From the IMG/VR virus record IMGVR_UViG_3300010412_000002, positions 42,630-106,629 of that record: DNA of 64,000 nucleotides. One strand, given 5' to 3'. Position 1 is the stretch's first letter, and each line of letters starts with the position of its first letter. The translations under genes were made by a program, and so were the position numbers. The notes below the pieces were generated by a model. The model was not told the DNA's origin, made no database searches, and worked only from the letters and a program-made list of their open reading frames with translations. The stretch comes from a virus. Shown here piece by piece: positions 1 to 64,000 of the stretch.

Positions 1-150
1 TCCTCAGTACTGTGGTGGCAATACGCTATTCTACTTGCTGGAATGTGGATATCTTATTCGGTATTTTTTCATTTATTTTATCATAAATTTTTCTATAACG
101 ATCCTTTCGCAAACCTACTTGACCCGAGCAAAGTTGTCATAAATAACTAA
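1..150 (+). CDS. C-terminal end of a membrane protein (5' truncated by window edge)
   Basis: An open frame enters from the left edge in frame 1 and runs 49 codons to a TAA at 148-150. The visible piece has an aromatic, hydrophobic stretch (LWWQYAILLAGMWISYSVFF) that looks like a membrane-spanning helix, followed by a short polar tail ending in DPSKVVINN. The start lies outside the window, so length and family cannot be judged. It is co-directional with the next gene, 16 bases away, and is probably in the same transcription unit. It could be a small phage membrane protein; no function is assigned. Confidence 0.5.
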   Translation, partial: SSVLWWQYAILLAGMWISYSVFFHLFYHKFFYNDPFANLLDPSKVVINN

Positions 151-166
151 GACAAATAAGTACAGC

Positions 167-637
167 ATGAAAGCTAAATTTAAGCTGTCTTATCGGGATG
201 TTTACAGAAAATTACTTCATATACTAAACGCCTTTCAGGAGGCTGCCTCGGAAGAAAAATTAGCTAGTTCTGAAATTGATTTGCTAGCAGAGTTTCTAAT
301 TCTTCCAAAGAAAAAATTTGAGTATCAACCATTTTCGACCTTAGCTAAGAATAAGGTAATAGAAAATGCTAAAGCTCAAGGATGGTCTCTCTCAAGAGAA
401 AATATTAATAATAAGATTTATTCTCTTGTGTTAAAAGGTTATTTGTGGAGAGATGATGATGGGGTAGTATACCTAAAACCTCATATAAAAAAACTAATAG
501 ATCAACTTCGTAAGGATATAGATGTCACTGGAAAATATACTTTCGAAGTAGAATTAGCATTAACAAATGAGGAAACTAAAGATAAAACCGACGAGCTACG
601 CAGTGATATCGGATTTGACGGAGGCCCAACTGAGTGA
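167..637 (+). CDS. Winged-helix-like hypothetical protein
   Basis: 156 residues. The middle (about residues 35-105) reads like a helix-rich DNA-binding fold: a leucine-rich helix (IDLLAEFLIL), a segment with spaced basic residues, a helix SRENINNKIYSLVLKGYL, then a short beta hairpin (WRDDDGVVYLKP), the arrangement of a winged helix with its wing. The C-terminal 40 residues are charged and partly overlap the next gene by 71 bases. Small proteins of this type sit upstream of the packaging genes in several Bacteroidetes phages, but I cannot name the family. A regulatory or DNA-binding role is inference. The start ATG follows an A-rich leader without a Shine-Dalgarno sequence. Confidence 0.6.
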   Translation: MKAKFKLSYRDVYRKLLHILNAFQEAASEEKLASSEIDLLAEFLILPKKKFEYQPFSTLAKNKVIENAKAQGWSLSRENINNKIYSLVLKGYLWRDDDGVVYLKPHIKKLIDQLRKDIDVTGKYTFEVELALTNEETKDKTDELRSDIGFDGGPTE

Positions 638-998
638 GTTTGGTATTACACGAGATCAAATAGATTTAGTAGTTGCTTATCAGTTTGATTTTGTGTCAGA
701 ATTTTTTGAAAATCCTATAAAAGGCAAACTCTATATCCATGAACTAGGAAGTTTTGTAATCCACGCAAAAACAGTAATTGGATTTTTAAAATCTATAATA
801 AGCCGATTAAAGAAGAAACGTGCAAATAATGAACCATATGACATTAATGAAGTTAATAGGTTTAAGCATTGGTGGAAATATCGGCATGTTGCAATAGAAT
901 ACGTAGCGAATTATTCGCGACAAAACGTGAAAGGTTTTTATAGGCCTTTCGATATTAAGAAAAATATTTATATACCTAAATCTAAAAAAGGACAATAA
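567..998 (+). CDS. HU/IHF-like small basic protein
   Basis: 143 residues, overlapping the end of the preceding gene by 71 bases. Residues about 22-65 match the HU/IHF pattern in outline: two helices (ITRDQIDLVVAYQFDFVSEFF) followed by a short strand and the turn KLYIHELGSFVIH, comparable to the GFGTF strand of HU/IHF. The second half is rich in lysine and arginine (SRLKKKRANN, KHWWKYRHV, KKNIYIPKSKK), consistent with nucleic-acid binding. crAss-like genomes carry IHF-like genes among their structural genes. The match is by pattern only; a structural prediction would decide it. An in-frame internal start cannot be excluded. Confidence 0.5.
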   Translation: MRKLKIKPTSYAVISDLTEAQLSEFGITRDQIDLVVAYQFDFVSEFFENPIKGKLYIHELGSFVIHAKTVIGFLKSIISRLKKKRANNEPYDINEVNRFKHWWKYRHVAIEYVANYSRQNVKGFYRPFDIKKNIYIPKSKKGQ

Positions 999-999
999 C

Positions 1000-1578
1000 A
1001 TGAGTTCATCGCATAAGCTGAAAAGCATTGTTCAAAACAAGACCTATAGCGATCTAGAGGAGCGCTTGGCATACAATGAAAATATTCAAGTAGTTCCTAA
1101 TTACTTCAAGGATATTATGATTCTAGGACCCAAGGGAGTACTAGTAAAAATGTATAAATTTACTGAGCACACATCTACTCGTGGCGGGCTCGTAACTCAA
1201 AAATATAAAGATTATCTTAAAGATAGTGGCAGTCATGGAGCTAGTCTAGATGACTTCCTATATCAAGCTAGAGGAATCATTATTAGCATTTCCCCTGAAG
1301 CCCAAAAATATATTAACGAGACTCTTTCAGAAGAGGCTGCTGCAAAATTGAAGCCAGGAACAACCGTGTGGCTGCATCCAGGTAATGGAGTTAATCCTAA
1401 TAATCAATTCTTATACGATCGTGTACATCCAGTAGTTGAGCAAATTGACTACTTAACTCTTCATCCCAATCATATTGATGCCGTGGAACTTTCAACTCCG
1501 GTAAAAGAGATTGAATATACGGACACTTATATCGTAGCAGAAACTCCCGTATATGAGCTTCCTGAACAAGATGCGTGA
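1000..1578 (+). CDS. Divergent GroES-like co-chaperonin
   Basis: 192 residues, about twice the length of bacterial GroES. The GroES order of elements can be followed: a first strand (GVLVKMYKF, about residues 46-54), a mobile-loop candidate TSTRGGLV (58-65) comparable to KSAGGIVL of E. coli GroES, a strand ARGIIISIS (90-98), then LKPGTTVWLHPG (117-128) in the place of the VKVGDIV strand, and a final strand TLHPNHIDAVE. Extra residues sit after the mobile loop and near residues 129-150. The GroEL gene follows two genes downstream on the same strand, which strongly raises the likelihood that this is its partner, as gp31 is for phage T4. Family membership is inferred from pattern and neighbourhood, not from a search. 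It ends overlapping the next gene. Confidence 0.55.
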   Translation: MSSSHKLKSIVQNKTYSDLEERLAYNENIQVVPNYFKDIMILGPKGVLVKMYKFTEHTSTRGGLVTQKYKDYLKDSGSHGASLDDFLYQARGIIISISPEAQKYINETLSEEAAAKLKPGTTVWLHPGNGVNPNNQFLYDRVHPVVEQIDYLTLHPNHIDAVELSTPVKEIEYTDTYIVAETPVYELPEQDA

Positions 1579-2179
1579 TTTTGTTGAAGGAAATTACTTA
1601 TTCTTTAACAGACCACATAACGCACCACATATTAACGAGCAAGCCATGTGGCGAGCTTATCACTGTCAAGACTGTCTAAAAGCAGGTAAGTGCAGACATT
1701 GTGGATGCAAAACACCAAATATGTTTTTCTCTCCAAACAAAGCCGACTCTGCTAATAAATGGGGGAAAATGATGAGTCAGACTCAGTGGGAAGCTTTTAA
1801 GGAATCCGAACCTGAGTATAAAATCTTTGAGAAAACATTAATTACCCAAAAGAAAGCTGACAATGCAAGTACTGAACTTTACAGAGAGCAGCAAAAATTT
1901 CTGGGATATACACCCCCAGTTACAGATCCCCTTTTCGCACACAATCAAAGAGCTGGGAAAGAAGGAGTCATCACAACTGCTCTGGGCGATAGCCCTGATG
2001 AATCATCCTCGCTCACCATACTACAATCTACCATACGAAGAGAGGAAAGCAACGATCTTGGAGGATTACCAACTTCAGGAGGAGAATCTAGTAGAAATGG
2101 AGAAGTTAGTGTCATTGTTTCAGAACGTGACAATGACTCCAGAACAGAGACTCTTAATGACCTGGAAGAAGAAGATTGA
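1553..2179 (+). CDS. Cysteine-cluster (zinc-binding-like) protein, 3' half overlapping next gene
   Basis: 208 residues as an open frame. The first 100 look like real coding sequence: a cysteine cluster C38-x2-C41-x5-C47-x2-C50-x-C52 that could bind zinc, then a segment with conserved-looking tryptophans (NKWGKMMSQTQWEAF). From about residue 105 the protein becomes a serine/glutamate-rich low-complexity tail, which overlaps for 317 bases the convincing reading frame of the next gene. The real product may therefore be a shorter protein joined to the next frame by a +1 frameshift, or a genuinely overlapping tail. An alternative start is the ATG at 1571. Function unknown; a small metal-binding structural or regulatory protein is possible. 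Confidence 0.55.
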   Translation: MSFLNKMRDFVEGNYLFFNRPHNAPHINEQAMWRAYHCQDCLKAGKCRHCGCKTPNMFFSPNKADSANKWGKMMSQTQWEAFKESEPEYKIFEKTLITQKKADNASTELYREQQKFLGYTPPVTDPLFAHNQRAGKEGVITTALGDSPDESSSLTILQSTIRREESNDLGGLPTSGGESSRNGEVSVIVSERDNDSRTETLNDLEEED

Positions 2180-2375
2180 CGAACGTAATGAACTCGTTAA
2201 CTCAATAGAATATACTCTTGAGAACTTCGAAACGGTAGATAAACTTATTACGAATACAGATAAAGTATTTAAACAATATCAAACTGTAAAGGCCGAAGTA
2301 GAAAAGCAAGATGAAGCTGCCATGACAACTGAAGGTGGTTCAGTCTTATCTCTATCGGACTTAGATATGATCTAA
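1863..2375 (+). CDS. Hypothetical helical protein (HPRSPYYNLP motif)
   Basis: 170 residues in the frame +1 to the upstream gene, open from a TAA at 1839-1841 and with its first ATG at 1863. The sequence is protein-like over its whole length: a segment IKELGKKESSQLLWAIALMN, the motif HPRSPYYNLPYEERK, and then long charged helices probably forming a coiled coil (EENLVEMEKLV, MTWKKKIDERNELV, VFKQYQTVKAEVEKQ). No Shine-Dalgarno sequence precedes the ATG. It ends ten bases before groEL. It may be a stand-alone gene overlapping the previous one or the second half of a frameshift product. Family not recognised beyond a feeling of similarity to conserved Bacteroidetes phage proteins. Confidence 0.65.
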   Translation: MQVLNFTESSKNFWDIHPQLQIPFSHTIKELGKKESSQLLWAIALMNHPRSPYYNLPYEERKATILEDYQLQEENLVEMEKLVSLFQNVTMTPEQRLLMTWKKKIDERNELVNSIEYTLENFETVDKLITNTDKVFKQYQTVKAEVEKQDEAAMTTEGGSVLSLSDLDMI

Positions 2376-2385
2376 ATAAAGACAT

Positions 2386-4017
2386 ATGGCTAAAGATGTA
2401 ACATTCGCTCCACTAGCGGAACTAAAAATAGGAGTAGACATTATTGCTGATGCAGTAAAGTCCACACTAGGTCCTAAAGGGCGAAATGTAGTTTTGCGTA
2501 CAAACTATAAAAAGAACGCACCTCACGTCACTAAGGATGGGGTAACGGTTGCCAAAGAAATTGAATTGGCTGATCCTGTACAGGATGTCGCCGTACAGCT
2601 TGTAAAACAGGCCGCAGATAAAACCGCCCAACTTGCTGGGGATGGTACGACTACCGCCACAGTACTGACACAAGCAATTTTTAATGAGGGATATAAATTT
2701 ATCAATGCAGGAGTATCTCCTACAGATCTTCGCAAAGGCATTGAAGAGGCCGCAGAGATTGTTCAAGATTTTATTGATCAGCAGGCTGTAACACTGGATC
2801 TCGAAAAAGAAGAAGACAGACTGAAAGTATTTCAGATCGCTTCACTTTCTGCTAATAATGATGAAAAGGTAGGGAGTTTAGTAACTGAAGCCACACTGAA
2901 AGCTACACTTGACGGCGTGATCGCCATAGAAGATTCAAACACCGCTGAATCATATATTGAGCACCTAGAAGGTTACTCATTTGATAGGGGATATATCTCA
3001 CCTCATTTTATTACCGACTCTGAACGTAATGAAGTTGTTTATGAAAATCCATACATCTTTCTATATAATGGGAAGATTCGCGATATCAATGATATGGCCT
3101 CGGTGGCAGAAGAAGTTGCTACTAAAGGAAACAAACAACCACTTCTAGTTATTGCTGATGAGATCGAAGGCCAAGCTATCCAGTTTCTCGTAGTAAATAA
3201 AGTACGAGGAGGATTCCCGCTGGTAGCAGTAAAGGCTCCGTCTTTTGGGGATCGTAGACGTAAGATGCTCGAAGATATTGCAGTAGCTACTAATGGTGTT
3301 GTGATCTCAGATGAGATTGGAGTGCACATTAAGGAAGCAACTATTGAATATTTTGGGAGAGCAGATAAAGTCGTAATCACTAGTGATAATACTTCTATCA
3401 TTGGTGGCCATGGAGACAAACGAGAGATTCAGCAGCGAATTGAAGAAATCAAGGCTGAAAAAACTCGTGCTAAATATGACTGGGAAGCACAGCAACTACA
3501 AGAACGTTTAGCTAAACTTGTTGGTGGTGTGTCAGTGATTAGAGTTGGCGCAATTACTGAGCCAGAACTGAAAGAGAAAAAAGATCGAATTGATGATTCC
3601 TTGAATGCTGCTAGATCCGCTATTAAAGGTGGTATTGTACCTGGTGGCGGGTCTATTTTTCTACGGGCGCATGATCACTTAATCGAACGGGGACTCCCTA
3701 ACGATGAATCAAAATTTGGGTATCAATGCCTACTAAATGCCCTAACTTCGCCTTTTTACACTATATGTAGTAATGCAGGACAATCCGGAGAAAGGTATAG
3801 AGGCATGATTGAGTACGATAAATGGCAGGTATATAATGCTGCTACAAATCGAATTGAAGACGCCCTTTCATCTGGAATTATTGATCCAGCATTAGTATGC
3901 AAGGTTGCACTTGCAAATGCTGCATCAATTGCTACCCTACTCTTAAACACATCAGTTACAATTACCAATGATAGCAACGAGCTAGATTTGTCTCAAGCCC
4001 CAATGTCACCACTATGA
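2386..4017 (+). CDS. groEL: Phage-encoded GroEL-type chaperonin (group I, 60 kDa)
   Basis: 543 residues, close to bacterial GroEL (about 548), and alignable from end to end. Visible hallmarks are TLGPKGRNVVL near residue 30, the ATP motif GDGTTT at 85-90, the apical segment DRGYISPHFITDSERN (E. coli DRGYLSPYFI), VKAPSFGDRRRKMLEDIA, and RIDDSLNAARSAIKGG with D404 at the place of catalytic D398, followed by GIVPGGG. The client and GroES-binding surface is largely kept, with Tyr to His in SPHF. The C-terminal GGM repeat tail of cellular GroEL is missing; the protein ends SQAPMSPL. It assists folding in the cytoplasm, likely of abundant virion proteins such as the capsid protein. It lies two genes after a GroES-like gene and overlaps the next gene by ATGA. 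Confidence 0.96.
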   Translation: MAKDVTFAPLAELKIGVDIIADAVKSTLGPKGRNVVLRTNYKKNAPHVTKDGVTVAKEIELADPVQDVAVQLVKQAADKTAQLAGDGTTTATVLTQAIFNEGYKFINAGVSPTDLRKGIEEAAEIVQDFIDQQAVTLDLEKEEDRLKVFQIASLSANNDEKVGSLVTEATLKATLDGVIAIEDSNTAESYIEHLEGYSFDRGYISPHFITDSERNEVVYENPYIFLYNGKIRDINDMASVAEEVATKGNKQPLLVIADEIEGQAIQFLVVNKVRGGFPLVAVKAPSFGDRRRKMLEDIAVATNGVVISDEIGVHIKEATIEYFGRADKVVITSDNTSIIGGHGDKREIQQRIEEIKAEKTRAKYDWEAQQLQERLAKLVGGVSVIRVGAITEPELKEKKDRIDDSLNAARSAIKGGIVPGGGSIFLRAHDHLIERGLPNDESKFGYQCLLNALTSPFYTICSNAGQSGERYRGMIEYDKWQVYNAATNRIEDALSSGIIDPALVCKVALANAASIATLLLNTSVTITNDSNELDLSQAPMSPL

Positions 4018-4619
4018 TAAGTGCACTATTTATTGATTTAGATGGCACTTTAATTAGAACCAAAAGCAGGAAAAAGTTCCCGGTCGATAAGTTTGACTGG
4101 GAATTTATTCCTCGTACTTTAGAAGTAGTTAAGGAAGCCAAGAACCTAGGGAAAACCCTAGTAATTGTTACTAACCAAGGAGGTATTGGAATTGGACGAT
4201 TAGATGAAGCAGACTTCTTAGAAAAGATGGATGCCATCTGTAATTCTATTCATGAGCTAACTGGTTACGTGTTAAATGAAGATTTTAGATATTATTATTG
4301 TCCTAGCAATGAGGCACAACATTTCGATCGTAAACCAAATCCAGGTATGGCTTATCAAGCTGCTCTAGACATGGGTATTAGTTTACGTCATAGTGTCATG
4401 ATTGGAGACGCTTCTGGTAAAAAGGATGATTGGTCTGCTAGTGATCTCAACTTCTCGATTAATGCGGGTATTGGAAAATATATTGATGTAGATTCCTACC
4501 TCAAATCAGGATTCTTTGACCCGAGACAGATGTTATCATTCTTTGTGAAACGAACTTTTAAAAGTTGGAAAGAACGGGAAGAAGACAAGGAATTCTTTAA
4601 AGATATAAATGGAGACTAA
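4014..4619 (+). CDS. HAD-family polynucleotide 3'-phosphatase-like enzyme (PNKP phosphatase domain)
   Basis: 201 residues. HAD motif I is FIDLDGTLI with D8 and D10; the following TKSRKKFPVDKFDWEF resembles the PNK3P-type signature (TxSGxxFxxxxxDW) more than that of sugar phosphatases. Motif II is VIVTNQGGIGIGR, the motif III lysine is in DRKPNPGM, and motif IV is MIGDASGKKDDWSASD, again the PNKP pattern. The expected activity is removal of 3'-phosphates from DNA or RNA ends, for repair of nicks or host-damaged tRNA. No kinase domain is attached and no ligase lies in the window. The ATG overlaps the groEL stop (ATGATAA). A histidinol- or heptose-phosphatase-like HAD is the main alternative. 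Confidence 0.75.
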   Translation: MISALFIDLDGTLIRTKSRKKFPVDKFDWEFIPRTLEVVKEAKNLGKTLVIVTNQGGIGIGRLDEADFLEKMDAICNSIHELTGYVLNEDFRYYYCPSNEAQHFDRKPNPGMAYQAALDMGISLRHSVMIGDASGKKDDWSASDLNFSINAGIGKYIDVDSYLKSGFFDPRQMLSFFVKRTFKSWKEREEDKEFFKDINGD

Positions 4620-4855
4620 TGAACTTATCTGAACAAAGTTATTATCCTAAGAAAATCAAACTGGCTCAATTATTCTTTGAACGATATTTCATTGAGGGTA
4701 GAAGTGGAAGATTACCACTAAATGAGTTTGAGTTTGATAGTGGCAATATGTGCTACGTACCAGTAAATATGACAAAAGAACGTGAGGTTACGCTTTCAAT
4801 GAAACAATTTGAACAAGCTGCACGTTTAGGAACAGTAGAAGAAATTCATGATTAA
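4619..4855 (+). CDS. Small hypothetical protein before terminase
   Basis: 78 residues. The ATG overlaps the preceding TAA (TAATG), and its own stop overlaps the terminase start by eight bases, so it is translationally embedded between the phosphatase and TerL. It starts with a helix (KIKLAQLFFERYFIE), followed by a short acidic and aromatic middle and a C-terminal helix with KQFEQAARLG. The position directly before TerL is where many phages keep a small terminase subunit, but I see no helix-turn-helix or typical TerS feature, so this is only a positional thought. No family recognised. Confidence 0.6.
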   Translation: MNLSEQSYYPKKIKLAQLFFERYFIEGRSGRLPLNEFEFDSGNMCYVPVNMTKEREVTLSMKQFEQAARLGTVEEIHD

Positions 4856-7136
4856 TAGAGAGAACTTCTTAGTTCATGATTTTGAGGTACATCACCCAGC
4901 ATCATTATCTTATAAAACATATTGGACAGAACAAAAACGTAGATGCATAGAGGGGCATTGGGTATCAGGTCAATGGATGCCTGGGCGTCTCTATTTCTAT
5001 GTTAACATGGCTACTATTCTTTTAAATAAAAAAGGAAGTAAAGTCAAGTTCTATGGCAGGCCGCTGTTGCGAGACCTGGAATGGGCCTTTTTCCCTATTT
5101 GGGAAGAGGCTCGTGGTTTTTCTGGCTTTGACGAAGATGAAGAATATTCTTCGCATAGGGCTCTTCTAGAATATGGGGAAGACCAAAAAGCAGAGCTAGA
5201 AATGAATTATCCAGACGCTTATCCAACGTTAGTAAAACCCGATGGTACGCTCAAAAAGTATGTACGAGCTAAGGATTACATAGGACAACAACATGCAACT
5301 TCTTTAGGAAAACCGCTATTTCTTAATGAATCAAAGAACCTAATGATGCTAGGTCCCCGCGGTTTCGGGAAGAGTTATTCCGTTGGATGTGGTATTGTAG
5401 CTCCAGAATTTCTGTTTGATGGCAAGACTCGACTGCGTAATCCAGATGGGAACAAGCCTTCTAGTGTATCAATTGTAGGAGCTGCGGATGCTAAATATTC
5501 TAACGATCTACTAGGCAAAACAAAAATTACATTAGATAATTTACCTGGATCACTGGAGATAAATGGGGTATTCACTCCTTCTCCTATTTCGAAAAAATAC
5601 AAAGGATCTCTACAACCAGGTAAAGAAATAGAAGCTAGATATAAAGTAAAAGTAGGTGGGAACTGGAGAACGCTTGGATCAGGTTCCCTTATTAAGAATC
5701 GTACCTTTAAAGATAATCCATACGCAATTCAAGGAACTCGTTCTTCCACGGTTATTTACGAAGAGGCTGGTATGTTCTCAAACCTAAGAGAAAGTTACAA
5801 CAACTCTGTGGATGTAATGAAAGATGGTTCACACAAGTTTGGTTCCGCGATGTTTCTAGGAACTGGTGGTGACATGGGAGCTGGTACTATTGATGCTTAT
5901 TACATGTTTTATAATCCCGATGAATTTGATCTTATTACATTTGATGATCAATGGGAGCATAAAGGTAATATCAGTTACTTTATTCCTGCTCATTATGGAG
6001 ATAATGCGTACAAAGATTCCCATGGTTACACCAGGGTTGAGTATGGTCTAAAACGAGAAATAGCTACCAGAGAACGGCTAGCAGGAGACAAAGGGGCTTC
6101 GTCTACTTTAGATGCGTACATAGTCTATCACCCACTTGTACCATCTGAGATGTTCCTTGTGAAGGGAACAAATATTTTTCCTGTTCTGGAATTACGTAGA
6201 CGTCGACAGGAGCTAGACGAAAGTTCAACTGTAGCTCTACTTGAAAAGAGAGTTGAACTATATTATGATCCTAATGCAAAGGCCACTGACGGCGTAAATT
6301 ATAAGTTAGATGTAAGTAATAAGCTAAAACCTATTCGAGAATTTCCTTACAAAGGAGATGATAAAGAGGGAGCGCTTGTTATTTACGAGTTACCCATCTT
6401 AGATGATAAGACCGGAAAAGTGCCAAATGATCTGTATTTAATTGGGCATGACCCTGTAAGAACAGATAACCCAGACGGACCGTCTTTGGCTAGCGTGTAT
6501 GTACTGAAGACTAAAAAATATAAGTACAAATATGGGCATGATGAAGTCGTAGCTCAGTATGTTGGTCGACCATTTAGAGGTCGAAATGTAACCAACGAAT
6601 TAATATTAAAGTTATCAAAATTCTATAACGCCAAAGTATATTTTGAAAATTCTGTTGGCAATGTTAAAGAATATTTTGAAAAACATAAAGAGTTACATAG
6701 ACTAGCAACACAACCAAAAACTGTGTTCACAAATAAAGCGTCATATGAAATTCGAGGAGCATCCACAGTATACGGATATCCAATGGAAGGACGCAAGAAT
6801 AAAATTGATGCACTACATTACGTTGCTGAATGGCTACTAGAAGAAAGAGGCGAAAGTAGAGATGGCCGAACGATACGTAACTTAGATCTACTACCTGATG
6901 TAGGATTGTTAGATGAATTAATCTTTTTTAACCTGGAGGGAAACTTCGACCGTGTCATGGGTTTTGCCGGATGCATTGTTGGATTAGAAGAAACTCATAA
7001 TCAGTACGAAGAGGAATTATTTGCGAAGACAGATACCAAGAATCCTATAACAGACTTTTTTAACAATAACAAAACTCTATTTGCAAATGGCATTAGTAAG
7101 CAACATGACCTTTCCCTCTCAAAGGCTGTCGTATAA
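4848..7136 (+). CDS. terL: Terminase large subunit (TerL), ATPase and nuclease
   Basis: 762 residues, long for a terminase but normal for crAss-like phages. The ATPase part shows Walker A GPRGFGKS at 169-176 and Walker B VIYEEAG with E305/E306. The C-terminal RNase H-like nuclease shows its spaced acidic residues: D535 in LIGHDPVRTDNP, the glutamate in VYFENSVGN, and D654 in NKIDALHYVAEW. It powers DNA packaging through the portal and cuts the concatemer. An N-terminal extension of about 150 residues (YKTYWTEQKRRCIEG and following) precedes the ATPase. The gene overlaps the upstream small gene by eight bases and the portal gene downstream, the expected order for packaging genes. Confidence 0.93.
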   Translation: MINRENFLVHDFEVHHPASLSYKTYWTEQKRRCIEGHWVSGQWMPGRLYFYVNMATILLNKKGSKVKFYGRPLLRDLEWAFFPIWEEARGFSGFDEDEEYSSHRALLEYGEDQKAELEMNYPDAYPTLVKPDGTLKKYVRAKDYIGQQHATSLGKPLFLNESKNLMMLGPRGFGKSYSVGCGIVAPEFLFDGKTRLRNPDGNKPSSVSIVGAADAKYSNDLLGKTKITLDNLPGSLEINGVFTPSPISKKYKGSLQPGKEIEARYKVKVGGNWRTLGSGSLIKNRTFKDNPYAIQGTRSSTVIYEEAGMFSNLRESYNNSVDVMKDGSHKFGSAMFLGTGGDMGAGTIDAYYMFYNPDEFDLITFDDQWEHKGNISYFIPAHYGDNAYKDSHGYTRVEYGLKREIATRERLAGDKGASSTLDAYIVYHPLVPSEMFLVKGTNIFPVLELRRRRQELDESSTVALLEKRVELYYDPNAKATDGVNYKLDVSNKLKPIREFPYKGDDKEGALVIYELPILDDKTGKVPNDLYLIGHDPVRTDNPDGPSLASVYVLKTKKYKYKYGHDEVVAQYVGRPFRGRNVTNELILKLSKFYNAKVYFENSVGNVKEYFEKHKELHRLATQPKTVFTNKASYEIRGASTVYGYPMEGRKNKIDALHYVAEWLLEERGESRDGRTIRNLDLLPDVGLLDELIFFNLEGNFDRVMGFAGCIVGLEETHNQYEEELFAKTDTKNPITDFFNNNKTLFANGISKQHDLSLSKAVV

Positions 7137-9516
7137 AAAGAAGATTGAAAACAATCTTAAGTGGGGAAAAGACATGATCGACAATCTATGCTTGTATTAT
7201 CAGCATAGCTACGATGGTGAGTCAGATAGTGAGGGCAGATCCTCTTATCGAAATAAATGGACAAACTACCAACTATATAATAACATGTTGGAACAATCTG
7301 AATTTGAACGAGATTGCAACTTGTTAGGCATTGAAGTTGGTCAGTTTAAAGATGAGATTAAGCCTTACAATAAGACTCCCAATAAAATTCAAGTTTTACT
7401 TGGAGAAGAAATGCGCAGACCTTTTAACTATAACAGTTTGCTAATCAATAGCTCTGGTATTCGTACAAAACAGGCTATGCGCACCGAGCTGCTTAAAGAA
7501 ACAATTCTTAAGAACATTGAAGAACTAGTTCAAGTTATTAGAGAACTAAATCAAAATCCTGAGGATCCGGCAGCAGAACAACGTGTGCAAGAGAAGATAA
7601 ACGCTCTTGTACCGCCAGAAGAACTACAGACGTTGTCTCCTTCTACATATTTAGATAGGAGAGAAATTATGGCTACTAAGCTGCTTAAGTATCTAACTAA
7701 GCAGCAGAATATTCGTGAGAAGATGAACGACGCATTTAAACACGGACTCATCTCGGGTGAAGAAGCTGCTTGGGTTGGCGTACGTAATAACCAACCAGTT
7801 GTGGATGTTCTGAACTCACTAGGATTATTCTATGATAAATCCCCCGAAGTTAAATATATTCAAGATGGCCGCTTTGCTGGATATCGAACTATGATGACTA
7901 CTGGCGATGTAATTGATCGTTGGATTGATGAGTTATCTGAAGATGATTTAACAAAGTTAGAGGGCCCTATGCAAGGTATAAATGGTGTTCGCGATGATCT
8001 AGTAGGAAAGGAAATGAACTACCATAATGTGGATCTATACTACGAATACATGTCTCGAATGGGAGACTATGGATTCGAAGAAGGCTCGTATGGCCGCGCT
8101 CAAAATGGTGATCACGTACTAGTTACGCATGTGGAATGGAAGTCAATGCGTAAGGTTTATTTTGTAACGTATGTCAATGAATTTGGCGACAAGCAAAAAG
8201 ATATCTACTCAGAAGAATTTGAAATTCCTTCTCATTTCCGTGAAGAGAAAAAGAACTTAGGTCCAACTAAAACTAAGAAAGTTTGGACTGATGGTGTGTC
8301 AGTAATTGAAGAAGCCTGGATTCCAGAAGTATGGGAAGGTACTCGTATCGGTGATGATATTTATGTAGGAATTCGTCCTAAGTCATATCAACATCGTAAT
8401 GAAGATAACCCATATGATGTAAAATTAGGTTATCACGGGCTTGTATATAACAACATGAATGCAGGTTCTGTTTCTCTTATGGATCGTATGAAACCTTTTC
8501 AATATCTCTATTTCTTTGTAATGCATAAGATGAAACTTATGATTGCAAAAGATAAAGGTCAAGTATTCCATTTCGATACTTCTATGGTACCAGAGAATAT
8601 GTCTATTGAGAAGGTACTATATTACTTGGAAAATCTTGATCTAGATATTTATAACTCATTGCAGAACGCTCAAATGGCTGGGGCTACGCAACGTGGCAAG
8701 ATTACTGGCTCAACGAATCGTTCCAATATGCAACACATCGTAAGTTATATTAATGTTCTGGATGCGTTGGATATGCAGATTTCAGATGTAGCAGGTATTC
8801 CAAAACCACGCGAAGGTTATACACCTACTCAACAAGCAGTAACTAATGCGCAACAGGATCTTCAACAATCTTCTGCTGTTACGGAAGCTGTATACTTTGC
8901 TCCACACTATAATCTTTGGAGACATATTTTAACATCTCTTCTTGAATGCGCGCAGGCTGTATGGAAAAATAAATCTATTGTTAAGCAGTATGCATTAGAT
9001 GATATGTCAATTGAAACATTGGAACTTACTCCAGATGACTTATCAAACGATTCTATTGGATTATTTGTTTCAAACTCATATGAAGATTCCCAGATTATAG
9101 AAACCTTAAAGAGCATGGCTCAGCCCCTTATTCAAAATGATAAGGCAAAGATCTCTGATCTTATTCGTATTGTTAAATCTAGTTCTATTCAAGAGCTTGA
9201 ACAGTACATTCGTCAATCAGAGAAAACCGCAGAGGAAGCTCTTAATAGACAGTACGAACAACAACAGAAAGTTGTGGAAATGCAGATTGAGGCTAAGAAA
9301 GCTGAGATTGAAGATCAACAAGAACACGAAAAAGAACTCAAGCAGATGGAACTTGATAATGCCATTCTAATAAAGCAAATGGAAATCGAGTCGGATCAAA
9401 TGATAGACACATTAGAAGAAAGAAAGCTTGAGCAAGAAAGAACGCTTGCAGAGAAGAAATTAGACGTAGAACGTCAAAAAGTACAAGCGCAAAAGAATAA
9501 ACCCGTCAGCAAATAA
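7105..9516 (+). CDS. Portal protein
   Basis: About 803 residues from the ATG at 7105; the ATG at 7087 or a TTG at 7081 in the same frame are alternative starts. The protein begins with a helical segment (KIENNLKWGKDMIDN) and continues with GEEMRRPFNYN, a large mixed middle and a segment RGKITGSTNRSNMQHIVSYINVLDALDMQISDVAGIPKPREG (given here in parts: the AGIPKPREGYTPTQQAV piece is typical of portals). The last 120 residues are a long charged coiled coil. It forms the dodecameric DNA entry ring. The place between TerL and an acidic scaffold-like gene, the size, and the long C-terminal helices support the call. It overlaps TerL by 32 bases. Confidence 0.85.
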   Translation: MTFPSQRLSYKKKIENNLKWGKDMIDNLCLYYQHSYDGESDSEGRSSYRNKWTNYQLYNNMLEQSEFERDCNLLGIEVGQFKDEIKPYNKTPNKIQVLLGEEMRRPFNYNSLLINSSGIRTKQAMRTELLKETILKNIEELVQVIRELNQNPEDPAAEQRVQEKINALVPPEELQTLSPSTYLDRREIMATKLLKYLTKQQNIREKMNDAFKHGLISGEEAAWVGVRNNQPVVDVLNSLGLFYDKSPEVKYIQDGRFAGYRTMMTTGDVIDRWIDELSEDDLTKLEGPMQGINGVRDDLVGKEMNYHNVDLYYEYMSRMGDYGFEEGSYGRAQNGDHVLVTHVEWKSMRKVYFVTYVNEFGDKQKDIYSEEFEIPSHFREEKKNLGPTKTKKVWTDGVSVIEEAWIPEVWEGTRIGDDIYVGIRPKSYQHRNEDNPYDVKLGYHGLVYNNMNAGSVSLMDRMKPFQYLYFFVMHKMKLMIAKDKGQVFHFDTSMVPENMSIEKVLYYLENLDLDIYNSLQNAQMAGATQRGKITGSTNRSNMQHIVSYINVLDALDMQISDVAGIPKPREGYTPTQQAVTNAQQDLQQSSAVTEAVYFAPHYNLWRHILTSLLECAQAVWKNKSIVKQYALDDMSIETLELTPDDLSNDSIGLFVSNSYEDSQIIETLKSMAQPLIQNDKAKISDLIRIVKSSSIQELEQYIRQSEKTAEEALNRQYEQQQKVVEMQIEAKKAEIEDQQEHEKELKQMELDNAILIKQMEIESDQMIDTLEERKLEQERTLAEKKLDVERQKVQAQKNKPVSK

Positions 9517-9537
9517 TTACATAATTTTTTAAATAAA

Positions 9538-9566
9538 TTGCTGTCCATAGGTTATTATATTATAAA
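9538..9566 (+). promoter_or_regulatory. Possible promoter before scaffold and capsid genes
   Basis: The 74-base gap between portal and scaffold is one of the longest on this strand and very AT-rich. It contains TTGCTG (9538-9543) and TATAAA (9561-9566) separated by 17 bases, a sigma70-like spacing. No Bacteroidetes TAnnTTTG element is seen here. A separate late promoter for scaffold and major capsid protein would make sense, but short AT-rich matches arise easily by chance. Confidence 0.25.
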
Positions 9567-9590
9567 TTATAATTAAAATTTTTTATCTTT

Positions 9591-10724
9591 ATGTCGACTG
9601 AATATACACTTGAAGACGTTCTCGAGTTTTTAGAAGCTGAAGAGCAGTCTGGAGAATATACAGATCAGAATGTAGCAAAGTTCGAGAAAGAGAAAATCTC
9701 TACTCCTCCCAAAGTTGAATCAGAAGAAGAACCCGAAGAACTCGAAGAAACGGAAGAAACTGAAGAAGAACCAGAGGAACAGAAACCTGCTATAATAGAA
9801 GAACAAGAAGAAAGTTCTGAAGAAGACGAAATCACTGAAGGTGATATCCCCAACGCTTATTATAAGTTTCTCGTAGATAATAATGTTATTGTTGTTGACG
9901 AGAATTTCAAGTTTGATGGTAGTGCAGATGCCTTAGAAGAGGCTCTACTCAAGACACGTGAGAATCTAACCACTCAAGCTCTTACTTCTCTTTGGAACAG
10001 ACTATCTCCAGACTTTCAAGCTGCCCTCAAATATAACTTAGATGGAGGCAAAAGTTTCGAAGAATTTGCAAAAGTATATAGTAAAACCGATGATATTTCA
10101 GCCTATGATCTAAATAAACTAGATGATCAAAAAGCTATTGTCGAAAAGTACTATAAGCTAACTAGCAAATATAGCGATGAGCGTATCCAAAAATTCATTA
10201 ACCGCCTAATTGAAACGGAAGAACTATACGATGAAGCGGAAGATGCTCTTGAATACATTAAAGAACACCAAGTTGCTGAACGTAAGAAGCTCCTAGAAGA
10301 GACCGAGCAAAAGCGACTTGAGCAAGAGAAAGCTGTGGAAGAATGGCGTTCTGGAATTATCGGATTAATTAATGATTCTGAAATTCCTAAACCACGTCGT
10401 TCTAAAGTTCAAGCTTTCTTACTGAATCCAATTAAACGTGGAGAATCAGTTGGAACTGATTTTGAAAGAACTTTATCTGCTATCTTTCAAAACCCACAGC
10501 ATTACATTCAGCTAGCAGATATTTTATATAACTACGATGAAAAGAAAGGTCTCGATCTTTCTAGGTTCGTCGAGAAACAAAAAACTCAGGCCAGCTCTAA
10601 GTTTCAAAAAGAACTAGAGGAGGCACTTCGCACAGGCGGAAAAGCAAGAGGAGGTAGTCCCGAAGCACCGTCGAAGTCGCTGAAATTGGACTGGGAAAAT
10701 ATCCTAGAACAACTAGACAATTAA
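9591..10724 (+). CDS. Probable capsid scaffolding protein
   Basis: 377 residues. The N-terminal quarter (about residues 40-85) is extremely acidic, with runs of glutamate (EEEPEELEETEETEEEPEE); the rest is strongly helical with a coiled coil around residues 205-250 (EDALEYIKEHQVAERKKL, EQKRLEQEKAVEEW). The C-terminus is basic and glycine-containing, then ends SLKLDWENILEQLDN, a candidate capsid-contacting tail. Acidic, coiled-coil proteins between portal and major capsid protein are usually scaffolds that leave or are cleaved during maturation. No protease domain is visible in it. A minor head protein is the alternative. Confidence 0.7.
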   Translation: MSTEYTLEDVLEFLEAEEQSGEYTDQNVAKFEKEKISTPPKVESEEEPEELEETEETEEEPEEQKPAIIEEQEESSEEDEITEGDIPNAYYKFLVDNNVIVVDENFKFDGSADALEEALLKTRENLTTQALTSLWNRLSPDFQAALKYNLDGGKSFEEFAKVYSKTDDISAYDLNKLDDQKAIVEKYYKLTSKYSDERIQKFINRLIETEELYDEAEDALEYIKEHQVAERKKLLEETEQKRLEQEKAVEEWRSGIIGLINDSEIPKPRRSKVQAFLLNPIKRGESVGTDFERTLSAIFQNPQHYIQLADILYNYDEKKGLDLSRFVEKQKTQASSKFQKELEEALRTGGKARGGSPEAPSKSLKLDWENILEQLDN

Positions 10725-10741
10725 TAAAATTTTAACTTAAC

Positions 10742-12214
10742 ATGGCAACTACTAGAAGTCAATTTATTATTAAGCATTACGATGGATTTGGTGGCAACTT
10801 TGTTGACTCCCAATATCTGGCTGCTTCTTACGAAACTGGCAAGCCGCACATGTTCAACAATACTCTGATGAAGATTTATTCTTCGCAGAATCGTTGGTTC
10901 ACTGGCAAGCCGCTGCTCGGTATGACGGGCGCAAAATCTTTCGGTAAAGTAACTATTGATACCGAAATTTTCCGTTGGAAACTGCAAGGTGCTGAAGAAA
11001 AAGTCGCCCGCGTTGTTGAGAACGTGGACGTCTCTAACACTACTCCAGGCCTGAATGGTGCTACTTTCCGTATCAAACTCGATCTTGATTACTATGCAGA
11101 ACCGGATGTACTCCTTCCGGAAGATAACGATTTCCCTTGTGAAATCATTGGTGATCCTATTCAAGATGGTACTGGTTATGTGTACGTTCTACGTCTGCAG
11201 GGTGATGATCCTACCTCTGTACTCCCCGCTTACCTCATGGAAGAAGGTCGTGAGTGGAGCAAAGGCTGGACCACGGTACAATCCGAATACAACAAGAAGT
11301 TTGGTACCCAACAGGTTCCTGCTTCCTTCATGCTCGAAAGCCAAGTTGGTGCCTTCGCTCAGAAGTTCACTGTAACTGATAAGGCTATGCGTGATGAAGG
11401 CCGTTTGGCAGTTGAATTCATGGTAACTGACCCCAAAACTGGCAAAGAAACCGTAGTTAAGCGTTTCATGCCTATGTTCGAAGCTAAGATGCACGATGAA
11501 CTCTATATGTCTATGGAGTATCAATTCCATCTTGGTCGCAAGCAAACTCGTCCTGGTCATGACGGTTACTGGAAGAAGACTGGTCCCGGTCTGCGTCAGC
11601 AACTTGCTGATTCTTGGATCGAGTACTATAATGGTCCCCTGACTGTTAACCGCCTGAAGGATTACTTGCTTTCTATTTTCTTCTCACGTGAGAATGAGCA
11701 GAATAGAAAAGTCACGGTTATGACTGGTACCCTTGGTTCCTTGATTTTCCATGACATGCTCGCTTCCGAAGCTTCTAGCTTCTTCACGGTTGATACTAAC
11801 TTCGTACAGCAGATTTCAAAGAATCCGCGTCACCTTTCCTTCGGTGCTCAATTTACGCACTACCAAGGTCCGGAAGGAATCGAAGTTACGTTGATCAAAA
11901 ATCCACTTTACGATTCTCGTAAATTCTGTAAGCGCATGCACCCGCTGTATCCGGAATTCCCAATTGATTCCGCACGCTTTACTTTCCTTGACTTTGGTAC
12001 TTCCGATGGTCGTAATAACATCTCGATGGTTGAAGTTGCTGATACCTATCGTTATGGTTACACCGTAGGTACTGTAGGCCCAATGGGTCCAGTTAAAGGT
12101 GGTCAGGCTGGTGCTCTTGTCGCTGGTTATGATATGTTCGTAGAAGGTACTGGTGGTATCTGGATGGTAGACATTACCCGTGGTGGTGAATTGATCTACG
12201 ACTACGAATATTAA
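10742..12214 (+). CDS. Major capsid protein (HK97 fold expected)
   Basis: 490 residues, the size usual for crAss-like capsid proteins. It starts ATTRSQFIIKHYDGFGGNFVDSQ, here recognisable by its GNF and aromatic pattern, and contains a long middle with LESQVGAFAQKFTVTDKAM, RFMPMFEAKMHDELYMSMEYQF and a C-terminal FLDFGTSDGRNNISMVEV. Its position right after the scaffold and its codon use (arginine almost always CGT, glycine GGT) differ from most neighbours and suggest very strong expression. It would form the icosahedral shell. It is the natural client for the phage chaperonin upstream. A 20-base perfect palindrome follows the gene. Confidence 0.85.
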   Translation: MATTRSQFIIKHYDGFGGNFVDSQYLAASYETGKPHMFNNTLMKIYSSQNRWFTGKPLLGMTGAKSFGKVTIDTEIFRWKLQGAEEKVARVVENVDVSNTTPGLNGATFRIKLDLDYYAEPDVLLPEDNDFPCEIIGDPIQDGTGYVYVLRLQGDDPTSVLPAYLMEEGREWSKGWTTVQSEYNKKFGTQQVPASFMLESQVGAFAQKFTVTDKAMRDEGRLAVEFMVTDPKTGKETVVKRFMPMFEAKMHDELYMSMEYQFHLGRKQTRPGHDGYWKKTGPGLRQQLADSWIEYYNGPLTVNRLKDYLLSIFFSRENEQNRKVTVMTGTLGSLIFHDMLASEASSFFTVDTNFVQQISKNPRHLSFGAQFTHYQGPEGIEVTLIKNPLYDSRKFCKRMHPLYPEFPIDSARFTFLDFGTSDGRNNISMVEVADTYRYGYTVGTVGPMGPVKGGQAGALVAGYDMFVEGTGGIWMVDITRGGELIYDYEY

Positions 12215-12240
12215 TCACATTTAAACTATATAATATAATT

Positions 12241-12260
12241 CTTCATTATTAATAATGAAG
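12241..12260. promoter_or_regulatory. Perfect 20-base palindrome downstream of the capsid gene
   Basis: CTTCATTATTAATAATGAAG is a perfect inverted repeat in the 72-base gap between the major capsid gene and the next gene. It lacks a following T-tract, so it is not a classical intrinsic terminator. It could be a hairpin protecting the capsid mRNA 3' end, or a binding site for a dimeric protein. Confidence 0.5.
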
Positions 12261-12286
12261 GACGTTAAAGCACTAAAAACGTAAAA

Positions 12287-13258
12287 ATGGGACGCAAAGT
12301 TTTTATTAAGTCAATTCCGCGCGAAACTGCGCTGAAGATAGAAGACTGGGTCAACGACTCATCTGGTATTAGAATGAAGAAAACCAAAGTAGGACGCACT
12401 CGCGACGCTATTATGGCTCTTTATAGTCCGAAAGTTGGGGGCCTAAAGAATGGGCTTAGTTATAAGCCTTGGATGGAAGAGGGTAAGCAGGTGAAGGACG
12501 CAAACGGGCAACCTCTCACGCTTCAAGATAAACTTGAAAAAAAGTGGGGATTGGAGCCCGGTACCCTCACCAACAGAAGTTGGAGAAGAGGGGAATCTAC
12601 ATCTGAAGACAAACTTACTTACTATCAGAAGACAACTTGGAAACTTAACGATGGTTCCACTGTACTAGATCTCGATAACATGGAAGATGAATTGGGATAC
12701 TACGTAGCACTGGACGACTCTAAAGTTGCCAACTCTGAGGCAGAATGGCGATCACATAAATGGCCAAAAGCTACTCATTATATTGCTTGGGAAAATGAAG
12801 CAGAAGAACTCAAGTTCTCTCGTACTTCTCAAAAATCTAAAGCATTCTCGCAATTGCATGATCCAGAGATGTCTTCTACTATGAAACGTAAGTTCATCTA
12901 CTTACTTGGAATCGCATCCGCAACAACCACCCTTACAGACGAACAAGTACACAACCTACTATTTGATTATATTGATGCTACGGCATTTACCCCCGGCTCG
13001 AACATCGAGAAGTTCCAAGAACTTTCTGGGATGCTCAAGTCCAAAGACGGTAGAGATCAGCTTGAAGCTCGTTTCCTATTGAAGCAAGCTCAAGATTATC
13101 GAATCATATATGAAAAAGCAGGTACGTACACATGGGTTCGTCCGGAAGGAACTCTTGAATTAGGTAATACTTTAAGCGAAGCTGTAGACTTTATCCTGAA
13201 TCCCAAAAAACAGGGTCTAGTTGAAGAACTCGAATCCGCAATCAAAGCTAAACAATAA
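12287..13258 (+). CDS. Hypothetical head-region protein
   Basis: 323 residues, between the capsid and a connector-like gene. The N-terminus is basic (GRKVFIKSIPRETALKIEDWVNDS), followed by a lysine- and tryptophan-rich middle and a C-terminal half of helices ending in the recognisable strand-rich piece AGTYTWVRPEGTLELGNTLSEAVDFILNPKKQGLVEEL (quoted in part: TYTWVRPEG, LGNTLSEAVDFLxNPKKQ). The tail end resembles parts of structural or DNA-associated proteins of other large phages, but I cannot name a family. The operon position suggests a virion or head-completion role. Confidence 0.6.
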   Translation: MGRKVFIKSIPRETALKIEDWVNDSSGIRMKKTKVGRTRDAIMALYSPKVGGLKNGLSYKPWMEEGKQVKDANGQPLTLQDKLEKKWGLEPGTLTNRSWRRGESTSEDKLTYYQKTTWKLNDGSTVLDLDNMEDELGYYVALDDSKVANSEAEWRSHKWPKATHYIAWENEAEELKFSRTSQKSKAFSQLHDPEMSSTMKRKFIYLLGIASATTTLTDEQVHNLLFDYIDATAFTPGSNIEKFQELSGMLKSKDGRDQLEARFLLKQAQDYRIIYEKAGTYTWVRPEGTLELGNTLSEAVDFILNPKKQGLVEELESAIKAKQ

Positions 13259-13260
13259 CG

Positions 13261-13986
13261 ATGATAATCACCGAAATGCACTACGACTTTGACGTGAAAA
13301 TTGATAAAGTAGCGTCATCGGGTAAGGCAAACTTTACACGGCCTGAAAAAGACTGGCTATTAAACCGTGGTACCGAGCTTTTCATTAAGCAAAAATATGG
13401 AATGAATAATCCGCATAGGACAGGTTTTGAAGGAAGTCAAAAACGAATTGATGATTTAAAATCACTCGTAATTAAATATCCTGAACAACCTGGAATCACT
13501 CCTACAGTGCATGATGAAAATACTTATGAAGTACCACTAAGCTCTTTGGTCTATCCCTATTGGTTCTTAGTCCGAGGTAGTGCTGAGGTAGTCTTTTCAG
13601 ATTGTGTTCAATCCGCTTCTCTGAAGTTTATACAGCATGATGATTTAAATTATGCTCTTAAAGATCCTTTCAATAAGTCTTCTCGTGAAGAAATCCTATT
13701 TAACTTCGGTAGATCCTCCCAGGATCCAAGTATAGATTCTATTTATCTATACCCTGGGGGGTTAACCTTAGGTAAAATTTATTTGGAATATATTAAGCAG
13801 CCAGCAAGACTAAACTATGGCGGCTACCAATATATTGATGGAGTTACATACGCCCAAACAAATAGTGATCTTCCAGAACATACACATAGTGAGATAGTCG
13901 ACTTAGCCGTGCAATTAGCTGCTGGCATTATAGAGGATCCTAACTACGTACAGTTGAAAACACAACAAGTGTTCACAAATGAATAA
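13261..13986 (+). CDS. Head-to-tail connector / neck protein candidate
   Basis: 241 residues, starting two bases after the previous stop. The N-terminal third is helical (DWLLNRGTELFIKQKYG), the middle is beta-rich (YEVPLSSLVYPYWFLVRGSAEV, IYLYPGGLTLGKIYLEYIKQPARL) and the last 35 residues form a helix with the motif PEHTHSEIVDLAVQLAAGIIEDPNY. A final helix of this HSEIVxxAVxLAxGIIEDPxY type is frequent in adaptor and neck proteins of Bacteroidetes phages. It may bridge portal and tail rings or occupy a capsid vertex. The call is from position and pattern only. Confidence 0.55.
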   Translation: MIITEMHYDFDVKIDKVASSGKANFTRPEKDWLLNRGTELFIKQKYGMNNPHRTGFEGSQKRIDDLKSLVIKYPEQPGITPTVHDENTYEVPLSSLVYPYWFLVRGSAEVVFSDCVQSASLKFIQHDDLNYALKDPFNKSSREEILFNFGRSSQDPSIDSIYLYPGGLTLGKIYLEYIKQPARLNYGGYQYIDGVTYAQTNSDLPEHTHSEIVDLAVQLAAGIIEDPNYVQLKTQQVFTNE

Positions 13987-14005
13987 TTATTTTAAATTCT
14001 AAAAT

Positions 14006-15394
14006 ATGTCTTTATTTACGCAAAACAATAAGCGTGCAAACGAGACTTTTTTGGTAGCCGGAGTCTCTACGACGACCGTGCCTAACCTTGGTACTGCTCT
14101 AGTTAATTCCTCTACTGGCGCCGTTAATCTTAGCGATGGCCAGATTGGTTTCTTTGCTGCTTATCCGATGGATGGTGGTTCTATTTTGAATCTTAATACC
14201 GCCCTCAATCATACTACTACTTATAGTACGGTAGCCAACGCTCCTTGGATTCAAATTTTCCAAGGCACGGAGGATTCCGCAAACCCCGGCGCTTCTACCA
14301 AGAAGTATCCGCTTTTCCCGCGTCCGTACGAAGCTTCTAATGTAATTAAGGGTACGAACAATCTATCCGTAACCAAGCAAGCTCCCGTATCACCTACGAC
14401 GAGCACCTGGGTTATGGGTTCCGCCCAAGGTAACCACAATTCAATTACTGCTCTGGATAATACGGAGTATGGTATTGCTATTGCTTACCGTGGTCGCATG
14501 ATGGATGAACTTTACTCACCCGAAGCTTCCAACCATATTACGCACTATTACACTACTCCTAACTATACCGCTTTGTCTACAGCTCAGCCTACGGATCATC
14601 TCCTGCAGAATCTTGCATGGCAGATTAACCGCAACTCTAAGGCTGTTGCTGTTAACCGTACGAAGTACCGTGGTTCTGAGCCTGTTGTTGCTCTCCTCGT
14701 AGACTCCAACACTCCTTCTGCTGGTGTAGCTATTGGTGGTGGTTCTCCTATTGCTGCTGGTGATACTATTCCTGTGGTTACCACTAACTTTGGTACTCGC
14801 TCGATTATCCTCACCGCAGATCAAGCAGAGTCTATTAAGAATGCTATGATTGCCGCTACTGGCCAAGTTATTGCCTCTGTAGATGCTAACATTCTTAATA
14901 TTAATCTTGCTACTGCTGGTACTGCTACTGGCGGTGTTGCTGATACCCTTATCTTGTTGGCTTTAGATCGTGATCAAGCTTTCGAAGATCGTATTCCTCA
15001 AGTCAAAGTCCGTTTGGACGTAGCAACCGCTGCTGGATTTGATGTCGACACTACTTACCTCACGGAAGAGGAAGAAGCTAGTGAAGGCCAAGGTCAAGGT
15101 CGCTGGTTGGATCTGTGGTACAAAGCTACCCATGGTCAACGTAAGTACAGCCTCGATCACACTATGGATCCCGTAATCGAATTCGATTCTCCGATTGATG
15201 TTACGGATGCCTATTATCAGTATACGATCCTTCATGAGGACGTAAATCAAGTAGATACGCATAATGTAGTTGTTTCTCCGCTCAAGGAAATTCTTCTTGT
15301 TCCGGATGCTAACACCACTCTCGTAACTGCTATCGACAACGTATTTGGTGCTTGGGTAACCTCTGCCAATGGCGTTGGTATTGTATCTGTATAA
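14006..15394 (+). CDS. Abundant structural protein (capsid accessory or tail)
   Basis: 462 residues. The sequence is alanine-, threonine- and glycine-rich and beta-rich, with segments GQIGFFAAYPMDGG, GIAIAYRGRMMDELYSPEAS and DQAFEDRIPQVKVRLDVATAAGFD. Codon use is the same strong CGT/GGT/CTC bias seen in the major capsid gene, which points to very high expression. An abundant virion component is therefore likely, for instance an auxiliary capsid protein. No known family is recognised with certainty. A contractile sheath was considered, but nothing else in the window supports a contractile tail. A GCAA-capped hairpin follows the gene, possibly setting off its transcript. Confidence 0.6.
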   Translation: MSLFTQNNKRANETFLVAGVSTTTVPNLGTALVNSSTGAVNLSDGQIGFFAAYPMDGGSILNLNTALNHTTTYSTVANAPWIQIFQGTEDSANPGASTKKYPLFPRPYEASNVIKGTNNLSVTKQAPVSPTTSTWVMGSAQGNHNSITALDNTEYGIAIAYRGRMMDELYSPEASNHITHYYTTPNYTALSTAQPTDHLLQNLAWQINRNSKAVAVNRTKYRGSEPVVALLVDSNTPSAGVAIGGGSPIAAGDTIPVVTTNFGTRSIILTADQAESIKNAMIAATGQVIASVDANILNINLATAGTATGGVADTLILLALDRDQAFEDRIPQVKVRLDVATAAGFDVDTTYLTEEEEASEGQGQGRWLDLWYKATHGQRKYSLDHTMDPVIEFDSPIDVTDAYYQYTILHEDVNQVDTHNVVVSPLKEILLVPDANTTLVTAIDNVFGAWVTSANGVGIVSV

Positions 15395-15415
15395 TCTAAT
15401 TATATAAGTAGGGAA

Positions 15416-15431
15416 GGGGGAGCAATCCCCC
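15416..15431 (+). promoter_or_regulatory. GNRA-capped hairpin after the abundant structural gene
   Basis: GGGGGA-GCAA-TCCCCC forms a six-pair stem with a GCAA tetraloop in the 62-base gap. There is no T-tract directly after it, so it looks more like an RNA-stabilising or attenuating hairpin than a strong terminator. A similar GCAA-capped hairpin occurs at 26032-26049. Confidence 0.55.
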
Positions 15432-15456
15432 TGCTCTATTATTAAACGTAACAATC

Positions 15457-16143
15457 ATGGCTAAGGCTAAATTTTTTCTTAACGAAAATCGCAATACACA
15501 AATTGATCCTTCTACGGCTCTTCCTACTGACATTTATTTGCCTGCAAATAATGGTCGTGATGTAATCCGTCGGGAATCTACACAAGGTCGATTTTCTACT
15601 ACTGTCCCAAGCTATTCTGTTTCTCTTAACAGCTATCTTACTAATTGGTTAGCAGAGAACTTTGATGCTGGGGATATTGTCTATCCCTTTACAGGTAACT
15701 TTGAGGTAGCTTCCGATACTGCTGTTATTACATCTGCAGTTGGTGTAGGTGTGACTGCTACTGCAGGTGAAATTGATCTAACTTCTGCTGGAGGACCTAT
15801 TGACATTAATTCTGCTACTGCTATCACTCTGGATTCGGACGGCGCTACAACTATCACTGCTGCCACCAATCTAACTGCTGAAGCAACTGCAGGCAAACTT
15901 AATCTTGTTGCAGGTACTTTGGATGTAGATATTGACGCCAATACGGATGTAACTGTTAACGCCACTACTGGTGATATCATTCTTACATCTGGTGATGATA
16001 TTATCTTTACTCCAACTGCTAATCTCACGTTCACTCTTGCCGCTATTCCTACTTATGCAGACGATACTGCTGCAGGTGTTGGAGGATTGACCGCAGGTCA
16101 AGTTTACAAGCAGGCTACTGGAGAATTAATGATCAAACTTTAA
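15457..16143 (+). CDS. Head/tail fibre protein with YADDTAAGVGG C-terminal motif
   Basis: 228 residues. A variable N-terminal part (PSTALPTDIYLPANNG, then SVSLNSYLTNWLAENF) is followed by a repetitive threonine/alanine beta-rich shaft (DITLTSxGDDI, AITLDSDGATTITA types), ending in IPTYADDTAAGVGGLTAGQVYKQATGELMIKL. This last 30-residue motif is shared almost exactly with the next gene and is common at the ends of Bacteroidetes phage fibre proteins. The repeats suggest a trimeric beta-helical fibre. It is the first gene of the fibre cassette and a tandem paralogue of the next gene. Whether it decorates the head or the tail is unknown. Confidence 0.7.
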   Translation: MAKAKFFLNENRNTQIDPSTALPTDIYLPANNGRDVIRRESTQGRFSTTVPSYSVSLNSYLTNWLAENFDAGDIVYPFTGNFEVASDTAVITSAVGVGVTATAGEIDLTSAGGPIDINSATAITLDSDGATTITAATNLTAEATAGKLNLVAGTLDVDIDANTDVTVNATTGDIILTSGDDIIFTPTANLTFTLAAIPTYADDTAAGVGGLTAGQVYKQATGELMIKL

Positions 16144-16153
16144 TTTCTAATCT

Positions 16154-16888
16154 ATGGAAACTCATCTTAAAAGAAACGATATGCCTACTAGGGCACAAAG
16201 ATTCGATGTAACCGTTCCGGCAGATATTTGGATTCCTAACCAGGATGAGTTCATTACTCCACCTTCTAGAAAGAATGTGGGATTTGGCGGATTTATTTCT
16301 ACCTCTCGTAAAGGTACTAAATTCTCTCTAAAGGAATTTGTCGCTAGTGTAGCCAATGCAACTATTAGCGCTGTTAACGGTCTTACGGAATCTTTAGGAA
16401 CAGTAAAACTAGGCGGTTCTCTTACCGAGAATACTACTATTACTGGTACTACGTATGACCTTGCAGTTACTACTTCGACTGGGGATATAACTTTCACGAC
16501 TACAAATTCTGCAGGAAGTATTGATCTTACTTCTGCTGGGGCTATTGATATTACTAGCAGCCAATCACTATTTGTAACTGCTCCAAGTAATCAAGCGACA
16601 TTTGGAGGTCACACTACTTTTATTTCAACATCTTCTCCTACTGGTCTAGACATTAATGTAACCGCAAATGACGGGGTACTCATTAGAGCTGAAGGAGTTG
16701 TAGGAAGTAATACAAATGTTGATATTGAATCTGCTGTAGGTGATATTACTCTCACTGCAGCTGGTAATATTAATATGGCTCTTGCTTGTATACCAACATA
16801 TGCAGATGATACTGCGGCAGGTGTAGGTGGACTTACTGCAGGAGAACTATATAAAACTGCCACTGGCTCTCTTCAAATTAAACTCTAA
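16154..16888 (+). CDS. Fibre protein, tandem paralogue of the preceding gene
   Basis: 244 residues. It shares with its upstream neighbour the N-terminal pattern (VPADIWIPNQDE against LPTDIYLPANNG), a serine/threonine beta-rich shaft (GDITFTTTNSAGSIDLTSAG, GDITLTAAGNINMALA) and the C-terminal module IPTYADDTAAGVGGLTAGELYK. The nearly identical ends and different middles suggest duplication followed by shaft divergence. The role is likely the same: a thin trimeric fibre or capsid decoration with the C-terminal module at the tip or in trimer assembly. The methionine eleven codons in is an alternative start. Confidence 0.7.
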   Translation: METHLKRNDMPTRAQRFDVTVPADIWIPNQDEFITPPSRKNVGFGGFISTSRKGTKFSLKEFVASVANATISAVNGLTESLGTVKLGGSLTENTTITGTTYDLAVTTSTGDITFTTTNSAGSIDLTSAGAIDITSSQSLFVTAPSNQATFGGHTTFISTSSPTGLDINVTANDGVLIRAEGVVGSNTNVDIESAVGDITLTAAGNINMALACIPTYADDTAAGVGGLTAGELYKTATGSLQIKL

Positions 16889-16890
16889 TC

Positions 16891-17385
16891 ATGACTTTAA
16901 CTGTAAACTCCGATTGTACATCCTTACAGATAGTTTCTACTTTGATAGATGATTATATTGCTACACCTACTGTAGATTTAACATTATCCTTTGAAGACTG
17001 TGAAGGTACTACATACGAATATGATATTGTGGAGGGGACTGATGTTACTGCAGGTACTCCCAATTTTGCAACTATTACTCCTGCTCAGATTATTTCTGCT
17101 ACCGCCACAGAGTTTCCTGACGGAGTTTATCAGGTAACACTTACTGCGGATGATAGCGGCACAATTACTACTGAAGTACAATGCATGTTAGTAGATTGTG
17201 ACTTGGAATGTAGAGTATTCGATTTTCAAGCAGAGAATCTTACTTCTAGGGTTTCGCAGTATTACGAAGCACTTAAATTAGGAGAAACGTGTGATAACTG
17301 CTCCTGCACTGGGATGTGCTCTCTTTACAATAAAATACTTGATCTTTTAGCAAACAACACAGAAAATGATTGTGGATGTCAGTAA
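16891..17385 (+). CDS. Ig-like-domain protein with cysteine-rich tail
   Basis: 164 residues. The first 110 residues are beta-rich with the look of an Ig-like fold (VDLTLSFEDCEGTTYEYDIVEG, FPDGVYQVTLTADDSGTITTEV). The C-terminal part is helical and cysteine-rich: CMLVDCDLECRV, then CDNCSCTGMCSLYNKIL and a final DCGCQ. Such paired cysteines could bind metal or form disulfides in the virion. It begins three bases after a fibre gene and overlaps the next small gene by 20 bases, so it is probably co-translated with it. No named family; virion attachment role inferred from the context. Confidence 0.6.
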   Translation: MTLTVNSDCTSLQIVSTLIDDYIATPTVDLTLSFEDCEGTTYEYDIVEGTDVTAGTPNFATITPAQIISATATEFPDGVYQVTLTADDSGTITTEVQCMLVDCDLECRVFDFQAENLTSRVSQYYEALKLGETCDNCSCTGMCSLYNKILDLLANNTENDCGCQ

Positions 17386-17725
17386 TCTAGATTTAGCTGC
17401 ACTAAGGTGCTATGCATTCTTCAATGCTTCTCAAATTGCATTAGCAGAGGAGTATGGTATTGAATGTAATACAGAGTATTACGAAACTCAGATGCATAAG
17501 GCCTTAGCATACTTGTTTTTAGCAGAGAATTGTGCGGCTAATCTCACTGACGAGATCTTCTGTGCAATTCAAGAATTTATTGATGATGCATTATTTAGTG
17601 CATTATATGTTCGAAGAAACAGTGAAGATTGCGCTGAAGGAGCTTCTGATCCAGTTTGTATTTTAACAATCACCGATAATGTAACTTCTTGTACTGGAGG
17701 ATTATCAATAAACATATTGCAATGA
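17366..17725 (+). CDS. Small helical cysteine-containing protein in fibre cassette
   Basis: 119 residues, starting inside the end of the previous gene (20-base overlap) and ending with TGA inside the ATG of the next. It is mainly helical (LDLAALRCYAFFNASQIALAEEYG, MHKALAYLFLAENC, DEIFCAIQEFIDDALFSAL) with eight cysteines scattered along the chain. The tail SCTGGLSINIL is beta-like. It may be an assembly partner or chaperone for the cysteine-rich proteins that flank it. No family is recognised, and the role is open. Confidence 0.55.
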   Translation: MIVDVSNLDLAALRCYAFFNASQIALAEEYGIECNTEYYETQMHKALAYLFLAENCAANLTDEIFCAIQEFIDDALFSALYVRRNSEDCAEGASDPVCILTITDNVTSCTGGLSINILQ

Positions 17726-19269
17726 TAACGATAACAAAACATATTACATTAAATCCTGGTGTAGGTGAGACTGGCCCTTATAATTATACTTGGGGCGTTA
17801 CCTCATCTTCTTCTGGATGTGTTACGTTTTCTCCATCTACCACTGGAACTATTGCAAATCCTTCGTCTGGATCAATTATTACTGATATTAATTTTCTTAA
17901 TGGTACATGTATTGATGACAGTACTATTACTTTAACTATTAGTTATAATGGAGGTACTTGTAGTAAAGTATTTCCTATTACTATTGCAGATCCTTGCGAT
18001 GATTTAGATGTAGCAATTAGTGCTACTACAACAGATGCTTACCTATTTACTGCGGTAGCCTCTGGTGGGGAAGGCCCTTATACGTATACGTGGGGCTGGG
18101 ATGAAGACCTATTTACCCCTGCAGGAAGTTCTGGGAACTCACAAGTTCTTAAACTGACATACATCGGAGGATCAGTGCCTCCTGCACAATCAACTGTTTT
18201 CTTAACTGTTGCAGATCAAAATGGATGTAGCTTTACTACATCTCAAGATTTTGCAACTTGCTCTCTTTCTTTTGATCCAGTGAGCGTTATTCTAGAATGT
18301 CAACCTGACGGATCTCGTTCCGCAGTGGTATGTTTAGACCCACTAGGATGTGCTACATCCTTAGTAGATTGGACTACATTCCAAAGTAACAGCGCACTAA
18401 TGGATGTGACTTTACTTCCGCCAACTCTATTTGGACAAAATTTTGCTTGTTATGTAAATGGAGGAAGACGGGCGCGTATTACAATGGATGCTGATACTAA
18501 TCCTGGCAACAGTGGTTACAACACGTTCTACTGTTACGTACAAACTACAACAGGAGTAACTGCAAGTATTCAAGTTACGGCTACTTATCCAAGTTGTACT
18601 ATTCCGCCTGTTAATCCTATTAGCATTGCTGCTCAAGCTCCTTTCCAAATTGACTGTAGTTATACGCCTGGAAGTACGTACGAAATTGGCCCAATTACGG
18701 ATTTCATCACCACGTATAATGGTGGGCAGATTGACTTTACTTCATTTCAATTTATTCCACTCGATACTGGTATTCCGACTGCAGGACCTGTCACGACTAC
18801 ATTAAGTGGTAGCGCAGACTACAACAATGCTACCAAGATGATAGAGTATACAGTACCTGCGGCAACTGGCACGGATGCTTTTATGTGGACAATATGCGAT
18901 ACCGCAGGAAACTGCGCAGAATCTCAAATATATGCTATTGTTCTTGATTGCACTCTTAGTCCTACTGCTGTTAATGATTCCGAATGTGCCGTTTGTGGAG
19001 AAGCTATTGAGCACGATGTGTTGTCTAACGATACTGTTAATGGTGTTTTATACAATGTTTCCATTGCTTCTTCTCCTTCTCATGGCTCTGCTGTTTTTAA
19101 TGGCGACTTTGGGACTCCTCGTATTATTTACACTCCCAATGCTACTTACAGCGGTAGCGACTCATACGATTATACAGTATGGAATGACTCTGGTGAATCG
19201 GATACGGCGACTGTTACCGTAAACGTACTTTGTGCTGGAGCTGATTCTGAAATAGCTACTTGCGAATAA
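17722..19269 (+). CDS. Multi-domain adhesin with SprB/PKD-like and Big_9-like Ig repeats
   Basis: 515 residues from the ATG at 17722, which overlaps the previous stop (ATGA); a TTG at 17689 is less likely. Several Ig-like domains follow one another: two with the SprB-type motif GxGPYxYxW (GETGPYNYTW near the start, GGEGPYTYTWGW near residue 120, the latter followed by VFLTVADQNGCSFTT), then two less clear ones, and a C-terminal domain (about residues 415-505) with EHDVLSNDT and IIYTPNATYSGSDSYDYTV, the Big_9/cadherin-like signature. SprB repeats are typical of Bacteroidetes gliding and T9SS surface adhesins. In a phage they probably bind the cell surface or mucus polysaccharide. Confidence 0.7.
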   Translation: MITITKHITLNPGVGETGPYNYTWGVTSSSSGCVTFSPSTTGTIANPSSGSIITDINFLNGTCIDDSTITLTISYNGGTCSKVFPITIADPCDDLDVAISATTTDAYLFTAVASGGEGPYTYTWGWDEDLFTPAGSSGNSQVLKLTYIGGSVPPAQSTVFLTVADQNGCSFTTSQDFATCSLSFDPVSVILECQPDGSRSAVVCLDPLGCATSLVDWTTFQSNSALMDVTLLPPTLFGQNFACYVNGGRRARITMDADTNPGNSGYNTFYCYVQTTTGVTASIQVTATYPSCTIPPVNPISIAAQAPFQIDCSYTPGSTYEIGPITDFITTYNGGQIDFTSFQFIPLDTGIPTAGPVTTTLSGSADYNNATKMIEYTVPAATGTDAFMWTICDTAGNCAESQIYAIVLDCTLSPTAVNDSECAVCGEAIEHDVLSNDTVNGVLYNVSIASSPSHGSAVFNGDFGTPRIIYTPNATYSGSDSYDYTVWNDSGESDTATVTVNVLCAGADSEIATCE

Positions 19270-19279
19270 ATAACTTGAT

Positions 19280-20014
19280 ATGGCAATTATAATCACACCT
19301 TACGATATTTTAACAGACAATAACGCGGGTGTTGCGCCAACTACTGGAGGTACGTGGTCATATGTCGGCACTGGATCTACTGGTGCCGCACCACTTCCCC
19401 CTAATCCACCTGGTTTATACGATGGTACTCTAGATTTTACTGGGGTAACTAATGCTCCGGCAGGTACGTATATTTATCGATATACTGTTACTTCTGGAGG
19501 ATGTTCCGCTTATGCAGATCTTGACGTTTCTAACTTTGACCACATTATTGTAAAAAATGATGTGTGTGCATCTGCAAGAGAAATCGTATTCCCTTATAAT
19601 GGAGGAACCGCAACTTTGCCCAATCAGTTATTAGGTGAAGCATGCCCTGGCCAAATCCACCCAACTTACTCAGCAACTGCTACTCCTACTGAATGGGGTA
19701 GTGCGACATTTGTAGGAGATTTATGGTATGAATTAAACTATGATGCTACTTATCTGCCTGCTACCGACATTCCTATTGTAATGTCAATAACTGCGGATGG
19801 TATTCCTTACGGAAGTGAAGGAATTGTAGAACCATATTTAGCTGTCTATTCTTCTTGTACACCCGGTCTTGTAGAAGCAGATGTTCCTATTAGTGGATCA
19901 CAAAGCATCGATATAATCATATCGGATGTATTTACAAGTAACTTTACATACTACATTAGAGTAGCATGTGTAGATGGAAATCAAGGAAAATTTAATATTT
20001 CTGTAACAACCTAA
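19280..20014 (+). CDS. Ig-like surface/fibre protein with GGxWxY and GGCSAYAD motif
   Basis: 244 residues. The N-terminal 85 residues form an Ig-like domain (GGTWSYVGTGSTG, AGTYIYRYTVTSGGCSAYADLDV), related to a domain in the protein encoded at 30278-31240. The second half (ENDVCASAREIVFPYNGGT-like start, then GDLWYELNYDATYL, VYSSCTPG, FTYYIRVACVDGNQGKFNISV) resembles the jelly-roll domain common near the ends of Bacteroidetes secreted proteins. Both parts suggest cell-surface or glycan contact. It is embedded in the fibre cassette, eleven bases after the SprB-like adhesin. Function is inferred from fold type and neighbours. Confidence 0.6.
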   Translation: MAIIITPYDILTDNNAGVAPTTGGTWSYVGTGSTGAAPLPPNPPGLYDGTLDFTGVTNAPAGTYIYRYTVTSGGCSAYADLDVSNFDHIIVKNDVCASAREIVFPYNGGTATLPNQLLGEACPGQIHPTYSATATPTEWGSATFVGDLWYELNYDATYLPATDIPIVMSITADGIPYGSEGIVEPYLAVYSSCTPGLVEADVPISGSQSIDIIISDVFTSNFTYYIRVACVDGNQGKFNISVTT

Positions 20015-20016
20015 TA

Positions 20017-20310
20017 ATGGCTATCATATACACCACCCCTAGTGGTAATGTTCAAACATCTGTAAATACTGCTAATAGAAGGGATGATGGAACTAGCGGC
20101 TCGTCTTCATCAGGAGATAAGCATTATACCCATTATCAAGGTGTAGCATCTACAACATGGAATGTAACCCATAATCTAGGGAAATATCCTGCTGTGCAAG
20201 TACTAGATTCTGCTAAAAACCTAGTAACTGGAGATGTACAGCATATAGATCTAAATAATACCGTGCTCAGCTTTGCGTACGCTTTCTCGGGCTCGGCAAC
20301 TTTTAATTAA
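20017..20310 (+). CDS. Small fibre-tip-like protein (HNLGKYPAVQV domain)
   Basis: 97 residues. A serine/glycine linker is followed by a 60-residue domain: HYQGVASTTWNVTHNLGKYPAVQVLDSAKN and then GDVQHIDLNNTVLSFAYAFSGSATFN (given in two pieces). This pattern, W-x-V-x-HNLG-K-x-P-x-V-x-V, is common as the C-terminal domain of phage fibre and head-decoration proteins. Here it stands almost alone with only a 35-residue N-terminal arm. A related domain ends the 629-residue fibre encoded next. It may be a separate tip or a collar decoration. Confidence 0.65.
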   Translation: MAIIYTTPSGNVQTSVNTANRRDDGTSGSSSSGDKHYTHYQGVASTTWNVTHNLGKYPAVQVLDSAKNLVTGDVQHIDLNNTVLSFAYAFSGSATFN

Positions 20311-20315
20311 AATAT

Positions 20316-22205
20316 ATGGCTCACTTATTTCACACTCCAATTGACCTTAATCAATTGGAAGTTTTAAACCCAACTTTTCAGTTGTTAGGATCGGCCCCGG
20401 GTACACCCGTTGAGGGCCAATTCTATTATAATACAACTGATGATGGAGTGTATTTTCGTAACGGGTCAGCTGCCTGGGAAAAGTTCGTAGGCACAATTAA
20501 TAACGTTGGTACTATTGCTGGAGCGGTAGACGGAGCCAATGATTATTTTGTAATCTACGATGGTTCTGCAAGTGCAAACGTAAAAGTAGCAGTAGACACT
20601 TTACTGTCTGATGTAGGACCATTTGAGAATGTTCTAACCTTCTCTAACGGCCTAACTCGCACAGTTGATGCAATTGCACTAGGTGGAACACTTACTGGTA
20701 ATACAACCATTAACGGAAGTACTAGTTATTACCTGGATGTAACTGGTAGCTCGGGTAGTATTGTTCCATTGCATGCTACTAACACTTCAACTGGTACAGC
20801 ATTACTAGCAACAGCTTCTGAATCATCTGCAATTGAATCAGTGATAGAAACTACCAATACTAATTCAGTTTACCAGAACATTACTCTTACAAGAACTAGT
20901 TCAGGAACTCCTGCAAATGGTATTGGTTCATCAATTCAATTTAATATTGAAACAACTGTTGCTACTCGCGCTGCAGGTTCTTTTCAAATGCTGTGGACAG
21001 ATGCTACAGATGCTACTCGTACTTCGGCAATTGATCTTTATACAACTAATTCTGGCTCAACTTCACGTAAAGTACGTATCGCGGGTTCTGGGCAGCTTAC
21101 GCTGGACGGCTATGGTACGGGTACTTTTACTGGTACCGATGCATATTGGCTTGCTGTAGATTCCTCAGGTAACATTATCGAAGAGGCAGCGCCAGGAGGT
21201 GTATCTGATACTTATTCTACTGTAACAGGTGACACTGGAACTGCTTCTGCTACTGGTGCAGAAACTCTTGATTTTTCCGGTGGAACTGGTATTAGCACTA
21301 CTGTAACTGCAGGTTCTCCGGATGATGTAACTATTGCAATTGACGTAAACTCAACTGTAGATTTTTCGGCTAGTACTCCTGTATGGACTTTTGGTAATGA
21401 AACTACCGCAGAAGGTTTGTTTGTAACTGGTACTCCCGTAGATGGAAACCACGTAGTTAATAAAACCTATGTAGATAATTTGGCTAGCGGACTTGATGGC
21501 AAAGCATCTGTTCTTGTCGCCACCACTGCTGATATTACTATTGCCACCGCACTTAATAGTGGGGATACTATTGATGGTGTACTTCTTGCTGATGGTGATC
21601 GCGTGCTTGTTAAGAACCAAGCTGCCCCAGCAGAAAATGGTATTTACGTAGTAGACGCTTCCCCATTCCGCGCAACTGATGCAGATGCTTGGGACGAGCT
21701 TGTCGCTGCGTATGTATGGGTAGAAGAAGGAACTGTTAATCAAGATACTGGCTGGCTTTGTACTGTAGATGCAGGTGGAACACTAAATACTACTGCAGTT
21801 ACTTGGACATTATTTGCCTCTGCAACTGCACTTATTGCTGGCGAAGGTCTTGCCAAGACTGGAAATGCAATTGATCTAGATCTCAGTGATCTTACTTCTC
21901 TTGGAGCTACCGCAGCTTTGGATGATACTTTGGGTATCTATGACACTGACGCTGTTTCTACAAAGAAAATTACTGTAGCAAATCTCTTAAATGCCCACAA
22001 GTATGCCACAACGACTAATGTTGGTACTGCTGAAGGTGCAGTGGTTGTAAACCACGCATTAAATAGTACTGATGTTATTGTTCAAGTATATGATACTTCT
22101 ACTAGCGATGTTATCACCATTGATATTGATATCACGGATGCTAACAACGTAACCATTCAAGCGTCGGGTTCAACTCGTTCTGTTCGTTGTATTGTAATGC
22201 GGTAA
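20316..22205 (+). CDS. Modular phage fibre protein
   Basis: 629 residues. The N-terminus looks like an attachment region (LFHTPIDLNQLEVLNPTFQLLG, EGQFYYNTTDDGVYFRNGSAAW). It is followed by a beta-rich shaft module ending GYGTGTFTGTDAYWLAVDSSG, a classic tail-fibre domain (about residues 390-500) with DGVLLADGDRVLVKNQ, APAENGIYVV and RATDADAWDEL, and a C-terminal tip domain (VVVNHALNSTDVIVQVYD, ending VRCIVMR). The DGDRVLVKNQ-xx-xxNGIYVV domain is widespread in tail fibre proteins of many phages. The shaft module has relatives in the two other large fibres at 22218 and 27739. Likely a receptor-binding or capsid fibre. Confidence 0.8.
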   Translation: MAHLFHTPIDLNQLEVLNPTFQLLGSAPGTPVEGQFYYNTTDDGVYFRNGSAAWEKFVGTINNVGTIAGAVDGANDYFVIYDGSASANVKVAVDTLLSDVGPFENVLTFSNGLTRTVDAIALGGTLTGNTTINGSTSYYLDVTGSSGSIVPLHATNTSTGTALLATASESSAIESVIETTNTNSVYQNITLTRTSSGTPANGIGSSIQFNIETTVATRAAGSFQMLWTDATDATRTSAIDLYTTNSGSTSRKVRIAGSGQLTLDGYGTGTFTGTDAYWLAVDSSGNIIEEAAPGGVSDTYSTVTGDTGTASATGAETLDFSGGTGISTTVTAGSPDDVTIAIDVNSTVDFSASTPVWTFGNETTAEGLFVTGTPVDGNHVVNKTYVDNLASGLDGKASVLVATTADITIATALNSGDTIDGVLLADGDRVLVKNQAAPAENGIYVVDASPFRATDADAWDELVAAYVWVEEGTVNQDTGWLCTVDAGGTLNTTAVTWTLFASATALIAGEGLAKTGNAIDLDLSDLTSLGATAALDDTLGIYDTDAVSTKKITVANLLNAHKYATTTNVGTAEGAVVVNHALNSTDVIVQVYDTSTSDVITIDIDITDANNVTIQASGSTRSVRCIVMR

Positions 22206-22217
22206 TAAATTTTAACT

Positions 22218-24716
22218 ATGTCTAAGAAATACGCAACTACTATAGATGCAGATGGCTTGTTAGTAAACACTCCATCGTCTACTTCTACCAATGAAGTAAT
22301 AGCTAGATTCACCATATCAGATGCTTCTGGGAGTGAAGAACTTCGGATCGACAACCGTTCAGTATCTGATGGATCATTCTGGCCTTCTATTAATGCTTTA
22401 GGAACTACTAGTACTACGGCCATGTATGTAATGGGTACTAGTACAAGCGACAATTCCTCTGATAATGCTGTAATTAGACTAGGTGGAGTTAAAGTACCAA
22501 GCATAGCGGCTCCTTATACTAGCCGCACTTCATTTTCTGCTAGACCAATAGTACAGATTATGAATGGTACGGCTGCTATAACTGCTGTTGTTGGTTACGA
22601 CGGACAATGGACGTTGTCTCCTACTACTGCTTCCAAGGAATACTTGACTACTCGTGGCCATTTATCAGGAACAGAGGAACGATTTACCGTTCTTAACAGT
22701 AGTGAATCTTCTTGGGTTAATAGCGTGGCTGTATCTAACACGCAATCAGATATAGCAGGAATAACGTTGGCAAAAGCTGCTGGTACTACTTTATCAAGTA
22801 CTCCTACTGCAATTACCACGGGAGAATCAGTTGCAAGAATTGATGCCACAGGGTACTTTGGAGCTACTGCTGGGTGGAACACAAATGCTTCAATTGCATT
22901 CAATGTAGGTACAGTTACAACTGATACCCACATGCCAATGTCAATTACTTTCAGTACATCCAATCAGTTGGAAGGTAACCTAACAAGCGCGTTAGTTCTT
23001 CAATCAACTCAACAAGCTACACTTAGTCAATATGGATCTGGGACGTATACTGGAACTCCTGCTTATTACTTAGCGATTGACTCAAGTGGTAATATAATCG
23101 AAGAAACTGGAGGTGCAGGTGATGGCAATGGTATCTACGATGGAAGTGGTACTATTGGAGCAGCTGCTGTTGCAACTATTACAGGAACCTCTACGTTTAC
23201 GATTGATTGGTCAGATACTACAGATGCTTTATTATTTACAGATAGTACCAAAGTATTAAAATTCGATGGGGCTAGACTAGACATAGGTGGAGGAACAACT
23301 GCTCCCTCACTAAGATTCTGGGAACCATCAGGTAGTGGTTCTAACTATGTTGAGTTTAAAGCTATAGCTACTACTTCTGACCAAACTTATACTTTACCTG
23401 TAGCTTACCCATCTACTTCAGGTAGAGCATTAATATCCTCTACAGGAGGGGCTATGTCTTGGGCAACATTAGAAAACTGGGGAGACATCTGGGTAGTTAA
23501 TACTGATGGTAGTGTACAGGTTACTGCTGATCAGAATAACGATGGTATAACATATTATTCCCCAGACAATTCTATTCGTATGGTTGGTGACAATGCATAC
23601 GGTGGATTTAGTGATGATGCTATTACTTGGAGATTAGCAATTGACAAGTTAACTAACTCACTTACTTCGGGCACATTAGCTACTGGAGATCTTTTCGTAG
23701 TATGGGATCTGGATGCGAACGAAAATAAATATATTACCGCTAATGAAATGTCTTCCTACTTTGGAGGTGGAGGTGGTGGTATATATGGAGGTTCTGGAAC
23801 CATTGCTTCTGCGGCAGTAGCTACATTGACATCTAGTTCTACATTTACTATTGATTATAGTGGCGGAACAGATGCTATTACTATTACCGATACTACAAGT
23901 ACGATTCGATTAAACGGTTCTGCTATTTATATTGGAGGAGAAGCTTCTACTACTGAGATGAGATTTCTTGAAGCTTCTGGAAATGGATCAGAGTATACAG
24001 GATTTAAAGCTCCAGATTCCCTCGGAGCAAATCAGATGTACACGCTACCATCCGATACCCCTAATGATGGCGACGTATTAGAGTGGAATACAGGAGGGAC
24101 CCTATCTTGGGAAACAAGAGTAACTGGTCCAGGAGCTGTTACTGATAATACCATTGCTTTATTTAATGGTACTTCTGGAAATGCGATAGACAGTTCTGGT
24201 GTAACTCTTACAACAGCTACTGATCAATTTACTTTGACTAATGGTAACGCATCACTTATTGTTGACGATAATTCTGGTGGGGCAGGAGCACTTAGGCTGT
24301 CTATCAGCGCCACTGGTATCGCTCAAGTTGATGTTGCAGGATCTCCTGATGACATCGTTAGCAGGACAGCCTCTCAAACAATTACTAACAAATTTATAAA
24401 TCCTAGAGTATACAGTACAGCTAGCGCTTCCTCAGTTTCTATAGATGGTGGTTATGATCACTATCAAGTAACTGCTTTAGCAACTGGCTTAACTATTGAT
24501 GATACTATTGCTACTACTCCTGCTGCAGGGCAAAGAGTAGTATTAAGAATACAAGATAGTGGTAGTTCTCAATCATTAACCTGGGATCCAGGATTTGTTC
24601 CTGTCGGAGTAACGTTACCTACAGCAACTACTTCCGGTAAATTGCATTATTTTGGAATGATCTGGAATAATACAGATTCTGTATTTGATGTAGTTGCTTA
24701 TTCTGTAGAAGCTTAA
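22218..24716 (+). CDS. Large modular fibre protein with internal repeat
   Basis: 832 residues. The N-terminal 290 residues contain a fibre module that ends SGTYTGTPAYYLAIDSSGN, similar to the neighbour gene. Two copies of a roughly 90-residue module follow, each starting GIYxGSGTI and ending near the motif YTLP, separated by an SLTSGTLATGDLFVVWDLD segment. The last 90 residues hold a domain with DHYQVTALATGLTIDD and GQRVVLRIQDSGSSQSLTWDPGF, common at fibre tips and often found in Bacteroidetes phages. A long trimeric shaft with repeated beta modules is likely. The start ATG follows an A/T-rich leader only twelve bases after the previous gene. Confidence 0.75.
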   Translation: MSKKYATTIDADGLLVNTPSSTSTNEVIARFTISDASGSEELRIDNRSVSDGSFWPSINALGTTSTTAMYVMGTSTSDNSSDNAVIRLGGVKVPSIAAPYTSRTSFSARPIVQIMNGTAAITAVVGYDGQWTLSPTTASKEYLTTRGHLSGTEERFTVLNSSESSWVNSVAVSNTQSDIAGITLAKAAGTTLSSTPTAITTGESVARIDATGYFGATAGWNTNASIAFNVGTVTTDTHMPMSITFSTSNQLEGNLTSALVLQSTQQATLSQYGSGTYTGTPAYYLAIDSSGNIIEETGGAGDGNGIYDGSGTIGAAAVATITGTSTFTIDWSDTTDALLFTDSTKVLKFDGARLDIGGGTTAPSLRFWEPSGSGSNYVEFKAIATTSDQTYTLPVAYPSTSGRALISSTGGAMSWATLENWGDIWVVNTDGSVQVTADQNNDGITYYSPDNSIRMVGDNAYGGFSDDAITWRLAIDKLTNSLTSGTLATGDLFVVWDLDANENKYITANEMSSYFGGGGGGIYGGSGTIASAAVATLTSSSTFTIDYSGGTDAITITDTTSTIRLNGSAIYIGGEASTTEMRFLEASGNGSEYTGFKAPDSLGANQMYTLPSDTPNDGDVLEWNTGGTLSWETRVTGPGAVTDNTIALFNGTSGNAIDSSGVTLTTATDQFTLTNGNASLIVDDNSGGAGALRLSISATGIAQVDVAGSPDDIVSRTASQTITNKFINPRVYSTASASSVSIDGGYDHYQVTALATGLTIDDTIATTPAAGQRVVLRIQDSGSSQSLTWDPGFVPVGVTLPTATTSGKLHYFGMIWNNTDSVFDVVAYSVEA
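23130..23399 (+). repeat. First copy of internal fibre module
   Basis: This stretch codes for GIYDGSGTIGAAAVATITG and on to TYTLP in the 832-residue fibre. It aligns with 23778-24050 (GIYGGSGTIASAAVATLTS and on to MYTLP); shared marks include STFTIDxS, a FWEPSGSGS/FLEASGNGS turn and the ending YTLP. The repeat is clear in protein, diverged in DNA. Confidence 0.7.
23778..24050 (+). repeat. Second copy of internal fibre module
   Basis: Second copy of the module described at 23130-23399, located after a short unique segment and a glycine run (FGGGGGGIYGG). The two copies differ in many positions, so the duplication is old or under diversifying pressure. Confidence 0.7.
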
Positions 24717-24735
24717 ATATATTAATATATAAACC

Positions 24736-26013
24736 ATGTCTCTATTCTATACTCTTATTGTACCTTTTCTGGTTTCTTTTTTCTCAATTACAGAAGGCAC
24801 ATGGATTACGGATTGTGAAGTCCAAGATGCGTGTGCGGATGCTTGTAACTATACTGATAGTCCAGTATACGTTAATCAAGATTGTTTAGAGAAAGTTGCT
24901 AACCTATCTGATTGGTCAGATCTACAAGGAGATAACTGCGATACAGTATTCCTAAAACCTGGGGATTATACTGGACTTGGCAATCTTGAGTATTCTGATC
25001 TTAATTCAAACACGGTAGTACTGTATGGACTAACCTATCCTATGGGTTCCGGTACTACTTCTGCTGTGCGTATTCTTTCCTTCAATGATCCGGATTTCAC
25101 AGACTCAAAACTTGAGTTTGTTAATATCATCTTCGAGGAAGGAGTAAGCATCGCAGCTCAGCCTACATCTAGCTTTGGTTGGTTTAATGATTCCGACATT
25201 ACGTTTAACTGCTGCTTATTTGAAGATTATGGATTTTCCTCTACGGATGATCCGCAAAAAGCACAAGCTCCTGACATCGGGTTCTTTAGCTGCTATTTCG
25301 ATGCTTGTGATGTAGGAATTGCTTTTGGAAATGGCTATGTTAAAAACTGTATCTTCGATGCCTGTGGAGTTGGCATTGATCTCTATGCTGCACATCCAGC
25401 TAGTTACGATGCGGTTGGACATACTGTTGAACTTGACTCCCTAGTATTTATTGGCGATGAATCTGAAGCTGTTAATTACGCAGTTATAGATAACAGTGAA
25501 TATTATGGATACTACGATGAAAATGAAAATTGGGTAGATGCAGATAACATTAGTTATACTGAACTTACTAATTCTTCATTTATTGATATTGAAAAAGGAG
25601 TTACTCTAGATGCAGGAGTTGCACATGAATTTAACTACTATTTCTATCATCTATGGTTCTTACCTCTTAACGTTACTCCAAGTACCTATGGAGCTATTGA
25701 TCATCCTGAACTTACTTGGTCTGGATTTGGAACTAAGTCCAGTACTATTTCAGGTTGCCGATTTGTAGACTTTAGTAATGTTGCTCCTAATAATCTTTCT
25801 TGCGATTATCCAGATAGTCAGATTAACATGAGTAGCTCACTATTTGAATACTGCGGATCTGGAGTTTATAACTGGGTAAGTTGTACTGGAAATTACCATA
25901 GAAATTCTAGTTCTAATTGTAACTCAAGTGCTTATCCTTCTTCTTACACGTTTTGGTATCCTACCAATACTAATGTGAAGAACTCGGCAAAAACTTCTTA
26001 TACAATTAACTAA
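24736..26013 (+). CDS. Parallel beta-helix (pectate-lyase-like) protein with signal-like N-terminus
   Basis: 425 residues. The first 20 residues (MSLFYTLIVPFLVSFFSITEG) are hydrophobic and resemble a signal peptide or membrane anchor without a basic N-terminus. The rest shows the ladder of a right-handed parallel beta-helix: short repeated strands such as LEFVNIIFEEGVSI, ITFNCCLFEDYGF, IGFFSCYFDACDVGIAFGNGYVKNCIFDACGVGIDL (quoted only as a pattern of x-x-C-x-F-D-A-C-x-x-G-I turns), and later ISGCRFVDFSN. Such folds occur in tailspike depolymerases and in secreted Bacteroidetes proteins. No catalytic residues can be named. The call as a tailspike-like or surface-glycan-binding protein is inference. 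Confidence 0.6.
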   Translation: MSLFYTLIVPFLVSFFSITEGTWITDCEVQDACADACNYTDSPVYVNQDCLEKVANLSDWSDLQGDNCDTVFLKPGDYTGLGNLEYSDLNSNTVVLYGLTYPMGSGTTSAVRILSFNDPDFTDSKLEFVNIIFEEGVSIAAQPTSSFGWFNDSDITFNCCLFEDYGFSSTDDPQKAQAPDIGFFSCYFDACDVGIAFGNGYVKNCIFDACGVGIDLYAAHPASYDAVGHTVELDSLVFIGDESEAVNYAVIDNSEYYGYYDENENWVDADNISYTELTNSSFIDIEKGVTLDAGVAHEFNYYFYHLWFLPLNVTPSTYGAIDHPELTWSGFGTKSSTISGCRFVDFSNVAPNNLSCDYPDSQINMSSSLFEYCGSGVYNWVSCTGNYHRNSSSNCNSSAYPSSYTFWYPTNTNVKNSAKTSYTIN

Positions 26014-26031
26014 TACAAGATAGGGTGTGTT

Positions 26032-26049
26032 GGCCAAGGCAACTTGGCC
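26032..26049 (+). promoter_or_regulatory. GNRA-capped hairpin before the polyglycine gene
   Basis: GGCCAAG-GCAA-CTTGGCC is a perfect seven-pair stem with a GCAA tetraloop in a 60-base gap. No T-tract follows at once, so termination is doubtful. It is the second GCAA-capped intergenic hairpin in the fibre cassette (the first at 15416-15431) and may stabilise or process the mRNA. Confidence 0.55.
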
Positions 26050-26073
26050 TTACATTCTTAACTTCTAAATAAT

Positions 26074-26775
26074 ATGGCAACAGAAACATTTACATCATCA
26101 GGTAGTTGGTCTAAACCTGCGGGAGTTACATCTGTATTCGTAGAATGCTGGGGAGCTGCTGGAGGAGGAGGTGCATCAAATAATACTTCAAATGGTGGTG
26201 GAGGAGGCGGAGGTGGTGCCTATGCCTCTGATACAGTTGCGTATAGTTCTGGAGCATCATCGGTAACTTATGTAGTTGGTACTGGTGGTGCAGGCGGTAC
26301 TGGCACAAGTGCTGGCATTAGTGGAGGACACACTTATTGGGGAGCATCTTTTGATGTATTTGCAAGAGGTGGATATGGTGGTGGAGGTACTGCAGGTGGA
26401 AACGGTAGTTCTGGAGCAGGAGGAGAAGATTCCCTTAGTGCAGGTTCTACAAAATACGCCGGAGGAGCTGGGTCTGCCGGAAACGGTGGAACATACGGAG
26501 GCGGCGGTGGCGGCGGTGGAGCTGGATCTACTGGAGCTGGTGGTACGGCTACTAGTACTGCAACTGGCGGAACTGGAACTTCTGAAAATGGGGGTGATGG
26601 CGGTAATGGAGGAATTGGAGCAGGAACCACTGGAAATAATTACGGAGGTGGTGGAGGTGGAGGCCGTAGAAGCGGTAGTCCATCATCAGGCCCTGGTGGC
26701 GATGGAGCTGGAGGTTATATTAGGATTACATATACACTTCCTACATCGACAGGAAATTTCTTTTTAGTACTTTAA
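26074..26775 (+). CDS. Glycine-rich adhesin (polyglycine-sandwich-like fibre tip)
   Basis: 233 residues. It opens with the domain signature FTSSGSWSKPAGVTSVFVECWGAAGGGG, recognisable as the start of phage glycine-rich domains, then has about ten glycine-rich runs (GGGGGGGG, GGYGGGG, GGGGGGGGAG, GGGGGGGR) separated by short variable loops, and ends with a strand AGGYIRITYTL. In the gp38 adhesin of phage S16 such runs form a sandwich of polyglycine II helices with the loops determining host range. A similar tip is inferred here. The frame is certain, because the stretches in other frames are complements of the glycine codons. It ends the adhesin part before small genes. Confidence 0.75.
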   Translation: MATETFTSSGSWSKPAGVTSVFVECWGAAGGGGASNNTSNGGGGGGGGAYASDTVAYSSGASSVTYVVGTGGAGGTGTSAGISGGHTYWGASFDVFARGGYGGGGTAGGNGSSGAGGEDSLSAGSTKYAGGAGSAGNGGTYGGGGGGGGAGSTGAGGTATSTATGGTGTSENGGDGGNGGIGAGTTGNNYGGGGGGGRRSGSPSSGPGGDGAGGYIRITYTLPTSTGNFFLVL

Positions 26776-26804
26776 ATAGCAATATAATATAATATTTATA
26801 AATT

Positions 26805-27068
26805 ATGAAACAGACTAATACTATTAATTTTTCGCAAAACGCGATTGAAACTATTGAACCTACTCTTGAAACTATTAATAAGTTAACTCAAGAGATTCTA
26901 AATCTAAATTCTCAATTAGAAGTTTTTATTAAAGGGTTTGCTTCCGCTCAGAATATTCCTGACGGAGCTGTTTTAAAGCTGTCACAAGATGGCAAACAAT
27001 TGCTTGTCTTCGAGAAAGAAATCGAAGAGCAAGAAGAACCCACAAAATCTAAAACTAAAAAGAAATGA
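26805..27068 (+). CDS. Small coiled-coil protein with lysine-rich tail
   Basis: 87 residues. The first half is a helix with heptad spacing (IEPTLETINKLTQEILNLNSQLEVF), the middle contains a short beta hairpin (GAVLKLSQDGKQLLVFE), and the end is acidic then lysine-rich (EEQEEPTKSKTKKK). Its stop overlaps the start of the next gene (ATGA). Small helical proteins between fibre genes may assist assembly or trimerisation of fibres. No family recognised. Confidence 0.55.
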   Translation: MKQTNTINFSQNAIETIEPTLETINKLTQEILNLNSQLEVFIKGFASAQNIPDGAVLKLSQDGKQLLVFEKEIEEQEEPTKSKTKKK

Positions 27069-27736
27069 GTTTAAGAAATAATAGATATTTTACTCTCTGG
27101 CAAAACTCAGATGATAGAGAACTAATATTGCTAGATGACGTAAAGAACTTGCGCCATCTTGTAACTGCGTTAGATCCAGCTTTAGCAGATGCTGCGTTGG
27201 ACTACTTTGCAATTCATGACAGATCTTCTGGCCATGCAAAGCAATTTACTATTAATGATCTTGTTACCCTCTTAAGTACACTTGGTGTTGGTGGGGGAGT
27301 AATTCAGTATAATACTGGAGATGTAACAATCACAGCTTCTGACACAGGTGTAACAGCTAGTAGAGATGCAGTCAATGGCATCGTTACTATTACTGTTCCA
27401 GAAGATGTACACCTTTTCGGAGCCAACGTATATGGTGTTCAAACAGACACAGATTCATCTAACAACCTTAAAATCAAAGTTGTATATACTAATGAAACTG
27501 TTGTTAACCAAAATACTAGAACTGCAGATATTCCACAAGTAGAATTTGTCGATCTTACTATTCCTTACGCATCTAATGGCGGAGTAGTATCTGAAACATA
27601 TCCAGGTGTTTATGCTAAAACATCTGCAAAGGATGTTTCTCTAGTAACCGCAGAACTTGATGGTTCTGATGCAGTGCTCCAAGTTAAAGTAGAGAGCATT
27701 GTAGAAACTAACTTTTTAATAAAATTAACATTTTAA
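27065..27736 (+). CDS. Fibre-associated protein
   Basis: 223 residues, overlapping the previous stop by ATGA. The first 80 residues include LWQNSDDRELILLDDVKNLRHLV and HAKQFTINDLVTLLSTLGVGGG, a helical virion-attachment type segment. The rest is beta-rich (GDVTITASDTGVTASRDAVNGIVTITVPEDVHL, described as a threonine/valine ladder) and ends VKVESIVETNFLIKLTF. It resembles a short fibre or fibre base that precedes the 687-residue fibre. No specific family recognised; call rests on composition and location. Confidence 0.6.
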   Translation: MSLRNNRYFTLWQNSDDRELILLDDVKNLRHLVTALDPALADAALDYFAIHDRSSGHAKQFTINDLVTLLSTLGVGGGVIQYNTGDVTITASDTGVTASRDAVNGIVTITVPEDVHLFGANVYGVQTDTDSSNNLKIKVVYTNETVVNQNTRTADIPQVEFVDLTIPYASNGGVVSETYPGVYAKTSAKDVSLVTAELDGSDAVLQVKVESIVETNFLIKLTF

Positions 27737-27738
27737 GA

Positions 27739-29802
27739 ATGAAACGTATTGTAATATTTATATTAACCATACTGCCATTCTTAGGGTATTCTCAAGTAGA
27801 AGAAGACTTTGGGGGAAGATTTATCTTCTACCATGACACACTTATCCCTACTACGGAAAGCTTTTATGTGGAAGGTATTTATGCCCATCCACGTAACGCG
27901 TACACCGCAGACTCTGCATCAGTAGGAGATATCATTGTGGATTGCGATTGCAATGCTTTCGTAATTGATACTATTCACTCTGTATTGTCTAACATTCTTT
28001 CTCTTACGATTACACCCCAAGATACGTCAGTGAATGATATTCGTTCCTGCACAGGCGGTATTCTTAGAGCTAAATCTCCACCAAATGGAAATTATGCTTT
28101 TCCTGCTGGAGTTCCTGATAACATAGCAGATTGTATTCTAAACTTTAACTTATCAAATACCTACGATATCTTATTTAGTACAGATACACTTTATATTGCA
28201 GCTGATACACTCTATCTTATAGTAAAAGGAAATACTCAAAAGATACCTCTATCTAGTATTAATGATGGTAATGGTATTTACAGCGGTGATGGGGTCTTAG
28301 TGACAGAGACTGATGTTACTCAGAATGCCTTTAAGATCAACTTTAGCTCTGATGTAAATGGCAGCTACGGGGGCAGATTTAGTAACTTAGGAACTGGTGG
28401 TACTGGTGTTCAAGGTATTGGGAAAGGATATGGAGTAAGAGCTACTGGATCTAGTATAGCTGATGCTGTTGGATTATGGGCAGAGAATACCTCAGCTTCT
28501 GCTTATACCGTACTCATAGCAAATTATTCAACTGCCAATGGTATACTACCAATGATGTCTTTTCAAAGACCTTCTGCCACAACTGCTGCGATAGGAGATG
28601 GAACCGGAATTGAATTTCAGGCAAAGAATGGTTTTGGTGGGAATCCAATTTATTTAAAGATTCAAGGATACTTGTCAGATCTATCTAGTGGGGCTGAAGA
28701 CGGTGTGTTTACTGTTAAACTTATGGAAGAAGGAGCAACAGCTGCTGATAGGCTCACTCTGGCTTCTACAGGAGCATTAACACTTCAAGGATATGCTAAT
28801 GCTGCGTTAGTAAATGCTGACTCTTCTCTGTATGCTATGACTCTAGACGAAACTGGAGACGTGCATGCAGTAGCTGTAAGTGGACTTGCAGATGGGTTCA
28901 TCGGAACTACTAATGCTACTCTTACGAGTAATCGTACTATTACTAACGCAGGTTTTAGTTTCATTATGTCTAATAATACTTCTACTACTACTTTCAGAGC
29001 AAACAATACTGCAGCTAGTGGTACCGCTATTTATGGTAACTCTACTTTAAGTTATGGAGTTCGTGGTTATTCTGGATCTAATTACGGTGGATATTTTGAA
29101 AGTAATGGTGCTAGCAGTGGGGCGTTATATGTGAATAATACTTCAACTGGTACTGGGGCTGTTATTGGTGCTAATTCTGGAATCGCTCTAATTGCAGGAT
29201 CTACAGGTCAAATAGCTATACGTGCTAGTGAAGACGGATCTACTACTAATACTGTTGTAGATGTGTTTGAAATGGCTACAACCACTAGTGGTACAGCTGC
29301 TGATGGCTATGGTATAGGAATGAGATTTACTGCTGAACAAGCTTCTGGATCTAGTACTACGATGGGATCAGTAGATATGTATTGGGAAGATGCTACTAAC
29401 GTAAACCCGGAACTTAGAATACAAATGCGTGAAGAAGGTTCTGCTGAAACTACTAAGTTAACTTTGGAGTCTACTGGTATTATGACTCTTCAATCTGGTG
29501 TACGTGATAATGTACTATCGGAAGTATCTTCTACTACCACTGCTACTTTATACAAAACTCTACCAGTAAACACTACTGGTGGTGGATTTGATATTGATGT
29601 TCCAACTGCACCTGTTGCAGGTGATTGGTTTGCTGTAGTTGACTCTCGTGGACAAGCTGGTAGTAATAACATTACCGTAAACTTTACTGGAGCCACCGTA
29701 AATTTCCATGGAGCTAGCAACGATTATGTCCTTGTAGCTACCAATGAGTATGCTCGTTTCACCTATGTAAATGCTACAGTAGGTTGGGTTAAATCTAACT
29801 AA
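27739..29802 (+). CDS. Large modular fibre protein with an N-terminal signal-peptide-like sequence
   Basis: 687 residues. It starts MKRIVIFILTILPFLGYSQ, a textbook Bacteroidetes-type signal peptide with a basic start, hydrophobic core and a YSQ end. Residues 20-165 are unlike phage fibre sequence and contain cysteines. From about residue 180 it turns into typical fibre modules (GNGIYSGDGVLVTETDVTQNAFKINF, SYGGRFSNLGTGGTGVQGIGKGYG), including two copies of a segment with GIGMRF / GIEFQA and LRIQMREEGSAETTKLTLES / TVKLMEEGATAADRLTLAS. The last 90 residues (SSTTTATLYKTLPVNTTGG, GDWFAVVDSRGQAGSNNITVNF) are a frequent fibre tip. A secreted-protein N-terminus on a phage fibre is odd and may reflect host-gene capture. 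Confidence 0.7.
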   Translation: MKRIVIFILTILPFLGYSQVEEDFGGRFIFYHDTLIPTTESFYVEGIYAHPRNAYTADSASVGDIIVDCDCNAFVIDTIHSVLSNILSLTITPQDTSVNDIRSCTGGILRAKSPPNGNYAFPAGVPDNIADCILNFNLSNTYDILFSTDTLYIAADTLYLIVKGNTQKIPLSSINDGNGIYSGDGVLVTETDVTQNAFKINFSSDVNGSYGGRFSNLGTGGTGVQGIGKGYGVRATGSSIADAVGLWAENTSASAYTVLIANYSTANGILPMMSFQRPSATTAAIGDGTGIEFQAKNGFGGNPIYLKIQGYLSDLSSGAEDGVFTVKLMEEGATAADRLTLASTGALTLQGYANAALVNADSSLYAMTLDETGDVHAVAVSGLADGFIGTTNATLTSNRTITNAGFSFIMSNNTSTTTFRANNTAASGTAIYGNSTLSYGVRGYSGSNYGGYFESNGASSGALYVNNTSTGTGAVIGANSGIALIAGSTGQIAIRASEDGSTTNTVVDVFEMATTTSGTAADGYGIGMRFTAEQASGSSTTMGSVDMYWEDATNVNPELRIQMREEGSAETTKLTLESTGIMTLQSGVRDNVLSEVSSTTTATLYKTLPVNTTGGGFDIDVPTAPVAGDWFAVVDSRGQAGSNNITVNFTGATVNFHGASNDYVLVATNEYARFTYVNATVGWVKSN

Positions 29803-29804
29803 TT

Positions 29805-29954
29805 ATGGCTTTTTTTCAAATCGTCATTGAGGACGAAATTATGGGGATGATCACTCCCCCAAATAAATTCCGTAAACTGATCAACCGTTTTAAGAAATGG
29901 CTTTGCTGTAAAGTATGCGGATGTAATAAAGAAAATCAAGAAAACAATGGCTAA
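29805..29954 (+). CDS. Very small cysteine-rich protein
   Basis: 49 codons, starting two bases after the large fibre and overlapping the next gene by eight bases, which makes translation coupling plausible. The product is basic in the middle (NKFRKLINRFKKW) and has four cysteines in CCKVCGC, which could bind a metal ion. The N-terminus (MAFFQIVIEDEIMGMI) is partly hydrophobic. The tight packing between neighbours is the main argument for it being real. No family recognised. Confidence 0.5.
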   Translation: MAFFQIVIEDEIMGMITPPNKFRKLINRFKKWLCCKVCGCNKENQENNG

Positions 29955-30309
29955 TCAAGAATCTATCGAACTCGCAGTATTCCTTGCGCACTTTGCAAAT
30001 GGAATCTATTTTTCTGCACAAGATGGGAAAGTAAATTGGACTGACGCATTTCATTTTGTAAATGCTGTTACTAAAGCTCCAGCAGCCTTCTCCAATATTA
30101 AGTTGGTACCCAGTGAAATCGAGTCCTGGGATGCAGTAGAAAAATCTCAGGTAATTTCATATTTTAAATCTAACTTGAAATTTGATAAACCTGACCTCGA
30201 GAATAATATTGAAGACATCTTTATGGCAGGTGTAACACTTGCTAAAGCAATCGTAGAACTAATCGAAAAAGAAGAAGATGGCGTGCCCAGTAATCAACCT
30301 GAGGTCTGA
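29947..30309 (+). CDS. Small helical protein, unknown function
   Basis: 120 residues, helical nearly throughout: ESIELAVFLAHFANGIYFSAQDGKVNWTDAFHFVNAVTKAP, then VPSEIESWDAVEKSQVISYF and a C-terminal helix MAGVTLAKAIVELIEKEED (quoted as separate pieces). Proteins of this type, with the DGKxxWTDA turn and ExxxWDAxEKxQ helix, are often found near lysis and fibre genes of Bacteroidetes phages. It overlaps the small gene before it by eight bases and the next gene by 32 bases. No membrane segment is obvious. Function unknown. Confidence 0.6.
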   Translation: MANQESIELAVFLAHFANGIYFSAQDGKVNWTDAFHFVNAVTKAPAAFSNIKLVPSEIESWDAVEKSQVISYFKSNLKFDKPDLENNIEDIFMAGVTLAKAIVELIEKEEDGVPSNQPEV

Positions 30310-31240
30310 TCTTCTTCTAAATGCCGATGCGGGTGGAACGTGGACGTATAACGGATACTCTGCAACATTTGACGGGGACGATGACAATCTAGCTCAGTTT
30401 GTCGGAAGCCCCGCTTCACCTCCCGAGGAAACTGCTTCCTTAATTGGTGATGACCCCACCCTTGATCCAACTGGTCATACGGTGGGGTTTTATTCTTTTA
30501 CCTACTCGCTCGTCTCTGGAGGTTGTTCAGCCGATAATAATATAGTGTTGCCTATCATGGCAACGTATACAGCAGGAGATGATGTCTCCAAAACTATTTG
30601 TCAAGATGATAGATCAATATTTAATCTATTTGATCTCATTGATGACTTTGGAGCAAATGGAGTTGATACAGGAGGAAGTTGGGAACAACTAAATGGGACT
30701 CCTAATCCACATCCTGGTTTCTCTAATAATGTAGATCCTACATTAGCAACATTTGACGTATCTGAAATTGATTGGCCTAATGATACGTTTCCCATTCATT
30801 TTTATTATACTACTCAAGAGCCAGGAGTAGCAGGATTTACGCGAACAAGATGTCCGCAATGCAGTTCTGATCATTCGTCGGTCTACATAACAATGACTGG
30901 TACATCATGTTGCACAGCATCAACCTATTGCTATCAAGGAACAGTTCTAGATGGGACTACTATATATAAAATTACGTACCTAGACGGATCTTTTATAGAT
31001 AATACTAGTGATGCAATGAATTTCCCGTATACCTTACCTGGGGACAATGCAACATTTGAAGCCGATTTAAATAGTTATTTAACAAATAATGGAGGTGGTA
31101 CTTGTACTATTATTGCGAGTGATCCAGCCCCAACCTATAACACTGTTTATGTAGATATTCCATGTAAGAGATTAGATGCTCTGTGTACAACGTCTGACTG
31201 TTCGTTATACACTCGATTTACAGGAGGAATATGTATTTAA
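30278..31240 (+). CDS. Ig-like adhesin-type protein, partial paralogue of the 19280 gene
   Basis: 320 residues. The N-terminal domain (LLLNADAGGTWTYNGY, GFYSFTYSLVSGGCSADNNIVL) is clearly related to the start of the protein encoded at 19280-20014 (TGGTWSYVG, YIYRYTVTSGGCSAYADL). A second Ig-like domain follows (SIFNLFDLIDDFGANG, GSWEQLN). The C-terminal 110 residues are cysteine-rich (RCPQCSS, SCCTASTYCYQG, CTTSDCSLYTRF), possibly metal-binding or disulfide-linked. The start ATG overlaps the previous gene by 32 bases; a later start is possible but would cut the domain. It closes the fibre/adhesin cassette just before the lysis genes. Confidence 0.6.
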   Translation: MACPVINLRSDLLLNADAGGTWTYNGYSATFDGDDDNLAQFVGSPASPPEETASLIGDDPTLDPTGHTVGFYSFTYSLVSGGCSADNNIVLPIMATYTAGDDVSKTICQDDRSIFNLFDLIDDFGANGVDTGGSWEQLNGTPNPHPGFSNNVDPTLATFDVSEIDWPNDTFPIHFYYTTQEPGVAGFTRTRCPQCSSDHSSVYITMTGTSCCTASTYCYQGTVLDGTTIYKITYLDGSFIDNTSDAMNFPYTLPGDNATFEADLNSYLTNNGGGTCTIIASDPAPTYNTVYVDIPCKRLDALCTTSDCSLYTRFTGGICI

Positions 31241-31257
31241 CTTTTCTTAATATTACA

Positions 31258-31662
31258 ATGACTGATATTGGAGTCTGGGCGTCGCTATTACCGATCGTAG
31301 GATCTGTCATCTTTACCTATGTTCGGTTATCCAGTAGAATGGCACGTATGGAAACTATTCAAGAAGAACAAGCAAAAGTAATTTCCAGAATAGAATTAGA
31401 TTCAGATGCTCACTACGATAAGGTATCAAAACAAATTGATGATCTAAAGACTAGTGTTGTTTCTGTAGAAAAAGCTATCTTAGAAACATCACTAAGACGT
31501 AGTGTAGAATATGATAATCTAACTAAACAATTGGATAATATCGCTTCTAGTGTGCACGCACAGGAAGCACGTATTACTAACCTGGAACTCTTTAATCAAC
31601 GCATGTATGAGATCCCTATGGAGAATCCTAGACGCCCTAGGAGAAAAGGCAACACGAACTGA
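31258..31662 (+). CDS. Membrane-anchored coiled-coil protein (lysis region)
   Basis: About 134 residues from the ATG at 31258 (an ATG at 31231 in the same frame, preceded by AGGAGG only three bases away, is the alternative). One membrane helix near the start (DIGVWASLLPIVGSVIFTYV) is followed by a long coiled coil (ARMETIQEEQAKVISRIEL, KVSKQIDDLKTSVVSVEKAI, QEARITNLELFNQRMYE) and a short basic tail (NPRRPRRKGN). This topology is seen in many small phage proteins next to holins, for instance hemolysin XhlA-like proteins. It overlaps the next, holin-like gene by 56 bases. A holin partner or antiholin role is inference. Confidence 0.6.
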   Translation: MTDIGVWASLLPIVGSVIFTYVRLSSRMARMETIQEEQAKVISRIELDSDAHYDKVSKQIDDLKTSVVSVEKAILETSLRRSVEYDNLTKQLDNIASSVHAQEARITNLELFNQRMYEIPMENPRRPRRKGNTN

Positions 31663-31930
31663 TATATGGACCCTCTGTGCTATAACGGCGTTTATATGGG
31701 CGCTTATTAAATCAGACACAGATATGGTTATATGGTTATTAGGATTTATGTTTGCCGACCTAGGAATTGAAAAATATACAGATGTACAGAAAGTAAAACA
31801 CTATGCTGAAACTATTAGAGAAGATCAAAGCGACTCACATCATTATCCTAATACTCGTGGGAGTAATAGCAATGTTGTGGATTCGAACCGACTCCTTGAA
31901 AAAGGACATGACGGATCTTCTGATGACTAA
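31607..31930 (+). CDS. Holin-like small membrane protein
   Basis: 107 residues from the ATG at 31607. An upstream ATG at 31550 would overlap further and is less likely. Two hydrophobic segments are visible (TDIWTLCAITAFIWALI and DMVIWLLGFMFADLGI) separated by the short polar turn KSDTD, and the C-terminus is hydrophilic (DQSDSHHYPNTRGS and on). Size, two membrane helices and position before a spanin-like and a wall-enzyme gene fit a holin. The last 128 bases overlap, in another frame, the membrane segment of the following gene. Confidence 0.6.
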   Translation: MRSLWRILDALGEKATRTDIWTLCAITAFIWALIKSDTDMVIWLLGFMFADLGIEKYTDVQKVKHYAETIREDQSDSHHYPNTRGSNSNVVDSNRLLEKGHDGSSDD

Positions 31931-32552
31931 TGACACTCTCGTAACTTATATAAACGAGTTAGGGCAAAGAGTATATGATATACCCGTGCAAGTAATTGAT
32001 CCCACAGTAATAGGAAAGTTACGCGCTGTTGACTCAACTTATAAGGAACTCGATAGGAGAATACGAGCTTTTGATAAAAAACATAAAGATCTTATGGCTT
32101 CAATGGCTCTTGTATTAGAATCAGAAGGAACAGTAAGCTCCACTTACGTTACTAACAACTACTATAGTGAGGACTCCACAGTATATTCTAAAACATTCCA
32201 TTATGATGATGGGCTGCTGGATGCGTATACTACGATTCCAAACACTTTAGATAGTATAGAAACTTCTTATAAAATTAACTTAGGGAAAATGTATATAGAT
32301 ATCTTTAATAAGCGACGAGGCATTTTAAGCCGTTCTGAGCCGCTTTATGATGTCTATGCTACATTCGATAACCCCAAAGTTAATCTTTTGTCACAGCGCG
32401 TCTCTGTGGGTCTTAGACCCGTTCCTGTGGTCAGTATTACTGCTGGAGGAGGATTTGCAATAGTACAACACAACAAACAATTACATTGGGGGCCAAGCCT
32501 ATACTTAGGAGCAGGAATTCCATTATACACTTTTTATAAACATAAAAGATGA
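31803..32552 (+). CDS. Membrane-anchored periplasmic protein, spanin-like
   Basis: 249 residues. One N-terminal membrane helix (ATHIIILILVGVIAMLWI) is followed by a periplasmic-type helical part (MTDLLMTNDTLVTYINELGQ, KLRAVDSTYKELDRRIRAFDKKHKDLMAS in pieces) and a C-terminal beta-rich part whose last 50 residues (VSVGLRPVPVVSITAGGGF, GPSLYLGAGIPLYTFY) alternate like outer-membrane beta strands. A protein tethered in the inner membrane that reaches to the outer membrane would fit a spanin. It is nested over the tail of the holin-like gene (128 bases) and overlaps the wall-enzyme gene by ATGA. Spanin is inferred, not shown. Confidence 0.5.
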   Translation: MLKLLEKIKATHIIILILVGVIAMLWIRTDSLKKDMTDLLMTNDTLVTYINELGQRVYDIPVQVIDPTVIGKLRAVDSTYKELDRRIRAFDKKHKDLMASMALVLESEGTVSSTYVTNNYYSEDSTVYSKTFHYDDGLLDAYTTIPNTLDSIETSYKINLGKMYIDIFNKRRGILSRSEPLYDVYATFDNPKVNLLSQRVSVGLRPVPVVSITAGGGFAIVQHNKQLHWGPSLYLGAGIPLYTFYKHKR

Positions 32553-33130
32553 TTATTAAAAACTATACCGAGCTAAGGGATGTCTTACATGGATTAAACT
32601 ACGTTTTCTATGAGGAACCCTTCAAAATGAATATAGTAGGATTACGAAGAATCATTAATACTAACAACTTTGATGATGTCTTATACGTAGCTTTTAAAGA
32701 TGATTATCAAAATGTCTATTTAGAAGATTACTACATTACTACAGATCCCGGAAGGAGTTCTCTTATGAATCCTAAAAATAGACATGGTACTGCAATTTTG
32801 AAAGAAGGACAATACGTAGATACATACGCAATTGATTATCATCGTGGTAACTACCTAGCGTTATGCCAACGTCTTGGACCAGTAACTGTGTATAGAGACA
32901 TAGATCGTGATGCAGAATTAGATCTAAATAACTCTACTACAGAAACTGGATTCTTTGGTATTAATATACATAAGGCTGGGGTACTTTCTAAACTAGTAGA
33001 CGGTTGGAGTGCAGGTTGCCAAGTTTTTGCAGATGAGAACGATTTTAAAGCGTTTATGAAACTATGTAAAACACATTCAAAAAGACATGGAAACAAGTTT
33101 ACATATACTCTGCTTAGCTCCGTGTTATAA
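32549..33130 (+). CDS. Cell-wall enzyme with L,D-transpeptidase-like HxxxxSxGC motif (endolysin candidate)
   Basis: 193 residues. The C-terminal half carries H141 in FGINIHKAG and the cluster S154-A-G-C157 in GWSAGCQVF, spaced like the H...SxGC catalytic signature of YkuD-type L,D-transpeptidases; the cysteine would be the nucleophile. Upstream is a segment HGTAILKEGQYVDTYAIDYHRGNYLALCQR (in part) and VTVYRDIDRDAEL, a pattern I associate with wall-active proteins of Bacteroidetes phages. Downstream the protein ends KRHGNKFTYTLL. In a phage such a fold probably cuts peptidoglycan cross-links. The gene overlaps the spanin-like gene, completing a holin, spanin, enzyme cassette. Alternative: a non-lytic wall-modifying virion factor. 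Confidence 0.6.
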   Translation: MIIKNYTELRDVLHGLNYVFYEEPFKMNIVGLRRIINTNNFDDVLYVAFKDDYQNVYLEDYYITTDPGRSSLMNPKNRHGTAILKEGQYVDTYAIDYHRGNYLALCQRLGPVTVYRDIDRDAELDLNNSTTETGFFGINIHKAGVLSKLVDGWSAGCQVFADENDFKAFMKLCKTHSKRHGNKFTYTLLSSVL

Positions 33131-33166
33131 TATTTTATATTTCACTAATAATTAATTATATTTGTC

Positions 33167-33865
33167 ATGACTCGTGATGAACATGTATATGCCATTCAGA
33201 ACCTTCTAAACGCAGGTTCCCCATCGGATGATAATAGATATCCTAATCGTCTAGTTTATCATTTCCTGAAAGTGGCTCGGGCACGCCTAGTTAAGCAAAA
33301 AGCTGACTCTCACCGATTTATTGCAGAAGATAACTATCAATCTTTATGCATGCCACTAATTAAGACTACCTTCCACGACTGTGACTGTGTTCCTAGTTCG
33401 GATTGTTTGATTTTGAGATCGAAGTACAAGATTCCAAAACAATTAATGCCTTACTTTGGTTCCGCACTACAAGTGTATTATTTCGATGGAAAATCCATCG
33501 GGCGTATTGCAACTCCTTCAGCTTCAAAGTTAGAGTACTCTCTTGTAGAAAATCCTGTGACATTCTTTTTTCACGATGGCTACATCTTTATAACTGGAAC
33601 TCTAACTTTGAAAGCTGTTCAAATATATGGAGTATTTGAAGATGTTGACAATTTGTCACAATACACAATTTGCGACGAGTCTGGTGACGATACATCAGTA
33701 ACTTGCTATAATCCTGAAGAAGACATATTTCCAATGGATGGAGATTTAGTATGGCCTGCTTACAAGATGGTACTAGAAATACTTGCACAAAGTAGAATGC
33801 AAATGCCAGAAGATAACGAAAATAATGCTAGATCTACAACAACTGTTCAAGACAAAGAAATTTAA
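33167..33865 (+). CDS. Tail ring / neck protein candidate
   Basis: 232 residues. A helical N-terminus (DEHVYAIQNLLNAGSPSDDNRYPNRLVYHFLKVARARLVKQ in pieces: RLVYHFLKVARARLVKQ) is followed by a beta-rich domain (SALQVYYFDGKSIGRI, NPVTFFFHDGYIFITGTLTLKAVQIYGVF) and a final helix (VWPAYKMVLEILAQSRMQMPED). This arrangement, a start helix with DxxRYxxRLVYxxLxxARAxLxxQK and an end helix, is seen in ring or adaptor proteins of crAss-like tails. The order ring protein, IHF-like, tubular protein, muzzle fits those genomes. The start follows a 36-base AT-rich gap. No motif proves the role. Confidence 0.55.
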   Translation: MTRDEHVYAIQNLLNAGSPSDDNRYPNRLVYHFLKVARARLVKQKADSHRFIAEDNYQSLCMPLIKTTFHDCDCVPSSDCLILRSKYKIPKQLMPYFGSALQVYYFDGKSIGRIATPSASKLEYSLVENPVTFFFHDGYIFITGTLTLKAVQIYGVFEDVDNLSQYTICDESGDDTSVTCYNPEEDIFPMDGDLVWPAYKMVLEILAQSRMQMPEDNENNARSTTTVQDKEI

Positions 33866-34292
33866 AGACCAAGCATCAATACGTCCTAATGATATGTATG
33901 AACTCTTTGAGGACAAGACTAAAGTAACTAAAGAAGAGTACATGCTAATTTCAAAAGTATTTAACTATATCTTAATAGAATATATTATAAATACTGGGGA
34001 AGTAATAAGACTTCCAAATAAATTAGGAACTTTAAGTATTCGATCTACTACTCCTAAAAAGAATAGAGCAATTAACTTTAAGCATCTAAAAGAGACAGGA
34101 GAAAAGATATACCATAAGAACTACGCTACTGAAGGTAAAATGGTAACGTTCTACTGGGATAGATCAACTCCATATTGTATAGGAATGAATACACGATTCT
34201 TTAAATTTAAACCTACCGAAGCTTCTAAATCTAAGTTAGCAAAAGTAGTAACAGAACAATTGACTATTAATAAATATTATCCAAGACCATAA
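33825..34292 (+). CDS. IHF/HU-like virion-region protein
   Basis: About 156 residues from the ATG at 33825 (41-base overlap with the previous gene; 33894 is an alternative). Residues about 30-72 read as HU/IHF: helices TKEEYMLISKVFNYILIEYIINTG, then the strand and turn EVIRLPNKLGTLSIRS, comparable to the GxVxLxGFGTFxV core of IHF. The rest is basic (PKKNRAINFKHLKETGEKIYHK). crAss-like genomes are described with IHF-subunit-like genes in exactly this structural neighbourhood. Whether it binds DNA or acts as a virion ring with that fold cannot be told. Confidence 0.6.
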   Translation: MLDLQQLFKTKKFKDQASIRPNDMYELFEDKTKVTKEEYMLISKVFNYILIEYIINTGEVIRLPNKLGTLSIRSTTPKKNRAINFKHLKETGEKIYHKNYATEGKMVTFYWDRSTPYCIGMNTRFFKFKPTEASKSKLAKVVTEQLTINKYYPRP

Positions 34293-34293
34293 T

Positions 34294-35118
34294 ATGAATT
34301 ACCAATATATTCCAATAGATGCTGTTCTATATGACTTGTCTTTGGATATTGACCCACCTCATTACAATGAACATAAGTTTCGTGAATGGGCTATTAAAGG
34401 TTATCGGAAGCTGCAATCAAAGGATAAGTATGCTGAGAAGGTGGCACTTATCCAGGTAGAGGACCATAAAGCCCAACTACCTACAGACGTTAAATTCATC
34501 AATCAGATTGCATATAAAGAATACTTAGCATCTGATCAAGATCAGGCGCTACTAGATTTATTGGGCATCGGAGAAACTGAAGCTCAATTTATTAATACTG
34601 AGAGTTGGTTGTCAAAACTAAGCCAATCTACTTCGTGGAAACCTATGCGAAGATCTACTAACTCCTTTATTCATACTGCTAATTTAACATATACTATATT
34701 TCCTAATTTAGATACGATTGAGGATTGTTGTCATGAATATACTGTTGACCAAGGTCTATGCATGACTACTACATTACGTAACGGATATATATGGTTATCA
34801 TATTTAGCATATGCTACTGATGACAAATGCCGCATACTTATTCCAGACGATGAAGATCTAAAGGATGCAATAGGACATTATTGTATGTACCGATTCTGGA
34901 AATCTAAAGTAATTACAGGAGATAGAATGGCAGTAACCGAAAGAGATTGGAACCTTTCCCAGTATCAAACATTACTAGCAAAAGCTGCTGGTAAATTAAA
35001 TATGCCAGATAGTGATGGATTTGAAAACATCAGAACTACCACTACTAGGCTCTTACCACGTACTGATTTTGCTAGGAGCTTCTACTCTAAACTTAACCAA
35101 CAAGAACGACTCCCATGA
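34294..35118 (+). CDS. Tail tubular / adaptor protein (P22 gp4 / T7 gp11-like candidate)
   Basis: 274 residues. The N-terminal helices (PIDAVLYDLSLDIDPPHYNEHKFREWAIKGYRKLQ in pieces: FREWAIKGYRKLQSK) are followed by a beta region (KVALIQVEDHKAQLPTDVKFINQIAY, YTVDQGLCMTTTLRNGYIWLSYLAYAT) and a C-terminal helical part (DAIGHYCMYRFWKSKVITGD, RDWNLSQYQTLLAKAAGKLNMPD). The plan, helices first, then a strand with QLPxDVxxI, then helices with MYRFWxxK, is that of head-completion/tubular adaptors that connect portal and tail. It directly precedes the muzzle gene, with ATGA overlap, as in crAss-like genomes. Confidence 0.6.
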   Translation: MNYQYIPIDAVLYDLSLDIDPPHYNEHKFREWAIKGYRKLQSKDKYAEKVALIQVEDHKAQLPTDVKFINQIAYKEYLASDQDQALLDLLGIGETEAQFINTESWLSKLSQSTSWKPMRRSTNSFIHTANLTYTIFPNLDTIEDCCHEYTVDQGLCMTTTLRNGYIWLSYLAYATDDKCRILIPDDEDLKDAIGHYCMYRFWKSKVITGDRMAVTERDWNLSQYQTLLAKAAGKLNMPDSDGFENIRTTTTRLLPRTDFARSFYSKLNQQERLP

Positions 35119-38100
35119 AACAAGTAGCACCTAATAGATTTAATGTAGGATTAGAAACAGATTCTAATCCAAAGTTTGCCTCAGAAGGAACGTATAGATT
35201 TGCTCTAAACTCCGCACTAGAGACAACTGAAGGCGGCATCCCAACTATCACCAATGAGGTAGGGAATGCCGTTTCTGCGTTTCTAGAAGAAGGATACAAA
35301 GTAATTGGCGCATGTCTAACTAACACATCTGAGATAGTAATCTTTGCTACCAACGAAGAGATGTCTCAAATAGGTATCCTTAATCCGGAAATTAATACCT
35401 ACACTACAACAATATCCTCTAGCTGCTTAAACTTTAGTTCTAAGTATCCTATCTCATGTTTATTTAACATACGAAAGGGATGTGAAAGAATGATCTACTT
35501 TACAGATAGATATAATAAATATAGAAGTATTAATCTAGATAATCTTTTATCTTATACTTCTGCTCCAACTATTGCTCAGGCAAATAGTGAAGATAATTGG
35601 AACTGTGATGAATTTAGTCTCACACCAAATTATCAGGTACCTATTATTGATCTATTAAATGTAGAAGAAGGAGGAGGGCAACTAAAAGTTGGTACTTATC
35701 AGTTTGCTATTCAATACATAGATGAAGATGGTAATAACTCTGATTGGTTCAATGTAACTACCCCAGTTCCTGTTACGGTAGGTAATCCAAATGGAGACTG
35801 GAGATATATCCAAGGAGGTCTACCTGTTGCTAATACAGCAGAACCAGAAGAAGGTTCTGTACCAACTACTTCAAAGTCTATTCGACTTAGTATTTCTAAT
35901 CTAGATATTAATTACCCATACTACAGACTAGCGGCTTTACATAGTACTGGCGCTATTGCTAGAGTTACAGAGGTATGGTACTTAGAACCTGTGGCAATTG
36001 GGTATGATACACAGGAGTATGTTTATAGAGGTCCAAATACAACAATAGATATTGTTGGGTCTCTTCCAGATATTAACATTAATAATACTCCTATTCACGT
36101 AGCTAAAGCTCACGCACAAATTGATCAATCATTGTGGTTAGCTAACTTAGAGGGTACAAAGTATAACTACGCAGACTTTCAAAGAGCTGCATCTAAGATA
36201 CTTGCTACTCCTATTACCAAGGCTGTCCAAGTGGTTAATGCCTTGAACCCTGGCGATCCTAAATGTCCAAACACTTGGTGGGACAGTCGATCGTTTATGC
36301 CAGATGAAGTATATGCATTCGGTATTCAATATCTTTATGCAGACGGATCTTGGTCACCCGTATTCCATATTCCTGGAAGACGTCCATTAAGTAGTGACCT
36401 AGGACTTGTTAACACAGTAGAAAGCCAATTCTTAGGTACAGGTGATTTTCCTAGATGGAGAGTTGAAAATACCGGAACAGAAAGCATATTTGCTTATCAT
36501 GAAACACTAAGTACTACATATCCTGATATACAAGATTGTTCTGGAGAAAGTATATGGGGAGAAGACTATGATGGATATACTCTTGCAGGAGAGAAAATTA
36601 GACACCACAGATTTCCGAGCCGCCAAACTACTCCGATATATGATGATGCTACTGACAGTATTAGCATATATGGAGTTAGATTTGATAACGTAGACTATCC
36701 TCACAATGATATAGTTGGGCATAGATTCTTAATGGCGGAACGTACTGAATCCAATAAAACAGTACTTGACAATGGATTTGTTGCAGAAATCCATTTTGAT
36801 GGGGAAGTACTTGATTACAAAGGAGTTGTTCCTCACTCTAACGATCAAACAGGGAAAGCATTTGCATTTCACTCACCTAAAACCTTATTAGAGCAAAGAT
36901 TCTTAAATGCTGATTATTACGATTTTCATACGAAAGCTGGATCAGCTGCAACACAAGATTCTGTAAATGACGATATTGATATAAAAGGTACAGCAGCTCC
37001 TGCAGCTATTTATATGTATGTATCTGCATTTGGTAGTGGTGACTATAATCCAGATGACTGTGTACCAAGACGAATGGCTACTGATAGTAGTATATTCGTT
37101 GCTCCACGTTCATCTCAGTCTCAGTTAGGTAGTTTTGAAAGTGCATTAGTAAATAGTTCACATTTTAATACAGCATACTTTGTTCACTATGAAACAGAGT
37201 TTCAATTCTTTGGATTTAACCTGCATATAGCAGCAGCAAAAAGAAATGTTGATCCGTATACTAGTTTGTCAAACATAGTATACTATGCTATTCAACCAGG
37301 CTACCAGCAAACAACAGATGCTGTAGATATCTTTGGAGGCGACAGCTTTGTTACTAATATGAACTATATAGATACCGCCTATATAAATGCGCTAGATCCA
37401 AGTGCTAAACATCTAAAGACTGTTGTAGGAGATTACTTATCTGGAGTGTGGGTAGATAGCGAATTAAACTTTGCATTACGTCACGGAGGTACCGATAGAT
37501 GTAATACAGTGTTTAACGGAGTCGGCCCCGTATGGGAACACGTAAGAGATAAACTAGTTGATCCAGATCCGGATACAGTTAACCCTATTACTGGACAACC
37601 AGCAGTAGATACTAAGTATGTTACACGAGAAGAATTTTGTACTGAGTACTATGCGTACAACAAAGACTTCTCTAAAACTGTCTTTGAGAAACCTGGTGTG
37701 TCGTTATCGTATCAATTTGACTACTGCTCTGACTGCTTAAATTCATTTCCTAATAGGATTAGAGTATCACAAAAGAATTATCAAGAAAGTTCTTTAGATA
37801 ACTACAGAATCTTTAAGGATGGAGATAGAAATGATCTCCCAGGAGTTAGCGGAAATATTAGTTCTTTACTAGTATACCAAGATAATCTCTATGCACTATG
37901 CGCTAGAGATATCTATATGATTCCTATTAATGCGCAAACAATTCAGACTTCTGAAAGTCTTGCTTACTTAGGAACTGGTGAAAGACTAGCAATTCCACCA
38001 AGAAGATTGTCTAGCACTACCTATCCGTATGGAGGCAGTCAACATCTATTCTCTAATATGGTTACTGAATTCGGTGCCATATATGTAGATGCCTTGTCCA

Positions 38101-39134
38101 ATAAGATTATCATGCTGACTCCTAATGGTATGCAAGAGATCTCTGCACATGGTATGCGGAAGTTCTTTCAACGTAATATGAACTTTGATCTTAATACTCA
38201 GTTCTTACAACAGCTTGGAATTTCGTATCCATTTCTAGATAATACAACGTATGAGTATGGACTTGGTTATTATGTAACATATGATCCAGAGTTTAAACGA
38301 ATTATTATTACCAAGAAAGATTATAGACTACGAGATGATAAAGTACTTCAACTATCTTCCTTAGGAGCCAATGGTCAAATCAATTGGGTAAATGATAAGT
38401 TTGTTGTAAATAAAAACTCTATTAGCGTTCCTATTCATTTTACGGATACTAATTACTTTGAAAATAAGAGTTGGACATTATCTTATTATGTTCCCTCCCA
38501 ACATTGGGCATCATACCATTCATATTTACCAACTATGTTTTTCAATGATGCTACTAGATTTTATTCTGTAAATGGAGACAACAAGATTTGGAGACATGGA
38601 GGAACATCTAACTATCAAACATATTACGGATTAAAGAAGGATCATATCTTAGACTTTACAAGTTCGAGCAACCCAGCTATTGCTAGCACTTACACAGTGT
38701 TTGATGTTAATTCAAACTTTGTAGATGCAGAAACAGATACTGATGATTTCTTCTTTGACCACGCTATCATCTATAACTCATATCAAAGTTCTGGTAAATT
38801 ACCTGTAGTAAGAAAGACAAGTTCTTTTATGCCTGCCACCGATCAAGGGTTGATTGCAGCCAAAGCAGAACGTAACTGGAGAATATCAGATTTTAGAGAT
38901 ATGGTAGTAGATTACACTGAACCTCTTTTTACAGATGATTGGGATGATATTCTTAACTATCACTATATTGACAAAATTCCAAATGATTCTGTTATAAGTT
39001 CTTCAAAGAACCCTTTTGAACAAGGACGATTTAGAGATCACTATGTTGGATGTCGACTATTCTTTAATCCACGAGAGAACGTTAAAGTAACTACGGATTT
39101 AATATCCTCAATAAATAAATTATCATTTCGATGA
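35115..39134 (+). CDS. Tail stabilisation / muzzle protein (P22 gp10-like)
   Basis: 1,339 residues, mostly beta-structured. The N-terminus MKQVAPNRFNVGLETDSNPKF and the segments KYPISCLFNIRKGCERMIYFTD and NKYRSINLDNLL are of the type found in crAss-like tail stabilisation proteins that form the large muzzle at the end of the short tail. The chain continues with Fn3-like pieces (VGTYQFAIQYIDEDGNNSDW) and many propeller-like strands (DNLYALCARDIYMIP, VDALSNKIIMLTPNGMQEIS, YGLGYYVTYDPEFKRIIITKKDY). It would close the tail and release the DNA and cargo. Position between the tubular gene and cargo genes supports this. It overlaps both neighbours by four bases. Confidence 0.75.
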   Translation: MKQVAPNRFNVGLETDSNPKFASEGTYRFALNSALETTEGGIPTITNEVGNAVSAFLEEGYKVIGACLTNTSEIVIFATNEEMSQIGILNPEINTYTTTISSSCLNFSSKYPISCLFNIRKGCERMIYFTDRYNKYRSINLDNLLSYTSAPTIAQANSEDNWNCDEFSLTPNYQVPIIDLLNVEEGGGQLKVGTYQFAIQYIDEDGNNSDWFNVTTPVPVTVGNPNGDWRYIQGGLPVANTAEPEEGSVPTTSKSIRLSISNLDINYPYYRLAALHSTGAIARVTEVWYLEPVAIGYDTQEYVYRGPNTTIDIVGSLPDININNTPIHVAKAHAQIDQSLWLANLEGTKYNYADFQRAASKILATPITKAVQVVNALNPGDPKCPNTWWDSRSFMPDEVYAFGIQYLYADGSWSPVFHIPGRRPLSSDLGLVNTVESQFLGTGDFPRWRVENTGTESIFAYHETLSTTYPDIQDCSGESIWGEDYDGYTLAGEKIRHHRFPSRQTTPIYDDATDSISIYGVRFDNVDYPHNDIVGHRFLMAERTESNKTVLDNGFVAEIHFDGEVLDYKGVVPHSNDQTGKAFAFHSPKTLLEQRFLNADYYDFHTKAGSAATQDSVNDDIDIKGTAAPAAIYMYVSAFGSGDYNPDDCVPRRMATDSSIFVAPRSSQSQLGSFESALVNSSHFNTAYFVHYETEFQFFGFNLHIAAAKRNVDPYTSLSNIVYYAIQPGYQQTTDAVDIFGGDSFVTNMNYIDTAYINALDPSAKHLKTVVGDYLSGVWVDSELNFALRHGGTDRCNTVFNGVGPVWEHVRDKLVDPDPDTVNPITGQPAVDTKYVTREEFCTEYYAYNKDFSKTVFEKPGVSLSYQFDYCSDCLNSFPNRIRVSQKNYQESSLDNYRIFKDGDRNDLPGVSGNISSLLVYQDNLYALCARDIYMIPINAQTIQTSESLAYLGTGERLAIPPRRLSSTTYPYGGSQHLFSNMVTEFGAIYVDALSNKIIMLTPNGMQEISAHGMRKFFQRNMNFDLNTQFLQQLGISYPFLDNTTYEYGLGYYVTYDPEFKRIIITKKDYRLRDDKVLQLSSLGANGQINWVNDKFVVNKNSISVPIHFTDTNYFENKSWTLSYYVPSQHWASYHSYLPTMFFNDATRFYSVNGDNKIWRHGGTSNYQTYYGLKKDHILDFTSSSNPAIASTYTVFDVNSNFVDAETDTDDFFFDHAIIYNSYQSSGKLPVVRKTSSFMPATDQGLIAAKAERNWRISDFRDMVVDYTEPLFTDDWDDILNYHYIDKIPNDSVISSSKNPFEQGRFRDHYVGCRLFFNPRENVKVTTDLISSINKLSFR

Positions 39135-41329
39135 ATAAAAATAATCAAATAGCCCAGGGGATGGCCTCCGTAGGAGCTTTAGCAAAGCCACTAGATCTAG
39201 TAGTTCCTGGGTTAGGAACGGGTATTGGGGCTGCCACCCAACTAGGTGCGCTATTGCTTCCAGATACAACGGTACAATATCCAATCAATCCCTATAATGT
39301 AAACGCATTTGGAAGTGTTGGTTATTATAATGCAGGCGGAACTTTACCAGGAGGTATAGGAGATCGGCAAATATCACGCGACGCGTTCAAAGTTCAAGGC
39401 AATGGTGGTATAGATAATAACTATCGGCAGGTAGAAGGACAACCTGCAATGCTTACACAAAATGAAATTGTAGGGAAGTTAACAAACGGAGAAAACTATG
39501 TTTACTCTGATTACTTACGTAATCCTCTTTCCGGTAATACTTTTGCAAAAGACGCAGAGAAACTCAAGAAAGCGCAACATCAAGCAGATGTAAGAGCAGA
39601 ACTTGGTGATCCTATAGCAAGAAAAACTGTTGCTGCAATTAAACAAGAAAGTGACAAGCTTGCTACAATAAATGATATGGCAATCAAAATGGCACAACAG
39701 AATATGCCCGGCAAGACTGCAGAAGAATACTGCAGAGGTGGCAAAATTAAACCAAAGAAGATGGTTCTTGGAGGTGCTACTGAATTACCACAACCTGGAC
39801 AAATTACACCAGAAATGTCTGGTTGGTGGGGTAACCCATCAGTATCTCAGGTTCCTGTAGTAATGCCTACTCCAGATCCAATTCCTATAGTTCCTCCTTT
39901 TAGTACTGTAGCTCCTTACCCAAAACAAGGAGACTTCTGGTATGGCATTGATCCTGCTGCTAGAGCAGGTATTGAAAACGCTGGAAGACAAGTAATGCAA
40001 GGAGCTAATAACGTACGAGACTTTAATCATAATCTTTCCCAAGGAATTGTACAAGGATTTACAGATTATTCTACAGCAATTGGTAGAGGACTATACGGTC
40101 CAGGATTCCAATTTGGAGATATCGGACCTATCAATTCCATGGCTAGAAACTATGTAGAACGTACTCCACAGAATCCTGGTATGCGTTCCAGAGGAATAGG
40201 GGCATCAGCATATGATCCTACCCAAGATCCAAGAATAATGGGATGGCAACAATATAGCCCAACCAATTCTCCCACAACTGTTGCTACTCCTACTGTTACT
40301 CCAGAACAACTCGCCGCAGATAAAGCTGCTGCAACTGCTAGTACGTCTAAAGGAGGTAGTAAAGGGAGTAGTAAAGGATCTGTAGGACTTGATTATATCC
40401 CAGGTACTGAAGAGCTTACTGCTAGGCCCAATAAAGAAACTCTATCTATAGAGGATGTAAAAGCAGGTAAGACTTTAAATTATACTGATCCTAATTGGAA
40501 AGGAGTGAAGACTTCTGACTTCCAATCTTGGCTAGAGAAAAATCACCCAGGGGAATTGCCAAAATTTGGTGTAGATGGTAAATGGGGTAGTGAAACAGAA
40601 AGTGCATGGAATAAATATGGTAAAGAATACTTAACGTTTGCAGGATTTTTTGGGGCTCCTCCAGTAGAAATGCTTAAGACAAATGCTCCGCAACAAATTG
40701 ACCGTACTAAGGAACAAGGAGCAATAGCGCAGGAAGCTGCCAATAAAAAATCAGAGCCTGTAGCAAATGACAATCAAAGTTTCTTTTCAAGTATTCAACC
40801 TTATATTGGTGATATCATGCAAGGATTAGCCTTTGCAGGTCAATTTGCAAATATGGGTCCAGCTACATGGGAACAAATCCCAATGATGGATAATAGACAA
40901 ATTGATCCCACGTATATGCAAGAGCGTATTCGAGCTGCAAGGACTGCTGCAATGCAGCAAGCTGGAACTTCCTATACTTCAAATCAAGCTGCTCAAATGG
41001 CTATGATTTCAGATGCTGCTCAACAAGAAACACAAATGCTGCAACAGGTGGCTCAACAAAATAAACAATTGTCAGCCTCTACACAGCAATATAATAATCA
41101 AGCTAGAGTACAGCAACAAATTGCTAGAATGCAAGCTCAGGGAGCAAGAGATGCTGCAATGCAGGGTATCTGGGGATCATTTGCAAATGCTGGTCAAGCA
41201 CTTAATGAACAGTATTCAAACAAAGTTGGACAAGCCGCACTTGCTGCAGCTTATCCTCTTATCTTTGAAGGATTATCCGCAGATATGAAAGAGTTTCTAC
41301 AAAAGAAAGCAAACAAAACTAACATCTAA
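39131..41329 (+). CDS. Capsid cargo / ejection protein with peptidoglycan-binding-like domain
   Basis: 732 residues. The N-terminus has a hydrophobic glycine-rich stretch (LDLVVPGLGTGIGAATQLGALLLP). Residues about 100-160 contain EGQPAMLTQNEIVGKL and GENYVYSDYLRNPLSGNTFAKDAEKLKKA in pieces, a pattern known from internal virion proteins of Bacteroidetes phages. Residues about 460-495 match the peptidoglycan-binding domain core: FQSWLEKNHPG, then FGVDGKWGSETESAWNKYG. The C-terminal 170 residues are glutamine/alanine/methionine-rich helices (AAQQETQMLQQVAQQNKQL, NNQARVQQQIARMQAQGARDA). It is probably packaged and ejected to build a channel through the envelope. It precedes a second cargo gene and the giant enzyme. 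Confidence 0.65.
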   Translation: MNKNNQIAQGMASVGALAKPLDLVVPGLGTGIGAATQLGALLLPDTTVQYPINPYNVNAFGSVGYYNAGGTLPGGIGDRQISRDAFKVQGNGGIDNNYRQVEGQPAMLTQNEIVGKLTNGENYVYSDYLRNPLSGNTFAKDAEKLKKAQHQADVRAELGDPIARKTVAAIKQESDKLATINDMAIKMAQQNMPGKTAEEYCRGGKIKPKKMVLGGATELPQPGQITPEMSGWWGNPSVSQVPVVMPTPDPIPIVPPFSTVAPYPKQGDFWYGIDPAARAGIENAGRQVMQGANNVRDFNHNLSQGIVQGFTDYSTAIGRGLYGPGFQFGDIGPINSMARNYVERTPQNPGMRSRGIGASAYDPTQDPRIMGWQQYSPTNSPTTVATPTVTPEQLAADKAAATASTSKGGSKGSSKGSVGLDYIPGTEELTARPNKETLSIEDVKAGKTLNYTDPNWKGVKTSDFQSWLEKNHPGELPKFGVDGKWGSETESAWNKYGKEYLTFAGFFGAPPVEMLKTNAPQQIDRTKEQGAIAQEAANKKSEPVANDNQSFFSSIQPYIGDIMQGLAFAGQFANMGPATWEQIPMMDNRQIDPTYMQERIRAARTAAMQQAGTSYTSNQAAQMAMISDAAQQETQMLQQVAQQNKQLSASTQQYNNQARVQQQIARMQAQGARDAAMQGIWGSFANAGQALNEQYSNKVGQAALAAAYPLIFEGLSADMKEFLQKKANKTNI

Positions 41330-43227
41330 TGGCATTTAATAGATTTATGACACGCACTCCAATGCAGTTTGATTTCTATAAACAACCATTGGAAGTTATA
41401 TCTCAAGCGTTACAAGTCAAACAACAAGCTTACGATAAGAACGCAGCCCTAGCGGATCAATTACTTTCTATGTCCATTAATTCAATGGATGCAGATAGAG
41501 CTTCAGCTAATGCTTTAACTAGAGGGTATCAACAGACTGTTGATCAAATGGCTGAACAGTATAATGGTGATTACTCTAAAATGGGGCGAGAGCTGATGGG
41601 GCTAGCTAGAAAAATTCGTAAAGACTTCACATCTGGAGGAGAAGCTTTTGCATATGAGTACAACAAAAGTTTATATGATAAATGGCTTGACTTCTCACAG
41701 AAAGCTTCATTATCTGGACGTGGACCATCAGTACAGCAAGTTAATCTTGGCAATGCGTACATTCTTAACAACTACAAAGGTGCAGGTTACAATAAAGAAA
41801 CTGGGACCTTTAGCAGTTTACAAACCCCCAATCTTGTAGAGTATCAAGAGATGTCAACATTAGTAGATACCTTTGCCAAGAACGTTGTACCAAATAAAGT
41901 AGCTTCTGGTGAATGGGAAGTTAATAATGGGAAAGTATGGTATAAGAATAAAGTAGGTATACAAGAAGTAACTCCAGATAGAATTCAAGCTGCTGTTAGA
42001 GAAGGGCTAAGATCTCATCAAGGATGGCAGGCATATGCAAATCAAATGGAACAGTTCGGTGCGCCAATTACAGAAGAGATGTACAATTCTCAAGTTAACC
42101 GCGCTATTAATTCCTTTGCTTATCGTTGGAAAGAATCTGATCAAGATATCATGGTTAATCCATTTGCACTTAAAGCATATGAGAAGAGCCTAGAGACTCC
42201 AGAACCGCAGCCAATGACTAGCTACTATTCCCCAGCAAGATCAAAAGGCCAACCGACAGAAAGACAAAAAGCAGAAGGTGCCGTAGGAATTCCTACATCC
42301 TTTGATGCGTCCGACTTTAATACCTGGAGCTTTAGTGCTGCTCCTGGAGGAAGAATGGGTAGTTTCACAGTTCAACGAAACAAAGATCAATCTTTTGATC
42401 AGTATATGAAACGTGCAGATGTAGTAAATAAGTATGGACAATTTGGGCAGAATCTATATGCATCAATGTCTAAGAATCCTGAATGGAATAACATGTCGGA
42501 GAAAGAGAAATCTCACGCATTTAGAGACGCATACGGAACTGCTGCTGCAGAATTTAATAGAGTTCAAGATAATATCTATACTCTGAATGATAAGACTCGT
42601 CAGAACCTACGAGAGAACTTCTTGCAATCTTCTTTCCCAGCTCAAGCGCAGTATACTGTTGTAGATATGAAAGATGAAACTACCATTTCAGATATCACTG
42701 CAAGAGATATGACTAGTATGACTGGGTATAGTGTATCAGATATTCAGGAAGGAGGGGTTGTACAAGGAATTACTAATCCTGCATCTGGATTACCTATGGG
42801 TATTGAACTTGGTCTCCCCGATCAAGGGGATAAAAAAGAACGTAGATACCGAGTAGTAATGCAGGGGTACGATGCCCGTGCAGAAGAAACTGGTAACAAT
42901 CTACAAAAACTATACTATCCATATTATGGCGGAGCAAGTAAGTCTCCTCAAGTTCCGCTAGCTTCTGTAGGTCCATACTTAGTACAAACAGAAGTTCAAC
43001 CGACCTTTGATCAGAATGGTAAACTTGGGCAACCAATTGAAAAAGTATACTTCCAAGAATATGAAGTAGATGATCAAGGACGTCCAGTATTCGATCACAA
43101 CAATCAGCTTAAAGTTAAAGATAAACCATTTGAAGTTCCTTACACTCTGCAATCACTAGTAGATTCAGAATTTAGAGCAGCAGGCTTGGATTATCAATCT
43201 AATAAACTCAAAGATAGTAAATTTTAA
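41329..43227 (+). CDS. Second capsid cargo / ejection protein
   Basis: 632 residues, starting one base inside the previous stop. The N-terminus (PMQFDFYKQPLEVISQALQVKQQAYDKNAALADQL in pieces: LEVISQALQVKQQAYDKN) is a helical region of the type seen in cargo proteins of crAss-like phages; helices continue to about residue 240 (DYSKMGRELMGLARKIRKDF). The second half is more mixed, with segments YRVVMQGYDARAEETGNNL and VYFQEYEVDDQGRPVFDHNN. No enzyme motif seen. Position between the first cargo gene and the giant polymerase gene, and no signal sequence, fit an internal virion protein ejected with the DNA. Confidence 0.6.
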   Translation: MAFNRFMTRTPMQFDFYKQPLEVISQALQVKQQAYDKNAALADQLLSMSINSMDADRASANALTRGYQQTVDQMAEQYNGDYSKMGRELMGLARKIRKDFTSGGEAFAYEYNKSLYDKWLDFSQKASLSGRGPSVQQVNLGNAYILNNYKGAGYNKETGTFSSLQTPNLVEYQEMSTLVDTFAKNVVPNKVASGEWEVNNGKVWYKNKVGIQEVTPDRIQAAVREGLRSHQGWQAYANQMEQFGAPITEEMYNSQVNRAINSFAYRWKESDQDIMVNPFALKAYEKSLETPEPQPMTSYYSPARSKGQPTERQKAEGAVGIPTSFDASDFNTWSFSAAPGGRMGSFTVQRNKDQSFDQYMKRADVVNKYGQFGQNLYASMSKNPEWNNMSEKEKSHAFRDAYGTAAAEFNRVQDNIYTLNDKTRQNLRENFLQSSFPAQAQYTVVDMKDETTISDITARDMTSMTGYSVSDIQEGGVVQGITNPASGLPMGIELGLPDQGDKKERRYRVVMQGYDARAEETGNNLQKLYYPYYGGASKSPQVPLASVGPYLVQTEVQPTFDQNGKLGQPIEKVYFQEYEVDDQGRPVFDHNNQLKVKDKPFEVPYTLQSLVDSEFRAAGLDYQSNKLKDSKF

Positions 43228-43233
43228 TTACTT

Positions 43234-46200
43234 ATGAAGGTAGATGCTTTCACCTACGCACTGATGAACAATATGGATCCGGTAACAGGTGAACCCATTA
43301 AAGGCGGGTTCACTGCCGATCAATTGTATGCTCCACGGCCTGCTCAAGCTATGCCAGGATCTGGTGGCCCCTCTAGTTATATGATGGGATATCGTCCAGG
43401 TATGAACGCTGATTATGTTCGTTCCGCAAACCAGCCTCTCGGTGCATCCTTCCTTAACGGCTTAACTTCAAATATCGTGGTTGGTACCATCGGTAAGATT
43501 GGAGAAGGAGTCGGGATGATTGCTAATATTCCCTCTGCAGTTGCTTCTGGCGACATAGAGAAGCTATTTGATAATTCAATCACTAACTTCTTTGAAAGTA
43601 TTCAAGAAGATGCTAAAGACGCACTACCAGTTTACCAAGGTAGAACATATCAAACTGGAAATATTCTTGCTCGTATGGGCACAGACGACTTCTGGTTTAA
43701 CGATGGATTTGATGCTGTATCATTTCTGTTATCTGCATACGTACCTGGTGGGGCAGTATCTAAAGTATCTAAGTTAGCCAAACTAGGTAAACTTGCTACA
43801 TCAATTAACAACTTGGGCTCTAAAGCAAAGGGCGCTAAGTTAGCCAAACTATTAAAAGAAGTAACTGAAGATCAAGTAGAAAATGCAGTCACACAAGGCG
43901 TTTCAACTGCTTATAACACTATTACCGAAGCTGGATTTGAGGCTAAGGATACATTTGATTCTGTATATCAAGAGTATAAGAAAACTATGTCAGACGAAGA
44001 AGCGAAGAAAAAAGCTTCTCAAGCTGCTGCTAGAGTTTTCACTGCTAACATGTATGGTCTCTTGGTACCTAACGCTATACAGTCTAGCTTTATGCACGGT
44101 AATAATTCTTTTAATCTACGTAAGATTAAGGACGCTGTTCGTAGTGGCAATGGACTTGATGAGATTCTAAATACTAGAGCTAAGATGCTAACTAAACTTG
44201 GCGAAGGTATTGCATCTGAAGGTCTATGGGAAGAAAACTTTCAAAATGCCGTGCAACGATATGAGCGTCGTATGTCTGAAGGATGGGTAGGCGATCGTGC
44301 AGGAGAGTATACATATGGTATGCTCCTAGGTTTAAAAGGTACAGCTAAGGCTTTTATTCCTGGTTTACCTGCTCCAGAAGCTGGCACGGATGAAGATGAA
44401 GCAGCCGCATCAATTGCCCTTGGTGGATTGATTGGTGGTGGTATGGGTATTGGATCTACTATTCTAGAAAATAAGAATCTTAGTAAAGTAATTAAAGGTG
44501 CTGAGGTTGATTGGGCAAGAGTTAAAGATGCTAATAAATTTAGTAAGAATTTACTAGTAGATAACTTATCGGTTAACTTAAAGAGTCATGGCATGGTCGA
44601 TGAAACCGATGCTAATGGTAATCCTACTGGTCGTAAAGTTCCTCAATATGTAGATCCTGATTCAGGTCAAGTATCTATGGATCCACAGAAGATGCAAACT
44701 TTTATGTTGCGTCGAGCTAAGGATATGAATCTTGGAGCAGCACAAGTAGATGCTGTATTAGGTAATAGCCAAAGCTTGATGGACTACAATAGAGAAATGG
44801 CTCTTATGTCCTATGCTTGGCATTTACGGTCAATTCCTAACTTATCAAAAGAAGATATAGACGATCTAATTAAATACGATGTACAACTTCCTGTATCTAG
44901 GGAGTTGGATGGAGTTGTAGATCAGAATTTGCTTTCTCAGAATGTTGATAAGATTCGTGCATACATGCAATTGTATGACGATAGTCTTACGCATACATCT
45001 GGCATGTATGATTTCTCTGACACAAATGTTGACAGGGATTTTGGTGCATATATCCGCAGGGCTTATTTCTATGATGCTGGTAAAAAATTGGCTGCGCAAC
45101 ATATGAAAGAAACTGCATCTGATACTATGCGCCCGCAACTTGATCAGATGATTACAGATATTGATTCTTACTTGGCTCGATTCAGAAATAATATTCCTAA
45201 GTTTCGTCAAGCTTATGACCTTGAAGTAAAGTCTGCAATTGGTCTTGGTAATCGACTTGTTGATATTGAAGAGGCTTTAAAAGTTGAGGGTATTACTGAT
45301 GAGGTTAAGCAAGATCTAGAAGCCGAAAAGAAAGTAATTGAATATCAACTAGAGGAACTTCGAGATGTAGATGGATATTTCTATGATACATTTGGTGGAC
45401 AGCGCGCTACTGAATACGGATCTGCTAGTTTATCTAAGAACGAACCTGCATATCATATGCGCAAACGTGGGGAACAGTTCCGTCCACGTTCAATGGCAGA
45501 AAAGTATTACTACAACAGGGCTTTAACTGATCTATTTAATATTGAAGTATCTAGAGATTTTCAAGACAATGTACCTGTAGAAGAAATTTTTGATAAGGCA
45601 GCTGTACGCCCAGAATTAAGACTCAACAATGCAAATAGAACTGCGTTAAAGGAAGGATTCATTGCAAAGAAAACTGAGGTTGAAAGCAAAAATGATTCCT
45701 TTAATCAAATGAAAGAGTTGCGTGATAATATGCATGCAAGTCTTAATCTTGAATATAATGCAGAACGTCCTGAACTTGTAACTAATGAGGATGAGATGGA
45801 TGAGTATCAAGCTTTCCTAGATGACAATGTTCATGATATGGAAGCTGCAGGTGATCTCCTCTCTGAAGGATTAGGCGAAAATCCATTTACAGAACAGACT
45901 CTACGAGAGAATCCTAATTCTTTTGTGGAATTGTATCGTCGTATGGATAAAGCAATTAAGGACCACGAACTAGCTGTTAAGAAAACACAAGCTGCCCTAG
46001 ACTCTCTTGAAGAACTTTCTAGAGTATCGAATGAACTTGCTGCAGAAAGTGCTATTTACGATAATCTAACTCCTGAGAAGAGGGGCGAAGTATTCAGAGA
46101 TAAATTCTTTGAGCAAAAAACTGCAGGTGTACGTAGTGTTATCGCGCAATTCCGTGCGGACAGAGATGGATTCTCTAGGGGTGTAACAGGGGAAATAAAT

Positions 46201-49200
46201 CTTCTTAACCGTTTACGTAAAATTTTTGCCTCTCGTACCGATATTTCTGATACTTTTAAACAGTCAGTACTAGATCGAATTGATGCTTGGTTAATAGTTT
46301 TAAATCAGGCATCAGAAGTAGCTAGAGGTAATGCTGCCAAACGCTATGAGATTCAACAAATGTCTGAACGATCATATGCTGAAGGACTACATAATCTGTT
46401 TAATAAAGAAGAAATAAAACAATTTCTTATTAATCAGTTTGGACCAGAGATACAAGAGATGTTACGTAAGGTAGCCGAATATGGTGAAAAACCTAATTCA
46501 AAAGAAGGTTACGAGGCTATTCTAGAATTTGTTCGTAGGAAACTTACTACGGAGGAACAACGTACTGCATTTATGCAGAAGTTAATGGAAGAGTCCGACA
46601 AGGATGGGGCTAAAACAAAAGGTATTATTAAGCCTCTAATGTCAGCAAAACTAGGAAGAGAATTCTTTACCTTAGGTGGTCACTATGATAATCCTAACGG
46701 ACTACCTGGCATTATGTTTAGAAATCCATTGATGATTCCACATACGATGTTAATGGATAAAGAAGTATTTGGAGAACGTACTTTAGCGGCGTTTGAAGAA
46801 GGTAAAGAAATTACTCCTTGGCAACGATATAATCTTGATTTCGATTTCCCAAAACTTGTTTATAGTATAAAGGATTCTGGATACGAAGGAATGGATCAAG
46901 CAGAGATCGAAATATTTGATGCACTAGTAGATGCGTATTCTTATGCTAGAGCTTATCATGCTTTGGCTACTATTGCTACTGGTACCACAGATAACATTGA
47001 ATTATACAAGTATGAAGCCCAGGAATTTAATAAACCTGGATCTCATGCCCCCACCAGTCAGCAAGCAGTATCATTCAGAGAAGCTGTAAGACAACTAAAA
47101 AGTCAATTAACTTACCAGCAGTCTGCTGTGTTTGGGATCTATGGCTCAGGTAAAACTGCAATGGTAGCTAGGAAGGTAATGGAATTTTTAATTCCTAATC
47201 CTGATACTCGTAAGGGCAAGGTTCTCGCTTTTGCTCAATCAGAAGCTACATCAAAAACAATTGCAGATTCAGTAAATGGTACCCAAACATCTTTTGATGC
47301 AGTAGCTAATATGACTATTGAACAATTATCTAACTATGAATATGTTGTAGTAGATGAAGCCTTTACGCTTAACTCTAGCCAGATAGAAGTTTTAGATACT
47401 CTTGCTAGACAAAAAATAGTTAAGGTACTATATCTTGGTGACCCATCTCAGAACAAAAGTGAAAGTGTCTCTACTCTACAAGATGGGGTATCTAGAGCAC
47501 AACCTCTTACCGTAGTACTTAGGACTAATAATCCTGCTATTACTAATTTTGCAAATTTCTTTCAATATAATCCAGCAGAAATAGATTCGGCTACAGCAGA
47601 AGCCACCTCTACTCTAGAAGGTAAAACAGAAGCTGATAGTGGCGTATTTGTAACATCTAATAGTCGTCCCGCAGAAGAGCAAATTATTGAAAGAGCAAAG
47701 AATCCAAATGGTAAGTCTAAGATGATTATCTCTAATCATAACCTAGAGACTTACCGACAAGCCTTTGCTGGAACCGATGTAAAGGTTCTGTCTCCTAAGG
47801 ATTCCCAAGGTCAAGAAGCAGATGAAGTATATATTGACCTATCTAAGTCAGGAGAAGCTGTTAACGGTGGGCCATTTGGGTCAGCATTAGCATTTAATAC
47901 TATGGTAGCTACTGCGGCATCACGGGCAAAAGAAATGCTTGTAGTGGCAAATCGACCTGGCCTTGTAATAGACCAAGCAATTATCGCTGATCTTAATGAG
48001 AGCATTCAAGATTTATCTGAAGAGTTTGCTAAGTATGAGCAGGATTATAAAGAATCATTAGATGCTTATAGGGTATTTTATTCTGAATTTACTGGCATAG
48101 CTATTGCGGAAACTCCTCAAGCTCCACCAACTACTCCAACTTCTAACCCCGTTCCAGGACCTGCGGATAATACTGAGCCTACTCCACCACCTCCTGCTCC
48201 ACCTATGGAACCCATGGAAGGTGATGTTAAACTCAAGCATCCACAGAACGATAATCTTATGAAGGTTATGACTGGTACTGGATTTATTGTTAGAACTGTA
48301 AGATCCACTGAAGCAGCTACTAACGAAAAATGGACGGTAATGGCTCCAACTCCTAATGGTAAGTTTAGGACTGTAGGCGTATTGTCTGGAGAAGAGATAG
48401 CTGCAGGCGGGTTTACAGAGGAACAACGAGCTAGAGCAACTTCTCGTAATCAGCTCTTTAAATTAGATACTGATAGAACTCTTGAATACTCAAAGGACCA
48501 GTTCGAGAATTTTATTGTGTCTCCTGTGGAAATTAGAGACGTTAAACCTCTTTGGTTCGAGTTTGGCGAGAACAAGACTACATTAACTGCTGATGGAGTT
48601 CAATGGTTAATGAGAGATTTCTTTCAACAAGAGGGTGTACCTGTACAGGGTAATGTAGATGCAAACATCCGTATTTATCGTCGTCCTAGTGAATTTCCTA
48701 ATACTAGGTTTACGCCCGATATAGGCGTACCTTATATTGTATTATCTGGTTTTCAAGTTCCAGAAGATAGACAATATAGTTTCCCACGAAACTTGCATAT
48801 TCCAATCAGTGCTCCAAAATTAAGTACTGACCATGAAGTATTTAAAACTGCTCAGAAGTTTAAAACTGCTTTTGATACATTTTGTGGTATTGTCAATAAG
48901 GATCCAGTACAGTATTTTAACTCGGAACCTTTTGAGAATTTAATGGATAAATTTAGCAAGTTATATACTGTAGATGTACTTCGTAGAGAAGGAGATCAAA
49001 TTGTTAAAGTAGAAGATTTTGATGAGAAGATACAGGTGCTACTTCGTAACTATCGTTACCCAGAAACAGCTGTAGCTCCACTCTTTGAAATGCTTAAACT
49101 ACTATATGCTCCACATGAATCGCGTCGTAGGTTTACTGCTCAGGAATTAGAAGATTGGAAGCAAGCTAATCCAGAGCAAGCGAAAGACGCAGTTTTTACT

Positions 49201-52200
49201 GAAGTTAAGTTTGGCAAAGCTAAAAGTAATGAAGTTGCCATAGAGGAAGATAAGAAACTTTGGGAAATTACTTATCGTAATTATAATAGAGATGGTACAT
49301 ATGAGATGACTGATGTTACCAAAACTATCTTGGGACAAAGTGCTGGGCCTATGTCTGAAGCTTGGGCAGATCTTGCATCTTCTAATAATGATATTGGAGG
49401 ATATTTCCCTAGAGCTCTGGTTGCGGTTAACCCATCTAATAAAACCATTACTAAGTTTAAACCTAAAAGTTTCTTTGGGTCGAAGCAATCACATGCTAGA
49501 GCTTTTCAATGGATGAAAGATACACTTCGTACTTTTGAACAAACGCTATCTGAGAGCATTAAGCTAATCGAGGAGAATGATCCTTTTAATGCAGATCTCG
49601 AAGCTAACAAAAAGTTACGTACTGCCATTGATAGTATCATTAGATATGACTATGATTCACACGAACTAGAAAAAGTTATTGGGCACCTAGAAATGCTAAC
49701 AGGTACTGGTCCCTATGCTGAAGACGGTCCTGTACACCCTGCTTTCAAAATTTATGAAAAAGATCCTCTAACTGGGGATAAGCGGGAGATTACTCCTAGA
49801 GAAGGTATTCAAGGTATGAGTACTTTTGCAGTACCCTACTCTGCTCTGGAGGCAATTGCTTCTCCTACCAATTATGGATTAGCAGGAGAACATAATTCTC
49901 TTTATCTTAACTTTGATCTGCAGAAAGATGGTACTGTTAGATATGATATGGGCAGTAAAGTAATAAATACTACTACTAATAACGCATTTAACAGCGCTAA
50001 GGTAACAACTAAAGTTAAACGTATTACTCCAACTGCTGTTACTATTAATCTAAGTGGTGCAAGAGCGCAGGCTCAGCAAACACCTGAACAAACAGCACGT
50101 ACTACTCCACAACCAACTCCCGAAACAACTGAGGAATCTGAGCAACTAATTGCTACTCTTGCCCAGATAAGTAACAAAACTCCTGAGCAAATCAGAGATC
50201 AGGTGGTAACTCACTTTGGATCTGCAACTTCTCGCGATGCCATTCGATTCCTAAAGAATACGATTGCTCGTAGAAATATGATGTTTGGTAGTTCAGAAGA
50301 AGACGTAGATGAGTTTAATCAGAAGAAAACTGTATTTGCTGACACAGTTCCTGGTAAACTTCAAACTATCGAATGGGCTAAAGCAACTTTAAAGAAGATC
50401 TTACCCGGCCTTGATATAGATCAGCAGGTTCAATTCCTTGATACTCTGCAAATGTCTATTCTAGAAAAACCAAATGAAGATATTCTAGGGCAGGTACATA
50501 AGGCTATTATGCGTCTAAAGAAAGACGAGAATGGCCGTATTCACGATCAAGTTGTTTACCACGAAGCTTTCCACATGGCCTGGAATTATCTCTTCTCTGA
50601 GAGGCTTAAAACACGTCTACGCGAAGCTTTCAGGGCAGTTTACGGAAGAGAAATGACTGATAAACAAGTTACTGAAGGACTTGCAGAATTGTATCAACGC
50701 TTTGATACTCGCTTTGAAAAGAGAAAAACTTGGGTACGTAAGTTAATTGATGCTGTACGTGGATTCTTTGATACTATGTACAAGCACAAAGAATTTATTA
50801 ATGATGTATTCTTTAACTTGGATGAAGGTAAGTACTCCGGTGCTGTACGTGTTAAAGTAAAAGAAGGTGCACCCGATAACATTTCTTTTATCAAGGATAA
50901 CTTTGGTACTCGTGGTAATTATCTACAGGCCGTACGAAAGATCAAAGATAGGATTGAACACTACAAATTAAATGGTAAGGATAATCTTCCTATGACTCGG
51001 GATGAAATCTTTGAACAGATTTACAGAGAACTCGAGATTGAGATGGAAGACGCGCGCATTGATATGGAAATGCAGCGTAAAGACATTCTTACTGAATTTG
51101 GTGTTAAGAATCTTGGGCAACTTCGAGAAAGATTACTAGGACTTAAGGCGCTTTTAGAGAAGGGAGATCTAAACATTTTTGAAGAACAAAAGGTTGTTGA
51201 TGATATTCTAAAGATCGAACAAGCATTTGTTCCCTATAACTCTGCTAAGAATGCACATATCTTATTTACTACTCTGACAGGAGTGAATAAGCATAGTAAG
51301 AAGTATGTGTTCTATGAAATAGTAGAAAATCTTTATCCTTCTTATAAAGCAGAAGATGCGTATCAGTTTGAACTTGATACCTTAACAGAAGAAGATACAG
51401 CTGAGTTTACTCAAGAAGATGTTGAAGCTCTTGATATTGATGGAGATGCAAGTGTAAGTGAATTACAGGAAGCATTTGAAGGTCTTAAAGCAGAAACAAT
51501 AGATCATGCTAAAGTTAATTGGTCTAGTAAACAAAGTTTGGCACTTAAAGATATCTTTGCTTTCATTCCTCTATTACAAGAAGATTCAAACGAACCTGAG
51601 ATAATTGATGGAATTCGCTCCATGATCCATCCAAAAATTGCCTATGTTAGAGGATTACAACTTTTGTTGCAACTAGATCTTAATGGGTCTAATTTGCTTG
51701 ACCAAATTGTATACCTACAAAAGCATGAGGAACTCAATCGTTGGGATAGATCAATTCTACATGCAATCACTGAGTTATTTGGTAAGCTTGCTGATATTGA
51801 AGAACGTCATGACTCATATAGTATAGTTGCTAAATCATACCCACTAGACAGCAGAGTAGAGTATTACTTCTTCAATGATCGTAGAGGAGGAACAGATGCG
51901 CATGCCACTACTTATGAAGATGCAAAAGAACTAGTAGCTAAAGATCCAGAACGTTATAAGCTTGTATCTGCTGGGGATAAAACTCTATCTTCTTTATACG
52001 CAAAGGCAGTAGAAGAAATTCCTAGTTTAACGAGGGAAGAATTCTCAAATATCTTCTATAATCGCGAAGCTATTAACTCTATTGCTAACTTACAATCTTT
52101 CATGGGATCTCTTAAAGATACCACATATAAGATGAGTATTAAGAGTACTAGAGGAAAGACTAGAACACTAAGTATGGTAGATGCACGTGGAGGAGATTCA

Positions 52201-55200
52201 CATGTAAACACTCGTTCAGTTTTAAAGGAAGCTATTCGGGCTGCTGCTAACAATACTACCACTCCGTTATTCCAAAAGAGTAGAGAGATTAGTTCTATTA
52301 TTGGGCAGTTAGAAAGTAATATTGAAGATGCAAGAATTGCAGGGATAAAAGAATTACTAAGTCTTTTAGGGCTTAAGGATAACTATCCTATTATTAATAG
52401 TAAACTTCTTACTCGTAATGCTAAGTCGATTAGCTCCTTCTTAAAGACTATCCTTGCTGTAGGAGAATTACCAACTCATACAGTTGTTACTTACGCTAGT
52501 GGACGAGAAGAATTAGATGAACGTTACGATATAGATGCCTGGTTGCTTAAGAACAACAGTGCTCTTACGGCTTTGAGTAAAGTGGTTGCAGAGGAAAATA
52601 AGATTCCTAAGTCAACTATGATTACGTCAGTTAAAAAACAACGTATCTATAAACATACTCTTTCTAATCCTATCTATAATATTACTCAAAAGATTATTAA
52701 TGTTCAGGAAAGACTCCTTAAAGGCGTTGATCCAGAATCTAGTTTAGTTAAACTTCCTGAATACTTAGAACTACAGTCTAATAAAAATCCTTTCTTAATG
52801 AAGAAGGGCAATGGATTTATGTCTCGTATTTATTCTCTATTTGAGTTAGACGGACATAAAGATAGATTTGGTTCAGGTAGAGAAAATGGTTCTGAAGTAC
52901 TAGCATTCGATAAGAAAAAGCTTCATACTACTTTATTCTCATCTGGATTTTTGTCCAACTTAGAAGGAGGTGTGTATCAGCAATTATTCTATCAGCAAGC
53001 AGATAAGCCGCGTCCTATTGGTGCTACTATCAGTATTCTTAATTCGAAAGAAATAAAGGAATTCATTCCTATTCTGGAAGAGAATATCAAATTCTTTATG
53101 GATGAAGATCGTGCAAATCGTTTCCGAATTCACTCTAAGTCCTACAGCACTAGTAACCTGGTTAATGGAACTCTCTTAGAGAAAGCCATGAAACATCCTA
53201 AAGGCTTCGAGCAAGGCTTTAAAGAATTGATTGCTGAAGAGGCATTTAAACTGGCTAATGATTTAATTGAAGCTAGAGTAGATACAGTAGGTACGGAAGC
53301 TCAAGCAACAGGTCTTGTTGATAAATTTGATACTTCTGAAATGCTGCAGTTACTCAACACTGTATTGGACAAACGTGGTATTGCGCCTATTAAAAGTATA
53401 TCACAACTAGCTGAAAGATCAGTTGATTCTACTGGTAAGTATGTAAATACAGTTGAAATGCTTATGCCATATGCATACGCATACTTAATGAATCACTACA
53501 TCAATAGCTACTTTATGAATCAACTTGTTGCTGGATCTTCACAATTCTACGGATCCGGTGGCACAGTTCTAAAACGTATGACTGGGGCTGCTGGTCCTGG
53601 GCATATAGGCTGGACTCACCCACGCTTTGGAACAAAATCTACTTTTAAAGTTATTGTTGTAGGTGATGAATCGACTACAGCGGATCAAATGTTTGATCAT
53701 GTTAAAGCAGCTCTATCTGGTAAGTATACAGAAGAAGAGATAGCAGCTTTGCGTCACTTCTTTGGTAATGAATCTACGGATAGAACTGATGGTCAAGTAT
53801 TTATTACTCCTGCGCGACTACGAGATCTTCAAAAAGGGTATGGTCGAGAATTTAGACTATCTAATATTCTTAAACCTAAATACTTTGGCCCGCGTATTGA
53901 AGAGCTTGTATATGGAGAAGGAGCAGATCAAACACGTGAAAGAGTATCTATTCCAACATATATTAAACCTTCGGCAGTAGTACTCTCAGATGAATTGCTT
54001 TATCAACCTGGTACTAAGACTCCTCGTCCTGGTATGGAGAAATTGGCAAGCATTCGTCAAGCAATGGAAAGAGATGGTATTGATGAATTAGCATTTGGTT
54101 CTGCAGTGAAAGTAGGAAATCCAAAAGAGAAACATAGCTTAGATGAATTTATTGCTAATCCTTCTCAAAAGGGTATTATGAATCTAAGTAGTGAACACTA
54201 CGGGATACAGTTAAATCCACGTGCTAAAGTAGATTCTTCTGCAGCCTTGTTTACCCAGTTGACTTACTTCTTGAATATTTATTCCTCTTCTGAAGACAAG
54301 AACAATATTGCACGAGCTGAAGCTGTGTACTCTGCTATTGCTTTTCTCTTCGAGAAAGGAGGCAAGTTATTTGAACGAGATACTGATAACTTTAAGACTC
54401 TGTTACAAAAAGCTTTCTCCGAGAAATCAGATGAACTAGTATTTGCAGATCTTATAGAAGCAGGAATTCAACCTAATTCCCCCATCTTTGAACAAAAAGC
54501 TCTCATTAAGTTGGCTTCATTGATGGAGAAACTAGCTATTAAAATTAGATTACCTGGTGGTAAACTTGTTCTTCAATCTGATGTAGGAGTAAACAATCCA
54601 CAAACAGGTCAACCACTAAAGTTTACAAAGGAGAATGGAAAGCTTGTAGCAGAAGTAATTGTTCCTCGTGGCCTATTTCCAGAAGATCTTGCTAAGAGAA
54701 TTGAAGCAGGTGATACACTATTTGAGAATCCTACCTTACTTGGATTCCGTATTCCTTCAACTGAACTTCACTCGGCTGTAGCTATGAAGGTAGTTGGTTT
54801 CTATGATAATGAGGCTAATACAAACATGGTTATTGCTCCTGAGCTTCTAGTAGCACTACACGGTTCAGACTTTGACGTAGACTCGCTTTTCTTTGCTAAA
54901 CGTCCTATCGCTAAGCAAGATGTTAAAGCGTCTTCTAAAGCCTCTATAAACGCTTTATTTGACATAGCTGTTAAATTAGACGAATTAGTTGAGAATGACG
55001 CTTTTAAAGGTCACCCCGCAAGTCATAAGATCTACGACGCTCTTAATAAAATTCGTAAGAACTTTGGATCAAATGACAATAAACTTACCACAGATGACTA
55101 CAATGATATTAGTAGTCCTCGTGCATTAGTAGAGATTGAACAGGATTTTTTAAAATTTGCTCAGCAATATAGATTAGATCCAACATCTATTGGTGCTAGA

Positions 55201-58200
55201 AAAGAATACGCAAAATTAGCAGGACTAGCCTGGCTAGAAAAGAAAACAGTTAGACCTACTATTTCAGAGTATGATCGCAGCCTATCCCCAGATCCTAAAG
55301 TAATTCTCAACTCTAGAAGATGGCAAATTGCTTCTGCAGATACTTATGCACTCTTTGATGTTAAACGTCAAATCTATAACTTAAGTAAAGATTCAGATGT
55401 ACTAGATGTATTTCCAGCTATCCAGAATCTTGTTACAGAATTGTTTACAAGCATTCAAAAGGAGAAGCTAGCCCCCGCTGAGACTTTTATTAAGAAAGGC
55501 GAAATCATAGGATTTAAATTAGGAGAGGATGGTATATACAGATTTGATCCCGAATTCGATACAGAATTATCTAATAAAATTAGAGAAGTAAAACTTCTTG
55601 CAGATCAAGCAAAAGAATTTAAACTTTCTAAACTTTATAGCATTCTTAATCGTCAATATAAAGATCTACTAGGAGTTAAAGAAGAATACTATAAGGGAGC
55701 TATTATTGATACCTTCTTGGAAACCATTTCTGATGCTGAAAGAAATGAATTGCGTATGATGCGTCCTATCTCAAAATCTTTCCTTGTAGGTAAGAAAGCA
55801 GGTAGTAAAACTGAATACGCAGAAGATTCTGCAATCTATTCGGTAGCCAAACATGGACTCGTAAACAAAGAAGATGTAGACCTTTCTAACTATAACGATG
55901 TTTATACTGCCTTTAAGTCTGTTGCTGATATGCAACGACTCACTGGGATCTTTGCGAGCTCAATTAAAGTACTTGCATATATTGGTCGTTCTGGTGTAAG
56001 TGAAGGTACAGAAAAACTTATTGTTAATCTTAATAAGAAAGTCAACAAGTTAGAAAAATTTGTTAACTCTCTCAGTGAATCGGCTACTCCCACACAACTT
56101 GCGCAAGTAGCTGAAATGCAAGAAGAGATTCGTCTTGCTCAGGCAAATCTAAAAGATGTACTGAAAATTGAACGCAGAGAACAGATCGGTAATTCTGCAC
56201 CACGTATTGCAACTAATTTGAGATTTAACTACACAGTTAACGGAGAAGTTCATCATATTGCTAGTATGAATGAGTTCGTTCTCGGTACTAATCAGAATGT
56301 TTCTATATATGATGTGTTAGATGCTCTTGTTAATATCGCTATTGATAATATCAAGGATCAGGAGTTGTTTGCGCTGCAGGCAACAGCTGAGACAGGTACC
56401 ATATATTCTGCGCTTATATCCCTTGGATTGCCTACTGGTGATATCATTGCAATGATGTATCATCCTAGCATGCAAGATTTGCTAGGAATGAATCGCAATG
56501 ATTCTAAAATGCGCCTAGAGAATATGTTGCCAGAATACCTATCCAAAGTAGGTGAATATATTGAAAGTCAATTTGGTCCTCTAGATACTCTGTTGGACGG
56601 TAAGACTATTGGTATTACTGAGTTAGATGAAATGCTAACTAGTGATAAATTTAAAGCTCTTAAAACAGTCTTTACTGAAGATCGTAAACGTCAAATTAAG
56701 TATATTGAGAACTTAGACCAGCTTGATCAACGAGAAGCTTTAATGCTGTATCAATATATGCATATCATGAATACTGGTAAGAAGCTAGGAGATGATATCT
56801 CTACTCTTTCTAAATTCATGGGTATTCTTAGAGGCATGCCGATTAGTTTCGAAGGTATTCAAACCATTGAACAGGCGATTGAGAAGCTAGGTGCGATTAT
56901 TCAAAATGCTGAAGATAGCAAAGAATTAGACTCAATTGACAAACTTACTATGATGGAGGCTTCCGAAGAGCTAAAGACTCTGGGAAGTGTTATGTATACT
57001 AAAAAGAAAGAATCTGGATATAAGATAGCTGGTTTCATGTCTAGAAACCCCCACATCCTTGCAGCGTATAGAAGACTTCTTCAACTTAAAGCTACTATTC
57101 AAAAGAACTTCCCACTATATAGTGAGAAGGTAGTAAGCTTCATGAAAGATCTGTTTGGTAAAGATACTAAGTTAGGTGGTATTGAAGAACAAGGTATACT
57201 AAGAAAAGAACTTAGAAAGTACTTACTTACTCAACTTATTGATAGAGATTTCTATAAAGAGAAATATTACACTACTTACGCATCTAGAAAAACAGGAAAG
57301 TCAAATCGTATAGAACTCTATGGAGTAGACGCTTGGAGTGAAAGATTTATTGATTCTGTTCGTAGAGTTAAGGAGTACGATCAACTACTGGCTAAACAAC
57401 AGAATAGGGCACCAAACGCCTTCTTAGATGCCTTGTATATGGAGAGTGGTAAGCTTCGTTTCAACTTTGATGTTGAGATGGATCGTGCTATGATTGAAGA
57501 ACTGCGACAAGGATTTAAACAACTTCGCTATTTTACTTTTAAAGATGGTTATAAGCAATATAATCCTAAGCAGCCTGGTAATGTAGAACTTTCTTTAAAC
57601 AAAGATCCAAAAACTCTAAGTGATTTTGATCTAGAATATAATGCAACGGAGTTCCAAAAAGATTTCTTGTTTTATCTAGCTCTTGTAGATGGACTTAGAT
57701 TTGCTAACAACAACTATTCGGTAGCAGTTACACCCAGAATTGTCCGTGTACTCACTGATAAGTTAGATGACATGGAGAAGAAGTTTAGAGATGATGCTGA
57801 GTTTAGAGACAAACTAGCTTATCACATTAAGATTGAACTTCTCCGAGAAAACGCAGGACTTGTTTCTACCTACATTAATCAAGATGATAATGAAAATTAT
57901 CTTATTCGATCAGAAAGAACTGAAGGAGATGAAGAACTAAAAGATGAACAAGGTAAGACTGTTGAGCAACCACTAAATGGTGTTGCTACGATTAACGGTA
58001 GACGTATCTTTTATGATAAGGCTTATAATAATCCATATGAAACAACTTCTGAAAGAGAAACCAAGGAAGATGAACTAGACCGCAGATTTCCTGCTTTTAT
58101 TTCTTCTGGATATGATAGTAATGCACAAGTATATATGCGTATTACTAGTCCTACTGATGATGTAATTGCTTATACTTCTGTTGGTAGAGCTTCTGAAACA

Positions 58201-61200
58201 TACACCCGTATTCCTGACATTTCTAAAATGGAAGATGTTAAACAGAACTTTGAACCAACAGTACCTACTCAATATGTTGCAGACGTATCTCAGAATACTA
58301 TGCAAACGTATAAAAACTTTGACTATCTATTACCAGGAGAACCTATTCGACTTGTTGGCTTTGCAGACAAGAGTCGTCTTGCTCCTCGTTACGTAGTTAT
58401 TAAAAACGTAGAAAAGATTTATGAGAAGTTTGGCGTTAAAGAGGAAGTACATTTTCGAGGATATAAGTATACATTTGAAGATTACGTAGTTCCTAGTACT
58501 TTTAGGCAAATTACTGATTTGGCAGATGTTACTCCAGGTACAGCTATGACTTCTTTAGATCTGGTAAACAGTCTTCTAAATACTACAACTATTACAGATT
58601 ATGAGCGAAGTGTCCTGGAATCCTTCCAAGCTAAATATACTAAGGAGGGACGTAAGAATACTCCGATAGTATTATTTATAGATAAATTACCAGAAGGGTC
58701 AGGAGCACAGTACAATGTGGGATTTGGTTATGTAAATATAAAAGCAAATAAAGTAATTGCACGAGAGATAATACATGAATTAACTCATGCAGAAACTCAT
58801 ATGTTAATAGTTGCAGATTACCTAGCAACTGAACCTATGACAGGATTAGCTTTGAGATTAACCAATCCAGAATTTAGAAATGTAGAAGCAGAGTTTTCAA
58901 CTAAGTATAATTTCGAACTAACCACATTTACAACAGAACTTACTAATCTGCAGGTAGAAGCCGCTAAAGCATATAGAGCTCAATTTAATAGTGGACTTGA
59001 GAGTGACGATGAATTCTCTGCCTTCGTAGAGGATTATCATAGTGACTTACTTATACATGAAGGCATACCTTATGGCTTATCTGATCCACACGAAATGCTA
59101 GCAGAGTTTGTTTCTAATGAGCAGTTTAGGGAGTTAACCAAGCTAATTAAAATTACTCCGAAAGAAACATTGTATGATCGAATTATAAATCTCATCTCAC
59201 GTTTTATTCTTGGTAAGCAACAAATTAGTTTATATGATGTCTTAGATGGGCTAATGCGCGAAGGTGTGTTTAATAATATGTATATTCGTACTGAATCATT
59301 ACGAAATACTAGAGGTGATTATAAAATTATTTATACTAGTCAACGAGAAAAATTAAATCTTTTTACTCCACCTACAGATATAGAAGTTGATGAATTTATT
59401 AAGTGGATGAACTCAGTAGGCTATCAATTACCTATAGAAAAATTATCAGACGCAAGCCCAGAGTTTAAAGATATACTAATGAATAGAATAGAGGTAAGTC
59501 ATAACCGATATGGTACAGATGCTCGGATGGACGCAGACAAACAAACAGCTGCACAGTATTCTGTAAATCCAAATAACGAAGCAAAGTACCAGAAAGTTAA
59601 TGCCCCTGGTCTAGATCTTGCACGTGTGTCGGATGATATTGAAGGTTGGATGAGCTTCTTTAAACGTAACCCAAAATCTACTACGACTATTGAGGAGAAA
59701 GCAGATCGCATCTGGGGAAATATTGATCCTATGACTCAGAAGTTTACTCGACATGGATGGATCAATCGTCCAGATTGGGTAGCTAAAGAGGCTGAGATAG
59801 AAGCCCGAGGTAAAAACCGCGGACGATTGGTGCACTCACTTATGGAATTGTATTCTAAGACAGAAGCAGATCCAGAGTTGGAAGCTAGAATTGAGCAATT
59901 GCTGGATATAACTGGTTATGACAGGGAAAAATTTAAATGGGTTCAACAGAAGTTAGATTCTATTTATCGTAACGCTGACATTAATACCAGAGACGATGTA
60001 GATCCAGACCAAAAGGATAAGATAGGTAGTGAGGTAACAGTTGCCAACGACATCTTAGGCTTAGCTGGTACAATTGACATGCTAATTTATCACGCAGATG
60101 GTACTTTAGGCATCAAAGATATCAAAGCTGGTTATTCATTATTTAATAGTTCTACTACGGATATCATGATGTTTGGTGAGCAGCCTAGTGCTCCAGACCT
60201 AATCTATGATACATGGTTTAATCATGCAAAGCTTCAAGTAATGACGTATGCTTTCTTATACAAATCTACTCATCCTGAAGCTAAGTTTAAAGATTTAGAT
60301 GTATTGTGGATGCCAGATAAAGATTCTGTAGATGAGAATACTTTCAGAAATATGGTTAACCCTGAGCCGTATCTTAACATGATTCATTTGATGCTTAAGG
60401 AAAAGATGCCAGAGAAATACCAAGCTCTTAAAGATTCTATGTCTGCAGAAGATTGGAAGAAACTTTGGGATCCTAAAGAATATAAAGCAGGGGTAGGAAA
60501 ATCACTTAGAGATGCGCATACAGTTAGTCCAGATCTTCCTATTGACCAACAAATTAAAGCTAAAATTGAGAAAATTAGGACTATCATACTTACTGATCTT
60601 AATCCTAACACTTATTCAAAGGCCATATTCACTGGGAAAGACGCAGAAAGAAAAACAAAATTAGTTTCAAAACTGATGAAGGAAGTTTTGGAATTGCAGA
60701 AACAAGCTACTGATCTTGATATACAGACTGTAAATGAAGATATCAGCGGGTTCCAAAACTGGTTATTTACTTCTGCTACTACCAGTAATCCTTATATTCA
60801 AGTGTGGGATGAGTTATTCATGGCACGTAGAGATGAATTTAATAAGCAATACGAGCAGTATAGGAATAAATTCTTGTCACTTCTTGATCCTATTAAGAAT
60901 GATTACTTACGACGTCATCCAGGTAAAGCAACATTAGATGCATTAACTAGAGGAGGAGCTAATCATATTAGTTCTAGAGATTTATTTAGCTTTGCATATA
61001 TTCCTGTAAAAGATGAAGGAGGTGATGTAATAGATTATCAACTTCGTCATACAGATGCACATTTCCAAGAACTGATTGATGACAATACTAACTTTGGGCA
61101 TATCAATGCTACTAATATTCATATCTATAAGAACTTCTTAAACTTTGTGAATGATAGTTATGCAAGATTCTTTGTAGATCAGAACGGAACTAAAGCTCTA

Positions 61201-63273
61201 GCCAATAGAACTGCTACTTATTATAAAGGTAAAGGAGCTATTGACAAACCAATTAGTAATATTGAACTGTACAATGGTAAACGTGCTAAATTACATAAAG
61301 AGAATCTAAATAGGGATAAAGAATTATTTGAATACAAACGAGGATTTATGCCTAAGGTTCCACCTCTGTTATCAGAGTTTGGGTTATTAACCAAAGGAGC
61401 TAAACTAGAAGGATCTAAGCAGGCTTCTGCACAAAATTGGTGGAAGACTTGGTACCATAGAAACTTGACTTTCTCAGAAGAACATGCGTTTGAAGGCTTC
61501 GATAAGAAAGCTATGGCAGAAGGACTACCTATGAAGTACCTAAATAATAAACGAGACTTTGCTAGCAATCCTGATCTGTTTTCTTTAAATCTTGAACATC
61601 AATTTGATAGATTTATGAGAGCCTATCTGTGGAAGGAACAAATGGATGATGTATTTGCATATGGACAAGGCATCCGCATAATGCTCAATGCTCAGAAGGA
61701 TAATGTTCCTGACAGAACAATTGAGTTTATGAAGAGAGAACTTGATCTCAAGCTCCGAGGGAGACCTGCTGGGTATGGCAAGAGTGAGAAGTTTATTTCA
61801 AAGAATAGATATAATGTTAGTTTGATTAAAGTACTTTCTAAGATTAAGTATTTATCTGGATTTCCTCTTATGGGTCTTAACTATATAGGAGGTACAGCTA
61901 ACGCTATCTTTACTGGTCTACTTACTTTAAAGCACGCTGCACAAAATCAATCGTTTAAAGGAAAAAGCTTAGATGGATTGAATGGTAGTGAATGGGATTT
62001 CGGACTTAAAGATTTAGCAAAGGCTTGGCCAGAAGTACTAAAGATTATGAAAGCTGGTATGGTAGATGGCAATGTACGAAACTCTAAAGCCTATTTAATG
62101 GCTAAGAAGTTTGGTTACTTCCCAAATAGCTTCGACTGGTCTACTGCTCATAACAACTTAATCACAGATGGTAACAGAGTGTTTAATTCTGAATCAATGT
62201 TCTTATTCTATTCTCTACCTGAAGAAATGATCGCTTTAACTATCATGACTGCACAGTTAATGAGTATGAAAGTTAAAACAGGTCCCTTTGCAGGACAATC
62301 AGTATGGGATCTATACGAAATGGTAGATATAACTGATGAGAATGGTAATACTTACAAGGAAATTAAGTGGAAAGAAGATCCTAACACAGGTAAAGCATAT
62401 GTGCGGGCTGTTGTTAATGTCTCTGCAGATCCTAATAATCCTGAGTATCAAGAACTTACGGAATTAGATGGCAAAGAAGTTAGACGTCTATACAACGCAT
62501 ATGATAGGATGCACGGTGGTTATCGCAAGATAGATAACACAATGTTTCAAAATACGATCTGGGGAACTCTTGCTATTCACTTACGTAGATTCCTACCACA
62601 CGTTTTACGTCAGGCTTTAACTTCTGCTGGCAAGCGTTCCGCAATGGGCTTTTATAAAGTAACTGGAGCGTTAGAAGACGGAACCGAAACGGTAGAATGG
62701 GTATCCAAAGTAATGGAAGGACGTTGGGCTGTTACAGGAAAGATCCTACTTAGACTCTTGGCAAAAGTTGCAAATATAGATAATATTCCTAAAGATGCTG
62801 AAGGATTTGCAGGTATGCTAAGAAGGAAATTAGGTAATCTTGAGATGTACGACATGGATAAACTAGATGCAGGACAATTAGAGGCATTTAGAGATGCATG
62901 GGTAACTTTAATGATACTAGCGGTTGGTATGACCATACCATTCTTTATGGGTGGAGATGGGGATGACGATGATCCAATGAATAGATTTGTTACTAGAATC
63001 TTCAATGATTTAACACAGATGTATAATATCTATGAACTTGGTAAAAACGTAGTTACATGGAATCCTGTATCACTTAATAAGTTACATGACTTCCAAGCCG
63101 ATACTGCTAAAGTACTATTTTCACTAATGTTCTGGGCAGCAGGAGATGAAGAAAAAGCATTTACACCTGATGGTCGATTAGAAGGATTAAATCGACTAAT
63201 GAAAGACTTACCTGTTACATCAATGATTCGAAAAACAGAAGACTTTATGACCTCAGATATCTTCAATGAATAA
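43234..63273 (+). CDS. Giant multi-enzyme virion protein with RNA polymerase core (6,679 residues)
   Basis: One uninterrupted frame of 20,040 bases. In order: an N-terminal virion-type region with hydrophobic stretches (SIALGGLIGGGMGIGST near 393-409); long helices; an SF1 helicase core (1270-1580); a proline-rich linker (about 1627-1668); a second linker rich in Q, T and P (2274-2306); zincin motif HEAFH (2443-2447); an RNA-polymerase core with two barrel regions and DFDVD at 3879-3883; a second zincin motif HELTH (5181-5185); a RecB-like PD-(D/E)XK nuclease (5530-5675); and a C-terminal membrane segment (about 6555-6573). crAss-like phages package a large single-chain RNA polymerase; here it appears fused with other enzymes into about 0.75 MDa. 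It is probably injected and transcribes early genes. Cleavage into parts is possible. A strong terminator follows. Confidence 0.85.
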   Translation: MKVDAFTYALMNNMDPVTGEPIKGGFTADQLYAPRPAQAMPGSGGPSSYMMGYRPGMNADYVRSANQPLGASFLNGLTSNIVVGTIGKIGEGVGMIANIPSAVASGDIEKLFDNSITNFFESIQEDAKDALPVYQGRTYQTGNILARMGTDDFWFNDGFDAVSFLLSAYVPGGAVSKVSKLAKLGKLATSINNLGSKAKGAKLAKLLKEVTEDQVENAVTQGVSTAYNTITEAGFEAKDTFDSVYQEYKKTMSDEEAKKKASQAAARVFTANMYGLLVPNAIQSSFMHGNNSFNLRKIKDAVRSGNGLDEILNTRAKMLTKLGEGIASEGLWEENFQNAVQRYERRMSEGWVGDRAGEYTYGMLLGLKGTAKAFIPGLPAPEAGTDEDEAAASIALGGLIGGGMGIGSTILENKNLSKVIKGAEVDWARVKDANKFSKNLLVDNLSVNLKSHGMVDETDANGNPTGRKVPQYVDPDSGQVSMDPQKMQTFMLRRAKDMNLGAAQVDAVLGNSQSLMDYNREMALMSYAWHLRSIPNLSKEDIDDLIKYDVQLPVSRELDGVVDQNLLSQNVDKIRAYMQLYDDSLTHTSGMYDFSDTNVDRDFGAYIRRAYFYDAGKKLAAQHMKETASDTMRPQLDQMITDIDSYLARFRNNIPKFRQAYDLEVKSAIGLGNRLVDIEEALKVEGITDEVKQDLEAEKKVIEYQLEELRDVDGYFYDTFGGQRATEYGSASLSKNEPAYHMRKRGEQFRPRSMAEKYYYNRALTDLFNIEVSRDFQDNVPVEEIFDKAAVRPELRLNNANRTALKEGFIAKKTEVESKNDSFNQMKELRDNMHASLNLEYNAERPELVTNEDEMDEYQAFLDDNVHDMEAAGDLLSEGLGENPFTEQTLRENPNSFVELYRRMDKAIKDHELAVKKTQAALDSLEELSRVSNELAAESAIYDNLTPEKRGEVFRDKFFEQKTAGVRSVIAQFRADRDGFSRGVTGEINLLNRLRKIFASRTDISDTFKQSVLDRIDAWLIVLNQASEVARGNAAKRYEIQQMSERSYAEGLHNLFNKEEIKQFLINQFGPEIQEMLRKVAEYGEKPNSKEGYEAILEFVRRKLTTEEQRTAFMQKLMEESDKDGAKTKGIIKPLMSAKLGREFFTLGGHYDNPNGLPGIMFRNPLMIPHTMLMDKEVFGERTLAAFEEGKEITPWQRYNLDFDFPKLVYSIKDSGYEGMDQAEIEIFDALVDAYSYARAYHALATIATGTTDNIELYKYEAQEFNKPGSHAPTSQQAVSFREAVRQLKSQLTYQQSAVFGIYGSGKTAMVARKVMEFLIPNPDTRKGKVLAFAQSEATSKTIADSVNGTQTSFDAVANMTIEQLSNYEYVVVDEAFTLNSSQIEVLDTLARQKIVKVLYLGDPSQNKSESVSTLQDGVSRAQPLTVVLRTNNPAITNFANFFQYNPAEIDSATAEATSTLEGKTEADSGVFVTSNSRPAEEQIIERAKNPNGKSKMIISNHNLETYRQAFAGTDVKVLSPKDSQGQEADEVYIDLSKSGEAVNGGPFGSALAFNTMVATAASRAKEMLVVANRPGLVIDQAIIADLNESIQDLSEEFAKYEQDYKESLDAYRVFYSEFTGIAIAETPQAPPTTPTSNPVPGPADNTEPTPPPPAPPMEPMEGDVKLKHPQNDNLMKVMTGTGFIVRTVRSTEAATNEKWTVMAPTPNGKFRTVGVLSGEEIAAGGFTEEQRARATSRNQLFKLDTDRTLEYSKDQFENFIVSPVEIRDVKPLWFEFGENKTTLTADGVQWLMRDFFQQEGVPVQGNVDANIRIYRRPSEFPNTRFTPDIGVPYIVLSGFQVPEDRQYSFPRNLHIPISAPKLSTDHEVFKTAQKFKTAFDTFCGIVNKDPVQYFNSEPFENLMDKFSKLYTVDVLRREGDQIVKVEDFDEKIQVLLRNYRYPETAVAPLFEMLKLLYAPHESRRRFTAQELEDWKQANPEQAKDAVFTEVKFGKAKSNEVAIEEDKKLWEITYRNYNRDGTYEMTDVTKTILGQSAGPMSEAWADLASSNNDIGGYFPRALVAVNPSNKTITKFKPKSFFGSKQSHARAFQWMKDTLRTFEQTLSESIKLIEENDPFNADLEANKKLRTAIDSIIRYDYDSHELEKVIGHLEMLTGTGPYAEDGPVHPAFKIYEKDPLTGDKREITPREGIQGMSTFAVPYSALEAIASPTNYGLAGEHNSLYLNFDLQKDGTVRYDMGSKVINTTTNNAFNSAKVTTKVKRITPTAVTINLSGARAQAQQTPEQTARTTPQPTPETTEESEQLIATLAQISNKTPEQIRDQVVTHFGSATSRDAIRFLKNTIARRNMMFGSSEEDVDEFNQKKTVFADTVPGKLQTIEWAKATLKKILPGLDIDQQVQFLDTLQMSILEKPNEDILGQVHKAIMRLKKDENGRIHDQVVYHEAFHMAWNYLFSERLKTRLREAFRAVYGREMTDKQVTEGLAELYQRFDTRFEKRKTWVRKLIDAVRGFFDTMYKHKEFINDVFFNLDEGKYSGAVRVKVKEGAPDNISFIKDNFGTRGNYLQAVRKIKDRIEHYKLNGKDNLPMTRDEIFEQIYRELEIEMEDARIDMEMQRKDILTEFGVKNLGQLRERLLGLKALLEKGDLNIFEEQKVVDDILKIEQAFVPYNSAKNAHILFTTLTGVNKHSKKYVFYEIVENLYPSYKAEDAYQFELDTLTEEDTAEFTQEDVEALDIDGDASVSELQEAFEGLKAETIDHAKVNWSSKQSLALKDIFAFIPLLQEDSNEPEIIDGIRSMIHPKIAYVRGLQLLLQLDLNGSNLLDQIVYLQKHEELNRWDRSILHAITELFGKLADIEERHDSYSIVAKSYPLDSRVEYYFFNDRRGGTDAHATTYEDAKELVAKDPERYKLVSAGDKTLSSLYAKAVEEIPSLTREEFSNIFYNREAINSIANLQSFMGSLKDTTYKMSIKSTRGKTRTLSMVDARGGDSHVNTRSVLKEAIRAAANNTTTPLFQKSREISSIIGQLESNIEDARIAGIKELLSLLGLKDNYPIINSKLLTRNAKSISSFLKTILAVGELPTHTVVTYASGREELDERYDIDAWLLKNNSALTALSKVVAEENKIPKSTMITSVKKQRIYKHTLSNPIYNITQKIINVQERLLKGVDPESSLVKLPEYLELQSNKNPFLMKKGNGFMSRIYSLFELDGHKDRFGSGRENGSEVLAFDKKKLHTTLFSSGFLSNLEGGVYQQLFYQQADKPRPIGATISILNSKEIKEFIPILEENIKFFMDEDRANRFRIHSKSYSTSNLVNGTLLEKAMKHPKGFEQGFKELIAEEAFKLANDLIEARVDTVGTEAQATGLVDKFDTSEMLQLLNTVLDKRGIAPIKSISQLAERSVDSTGKYVNTVEMLMPYAYAYLMNHYINSYFMNQLVAGSSQFYGSGGTVLKRMTGAAGPGHIGWTHPRFGTKSTFKVIVVGDESTTADQMFDHVKAALSGKYTEEEIAALRHFFGNESTDRTDGQVFITPARLRDLQKGYGREFRLSNILKPKYFGPRIEELVYGEGADQTRERVSIPTYIKPSAVVLSDELLYQPGTKTPRPGMEKLASIRQAMERDGIDELAFGSAVKVGNPKEKHSLDEFIANPSQKGIMNLSSEHYGIQLNPRAKVDSSAALFTQLTYFLNIYSSSEDKNNIARAEAVYSAIAFLFEKGGKLFERDTDNFKTLLQKAFSEKSDELVFADLIEAGIQPNSPIFEQKALIKLASLMEKLAIKIRLPGGKLVLQSDVGVNNPQTGQPLKFTKENGKLVAEVIVPRGLFPEDLAKRIEAGDTLFENPTLLGFRIPSTELHSAVAMKVVGFYDNEANTNMVIAPELLVALHGSDFDVDSLFFAKRPIAKQDVKASSKASINALFDIAVKLDELVENDAFKGHPASHKIYDALNKIRKNFGSNDNKLTTDDYNDISSPRALVEIEQDFLKFAQQYRLDPTSIGARKEYAKLAGLAWLEKKTVRPTISEYDRSLSPDPKVILNSRRWQIASADTYALFDVKRQIYNLSKDSDVLDVFPAIQNLVTELFTSIQKEKLAPAETFIKKGEIIGFKLGEDGIYRFDPEFDTELSNKIREVKLLADQAKEFKLSKLYSILNRQYKDLLGVKEEYYKGAIIDTFLETISDAERNELRMMRPISKSFLVGKKAGSKTEYAEDSAIYSVAKHGLVNKEDVDLSNYNDVYTAFKSVADMQRLTGIFASSIKVLAYIGRSGVSEGTEKLIVNLNKKVNKLEKFVNSLSESATPTQLAQVAEMQEEIRLAQANLKDVLKIERREQIGNSAPRIATNLRFNYTVNGEVHHIASMNEFVLGTNQNVSIYDVLDALVNIAIDNIKDQELFALQATAETGTIYSALISLGLPTGDIIAMMYHPSMQDLLGMNRNDSKMRLENMLPEYLSKVGEYIESQFGPLDTLLDGKTIGITELDEMLTSDKFKALKTVFTEDRKRQIKYIENLDQLDQREALMLYQYMHIMNTGKKLGDDISTLSKFMGILRGMPISFEGIQTIEQAIEKLGAIIQNAEDSKELDSIDKLTMMEASEELKTLGSVMYTKKKESGYKIAGFMSRNPHILAAYRRLLQLKATIQKNFPLYSEKVVSFMKDLFGKDTKLGGIEEQGILRKELRKYLLTQLIDRDFYKEKYYTTYASRKTGKSNRIELYGVDAWSERFIDSVRRVKEYDQLLAKQQNRAPNAFLDALYMESGKLRFNFDVEMDRAMIEELRQGFKQLRYFTFKDGYKQYNPKQPGNVELSLNKDPKTLSDFDLEYNATEFQKDFLFYLALVDGLRFANNNYSVAVTPRIVRVLTDKLDDMEKKFRDDAEFRDKLAYHIKIELLRENAGLVSTYINQDDNENYLIRSERTEGDEELKDEQGKTVEQPLNGVATINGRRIFYDKAYNNPYETTSERETKEDELDRRFPAFISSGYDSNAQVYMRITSPTDDVIAYTSVGRASETYTRIPDISKMEDVKQNFEPTVPTQYVADVSQNTMQTYKNFDYLLPGEPIRLVGFADKSRLAPRYVVIKNVEKIYEKFGVKEEVHFRGYKYTFEDYVVPSTFRQITDLADVTPGTAMTSLDLVNSLLNTTTITDYERSVLESFQAKYTKEGRKNTPIVLFIDKLPEGSGAQYNVGFGYVNIKANKVIAREIIHELTHAETHMLIVADYLATEPMTGLALRLTNPEFRNVEAEFSTKYNFELTTFTTELTNLQVEAAKAYRAQFNSGLESDDEFSAFVEDYHSDLLIHEGIPYGLSDPHEMLAEFVSNEQFRELTKLIKITPKETLYDRIINLISRFILGKQQISLYDVLDGLMREGVFNNMYIRTESLRNTRGDYKIIYTSQREKLNLFTPPTDIEVDEFIKWMNSVGYQLPIEKLSDASPEFKDILMNRIEVSHNRYGTDARMDADKQTAAQYSVNPNNEAKYQKVNAPGLDLARVSDDIEGWMSFFKRNPKSTTTIEEKADRIWGNIDPMTQKFTRHGWINRPDWVAKEAEIEARGKNRGRLVHSLMELYSKTEADPELEARIEQLLDITGYDREKFKWVQQKLDSIYRNADINTRDDVDPDQKDKIGSEVTVANDILGLAGTIDMLIYHADGTLGIKDIKAGYSLFNSSTTDIMMFGEQPSAPDLIYDTWFNHAKLQVMTYAFLYKSTHPEAKFKDLDVLWMPDKDSVDENTFRNMVNPEPYLNMIHLMLKEKMPEKYQALKDSMSAEDWKKLWDPKEYKAGVGKSLRDAHTVSPDLPIDQQIKAKIEKIRTIILTDLNPNTYSKAIFTGKDAERKTKLVSKLMKEVLELQKQATDLDIQTVNEDISGFQNWLFTSATTSNPYIQVWDELFMARRDEFNKQYEQYRNKFLSLLDPIKNDYLRRHPGKATLDALTRGGANHISSRDLFSFAYIPVKDEGGDVIDYQLRHTDAHFQELIDDNTNFGHINATNIHIYKNFLNFVNDSYARFFVDQNGTKALANRTATYYKGKGAIDKPISNIELYNGKRAKLHKENLNRDKELFEYKRGFMPKVPPLLSEFGLLTKGAKLEGSKQASAQNWWKTWYHRNLTFSEEHAFEGFDKKAMAEGLPMKYLNNKRDFASNPDLFSLNLEHQFDRFMRAYLWKEQMDDVFAYGQGIRIMLNAQKDNVPDRTIEFMKRELDLKLRGRPAGYGKSEKFISKNRYNVSLIKVLSKIKYLSGFPLMGLNYIGGTANAIFTGLLTLKHAAQNQSFKGKSLDGLNGSEWDFGLKDLAKAWPEVLKIMKAGMVDGNVRNSKAYLMAKKFGYFPNSFDWSTAHNNLITDGNRVFNSESMFLFYSLPEEMIALTIMTAQLMSMKVKTGPFAGQSVWDLYEMVDITDENGNTYKEIKWKEDPNTGKAYVRAVVNVSADPNNPEYQELTELDGKEVRRLYNAYDRMHGGYRKIDNTMFQNTIWGTLAIHLRRFLPHVLRQALTSAGKRSAMGFYKVTGALEDGTETVEWVSKVMEGRWAVTGKILLRLLAKVANIDNIPKDAEGFAGMLRRKLGNLEMYDMDKLDAGQLEAFRDAWVTLMILAVGMTIPFFMGGDGDDDDPMNRFVTRIFNDLTQMYNIYELGKNVVTWNPVSLNKLHDFQADTAKVLFSLMFWAAGDEEKAFTPDGRLEGLNRLMKDLPVTSMIRKTEDFMTSDIFNE
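47041..47973 (+). other. SF1 helicase core inside the giant protein
   Basis: Residues about 1270-1580. Visible motifs: LTYQQSAVFGIYGSGKT with Walker A G1304-S-G-K1307-T, Walker B VVVDEAF (D1374, E1375), motif III YLGDPSQ (1400-1406), motif V-like KDSQGQEADEVYIDLS (about 1523-1536) and motif VI VATAASRAKEML with R1564. The order and the GDPxQ motif indicate superfamily 1, of the RecD/Upf1 kind. It may unwind or translocate along injected DNA or displace transcripts during early transcription. It is followed by a flexible proline-rich linker. Confidence 0.85.
50161..50793 (+). other. First zincin metallopeptidase-like domain in the giant protein
   Basis: Residues about 2310-2520. The zinc motif is H2443-E-A-F-H2447 in VVYHEAFHMAWNY, and a likely third ligand is E2481 or E2485 in TEGLAELYQRF, about 35 residues later, a spacing usual for gluzincin-like phage domains. 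It lies just after a low-complexity linker and before the polymerase part. It could release the polymerase part from the chain or act on host proteins. Catalysis is inferred from the motif. Confidence 0.7.
53701..54933 (+). other. RNA polymerase catalytic core (two double-psi beta-barrel regions)
   Basis: Residues about 3490-3900. The first barrel region shows TDRTDGQVFITPARL (3515-3529), K3578 in TYIKPSAVV and K3626 in FGSAVKVG, a lysine pattern as in beta-type barrels of QDE-1/crAss-like polymerases. The second shows ENPTLLGFRIPSTELHSA, alignable with the PTLHRxGIQAF piece of cellular beta-prime, and then HGSDFDVDSLFF with D3879, D3881 and D3883, the metal-binding DxDxD. Cellular enzymes have DFDGD, so glycine is replaced by valine here. 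The spacing from the PTL motif to the aspartates is as in beta-prime. Confidence 0.8.
58681..59133 (+). other. Second zincin metallopeptidase-like domain in the giant protein
   Basis: Residues about 5150-5300. H5181-E-L-T-H5185 occurs in AREIIHELTHAETHM after a strand-rich lead (GFGYVNIKANKV). About 100 residues later SDPHEMLAEFVSNEQF offers E5287 or E5291 as third zinc ligand. This HELTH...EMLAEFVSN arrangement is common in polyvalent proteins of phages and mobile elements. It lies between the polymerase part and the nuclease. Confidence 0.7.
59731..60303 (+). other. RecB-like PD-(D/E)XK nuclease domain in the giant protein
   Basis: Residues about 5500-5690 contain the full RecB/Cas4-type motif series: H5534 in RGRLVHSLMEL, E5600 in IGSEVTVAND, D5615 in LAGTIDMLIY, D5629-x-K5631 in LGIKDIKAGYS, and Q5668-x3-Y5672 in KLQVMTYAFLY. 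Spacing and hydrophobic contexts are typical, so an active deoxyribonuclease is likely. It may process host DNA or DNA ends after injection. Confidence 0.85.
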
Positions 63274-63301
63274 GAGGTAATCCGGCTTGGAAAAAAAAAT
63301 T

Positions 63302-63336
63302 AGGGGAGACTGTCTTACGACGGCCTCCCCTTTTTT
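63302..63336. terminator. Bidirectional intrinsic terminator
   Basis: A hairpin with outer stem AGGGGAG/CTCCCCT, one mismatch, inner stem CTGTC/GACGG and a TTAC loop lies 28 bases after the giant gene. It is followed by TTTTTT on the + strand and preceded by nine A (63291-63299), which give a T-tract on the minus strand. It can thus end both the long + strand run and the minus-strand genes that approach from the right. Confidence 0.85.
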
Positions 63337-63350
63337 ATTTGGTCTATTTT

Positions 63351-63512
63351 TTAGACCCCAAAGTACGATTTAAAGCGTTCTACCAACCAGTTACCGAGTG
63401 GCACTGGGTCCATCTCACTACCATCTGGATTAATCTCACGCGCATCAAAGCAATTAATGAATGCACGTAAAAGATAGAACGCCACTATCCCAAAAATGAT
63501 TACTTGGAACAT
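63351..63512 (-). CDS. Small membrane protein (minus strand)
   Basis: 53 residues on the minus strand. The start ATG is at 63512-63510 and the TAA at 63353-63351. The N-terminus is hydrophobic (MFQVIIFGIVAFYLLRAFI), a likely membrane helix, followed by a polar, acidic segment (DAREINPDGSEMDP) and an amphipathic end (NWLVERFKSYFGV). It lies 21 bases downstream of the other minus-strand gene and just before the bidirectional terminator, so both probably belong to one leftward unit. No family recognised. Confidence 0.55.
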   Translation of the reverse strand: MFQVIIFGIVAFYLLRAFINCFDAREINPDGSEMDPVPLGNWLVERFKSYFGV

Positions 63513-63533
63513 GACTGTAATATATTGAAAAGA

Positions 63534-64000
63534 TTAGAAATCTTCGCCTATAATTCGGTCTCCATACAGAGATTTTTCCCAATGTAACGCCATAATTCTT
63601 TCGTAAACGAGCTTAGCTCTGCTATAATCCACATGCCAAAAAGTAAATAACTGTAAGGCATTTGGAGGAAGAGCTGTCGATAGAGTATCTAACTCATAGG
63701 ATAAGTCCTCATGGTTATAAAGGATACGGTAACGTTGAGCATTCTTACGAAACCATAACCAATAGATCCTCCACACGATTTTTAAGAACAGCTTAGCAGC
63801 CATTATTCCAAAGAGATTGTCTGTAGTTACTATCGAAGCAACCCGTTTCCAACCTTCTATTTCTTCTGGCACCGCTGTAATTCGATTTGCCAGCCCAAAA
63901 CGTCTTCCACGAAACTTATTATTGGTACCAAGTCCCTCTGTAGGTTCGTATGGGACACAGTATTCAACTCGGTGAGTTTCCCAAAATTCATTGTAGGCCA
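63534..64000 (-). CDS. Hypothetical protein, 5' end outside window (minus strand)
   Basis: An open frame on the minus strand continues unbroken to the right edge, giving at least 155 residues; the GTG at 63872 is not needed as a start because the frame stays open upstream with protein-like sequence (ETHRVEYCVPYEPTEGLG, NKFRGRRFGLANRI). It has a hydrophobic, tryptophan-rich stretch (LFGIMAAKLFLKIVWRIYWLWF) that could lie in a membrane, and a C-terminal helical part (FWHVDYSRAKLVYERIMALHW). It is the first gene of opposite orientation and marks another module of the genome. Function unknown. Confidence 0.6.
   Translation of the reverse strand, partial: AYNEFWETHRVEYCVPYEPTEGLGTNNKFRGRRFGLANRITAVPEEIEGWKRVASIVTTDNLFGIMAAKLFLKIVWRIYWLWFRKNAQRYRILYNHEDLSYELDTLSTALPPNALQLFTFWHVDYSRAKLVYERIMALHWEKSLYGDRIIGEDF

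Follow-up and report, generated by a model that had tools for sequence, protein, structure and literature searches.

Transcription blocks of crAss-like phages were described in 2021 as "several large, multidomain proteins," some of them with PDDEXK domains, and inteins and TGA/TAG recoding are also on record (PMC7886860). For a 2023 review, RNA polymerase (RNAP) genes of "up to ∼6000 aa" are one hallmark of these phages (PMC10136315). Virions of crAss001 (Kehishuvirus) carry gp47, gp49, and gp50 as cargo (PMC10172136); a zincin-like domain with the motif HEAFH occurs in gp47, the RNAP in gp50, and a C-terminal module in gp49, with gp47 encoded on the strand opposite to the other two. In Cellulophaga phage phi14:2, the adjacent genes gp67 (1,421 aa), gp66 (2,180 aa; the virion RNAP of solved structure, 6VR4), and gp65 (1,797 aa) encode products annotated as virion proteins by mass spectrometry. 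Partial fusions are also found: the "DNA helicase" proteins of cr118_1 and cr50_1 (Suoliviridae; 4,946 and 4,774 aa) join a zincin (HEAFH), an RNAP, and a P-loop helicase, the first of these being the longest partial fusion among the named genomes examined, and cr271_1 carries its polymerase in a long fusion of 4,620 aa. Flavobacterium phage Fpv3 has two genes, gp32 (4,287 aa; RNAP motif GLDYDID, followed by HExxH) and gp33 (1,596 aa).

Two further injected polymerases are analogous giant single chains with metallopeptidase-like motifs. The virion RNAP (vRNAP) of coliphage N4 (gp50, 3,500 aa) is a T7-type single-subunit RNAP and not a two-barrel enzyme. This vRNAP is an ejection protein with an HExxH C1 domain (PMC12633501), and gp96 of Thermus phage P23-45 (5,002 aa), an RNAP fused with a metallopeptidase domain, is found full-sized in virions (PMC10770324).

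The window analyzed here is a 64,000-nucleotide stretch (positions 42,630 to 106,629) of IMG/VR record IMGVR_UViG_3300010412_000002, a contig of 106,629 bp (G000). A single open frame on the plus strand, from the ATG at 43234 to the TAA ending at 63273, comprises 6,679 codons (757 kDa) and 18.8% of the contig. At the base composition of the window, one would expect a stop per ∼14 codons, which puts the probability of 6,679 open codons at ∼10^-220; the remaining five frames contain 269–946 stops each across the gene. The codon-position G+C order 1>2>3 is held in nearly all 1-kb steps, and because this order stays constant there is no hint of a hidden frame change. The contig start and end share an identical 144 bp, so that the contig is probably complete, the repeat being probably the mark of a circular-type assembly. 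The stop-free frame of 20,040 bases reported in an earlier note, made from the DNA letters alone, is thus borne out by the open reading frame, its constant phase, and the collinear relatives described below. Reassignment of TGA was considered for this phage and is unsupported: 10 of the 36 window genes checked stop at TGA, and the giant gene stops at TAA. The 64-kb window contained no tRNA, and the giant-gene region gave no match to any Rfam family. The features of the window, with the catalytic motifs of the giant chain, are listed in Table 1.

Table 1. Features of the window (coordinates in window numbering; res, residues of the giant protein; values are E-values unless stated otherwise).
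Feature	Coordinates	Strand	Basis
crAss-like major capsid protein	10742..12214	+	Pfam Crass_capsid 3.5e-72
crAss tail ring protein 2	33167..33865	+	Pfam CrAss_Ring_2 3.1e-28
crAss tail ring protein 1	34294..35118	+	Pfam CrAss_Ring_1 1.5e-31
732-aa gene upstream, without family match	39131..41329	+	position of cargo/tail genes, synteny only
632-aa gene immediately 5' of the giant gene	41329..43227	+	position of crAss001 cargo protein genes, synteny only
N-terminal module, res 1-650, homolog of phi14:2 virion protein gp67	43234..45183	+	profile 5.6e-32
SF1 helicase, res 1190-1620, P-loop GIYGSGKT at 1301	46801..48093	+	Pfam AAA_30 4.8e-10, Viral_helicase1 2.7e-6
Pro/Thr-rich linker past the helicase, res ~1621-1665	48094..48230	+	composition
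Gln/Pro/Thr-rich linker, res ~2268-2310; gene border (junction J1) in some relatives	50035..50163	+	composition, relatives
Zincin-like domain 1, res 2300-2600, HEAFH at 2443, EGLAE downstream	50131..51033	+	profile matches to crAss001 gp47 and cr50_1
Two-barrel RNAP core, res ~3390-4330, DFDVD at 3879-3883	53401..56223	+	profiles, alignment, AlphaFold/Foldseek
Zincin-like domain 2, res ~5120-5310, HELTH at 5181, HEMLAE at ~5286	58591..59163	+	phi14:2 gp65, 9e-12
PD-(D/E)XK (RecB/Cas4-like) nuclease, res 5480-5890, GTIDxLI..DIK at ~5613-5632	59671..60903	+	Pfam PDDEXK_1 1e-7; phrog_298 exonuclease 4.8e-14
C-terminal module, res 5950-6679; hydrophobic stretch res 6555-6573	61081..63270	+	homology to C-termini of phi14:2 gp65 and crAss001 gp49
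Terminator-like hairpin, then T run, directly 3' of the giant gene's stop	63302..63336	+	fold -19.9 kcal/mol, z -4.1
Direct terminal repeat, 144 bp, shared with contig start	63857..64000		sequence identity

By its gene content, the window phage is assigned to the crAss-like phages (broadly defined order Crassvirales), an identity the earlier note had already given it and to which the capsid and ring protein matches attest. The ring protein genes are found near the transcription block, as in crAss-like phages. The window genes are on the plus strand, and PolA, a DnaB-like helicase, and an AAA ATPase are on the minus strand elsewhere in the contig, so that the structural and transcription block and the replication genes are on opposite strands, in the crAss-like layout. 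The closest named phage by capsid protein is Fpv3, at 30%, and a quick tree built from RNAP cores places the window in an 18-member metagenomic clade without a named phage (support 99). A search among plasmids was negative. Additional genes of the window include a GroEL-like chaperonin (2386–4017; Cpn60_TCP1, 1.4e-64), which Cellulophaga phage phi38:1 also has, and a gene (17689–19269) whose product has cadherin-like and Big_9 (bacterial Ig-like) domains and is perhaps a virion fiber or decoration protein.

Both profile searches and structure modeling support the polymerase of the giant protein. Against the whole PDB, the RNAP profile has a sole match, 6VR4 (phi14:2 gp66; 2.4e-43), which was missed in a PDB search with the single sequence. 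The AlphaFold model of this region is of moderate confidence (mean pLDDT 68), and Foldseek places 6VR4 first with it, as the sole significant match (2.4e-17, probability 1.00), followed by QDE-1 and then by weak matches to PhiKZ/AR9 polymerases. Around GSDFDVD, the window protein aligns with the core of phi14:2 gp66 and with those of seven RNAP proteins from named phages; D3879, D3881, and D3883, together with K3547 and K3578, are invariant in 18 alignment rows, and we infer that the two lysines are the catalytic pair of the second barrel. The giant protein is therefore predicted, by homology, to hold a two-barrel RNAP of the phi14:2 gp66 type. This agrees with the virion-type two-barrel polymerase of the earlier note, which had named profile searches and a structure model of the barrels as checks; both were run and supported the barrels, and the contrary outcome, a failure of the profiles, did not occur.

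When the giant protein was compared with Pfam and PHROGs, the SF1 helicase near residue ∼1300 and the nuclease near ∼5600 were found, with no other convincing match. Helicase motifs I, II, III, and VI are intact, their signatures (G..GKT, DE, DP.Q, and R) varying little or not at all across 11 rows, and the region has PIF1-like matches in the PDB. In the nuclease, the catalytic residues are invariant, and both the H..GxxD..DxK..Q motif and the fold are present: in the second structure model, the nuclease part leads Foldseek to Cas4-family proteins, EXO5, and AdnAB (probabilities up to 0.99, E-values of 5e-3 and weaker). The claim of an SF1 helicase and a RecB-like nuclease is thus upheld by Pfam, PHROGs, the motifs, and the nuclease model. 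Profiles were needed for such comparisons, as tblastn with single-sequence helicase or nuclease regions against named phages gave no match. In relatives (L018:2459-3307, also L019, L111, and L121), an intein (Intein_splicing 8.5e-12, HNH_3 5e-6) splits the helicase Walker A motif in the giant gene.

Two further domains have an HExxH motif and a conserved downstream candidate for the third ligand. In zincin 1, the H-E-H residues are invariant and the downstream E residues (E-E..A) near-invariant in 15 rows, and its profile matches crAss001 gp47 (6.6e-13) and cr50_1 (2e-14); no credible solved relative was found by sequence, and comparison with Pfam peptidases gave scattered weak matches only. 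In zincin 2, H-E-H and one downstream E are invariant in eight rows. Its structure model is of low confidence, and its profile matches podophage ejection proteins in the PDB (8vb2, which is PhiM1 gp48; 9sfn; and 23sg gp10; 5.5e-5 to 2.5e-4), with HExxH and a downstream [HK]E aligned. Neither domain has a Pfam peptidase match above cut-off. The conserved HExxH motifs and the homology support both domains as zincin-like, and to this extent the two zincins of the earlier note are retained. In two relatives (L015 and L021), the lone zincin is of the zincin-2 type, sits at the place of zincin 1, and the second is missing; zincins therefore appear to move or be replaced within the chain.

The equivalence of the remaining modules was assessed with profiles from the window's clade, slid along the giant protein against the phi14:2 and crAss001 proteins. 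Residues 2300–2700 match the zincin part of crAss001 gp47 (6.6e-13), residues 3330 onward match phi14:2 gp66 (4e-27) and crAss001 gp50 (4e-26), residues 5157–5300 match the zincin part of phi14:2 gp65 (9e-12), and residues 6200–6650 match the C-termini of phi14:2 gp65 (2.7e-9) and crAss001 gp49 (6e-8). The order of the adjacent genes gp67, gp66, and gp65 in phi14:2 is that of the modules of the giant chain; given these ordered matches, the giant protein corresponds to gp67, gp66, and gp65 end to end, plus a helicase and a nuclease. The helicase is inserted within the gp67-like portion, whereas the PD-(D/E)XK nuclease sits within the gp65-like one. Profiles of the N- and C-terminal modules matched no solved protein, and the C-terminal module had no match in PHROGs. 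Where this last module stands alone in relatives (L021:13665, L026:13056, L034:13092), it tends to have a Cys soon after the start Met, as do phi14:2 gp65 and crAss001 gp49. Overall, motif positions, profiles, and structure models bear out the earlier observation that one chain carries the motifs of at least five enzyme types.

Compared with the described systems, the window protein is like the phi14:2 trio in module order and in its two-barrel RNAP with GSDFD[IV]D, with the difference that one gene takes the place of three; the window's helicase and nuclease profiles found no match in phi14:2 gp65-gp67 or in crAss001 gp47, gp49, and gp50. The three crAss001 genes likewise hold between them the zincin-like domain, RNAP, and C-terminal module that the window unites in one. 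In cr118_1 and cr50_1, the helicase follows the RNAP, whereas it precedes it in the window, and the last module is separate (1,667 and 1,386 aa). Fpv3 shares the order of RNAP motif and HExxH, but in a two-gene arrangement. P23-45 gp96 is also a giant single chain with a two-barrel RNAP and a metallopeptidase domain; it differs in its fusion to a siphovirus tape-measure protein, its clampless RNAP, and an RNAP lineage unlike that of the window. The N4 vRNAP resembles the window protein by working alike, although the polymerases are not homologous. Giant polymerases are thus already known in crAss-like phages, and the new element is a fusion of the whole block in this arrangement, which several wild phages share in conserved form; no description of it was found in a search of mainly open-access literature. 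The earlier statement that crAss polymerases, where described, measure ∼2,000 residues or consist of separate proteins has been overtaken by fusions of 4,620–4,946 aa and by the reviewed figure of up to ∼6000 aa, and to call the chain "one of the largest phage proteins imaginable" goes too far, as relatives reach 6,393–6,506 aa.

Scans of viral sequences with one protein or an exact motif gave no relatives. These were retrieved with an RNAP-core alignment, which yielded 80 IMG/VR and 16 genome-contig loci. A new search of 39 records gave open frames of 6,681 codons for the window and of 6,506, 6,393 (twice), 6,161, 6,078, 6,047, and 5,981 codons for others, and four relatives have all modules in the window's order in one chain (L111, 6,393 codons; L113, 6,161; L114, 6,047; L115, 5,981). 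The closest relative in the RNAP tree (G001; L117/L118) encodes 6,035 aa with one zincin if its four in-frame TGA codons are read as Trp; at two of these codons the window protein has Trp. In all, at least five related metagenomic phages have the block in one chain of ∼6,000–6,400 residues. Sparse in-frame TGA codons occur in the giant gene of L117/L118, L025, and L035, consistent with TGA as Trp in G001; the stretches examined of the TGA-bearing relatives contained no tRNA gene.

Other members of the clade are split. In L120, L119, L122, L026, L027, and L022 the break follows the RNAP part, in L123 it precedes zincin 1, and L031 and L033 have both breaks. The breaks in split relatives are at the same two junctions (J1 and J2), adjacent frames overlap or abut in most of them, and the fusion state switches several times along the RNAP quick tree. 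Chains of other layouts were also observed. One is a 6,070-aa frame on a separate tree branch (L112; G026), with NADAR, DUF1848, and a C-terminal UvrD/PIF1-like helicase, in which the NADAR domain suggests possible ADP-ribose or anti-defense chemistry on board; the other is a 6,505-aa frame on a MAG contig labeled Neisseriaceae (L116; G036), which has DUF7831 as well as a nuclease-like motif ahead of the RNAP. Given these chains of >6,000 aa, giant size probably had more than one origin.

We consider it likely that the giant gene encodes, in a single chain, the machine that this crAss-like phage packages in its virion for early transcription; the chain is made up of gp67, gp66, and gp65 equivalents with a helicase and a nuclease. 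Packaging of the chain is supported by the presence of its homologs in virions, and the "self-contained injected machine" of the earlier note is plausible by homology with the virion proteins of phi14:2 and crAss001. The chain would be packed in the head and ejected via the tail, at least partly unfolded, ahead of the DNA, and would then refold in the host and transcribe early genes. The helicase and nuclease may act on host DNA or on the DNA as it enters; the zincins may serve in ejection or envelope passage or may act on proteins. Fusion would set a 1:1 stoichiometry and the order of ejection.

A possible, if doubtful, alternative is that the chain is mainly an ejection or DNA-delivery motor resembling T7 gp16, in which transcription by the RNAP would draw the DNA into the cell and the zincin region would be a member of the ejectosome family. 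This overlaps with the early-transcription machine, laying the stress on delivery over transcription. The aligned key residues in the zincin 2 match to podophage ejection proteins favor such a motor, as do the HExxH C1 domain of the N4 vRNAP, itself an ejection protein (PMC12633501), and the coupling of vRNAP to DNA translocation already proposed for P23-45, crAss-like, and N4-like phages (PMC10770324). However, the ejection-protein match is weak (E ∼1e-4) and concerns one domain only, and the terminal modules match no solved protein.

The main rival to an intact chain is a polyprotein: its own zincins, or some other protease, would cleave it at both junctions no later than packaging, and the resulting gp67-, gp66-, and gp65-like parts would form a three-protein machine as in crAss001. 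The HExxH domains lie directly past J1 and directly past J2, linkers rich in Pro, Thr, and Gln are found near J1 and past the helicase, and the parts are separate genes in relatives. Yet the junction sequences are free to differ in both length and composition, and no site in them is conserved; zincin 1 is kept in split-gene relatives and is therefore not there only for processing a fusion; and P23-45 gp96 is full-sized in virions (PMC10770324). We regard such processing as unlikely. Were the chain to stay uncleaved, it could even be an integrated ejectosome-plus-polymerase that serves envelope passage, DNA handling, and early transcription, with crAss blocks, the N4 vRNAP, and T7/PhiM1-type ejection proteins as one design around a shared zincin-bearing ejection module, although we hold this broader idea to be quite improbable. 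An assembly or sequencing artefact that fused two or three adjacent genes is largely refuted and has a negligible likelihood: although the sequence comes from a metagenomic contig and the genes are separate in named relatives, an error is unlikely to erase the stops at two junctions and keep phase, collinear single frames of 5,981–6,393 codons recur in independent contigs at ∼25% identity, the codon phase is constant, and the contig is closed by its terminal repeat.

For the crAss-like phages, these observations mean that the three-gene virion transcription block can exist as one chain of 6,000–6,700 residues, with motifs intact in several wild phages. The zincin of crAss virions is now linked to zincin-like regions of podophage ejection proteins. 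Because one conserved chain is split at the same two joints in close relatives, a 1:1:1 stoichiometry and co-ejection of the three parts is a natural hypothesis, and the fused forms may offer a handle on the passage of a huge cargo through a narrow tail and on the coupling of transcription to DNA entry.

Follow-up and report, generated by a model that had tools for sequence, protein, structure and literature searches.

Giant open reading frame and its genomic context

The window, that is, the whole 64,000-nucleotide stretch analysed here, covers bases 42630–106629 of a 106,629-base IMG/VR virus record and contains on the plus strand, at 43234–63273, a single uninterrupted open reading frame of 6,679 codons (6,679 aa, 757 kDa), which carries a predicted RNA polymerase. 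Upstream of it on the same strand lie the genes of the large terminase subunit (TerL), portal, major capsid protein (MCP), and virion proteins, so that the giant frame stands beside virion and cargo genes. The best match of TerL is phage phi14:2 (33% identity, 4e-97), that of the portal is the group of Flavobacterium FpV4-type phages, and terminase, portal, and major head protein are also named by PHROGs; by these sequence matches the record is assigned to a crAss-like phage genome. The genes of PolA and DnaB are located on the minus strand in the left part of the record, and this left half is likely to be the early region. A full-length GroEL chaperonin gene was also found at 2386–4017 on the plus strand, upstream of the gene of the terminase (TIGR02348 equivalog, 585 bits against a cut-off of 582; phrog_5725).

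The layout of the giant protein was resolved with segment HMMs, which were built from the window protein and four relatives and compared with the proteins of phi14:2, crAss001, and other crAss-like phages, the reversed-sequence controls reaching at most 6.6 bits overall. The N-terminal segment (residues 1–700; 43234–45333, plus strand) is homologous to the virion protein gp67 of phi14:2, matching its residues 100–414 at 75.8 bits and the cr111 subunit at 26.1 bits, with a reversed-sequence control of ≤0.1 bits. Then follows a domain of SF1 helicase type (residues 1294–1570; 47113–47943, plus strand) with the Walker A sequence GIYGSGKT at residue 1301, which was detected by Pfam (AAA_30, 4e-10; Viral_helicase1, 2e-6) and is kept in relatives. 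The polymerase core as modelled occupies residues 3417–4596 (53482–57021, plus strand), and the segment HMM of residues 3100–4550 matches phi14:2 gp66 at 95.6 bits. The C-terminal segment (residues 5080–6679; 58471–63270, plus strand) is homologous to phi14:2 gp65 (residues 5080–5450 at 53.4 bits and 5850–6679 at 34.5 bits) and to crAss001 gp49 (25.6 bits), and encloses a PD-(D/E)XK nuclease domain at residues 5522–5724 (59797–60405, plus strand; Pfam PDDEXK_1, 7.7e-8; phrog_298, 5.3e-14). In phi14:2 gp67, gp66, and gp65 are the products of three adjacent genes, transcribed in that order and annotated from virion MS/MS proteomics. As judged by these homologies, the giant frame joins the counterparts of all three in identical order and adds an SF1 helicase and a PD-(D/E)XK nuclease.

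The relatives have this layout in common, and collinear frames of up to 6,651 aa occur in other environmental contigs; polymerase frames of 6,047–6,651 aa were present in 8 of the 35 records, while the rest were shorter, some being ended by contig ends. The large size and multidomain character of crAss-like polymerases are not new, because genes of up to about 6,000 aa are already mentioned in a review (PMC10136315) and transcription proteins of large size and several domains, PDDEXK being among them in some cases, have been described as well (PMC7886860). No description of exactly this complete fusion was found in the literature searched, most subscription papers lying outside its reach, and the window protein is a fresh example of a known polymerase type with an unusually complete fusion. 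As a separate observation, the helicase is N-terminal of the polymerase in the window frame and C-terminal in the Suoliviridae giants (compared with cr50_1); since it sits on opposite sides in the two lineages, it was either fused twice or moved.

Profile homology and predicted structure of the polymerase core

When the polymerase core was searched as a single sequence, no polymerase match was obtained by phmmer against PDB, nor in Pfam or PHROGs, and the search for related loci with the single protein sequence also gave no match; for this reason profiles were needed. By tblastn of 1,000 residues 40 phage records were retrieved, all of them crAss-like/Crassvirales (best 2e-8) and most annotated as RNA polymerase. 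A profile free of phi14:2, composed of 30 sequences (the window protein and 29 environmental relatives), matches the phi14:2 polymerase structure 6VR4 at E 1.7e-52 across gp66 residues 869–2031, so that homology to gp66 extends over the core, and the same profile found no other credible match in PDB. The much lower value of profile A1 against 6VR4 (1.2e-126) was set aside as circular, since gp66 is contained in A1, and the weak calmodulin matches of A1, which fall in a variable segment, were dropped. In one related locus (L021; record G008, 34748–38146) an in-frame TGA was observed within the polymerase match, which may reflect a sequencing error, recoding of the stop codon, or a genuine break in the frame.

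The AlphaFold (AF2) model of residues 3417–4596 (pLDDT 78, pTM 0.77) was aligned with the phi14:2 polymerase, as the initial annotation had proposed, and 6VR4 proved to be the best structural match (VIA-align, Z 17.6, rmsd 4.1, 757 residues), followed by RDR2/QDE-1 (Z 12.3–14.8) and by phage polymerases of P23-45 type (Z about 10). Foldseek also put 6VR4 and QDE-1 first, with a loose superposition of the long model (TM 0.50, rmsd 12.4), and the viral models closest to the core were crAss-like giants. The suggested tie to crAss-like and QDE-1-type polymerases is thus supported by both the profile match and the Z ranking. Multisubunit polymerases were absent from the top rows for the full core model, an absence that excludes nothing. 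Both barrels belong to one polypeptide, a single model being aligned over 757 residues with the single-chain 6VR4.

The first of the two is rich in strands and was assigned from the 6VR4 alignment as the candidate beta-type barrel, DPBB-B (residues 3545–3671, model strands 129–255; 53866–54246, plus strand); its K3626 (K210 of alignment A3) is invariant. The second is the beta-prime-type double-psi beta-barrel DPBB-A (residues 3772–3899; 54547–54930, plus strand), whose double-psi type was recognized in a model of the isolated domain (residues 3734–3907, pLDDT 83). The isolated barrel aligns with beta-prime/Rpb1 345–495 and with 6VR4, in particular with E. coli beta-prime 347–475 and Rpb1 343–494; its Z values against the E. 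coli beta-prime chains 9msf_J, 6asx_J, and 8sy7_J are middling (8.1–8.5), but nearly all of the best-ranked entries are polymerases. The last aligned pairs are model residue 161 with E. coli 475 and model residue 159 with yeast Pol II 494. Provided that no gap falls within the final ten residues, both offsets would place model residues 146–150 (DFDVD) on the catalytic DxDGD. In the large model the block holding the catalytic loop (461–470) is of modest confidence (pLDDT about 62).

Downstream, the conserved helix motif NIAIDNIKDQ (residues 4367–4376; 56332–56361, plus strand) has equivalents in gp66 (NAFVDNAKDP), crAss001, cr50, and others, and probably represents the bridge-helix/trigger-loop region. 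The distance from the catalytic motif to this helix is 493 residues in the window protein against 169–316 in the relatives measured, and residues 3900–4366 (about 54931–56331) hold a long insertion of mixed helices in the window lineage.

Catalytic loop, upstream element, and the residue at the glycine position

The stretch 54712–54900 is translated as DTLFENPTLLGFRIPSTELHSAVAMKVVGFYDNEANTNMVIAPELLVALHGSDFDVDSLFFAK, which lies within the uninterrupted 6,679-codon frame and confirms the initially annotated DFDVD in a beta-prime-like context. The predicted catalytic loop GSDFDVD (residues 3877–3883; 54862–54882, plus strand) was delimited by alignment conservation and includes DFDVD at residues 3879–3883 (nucleotides 54868–54882). 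Its three putative metal-binding aspartates, D3879, D3881, and D3883, whose retention had been pointed out before, are invariant in 78 distinct aligned sequences, as are R3839, P3841, and G3877. By itself the DxDxD pattern carries little weight, since the giant protein contains it four times; two scans keyed on separate parts, one on the motif only and the other on the upstream RIP element only, each recovered the other part, and by these alignments the sequence context of DFDVD is well beyond chance. The motif falls within the double-psi barrel that matches beta-prime/Rpb1 and 6VR4, and sequence and model together identify DFDVD as the predicted metal-binding loop of the beta-prime-type barrel in a two-barrel RNA polymerase.

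The register against beta-prime had to be revised. The sequence PTLLG was originally equated with PTLHR of beta-prime, but PTL is not kept in relatives and the match is coincidental; the "similar spacing" was likewise counted from the wrong anchor, the distance from PTL to the first aspartate being 46 residues against 33 in E. coli beta-prime. According to the alignment the conserved upstream element is R-I-P-S/T, represented in the window protein by GFRIPS (residues 3837–3842, with invariant R3839 and P3841; 54742–54759, plus strand), and the distance from the start of GYRIP to GSD is fixed (39 residues in relatives and 40 in the window protein). An hhalign comparison of an eight-sequence profile with E. 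coli beta-prime pairs RIPS with R425-A-P-T and DFDVD with DFDGD at a best E of 0.15, which is below significance and serves only to suggest the register. In beta-prime R425 contacts the NTP sugar, and R3839 is likely its counterpart.

The valine in place of glycine had been considered as drift of the motif, and comparison with other crAss-like polymerases does not bear this out. Phi14:2 gp66 itself has DFDID at 1361–1365, crAss001 and cr110 have DFDVD, cr111 has DLDVD, and cr50, cr118, and cr271 have DFDID. The count from the first scan was discarded as evidence, since its search pattern itself demanded V or I, and a motif-free scan keyed on RIP[ST][TS][EGD][LIM]HS, with DxDxD ignored, was used instead. 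Among its 36 distinct sequences valine was found in 31, isoleucine in 4, alanine in 1, and glycine in none, and all 36 keep the three aspartates; the 78-row alignment, a tally that mixes both scans including the one whose pattern required V or I, gave V 42, I 35, and A 1. The valine is a family state and not drift in the window protein, because the motif-free scan gave V or I nearly throughout and no G; as far as the aligned sequences indicate, V/I here seems to mark the crAss-like branch, and the lack of glycine can no longer be regarded as unusual. Two individual variants were recorded about 40 residues past the RIP element: GSDFDAD in L121, the one sequence with neither V nor I at the fourth position of the motif, and GCDYDVD in L119, with a cysteine preceding the first aspartate.

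Interpretation and relation to known polymerases

Profile searches, structural comparison, and residue conservation all point to one site, which argues for its reading as a polymerase active site: with a probability of roughly 0.93, as estimated from sequences and models, the stretch encodes the catalytic loop of DPBB-A in a two-barrel RNA polymerase of a crAss-like phage. A bolder and tentative proposal is that the whole injected transcription apparatus (gp67-, gp66-, and gp65-type parts with helicase and nuclease) functions as a single uncleaved chain of 757 kDa, threaded through the tail and refolded once inside the host. It competes with another explanation, which leaves the polymerase assignment untouched and is possible at well under even odds, namely that the giant frame is translated as one chain, which a protease then processes to gp67-, gp66-, and gp65-like products; the polymerase would work in the manner of phi14:2, and fusion would exist at gene level only. 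In phi14:2 and crAss001 the proteins matched by the segments are indeed separate virion proteins, and in some related records the polymerase frames are only 2,680–2,922 aa long; against cleavage, Pfam found no protease domain in the giant frame.

That the exchange of glycine for valine is the sign of a polymerase which has lost or changed its activity, a degenerate paralogue retained as structural cargo, is very improbable: the glycine does stand in cellular beta-prime and in gp96 of phage P23-45 (DFDGD, PMC10770324), but phi14:2 gp66 is active in vitro (PMC10136315) with isoleucine there, and V/I is the rule across a family that keeps all three aspartates. That DxDxD is fortuitous and the giant protein an unrelated structural one, as the fourfold occurrence of the pattern and the empty Pfam, PHROGs, and single-sequence PDB searches of the region might suggest, is refuted by the 6VR4 profile match (1.7e-52) and structural match (Z 17.6), with which the conservation agrees.

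For the crAss-like polymerase reading a mechanism can be proposed from homologues, which are virion cargo transcribing early genes without the host polymerase (PMC10172136, PMC10136315). The three aspartates would hold the catalytic Mg2+, and R3839 would contact the incoming NTP. By homology with the phi14:2 annotation and crAss001 proteomics (PMC10172136) the giant protein may be packaged in the virion; it would then be ejected ahead of the DNA and transcribe early genes independently of the host polymerase. For the helicase and nuclease of the fusion a helping role in the entry of DNA or the handling of the template is probable, which is the weakest step of this scheme. These data place an environmental crAss-like phage clade firmly in the phi14:2-type polymerase family, and the complete three-gene fusion can be considered a natural map of the proteins cooperating in the injected transcription machine.

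Among known systems the closest is phi14:2 gp66 (PDB 6VR4), a two-barrel single-chain polymerase and the best structural match, which shares the RIP element 39–40 residues before GSDFD[IV]D and the downstream DNxKDP/Q helix; its gene product is active in vitro, rifampicin-resistant, and transcribes early genes (PMC10136315). It differs in being a 2,180-aa protein separate from gp65 and gp67, in DFDID versus DFDVD, and in a distance of 252 residues from the motif to the DNxK helix. Bacteroides phage crAss001 has an identical DFDVD, and its gp50, gp49, and gp47, which are virion cargo (PMC10172136), show homology to segments of the window protein, but there they are three separate proteins, in which no match was obtained for the segments with the helicase and the nuclease. 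The Suoliviridae giants cr50_1 and cr118_1 (4,774 and 4,946 aa) likewise combine polymerase and SF1 helicase in one giant frame, while their helicase lies C-terminal of the polymerase and the gp65-like protein of cr50_1 is encoded by a separate gene. The RNA-interference polymerases QDE-1 and RDR2 share the two-barrel fold as the next-best structural matches (Z 12–15), although they are eukaryotic, cellular, and without phage context; they carry glycine in the catalytic motif. In Thermus phage P23-45 the polymerase is also found inside a giant virion protein, gp96 (Z about 10), but is fused to a 5,002-aa tape measure and not to crAss-like cargo proteins (PMC10770324). Cellular beta-prime differs in its motifs, having NADFDGD and PTLHR where the window protein has GSDFDVD and GFRIPS.
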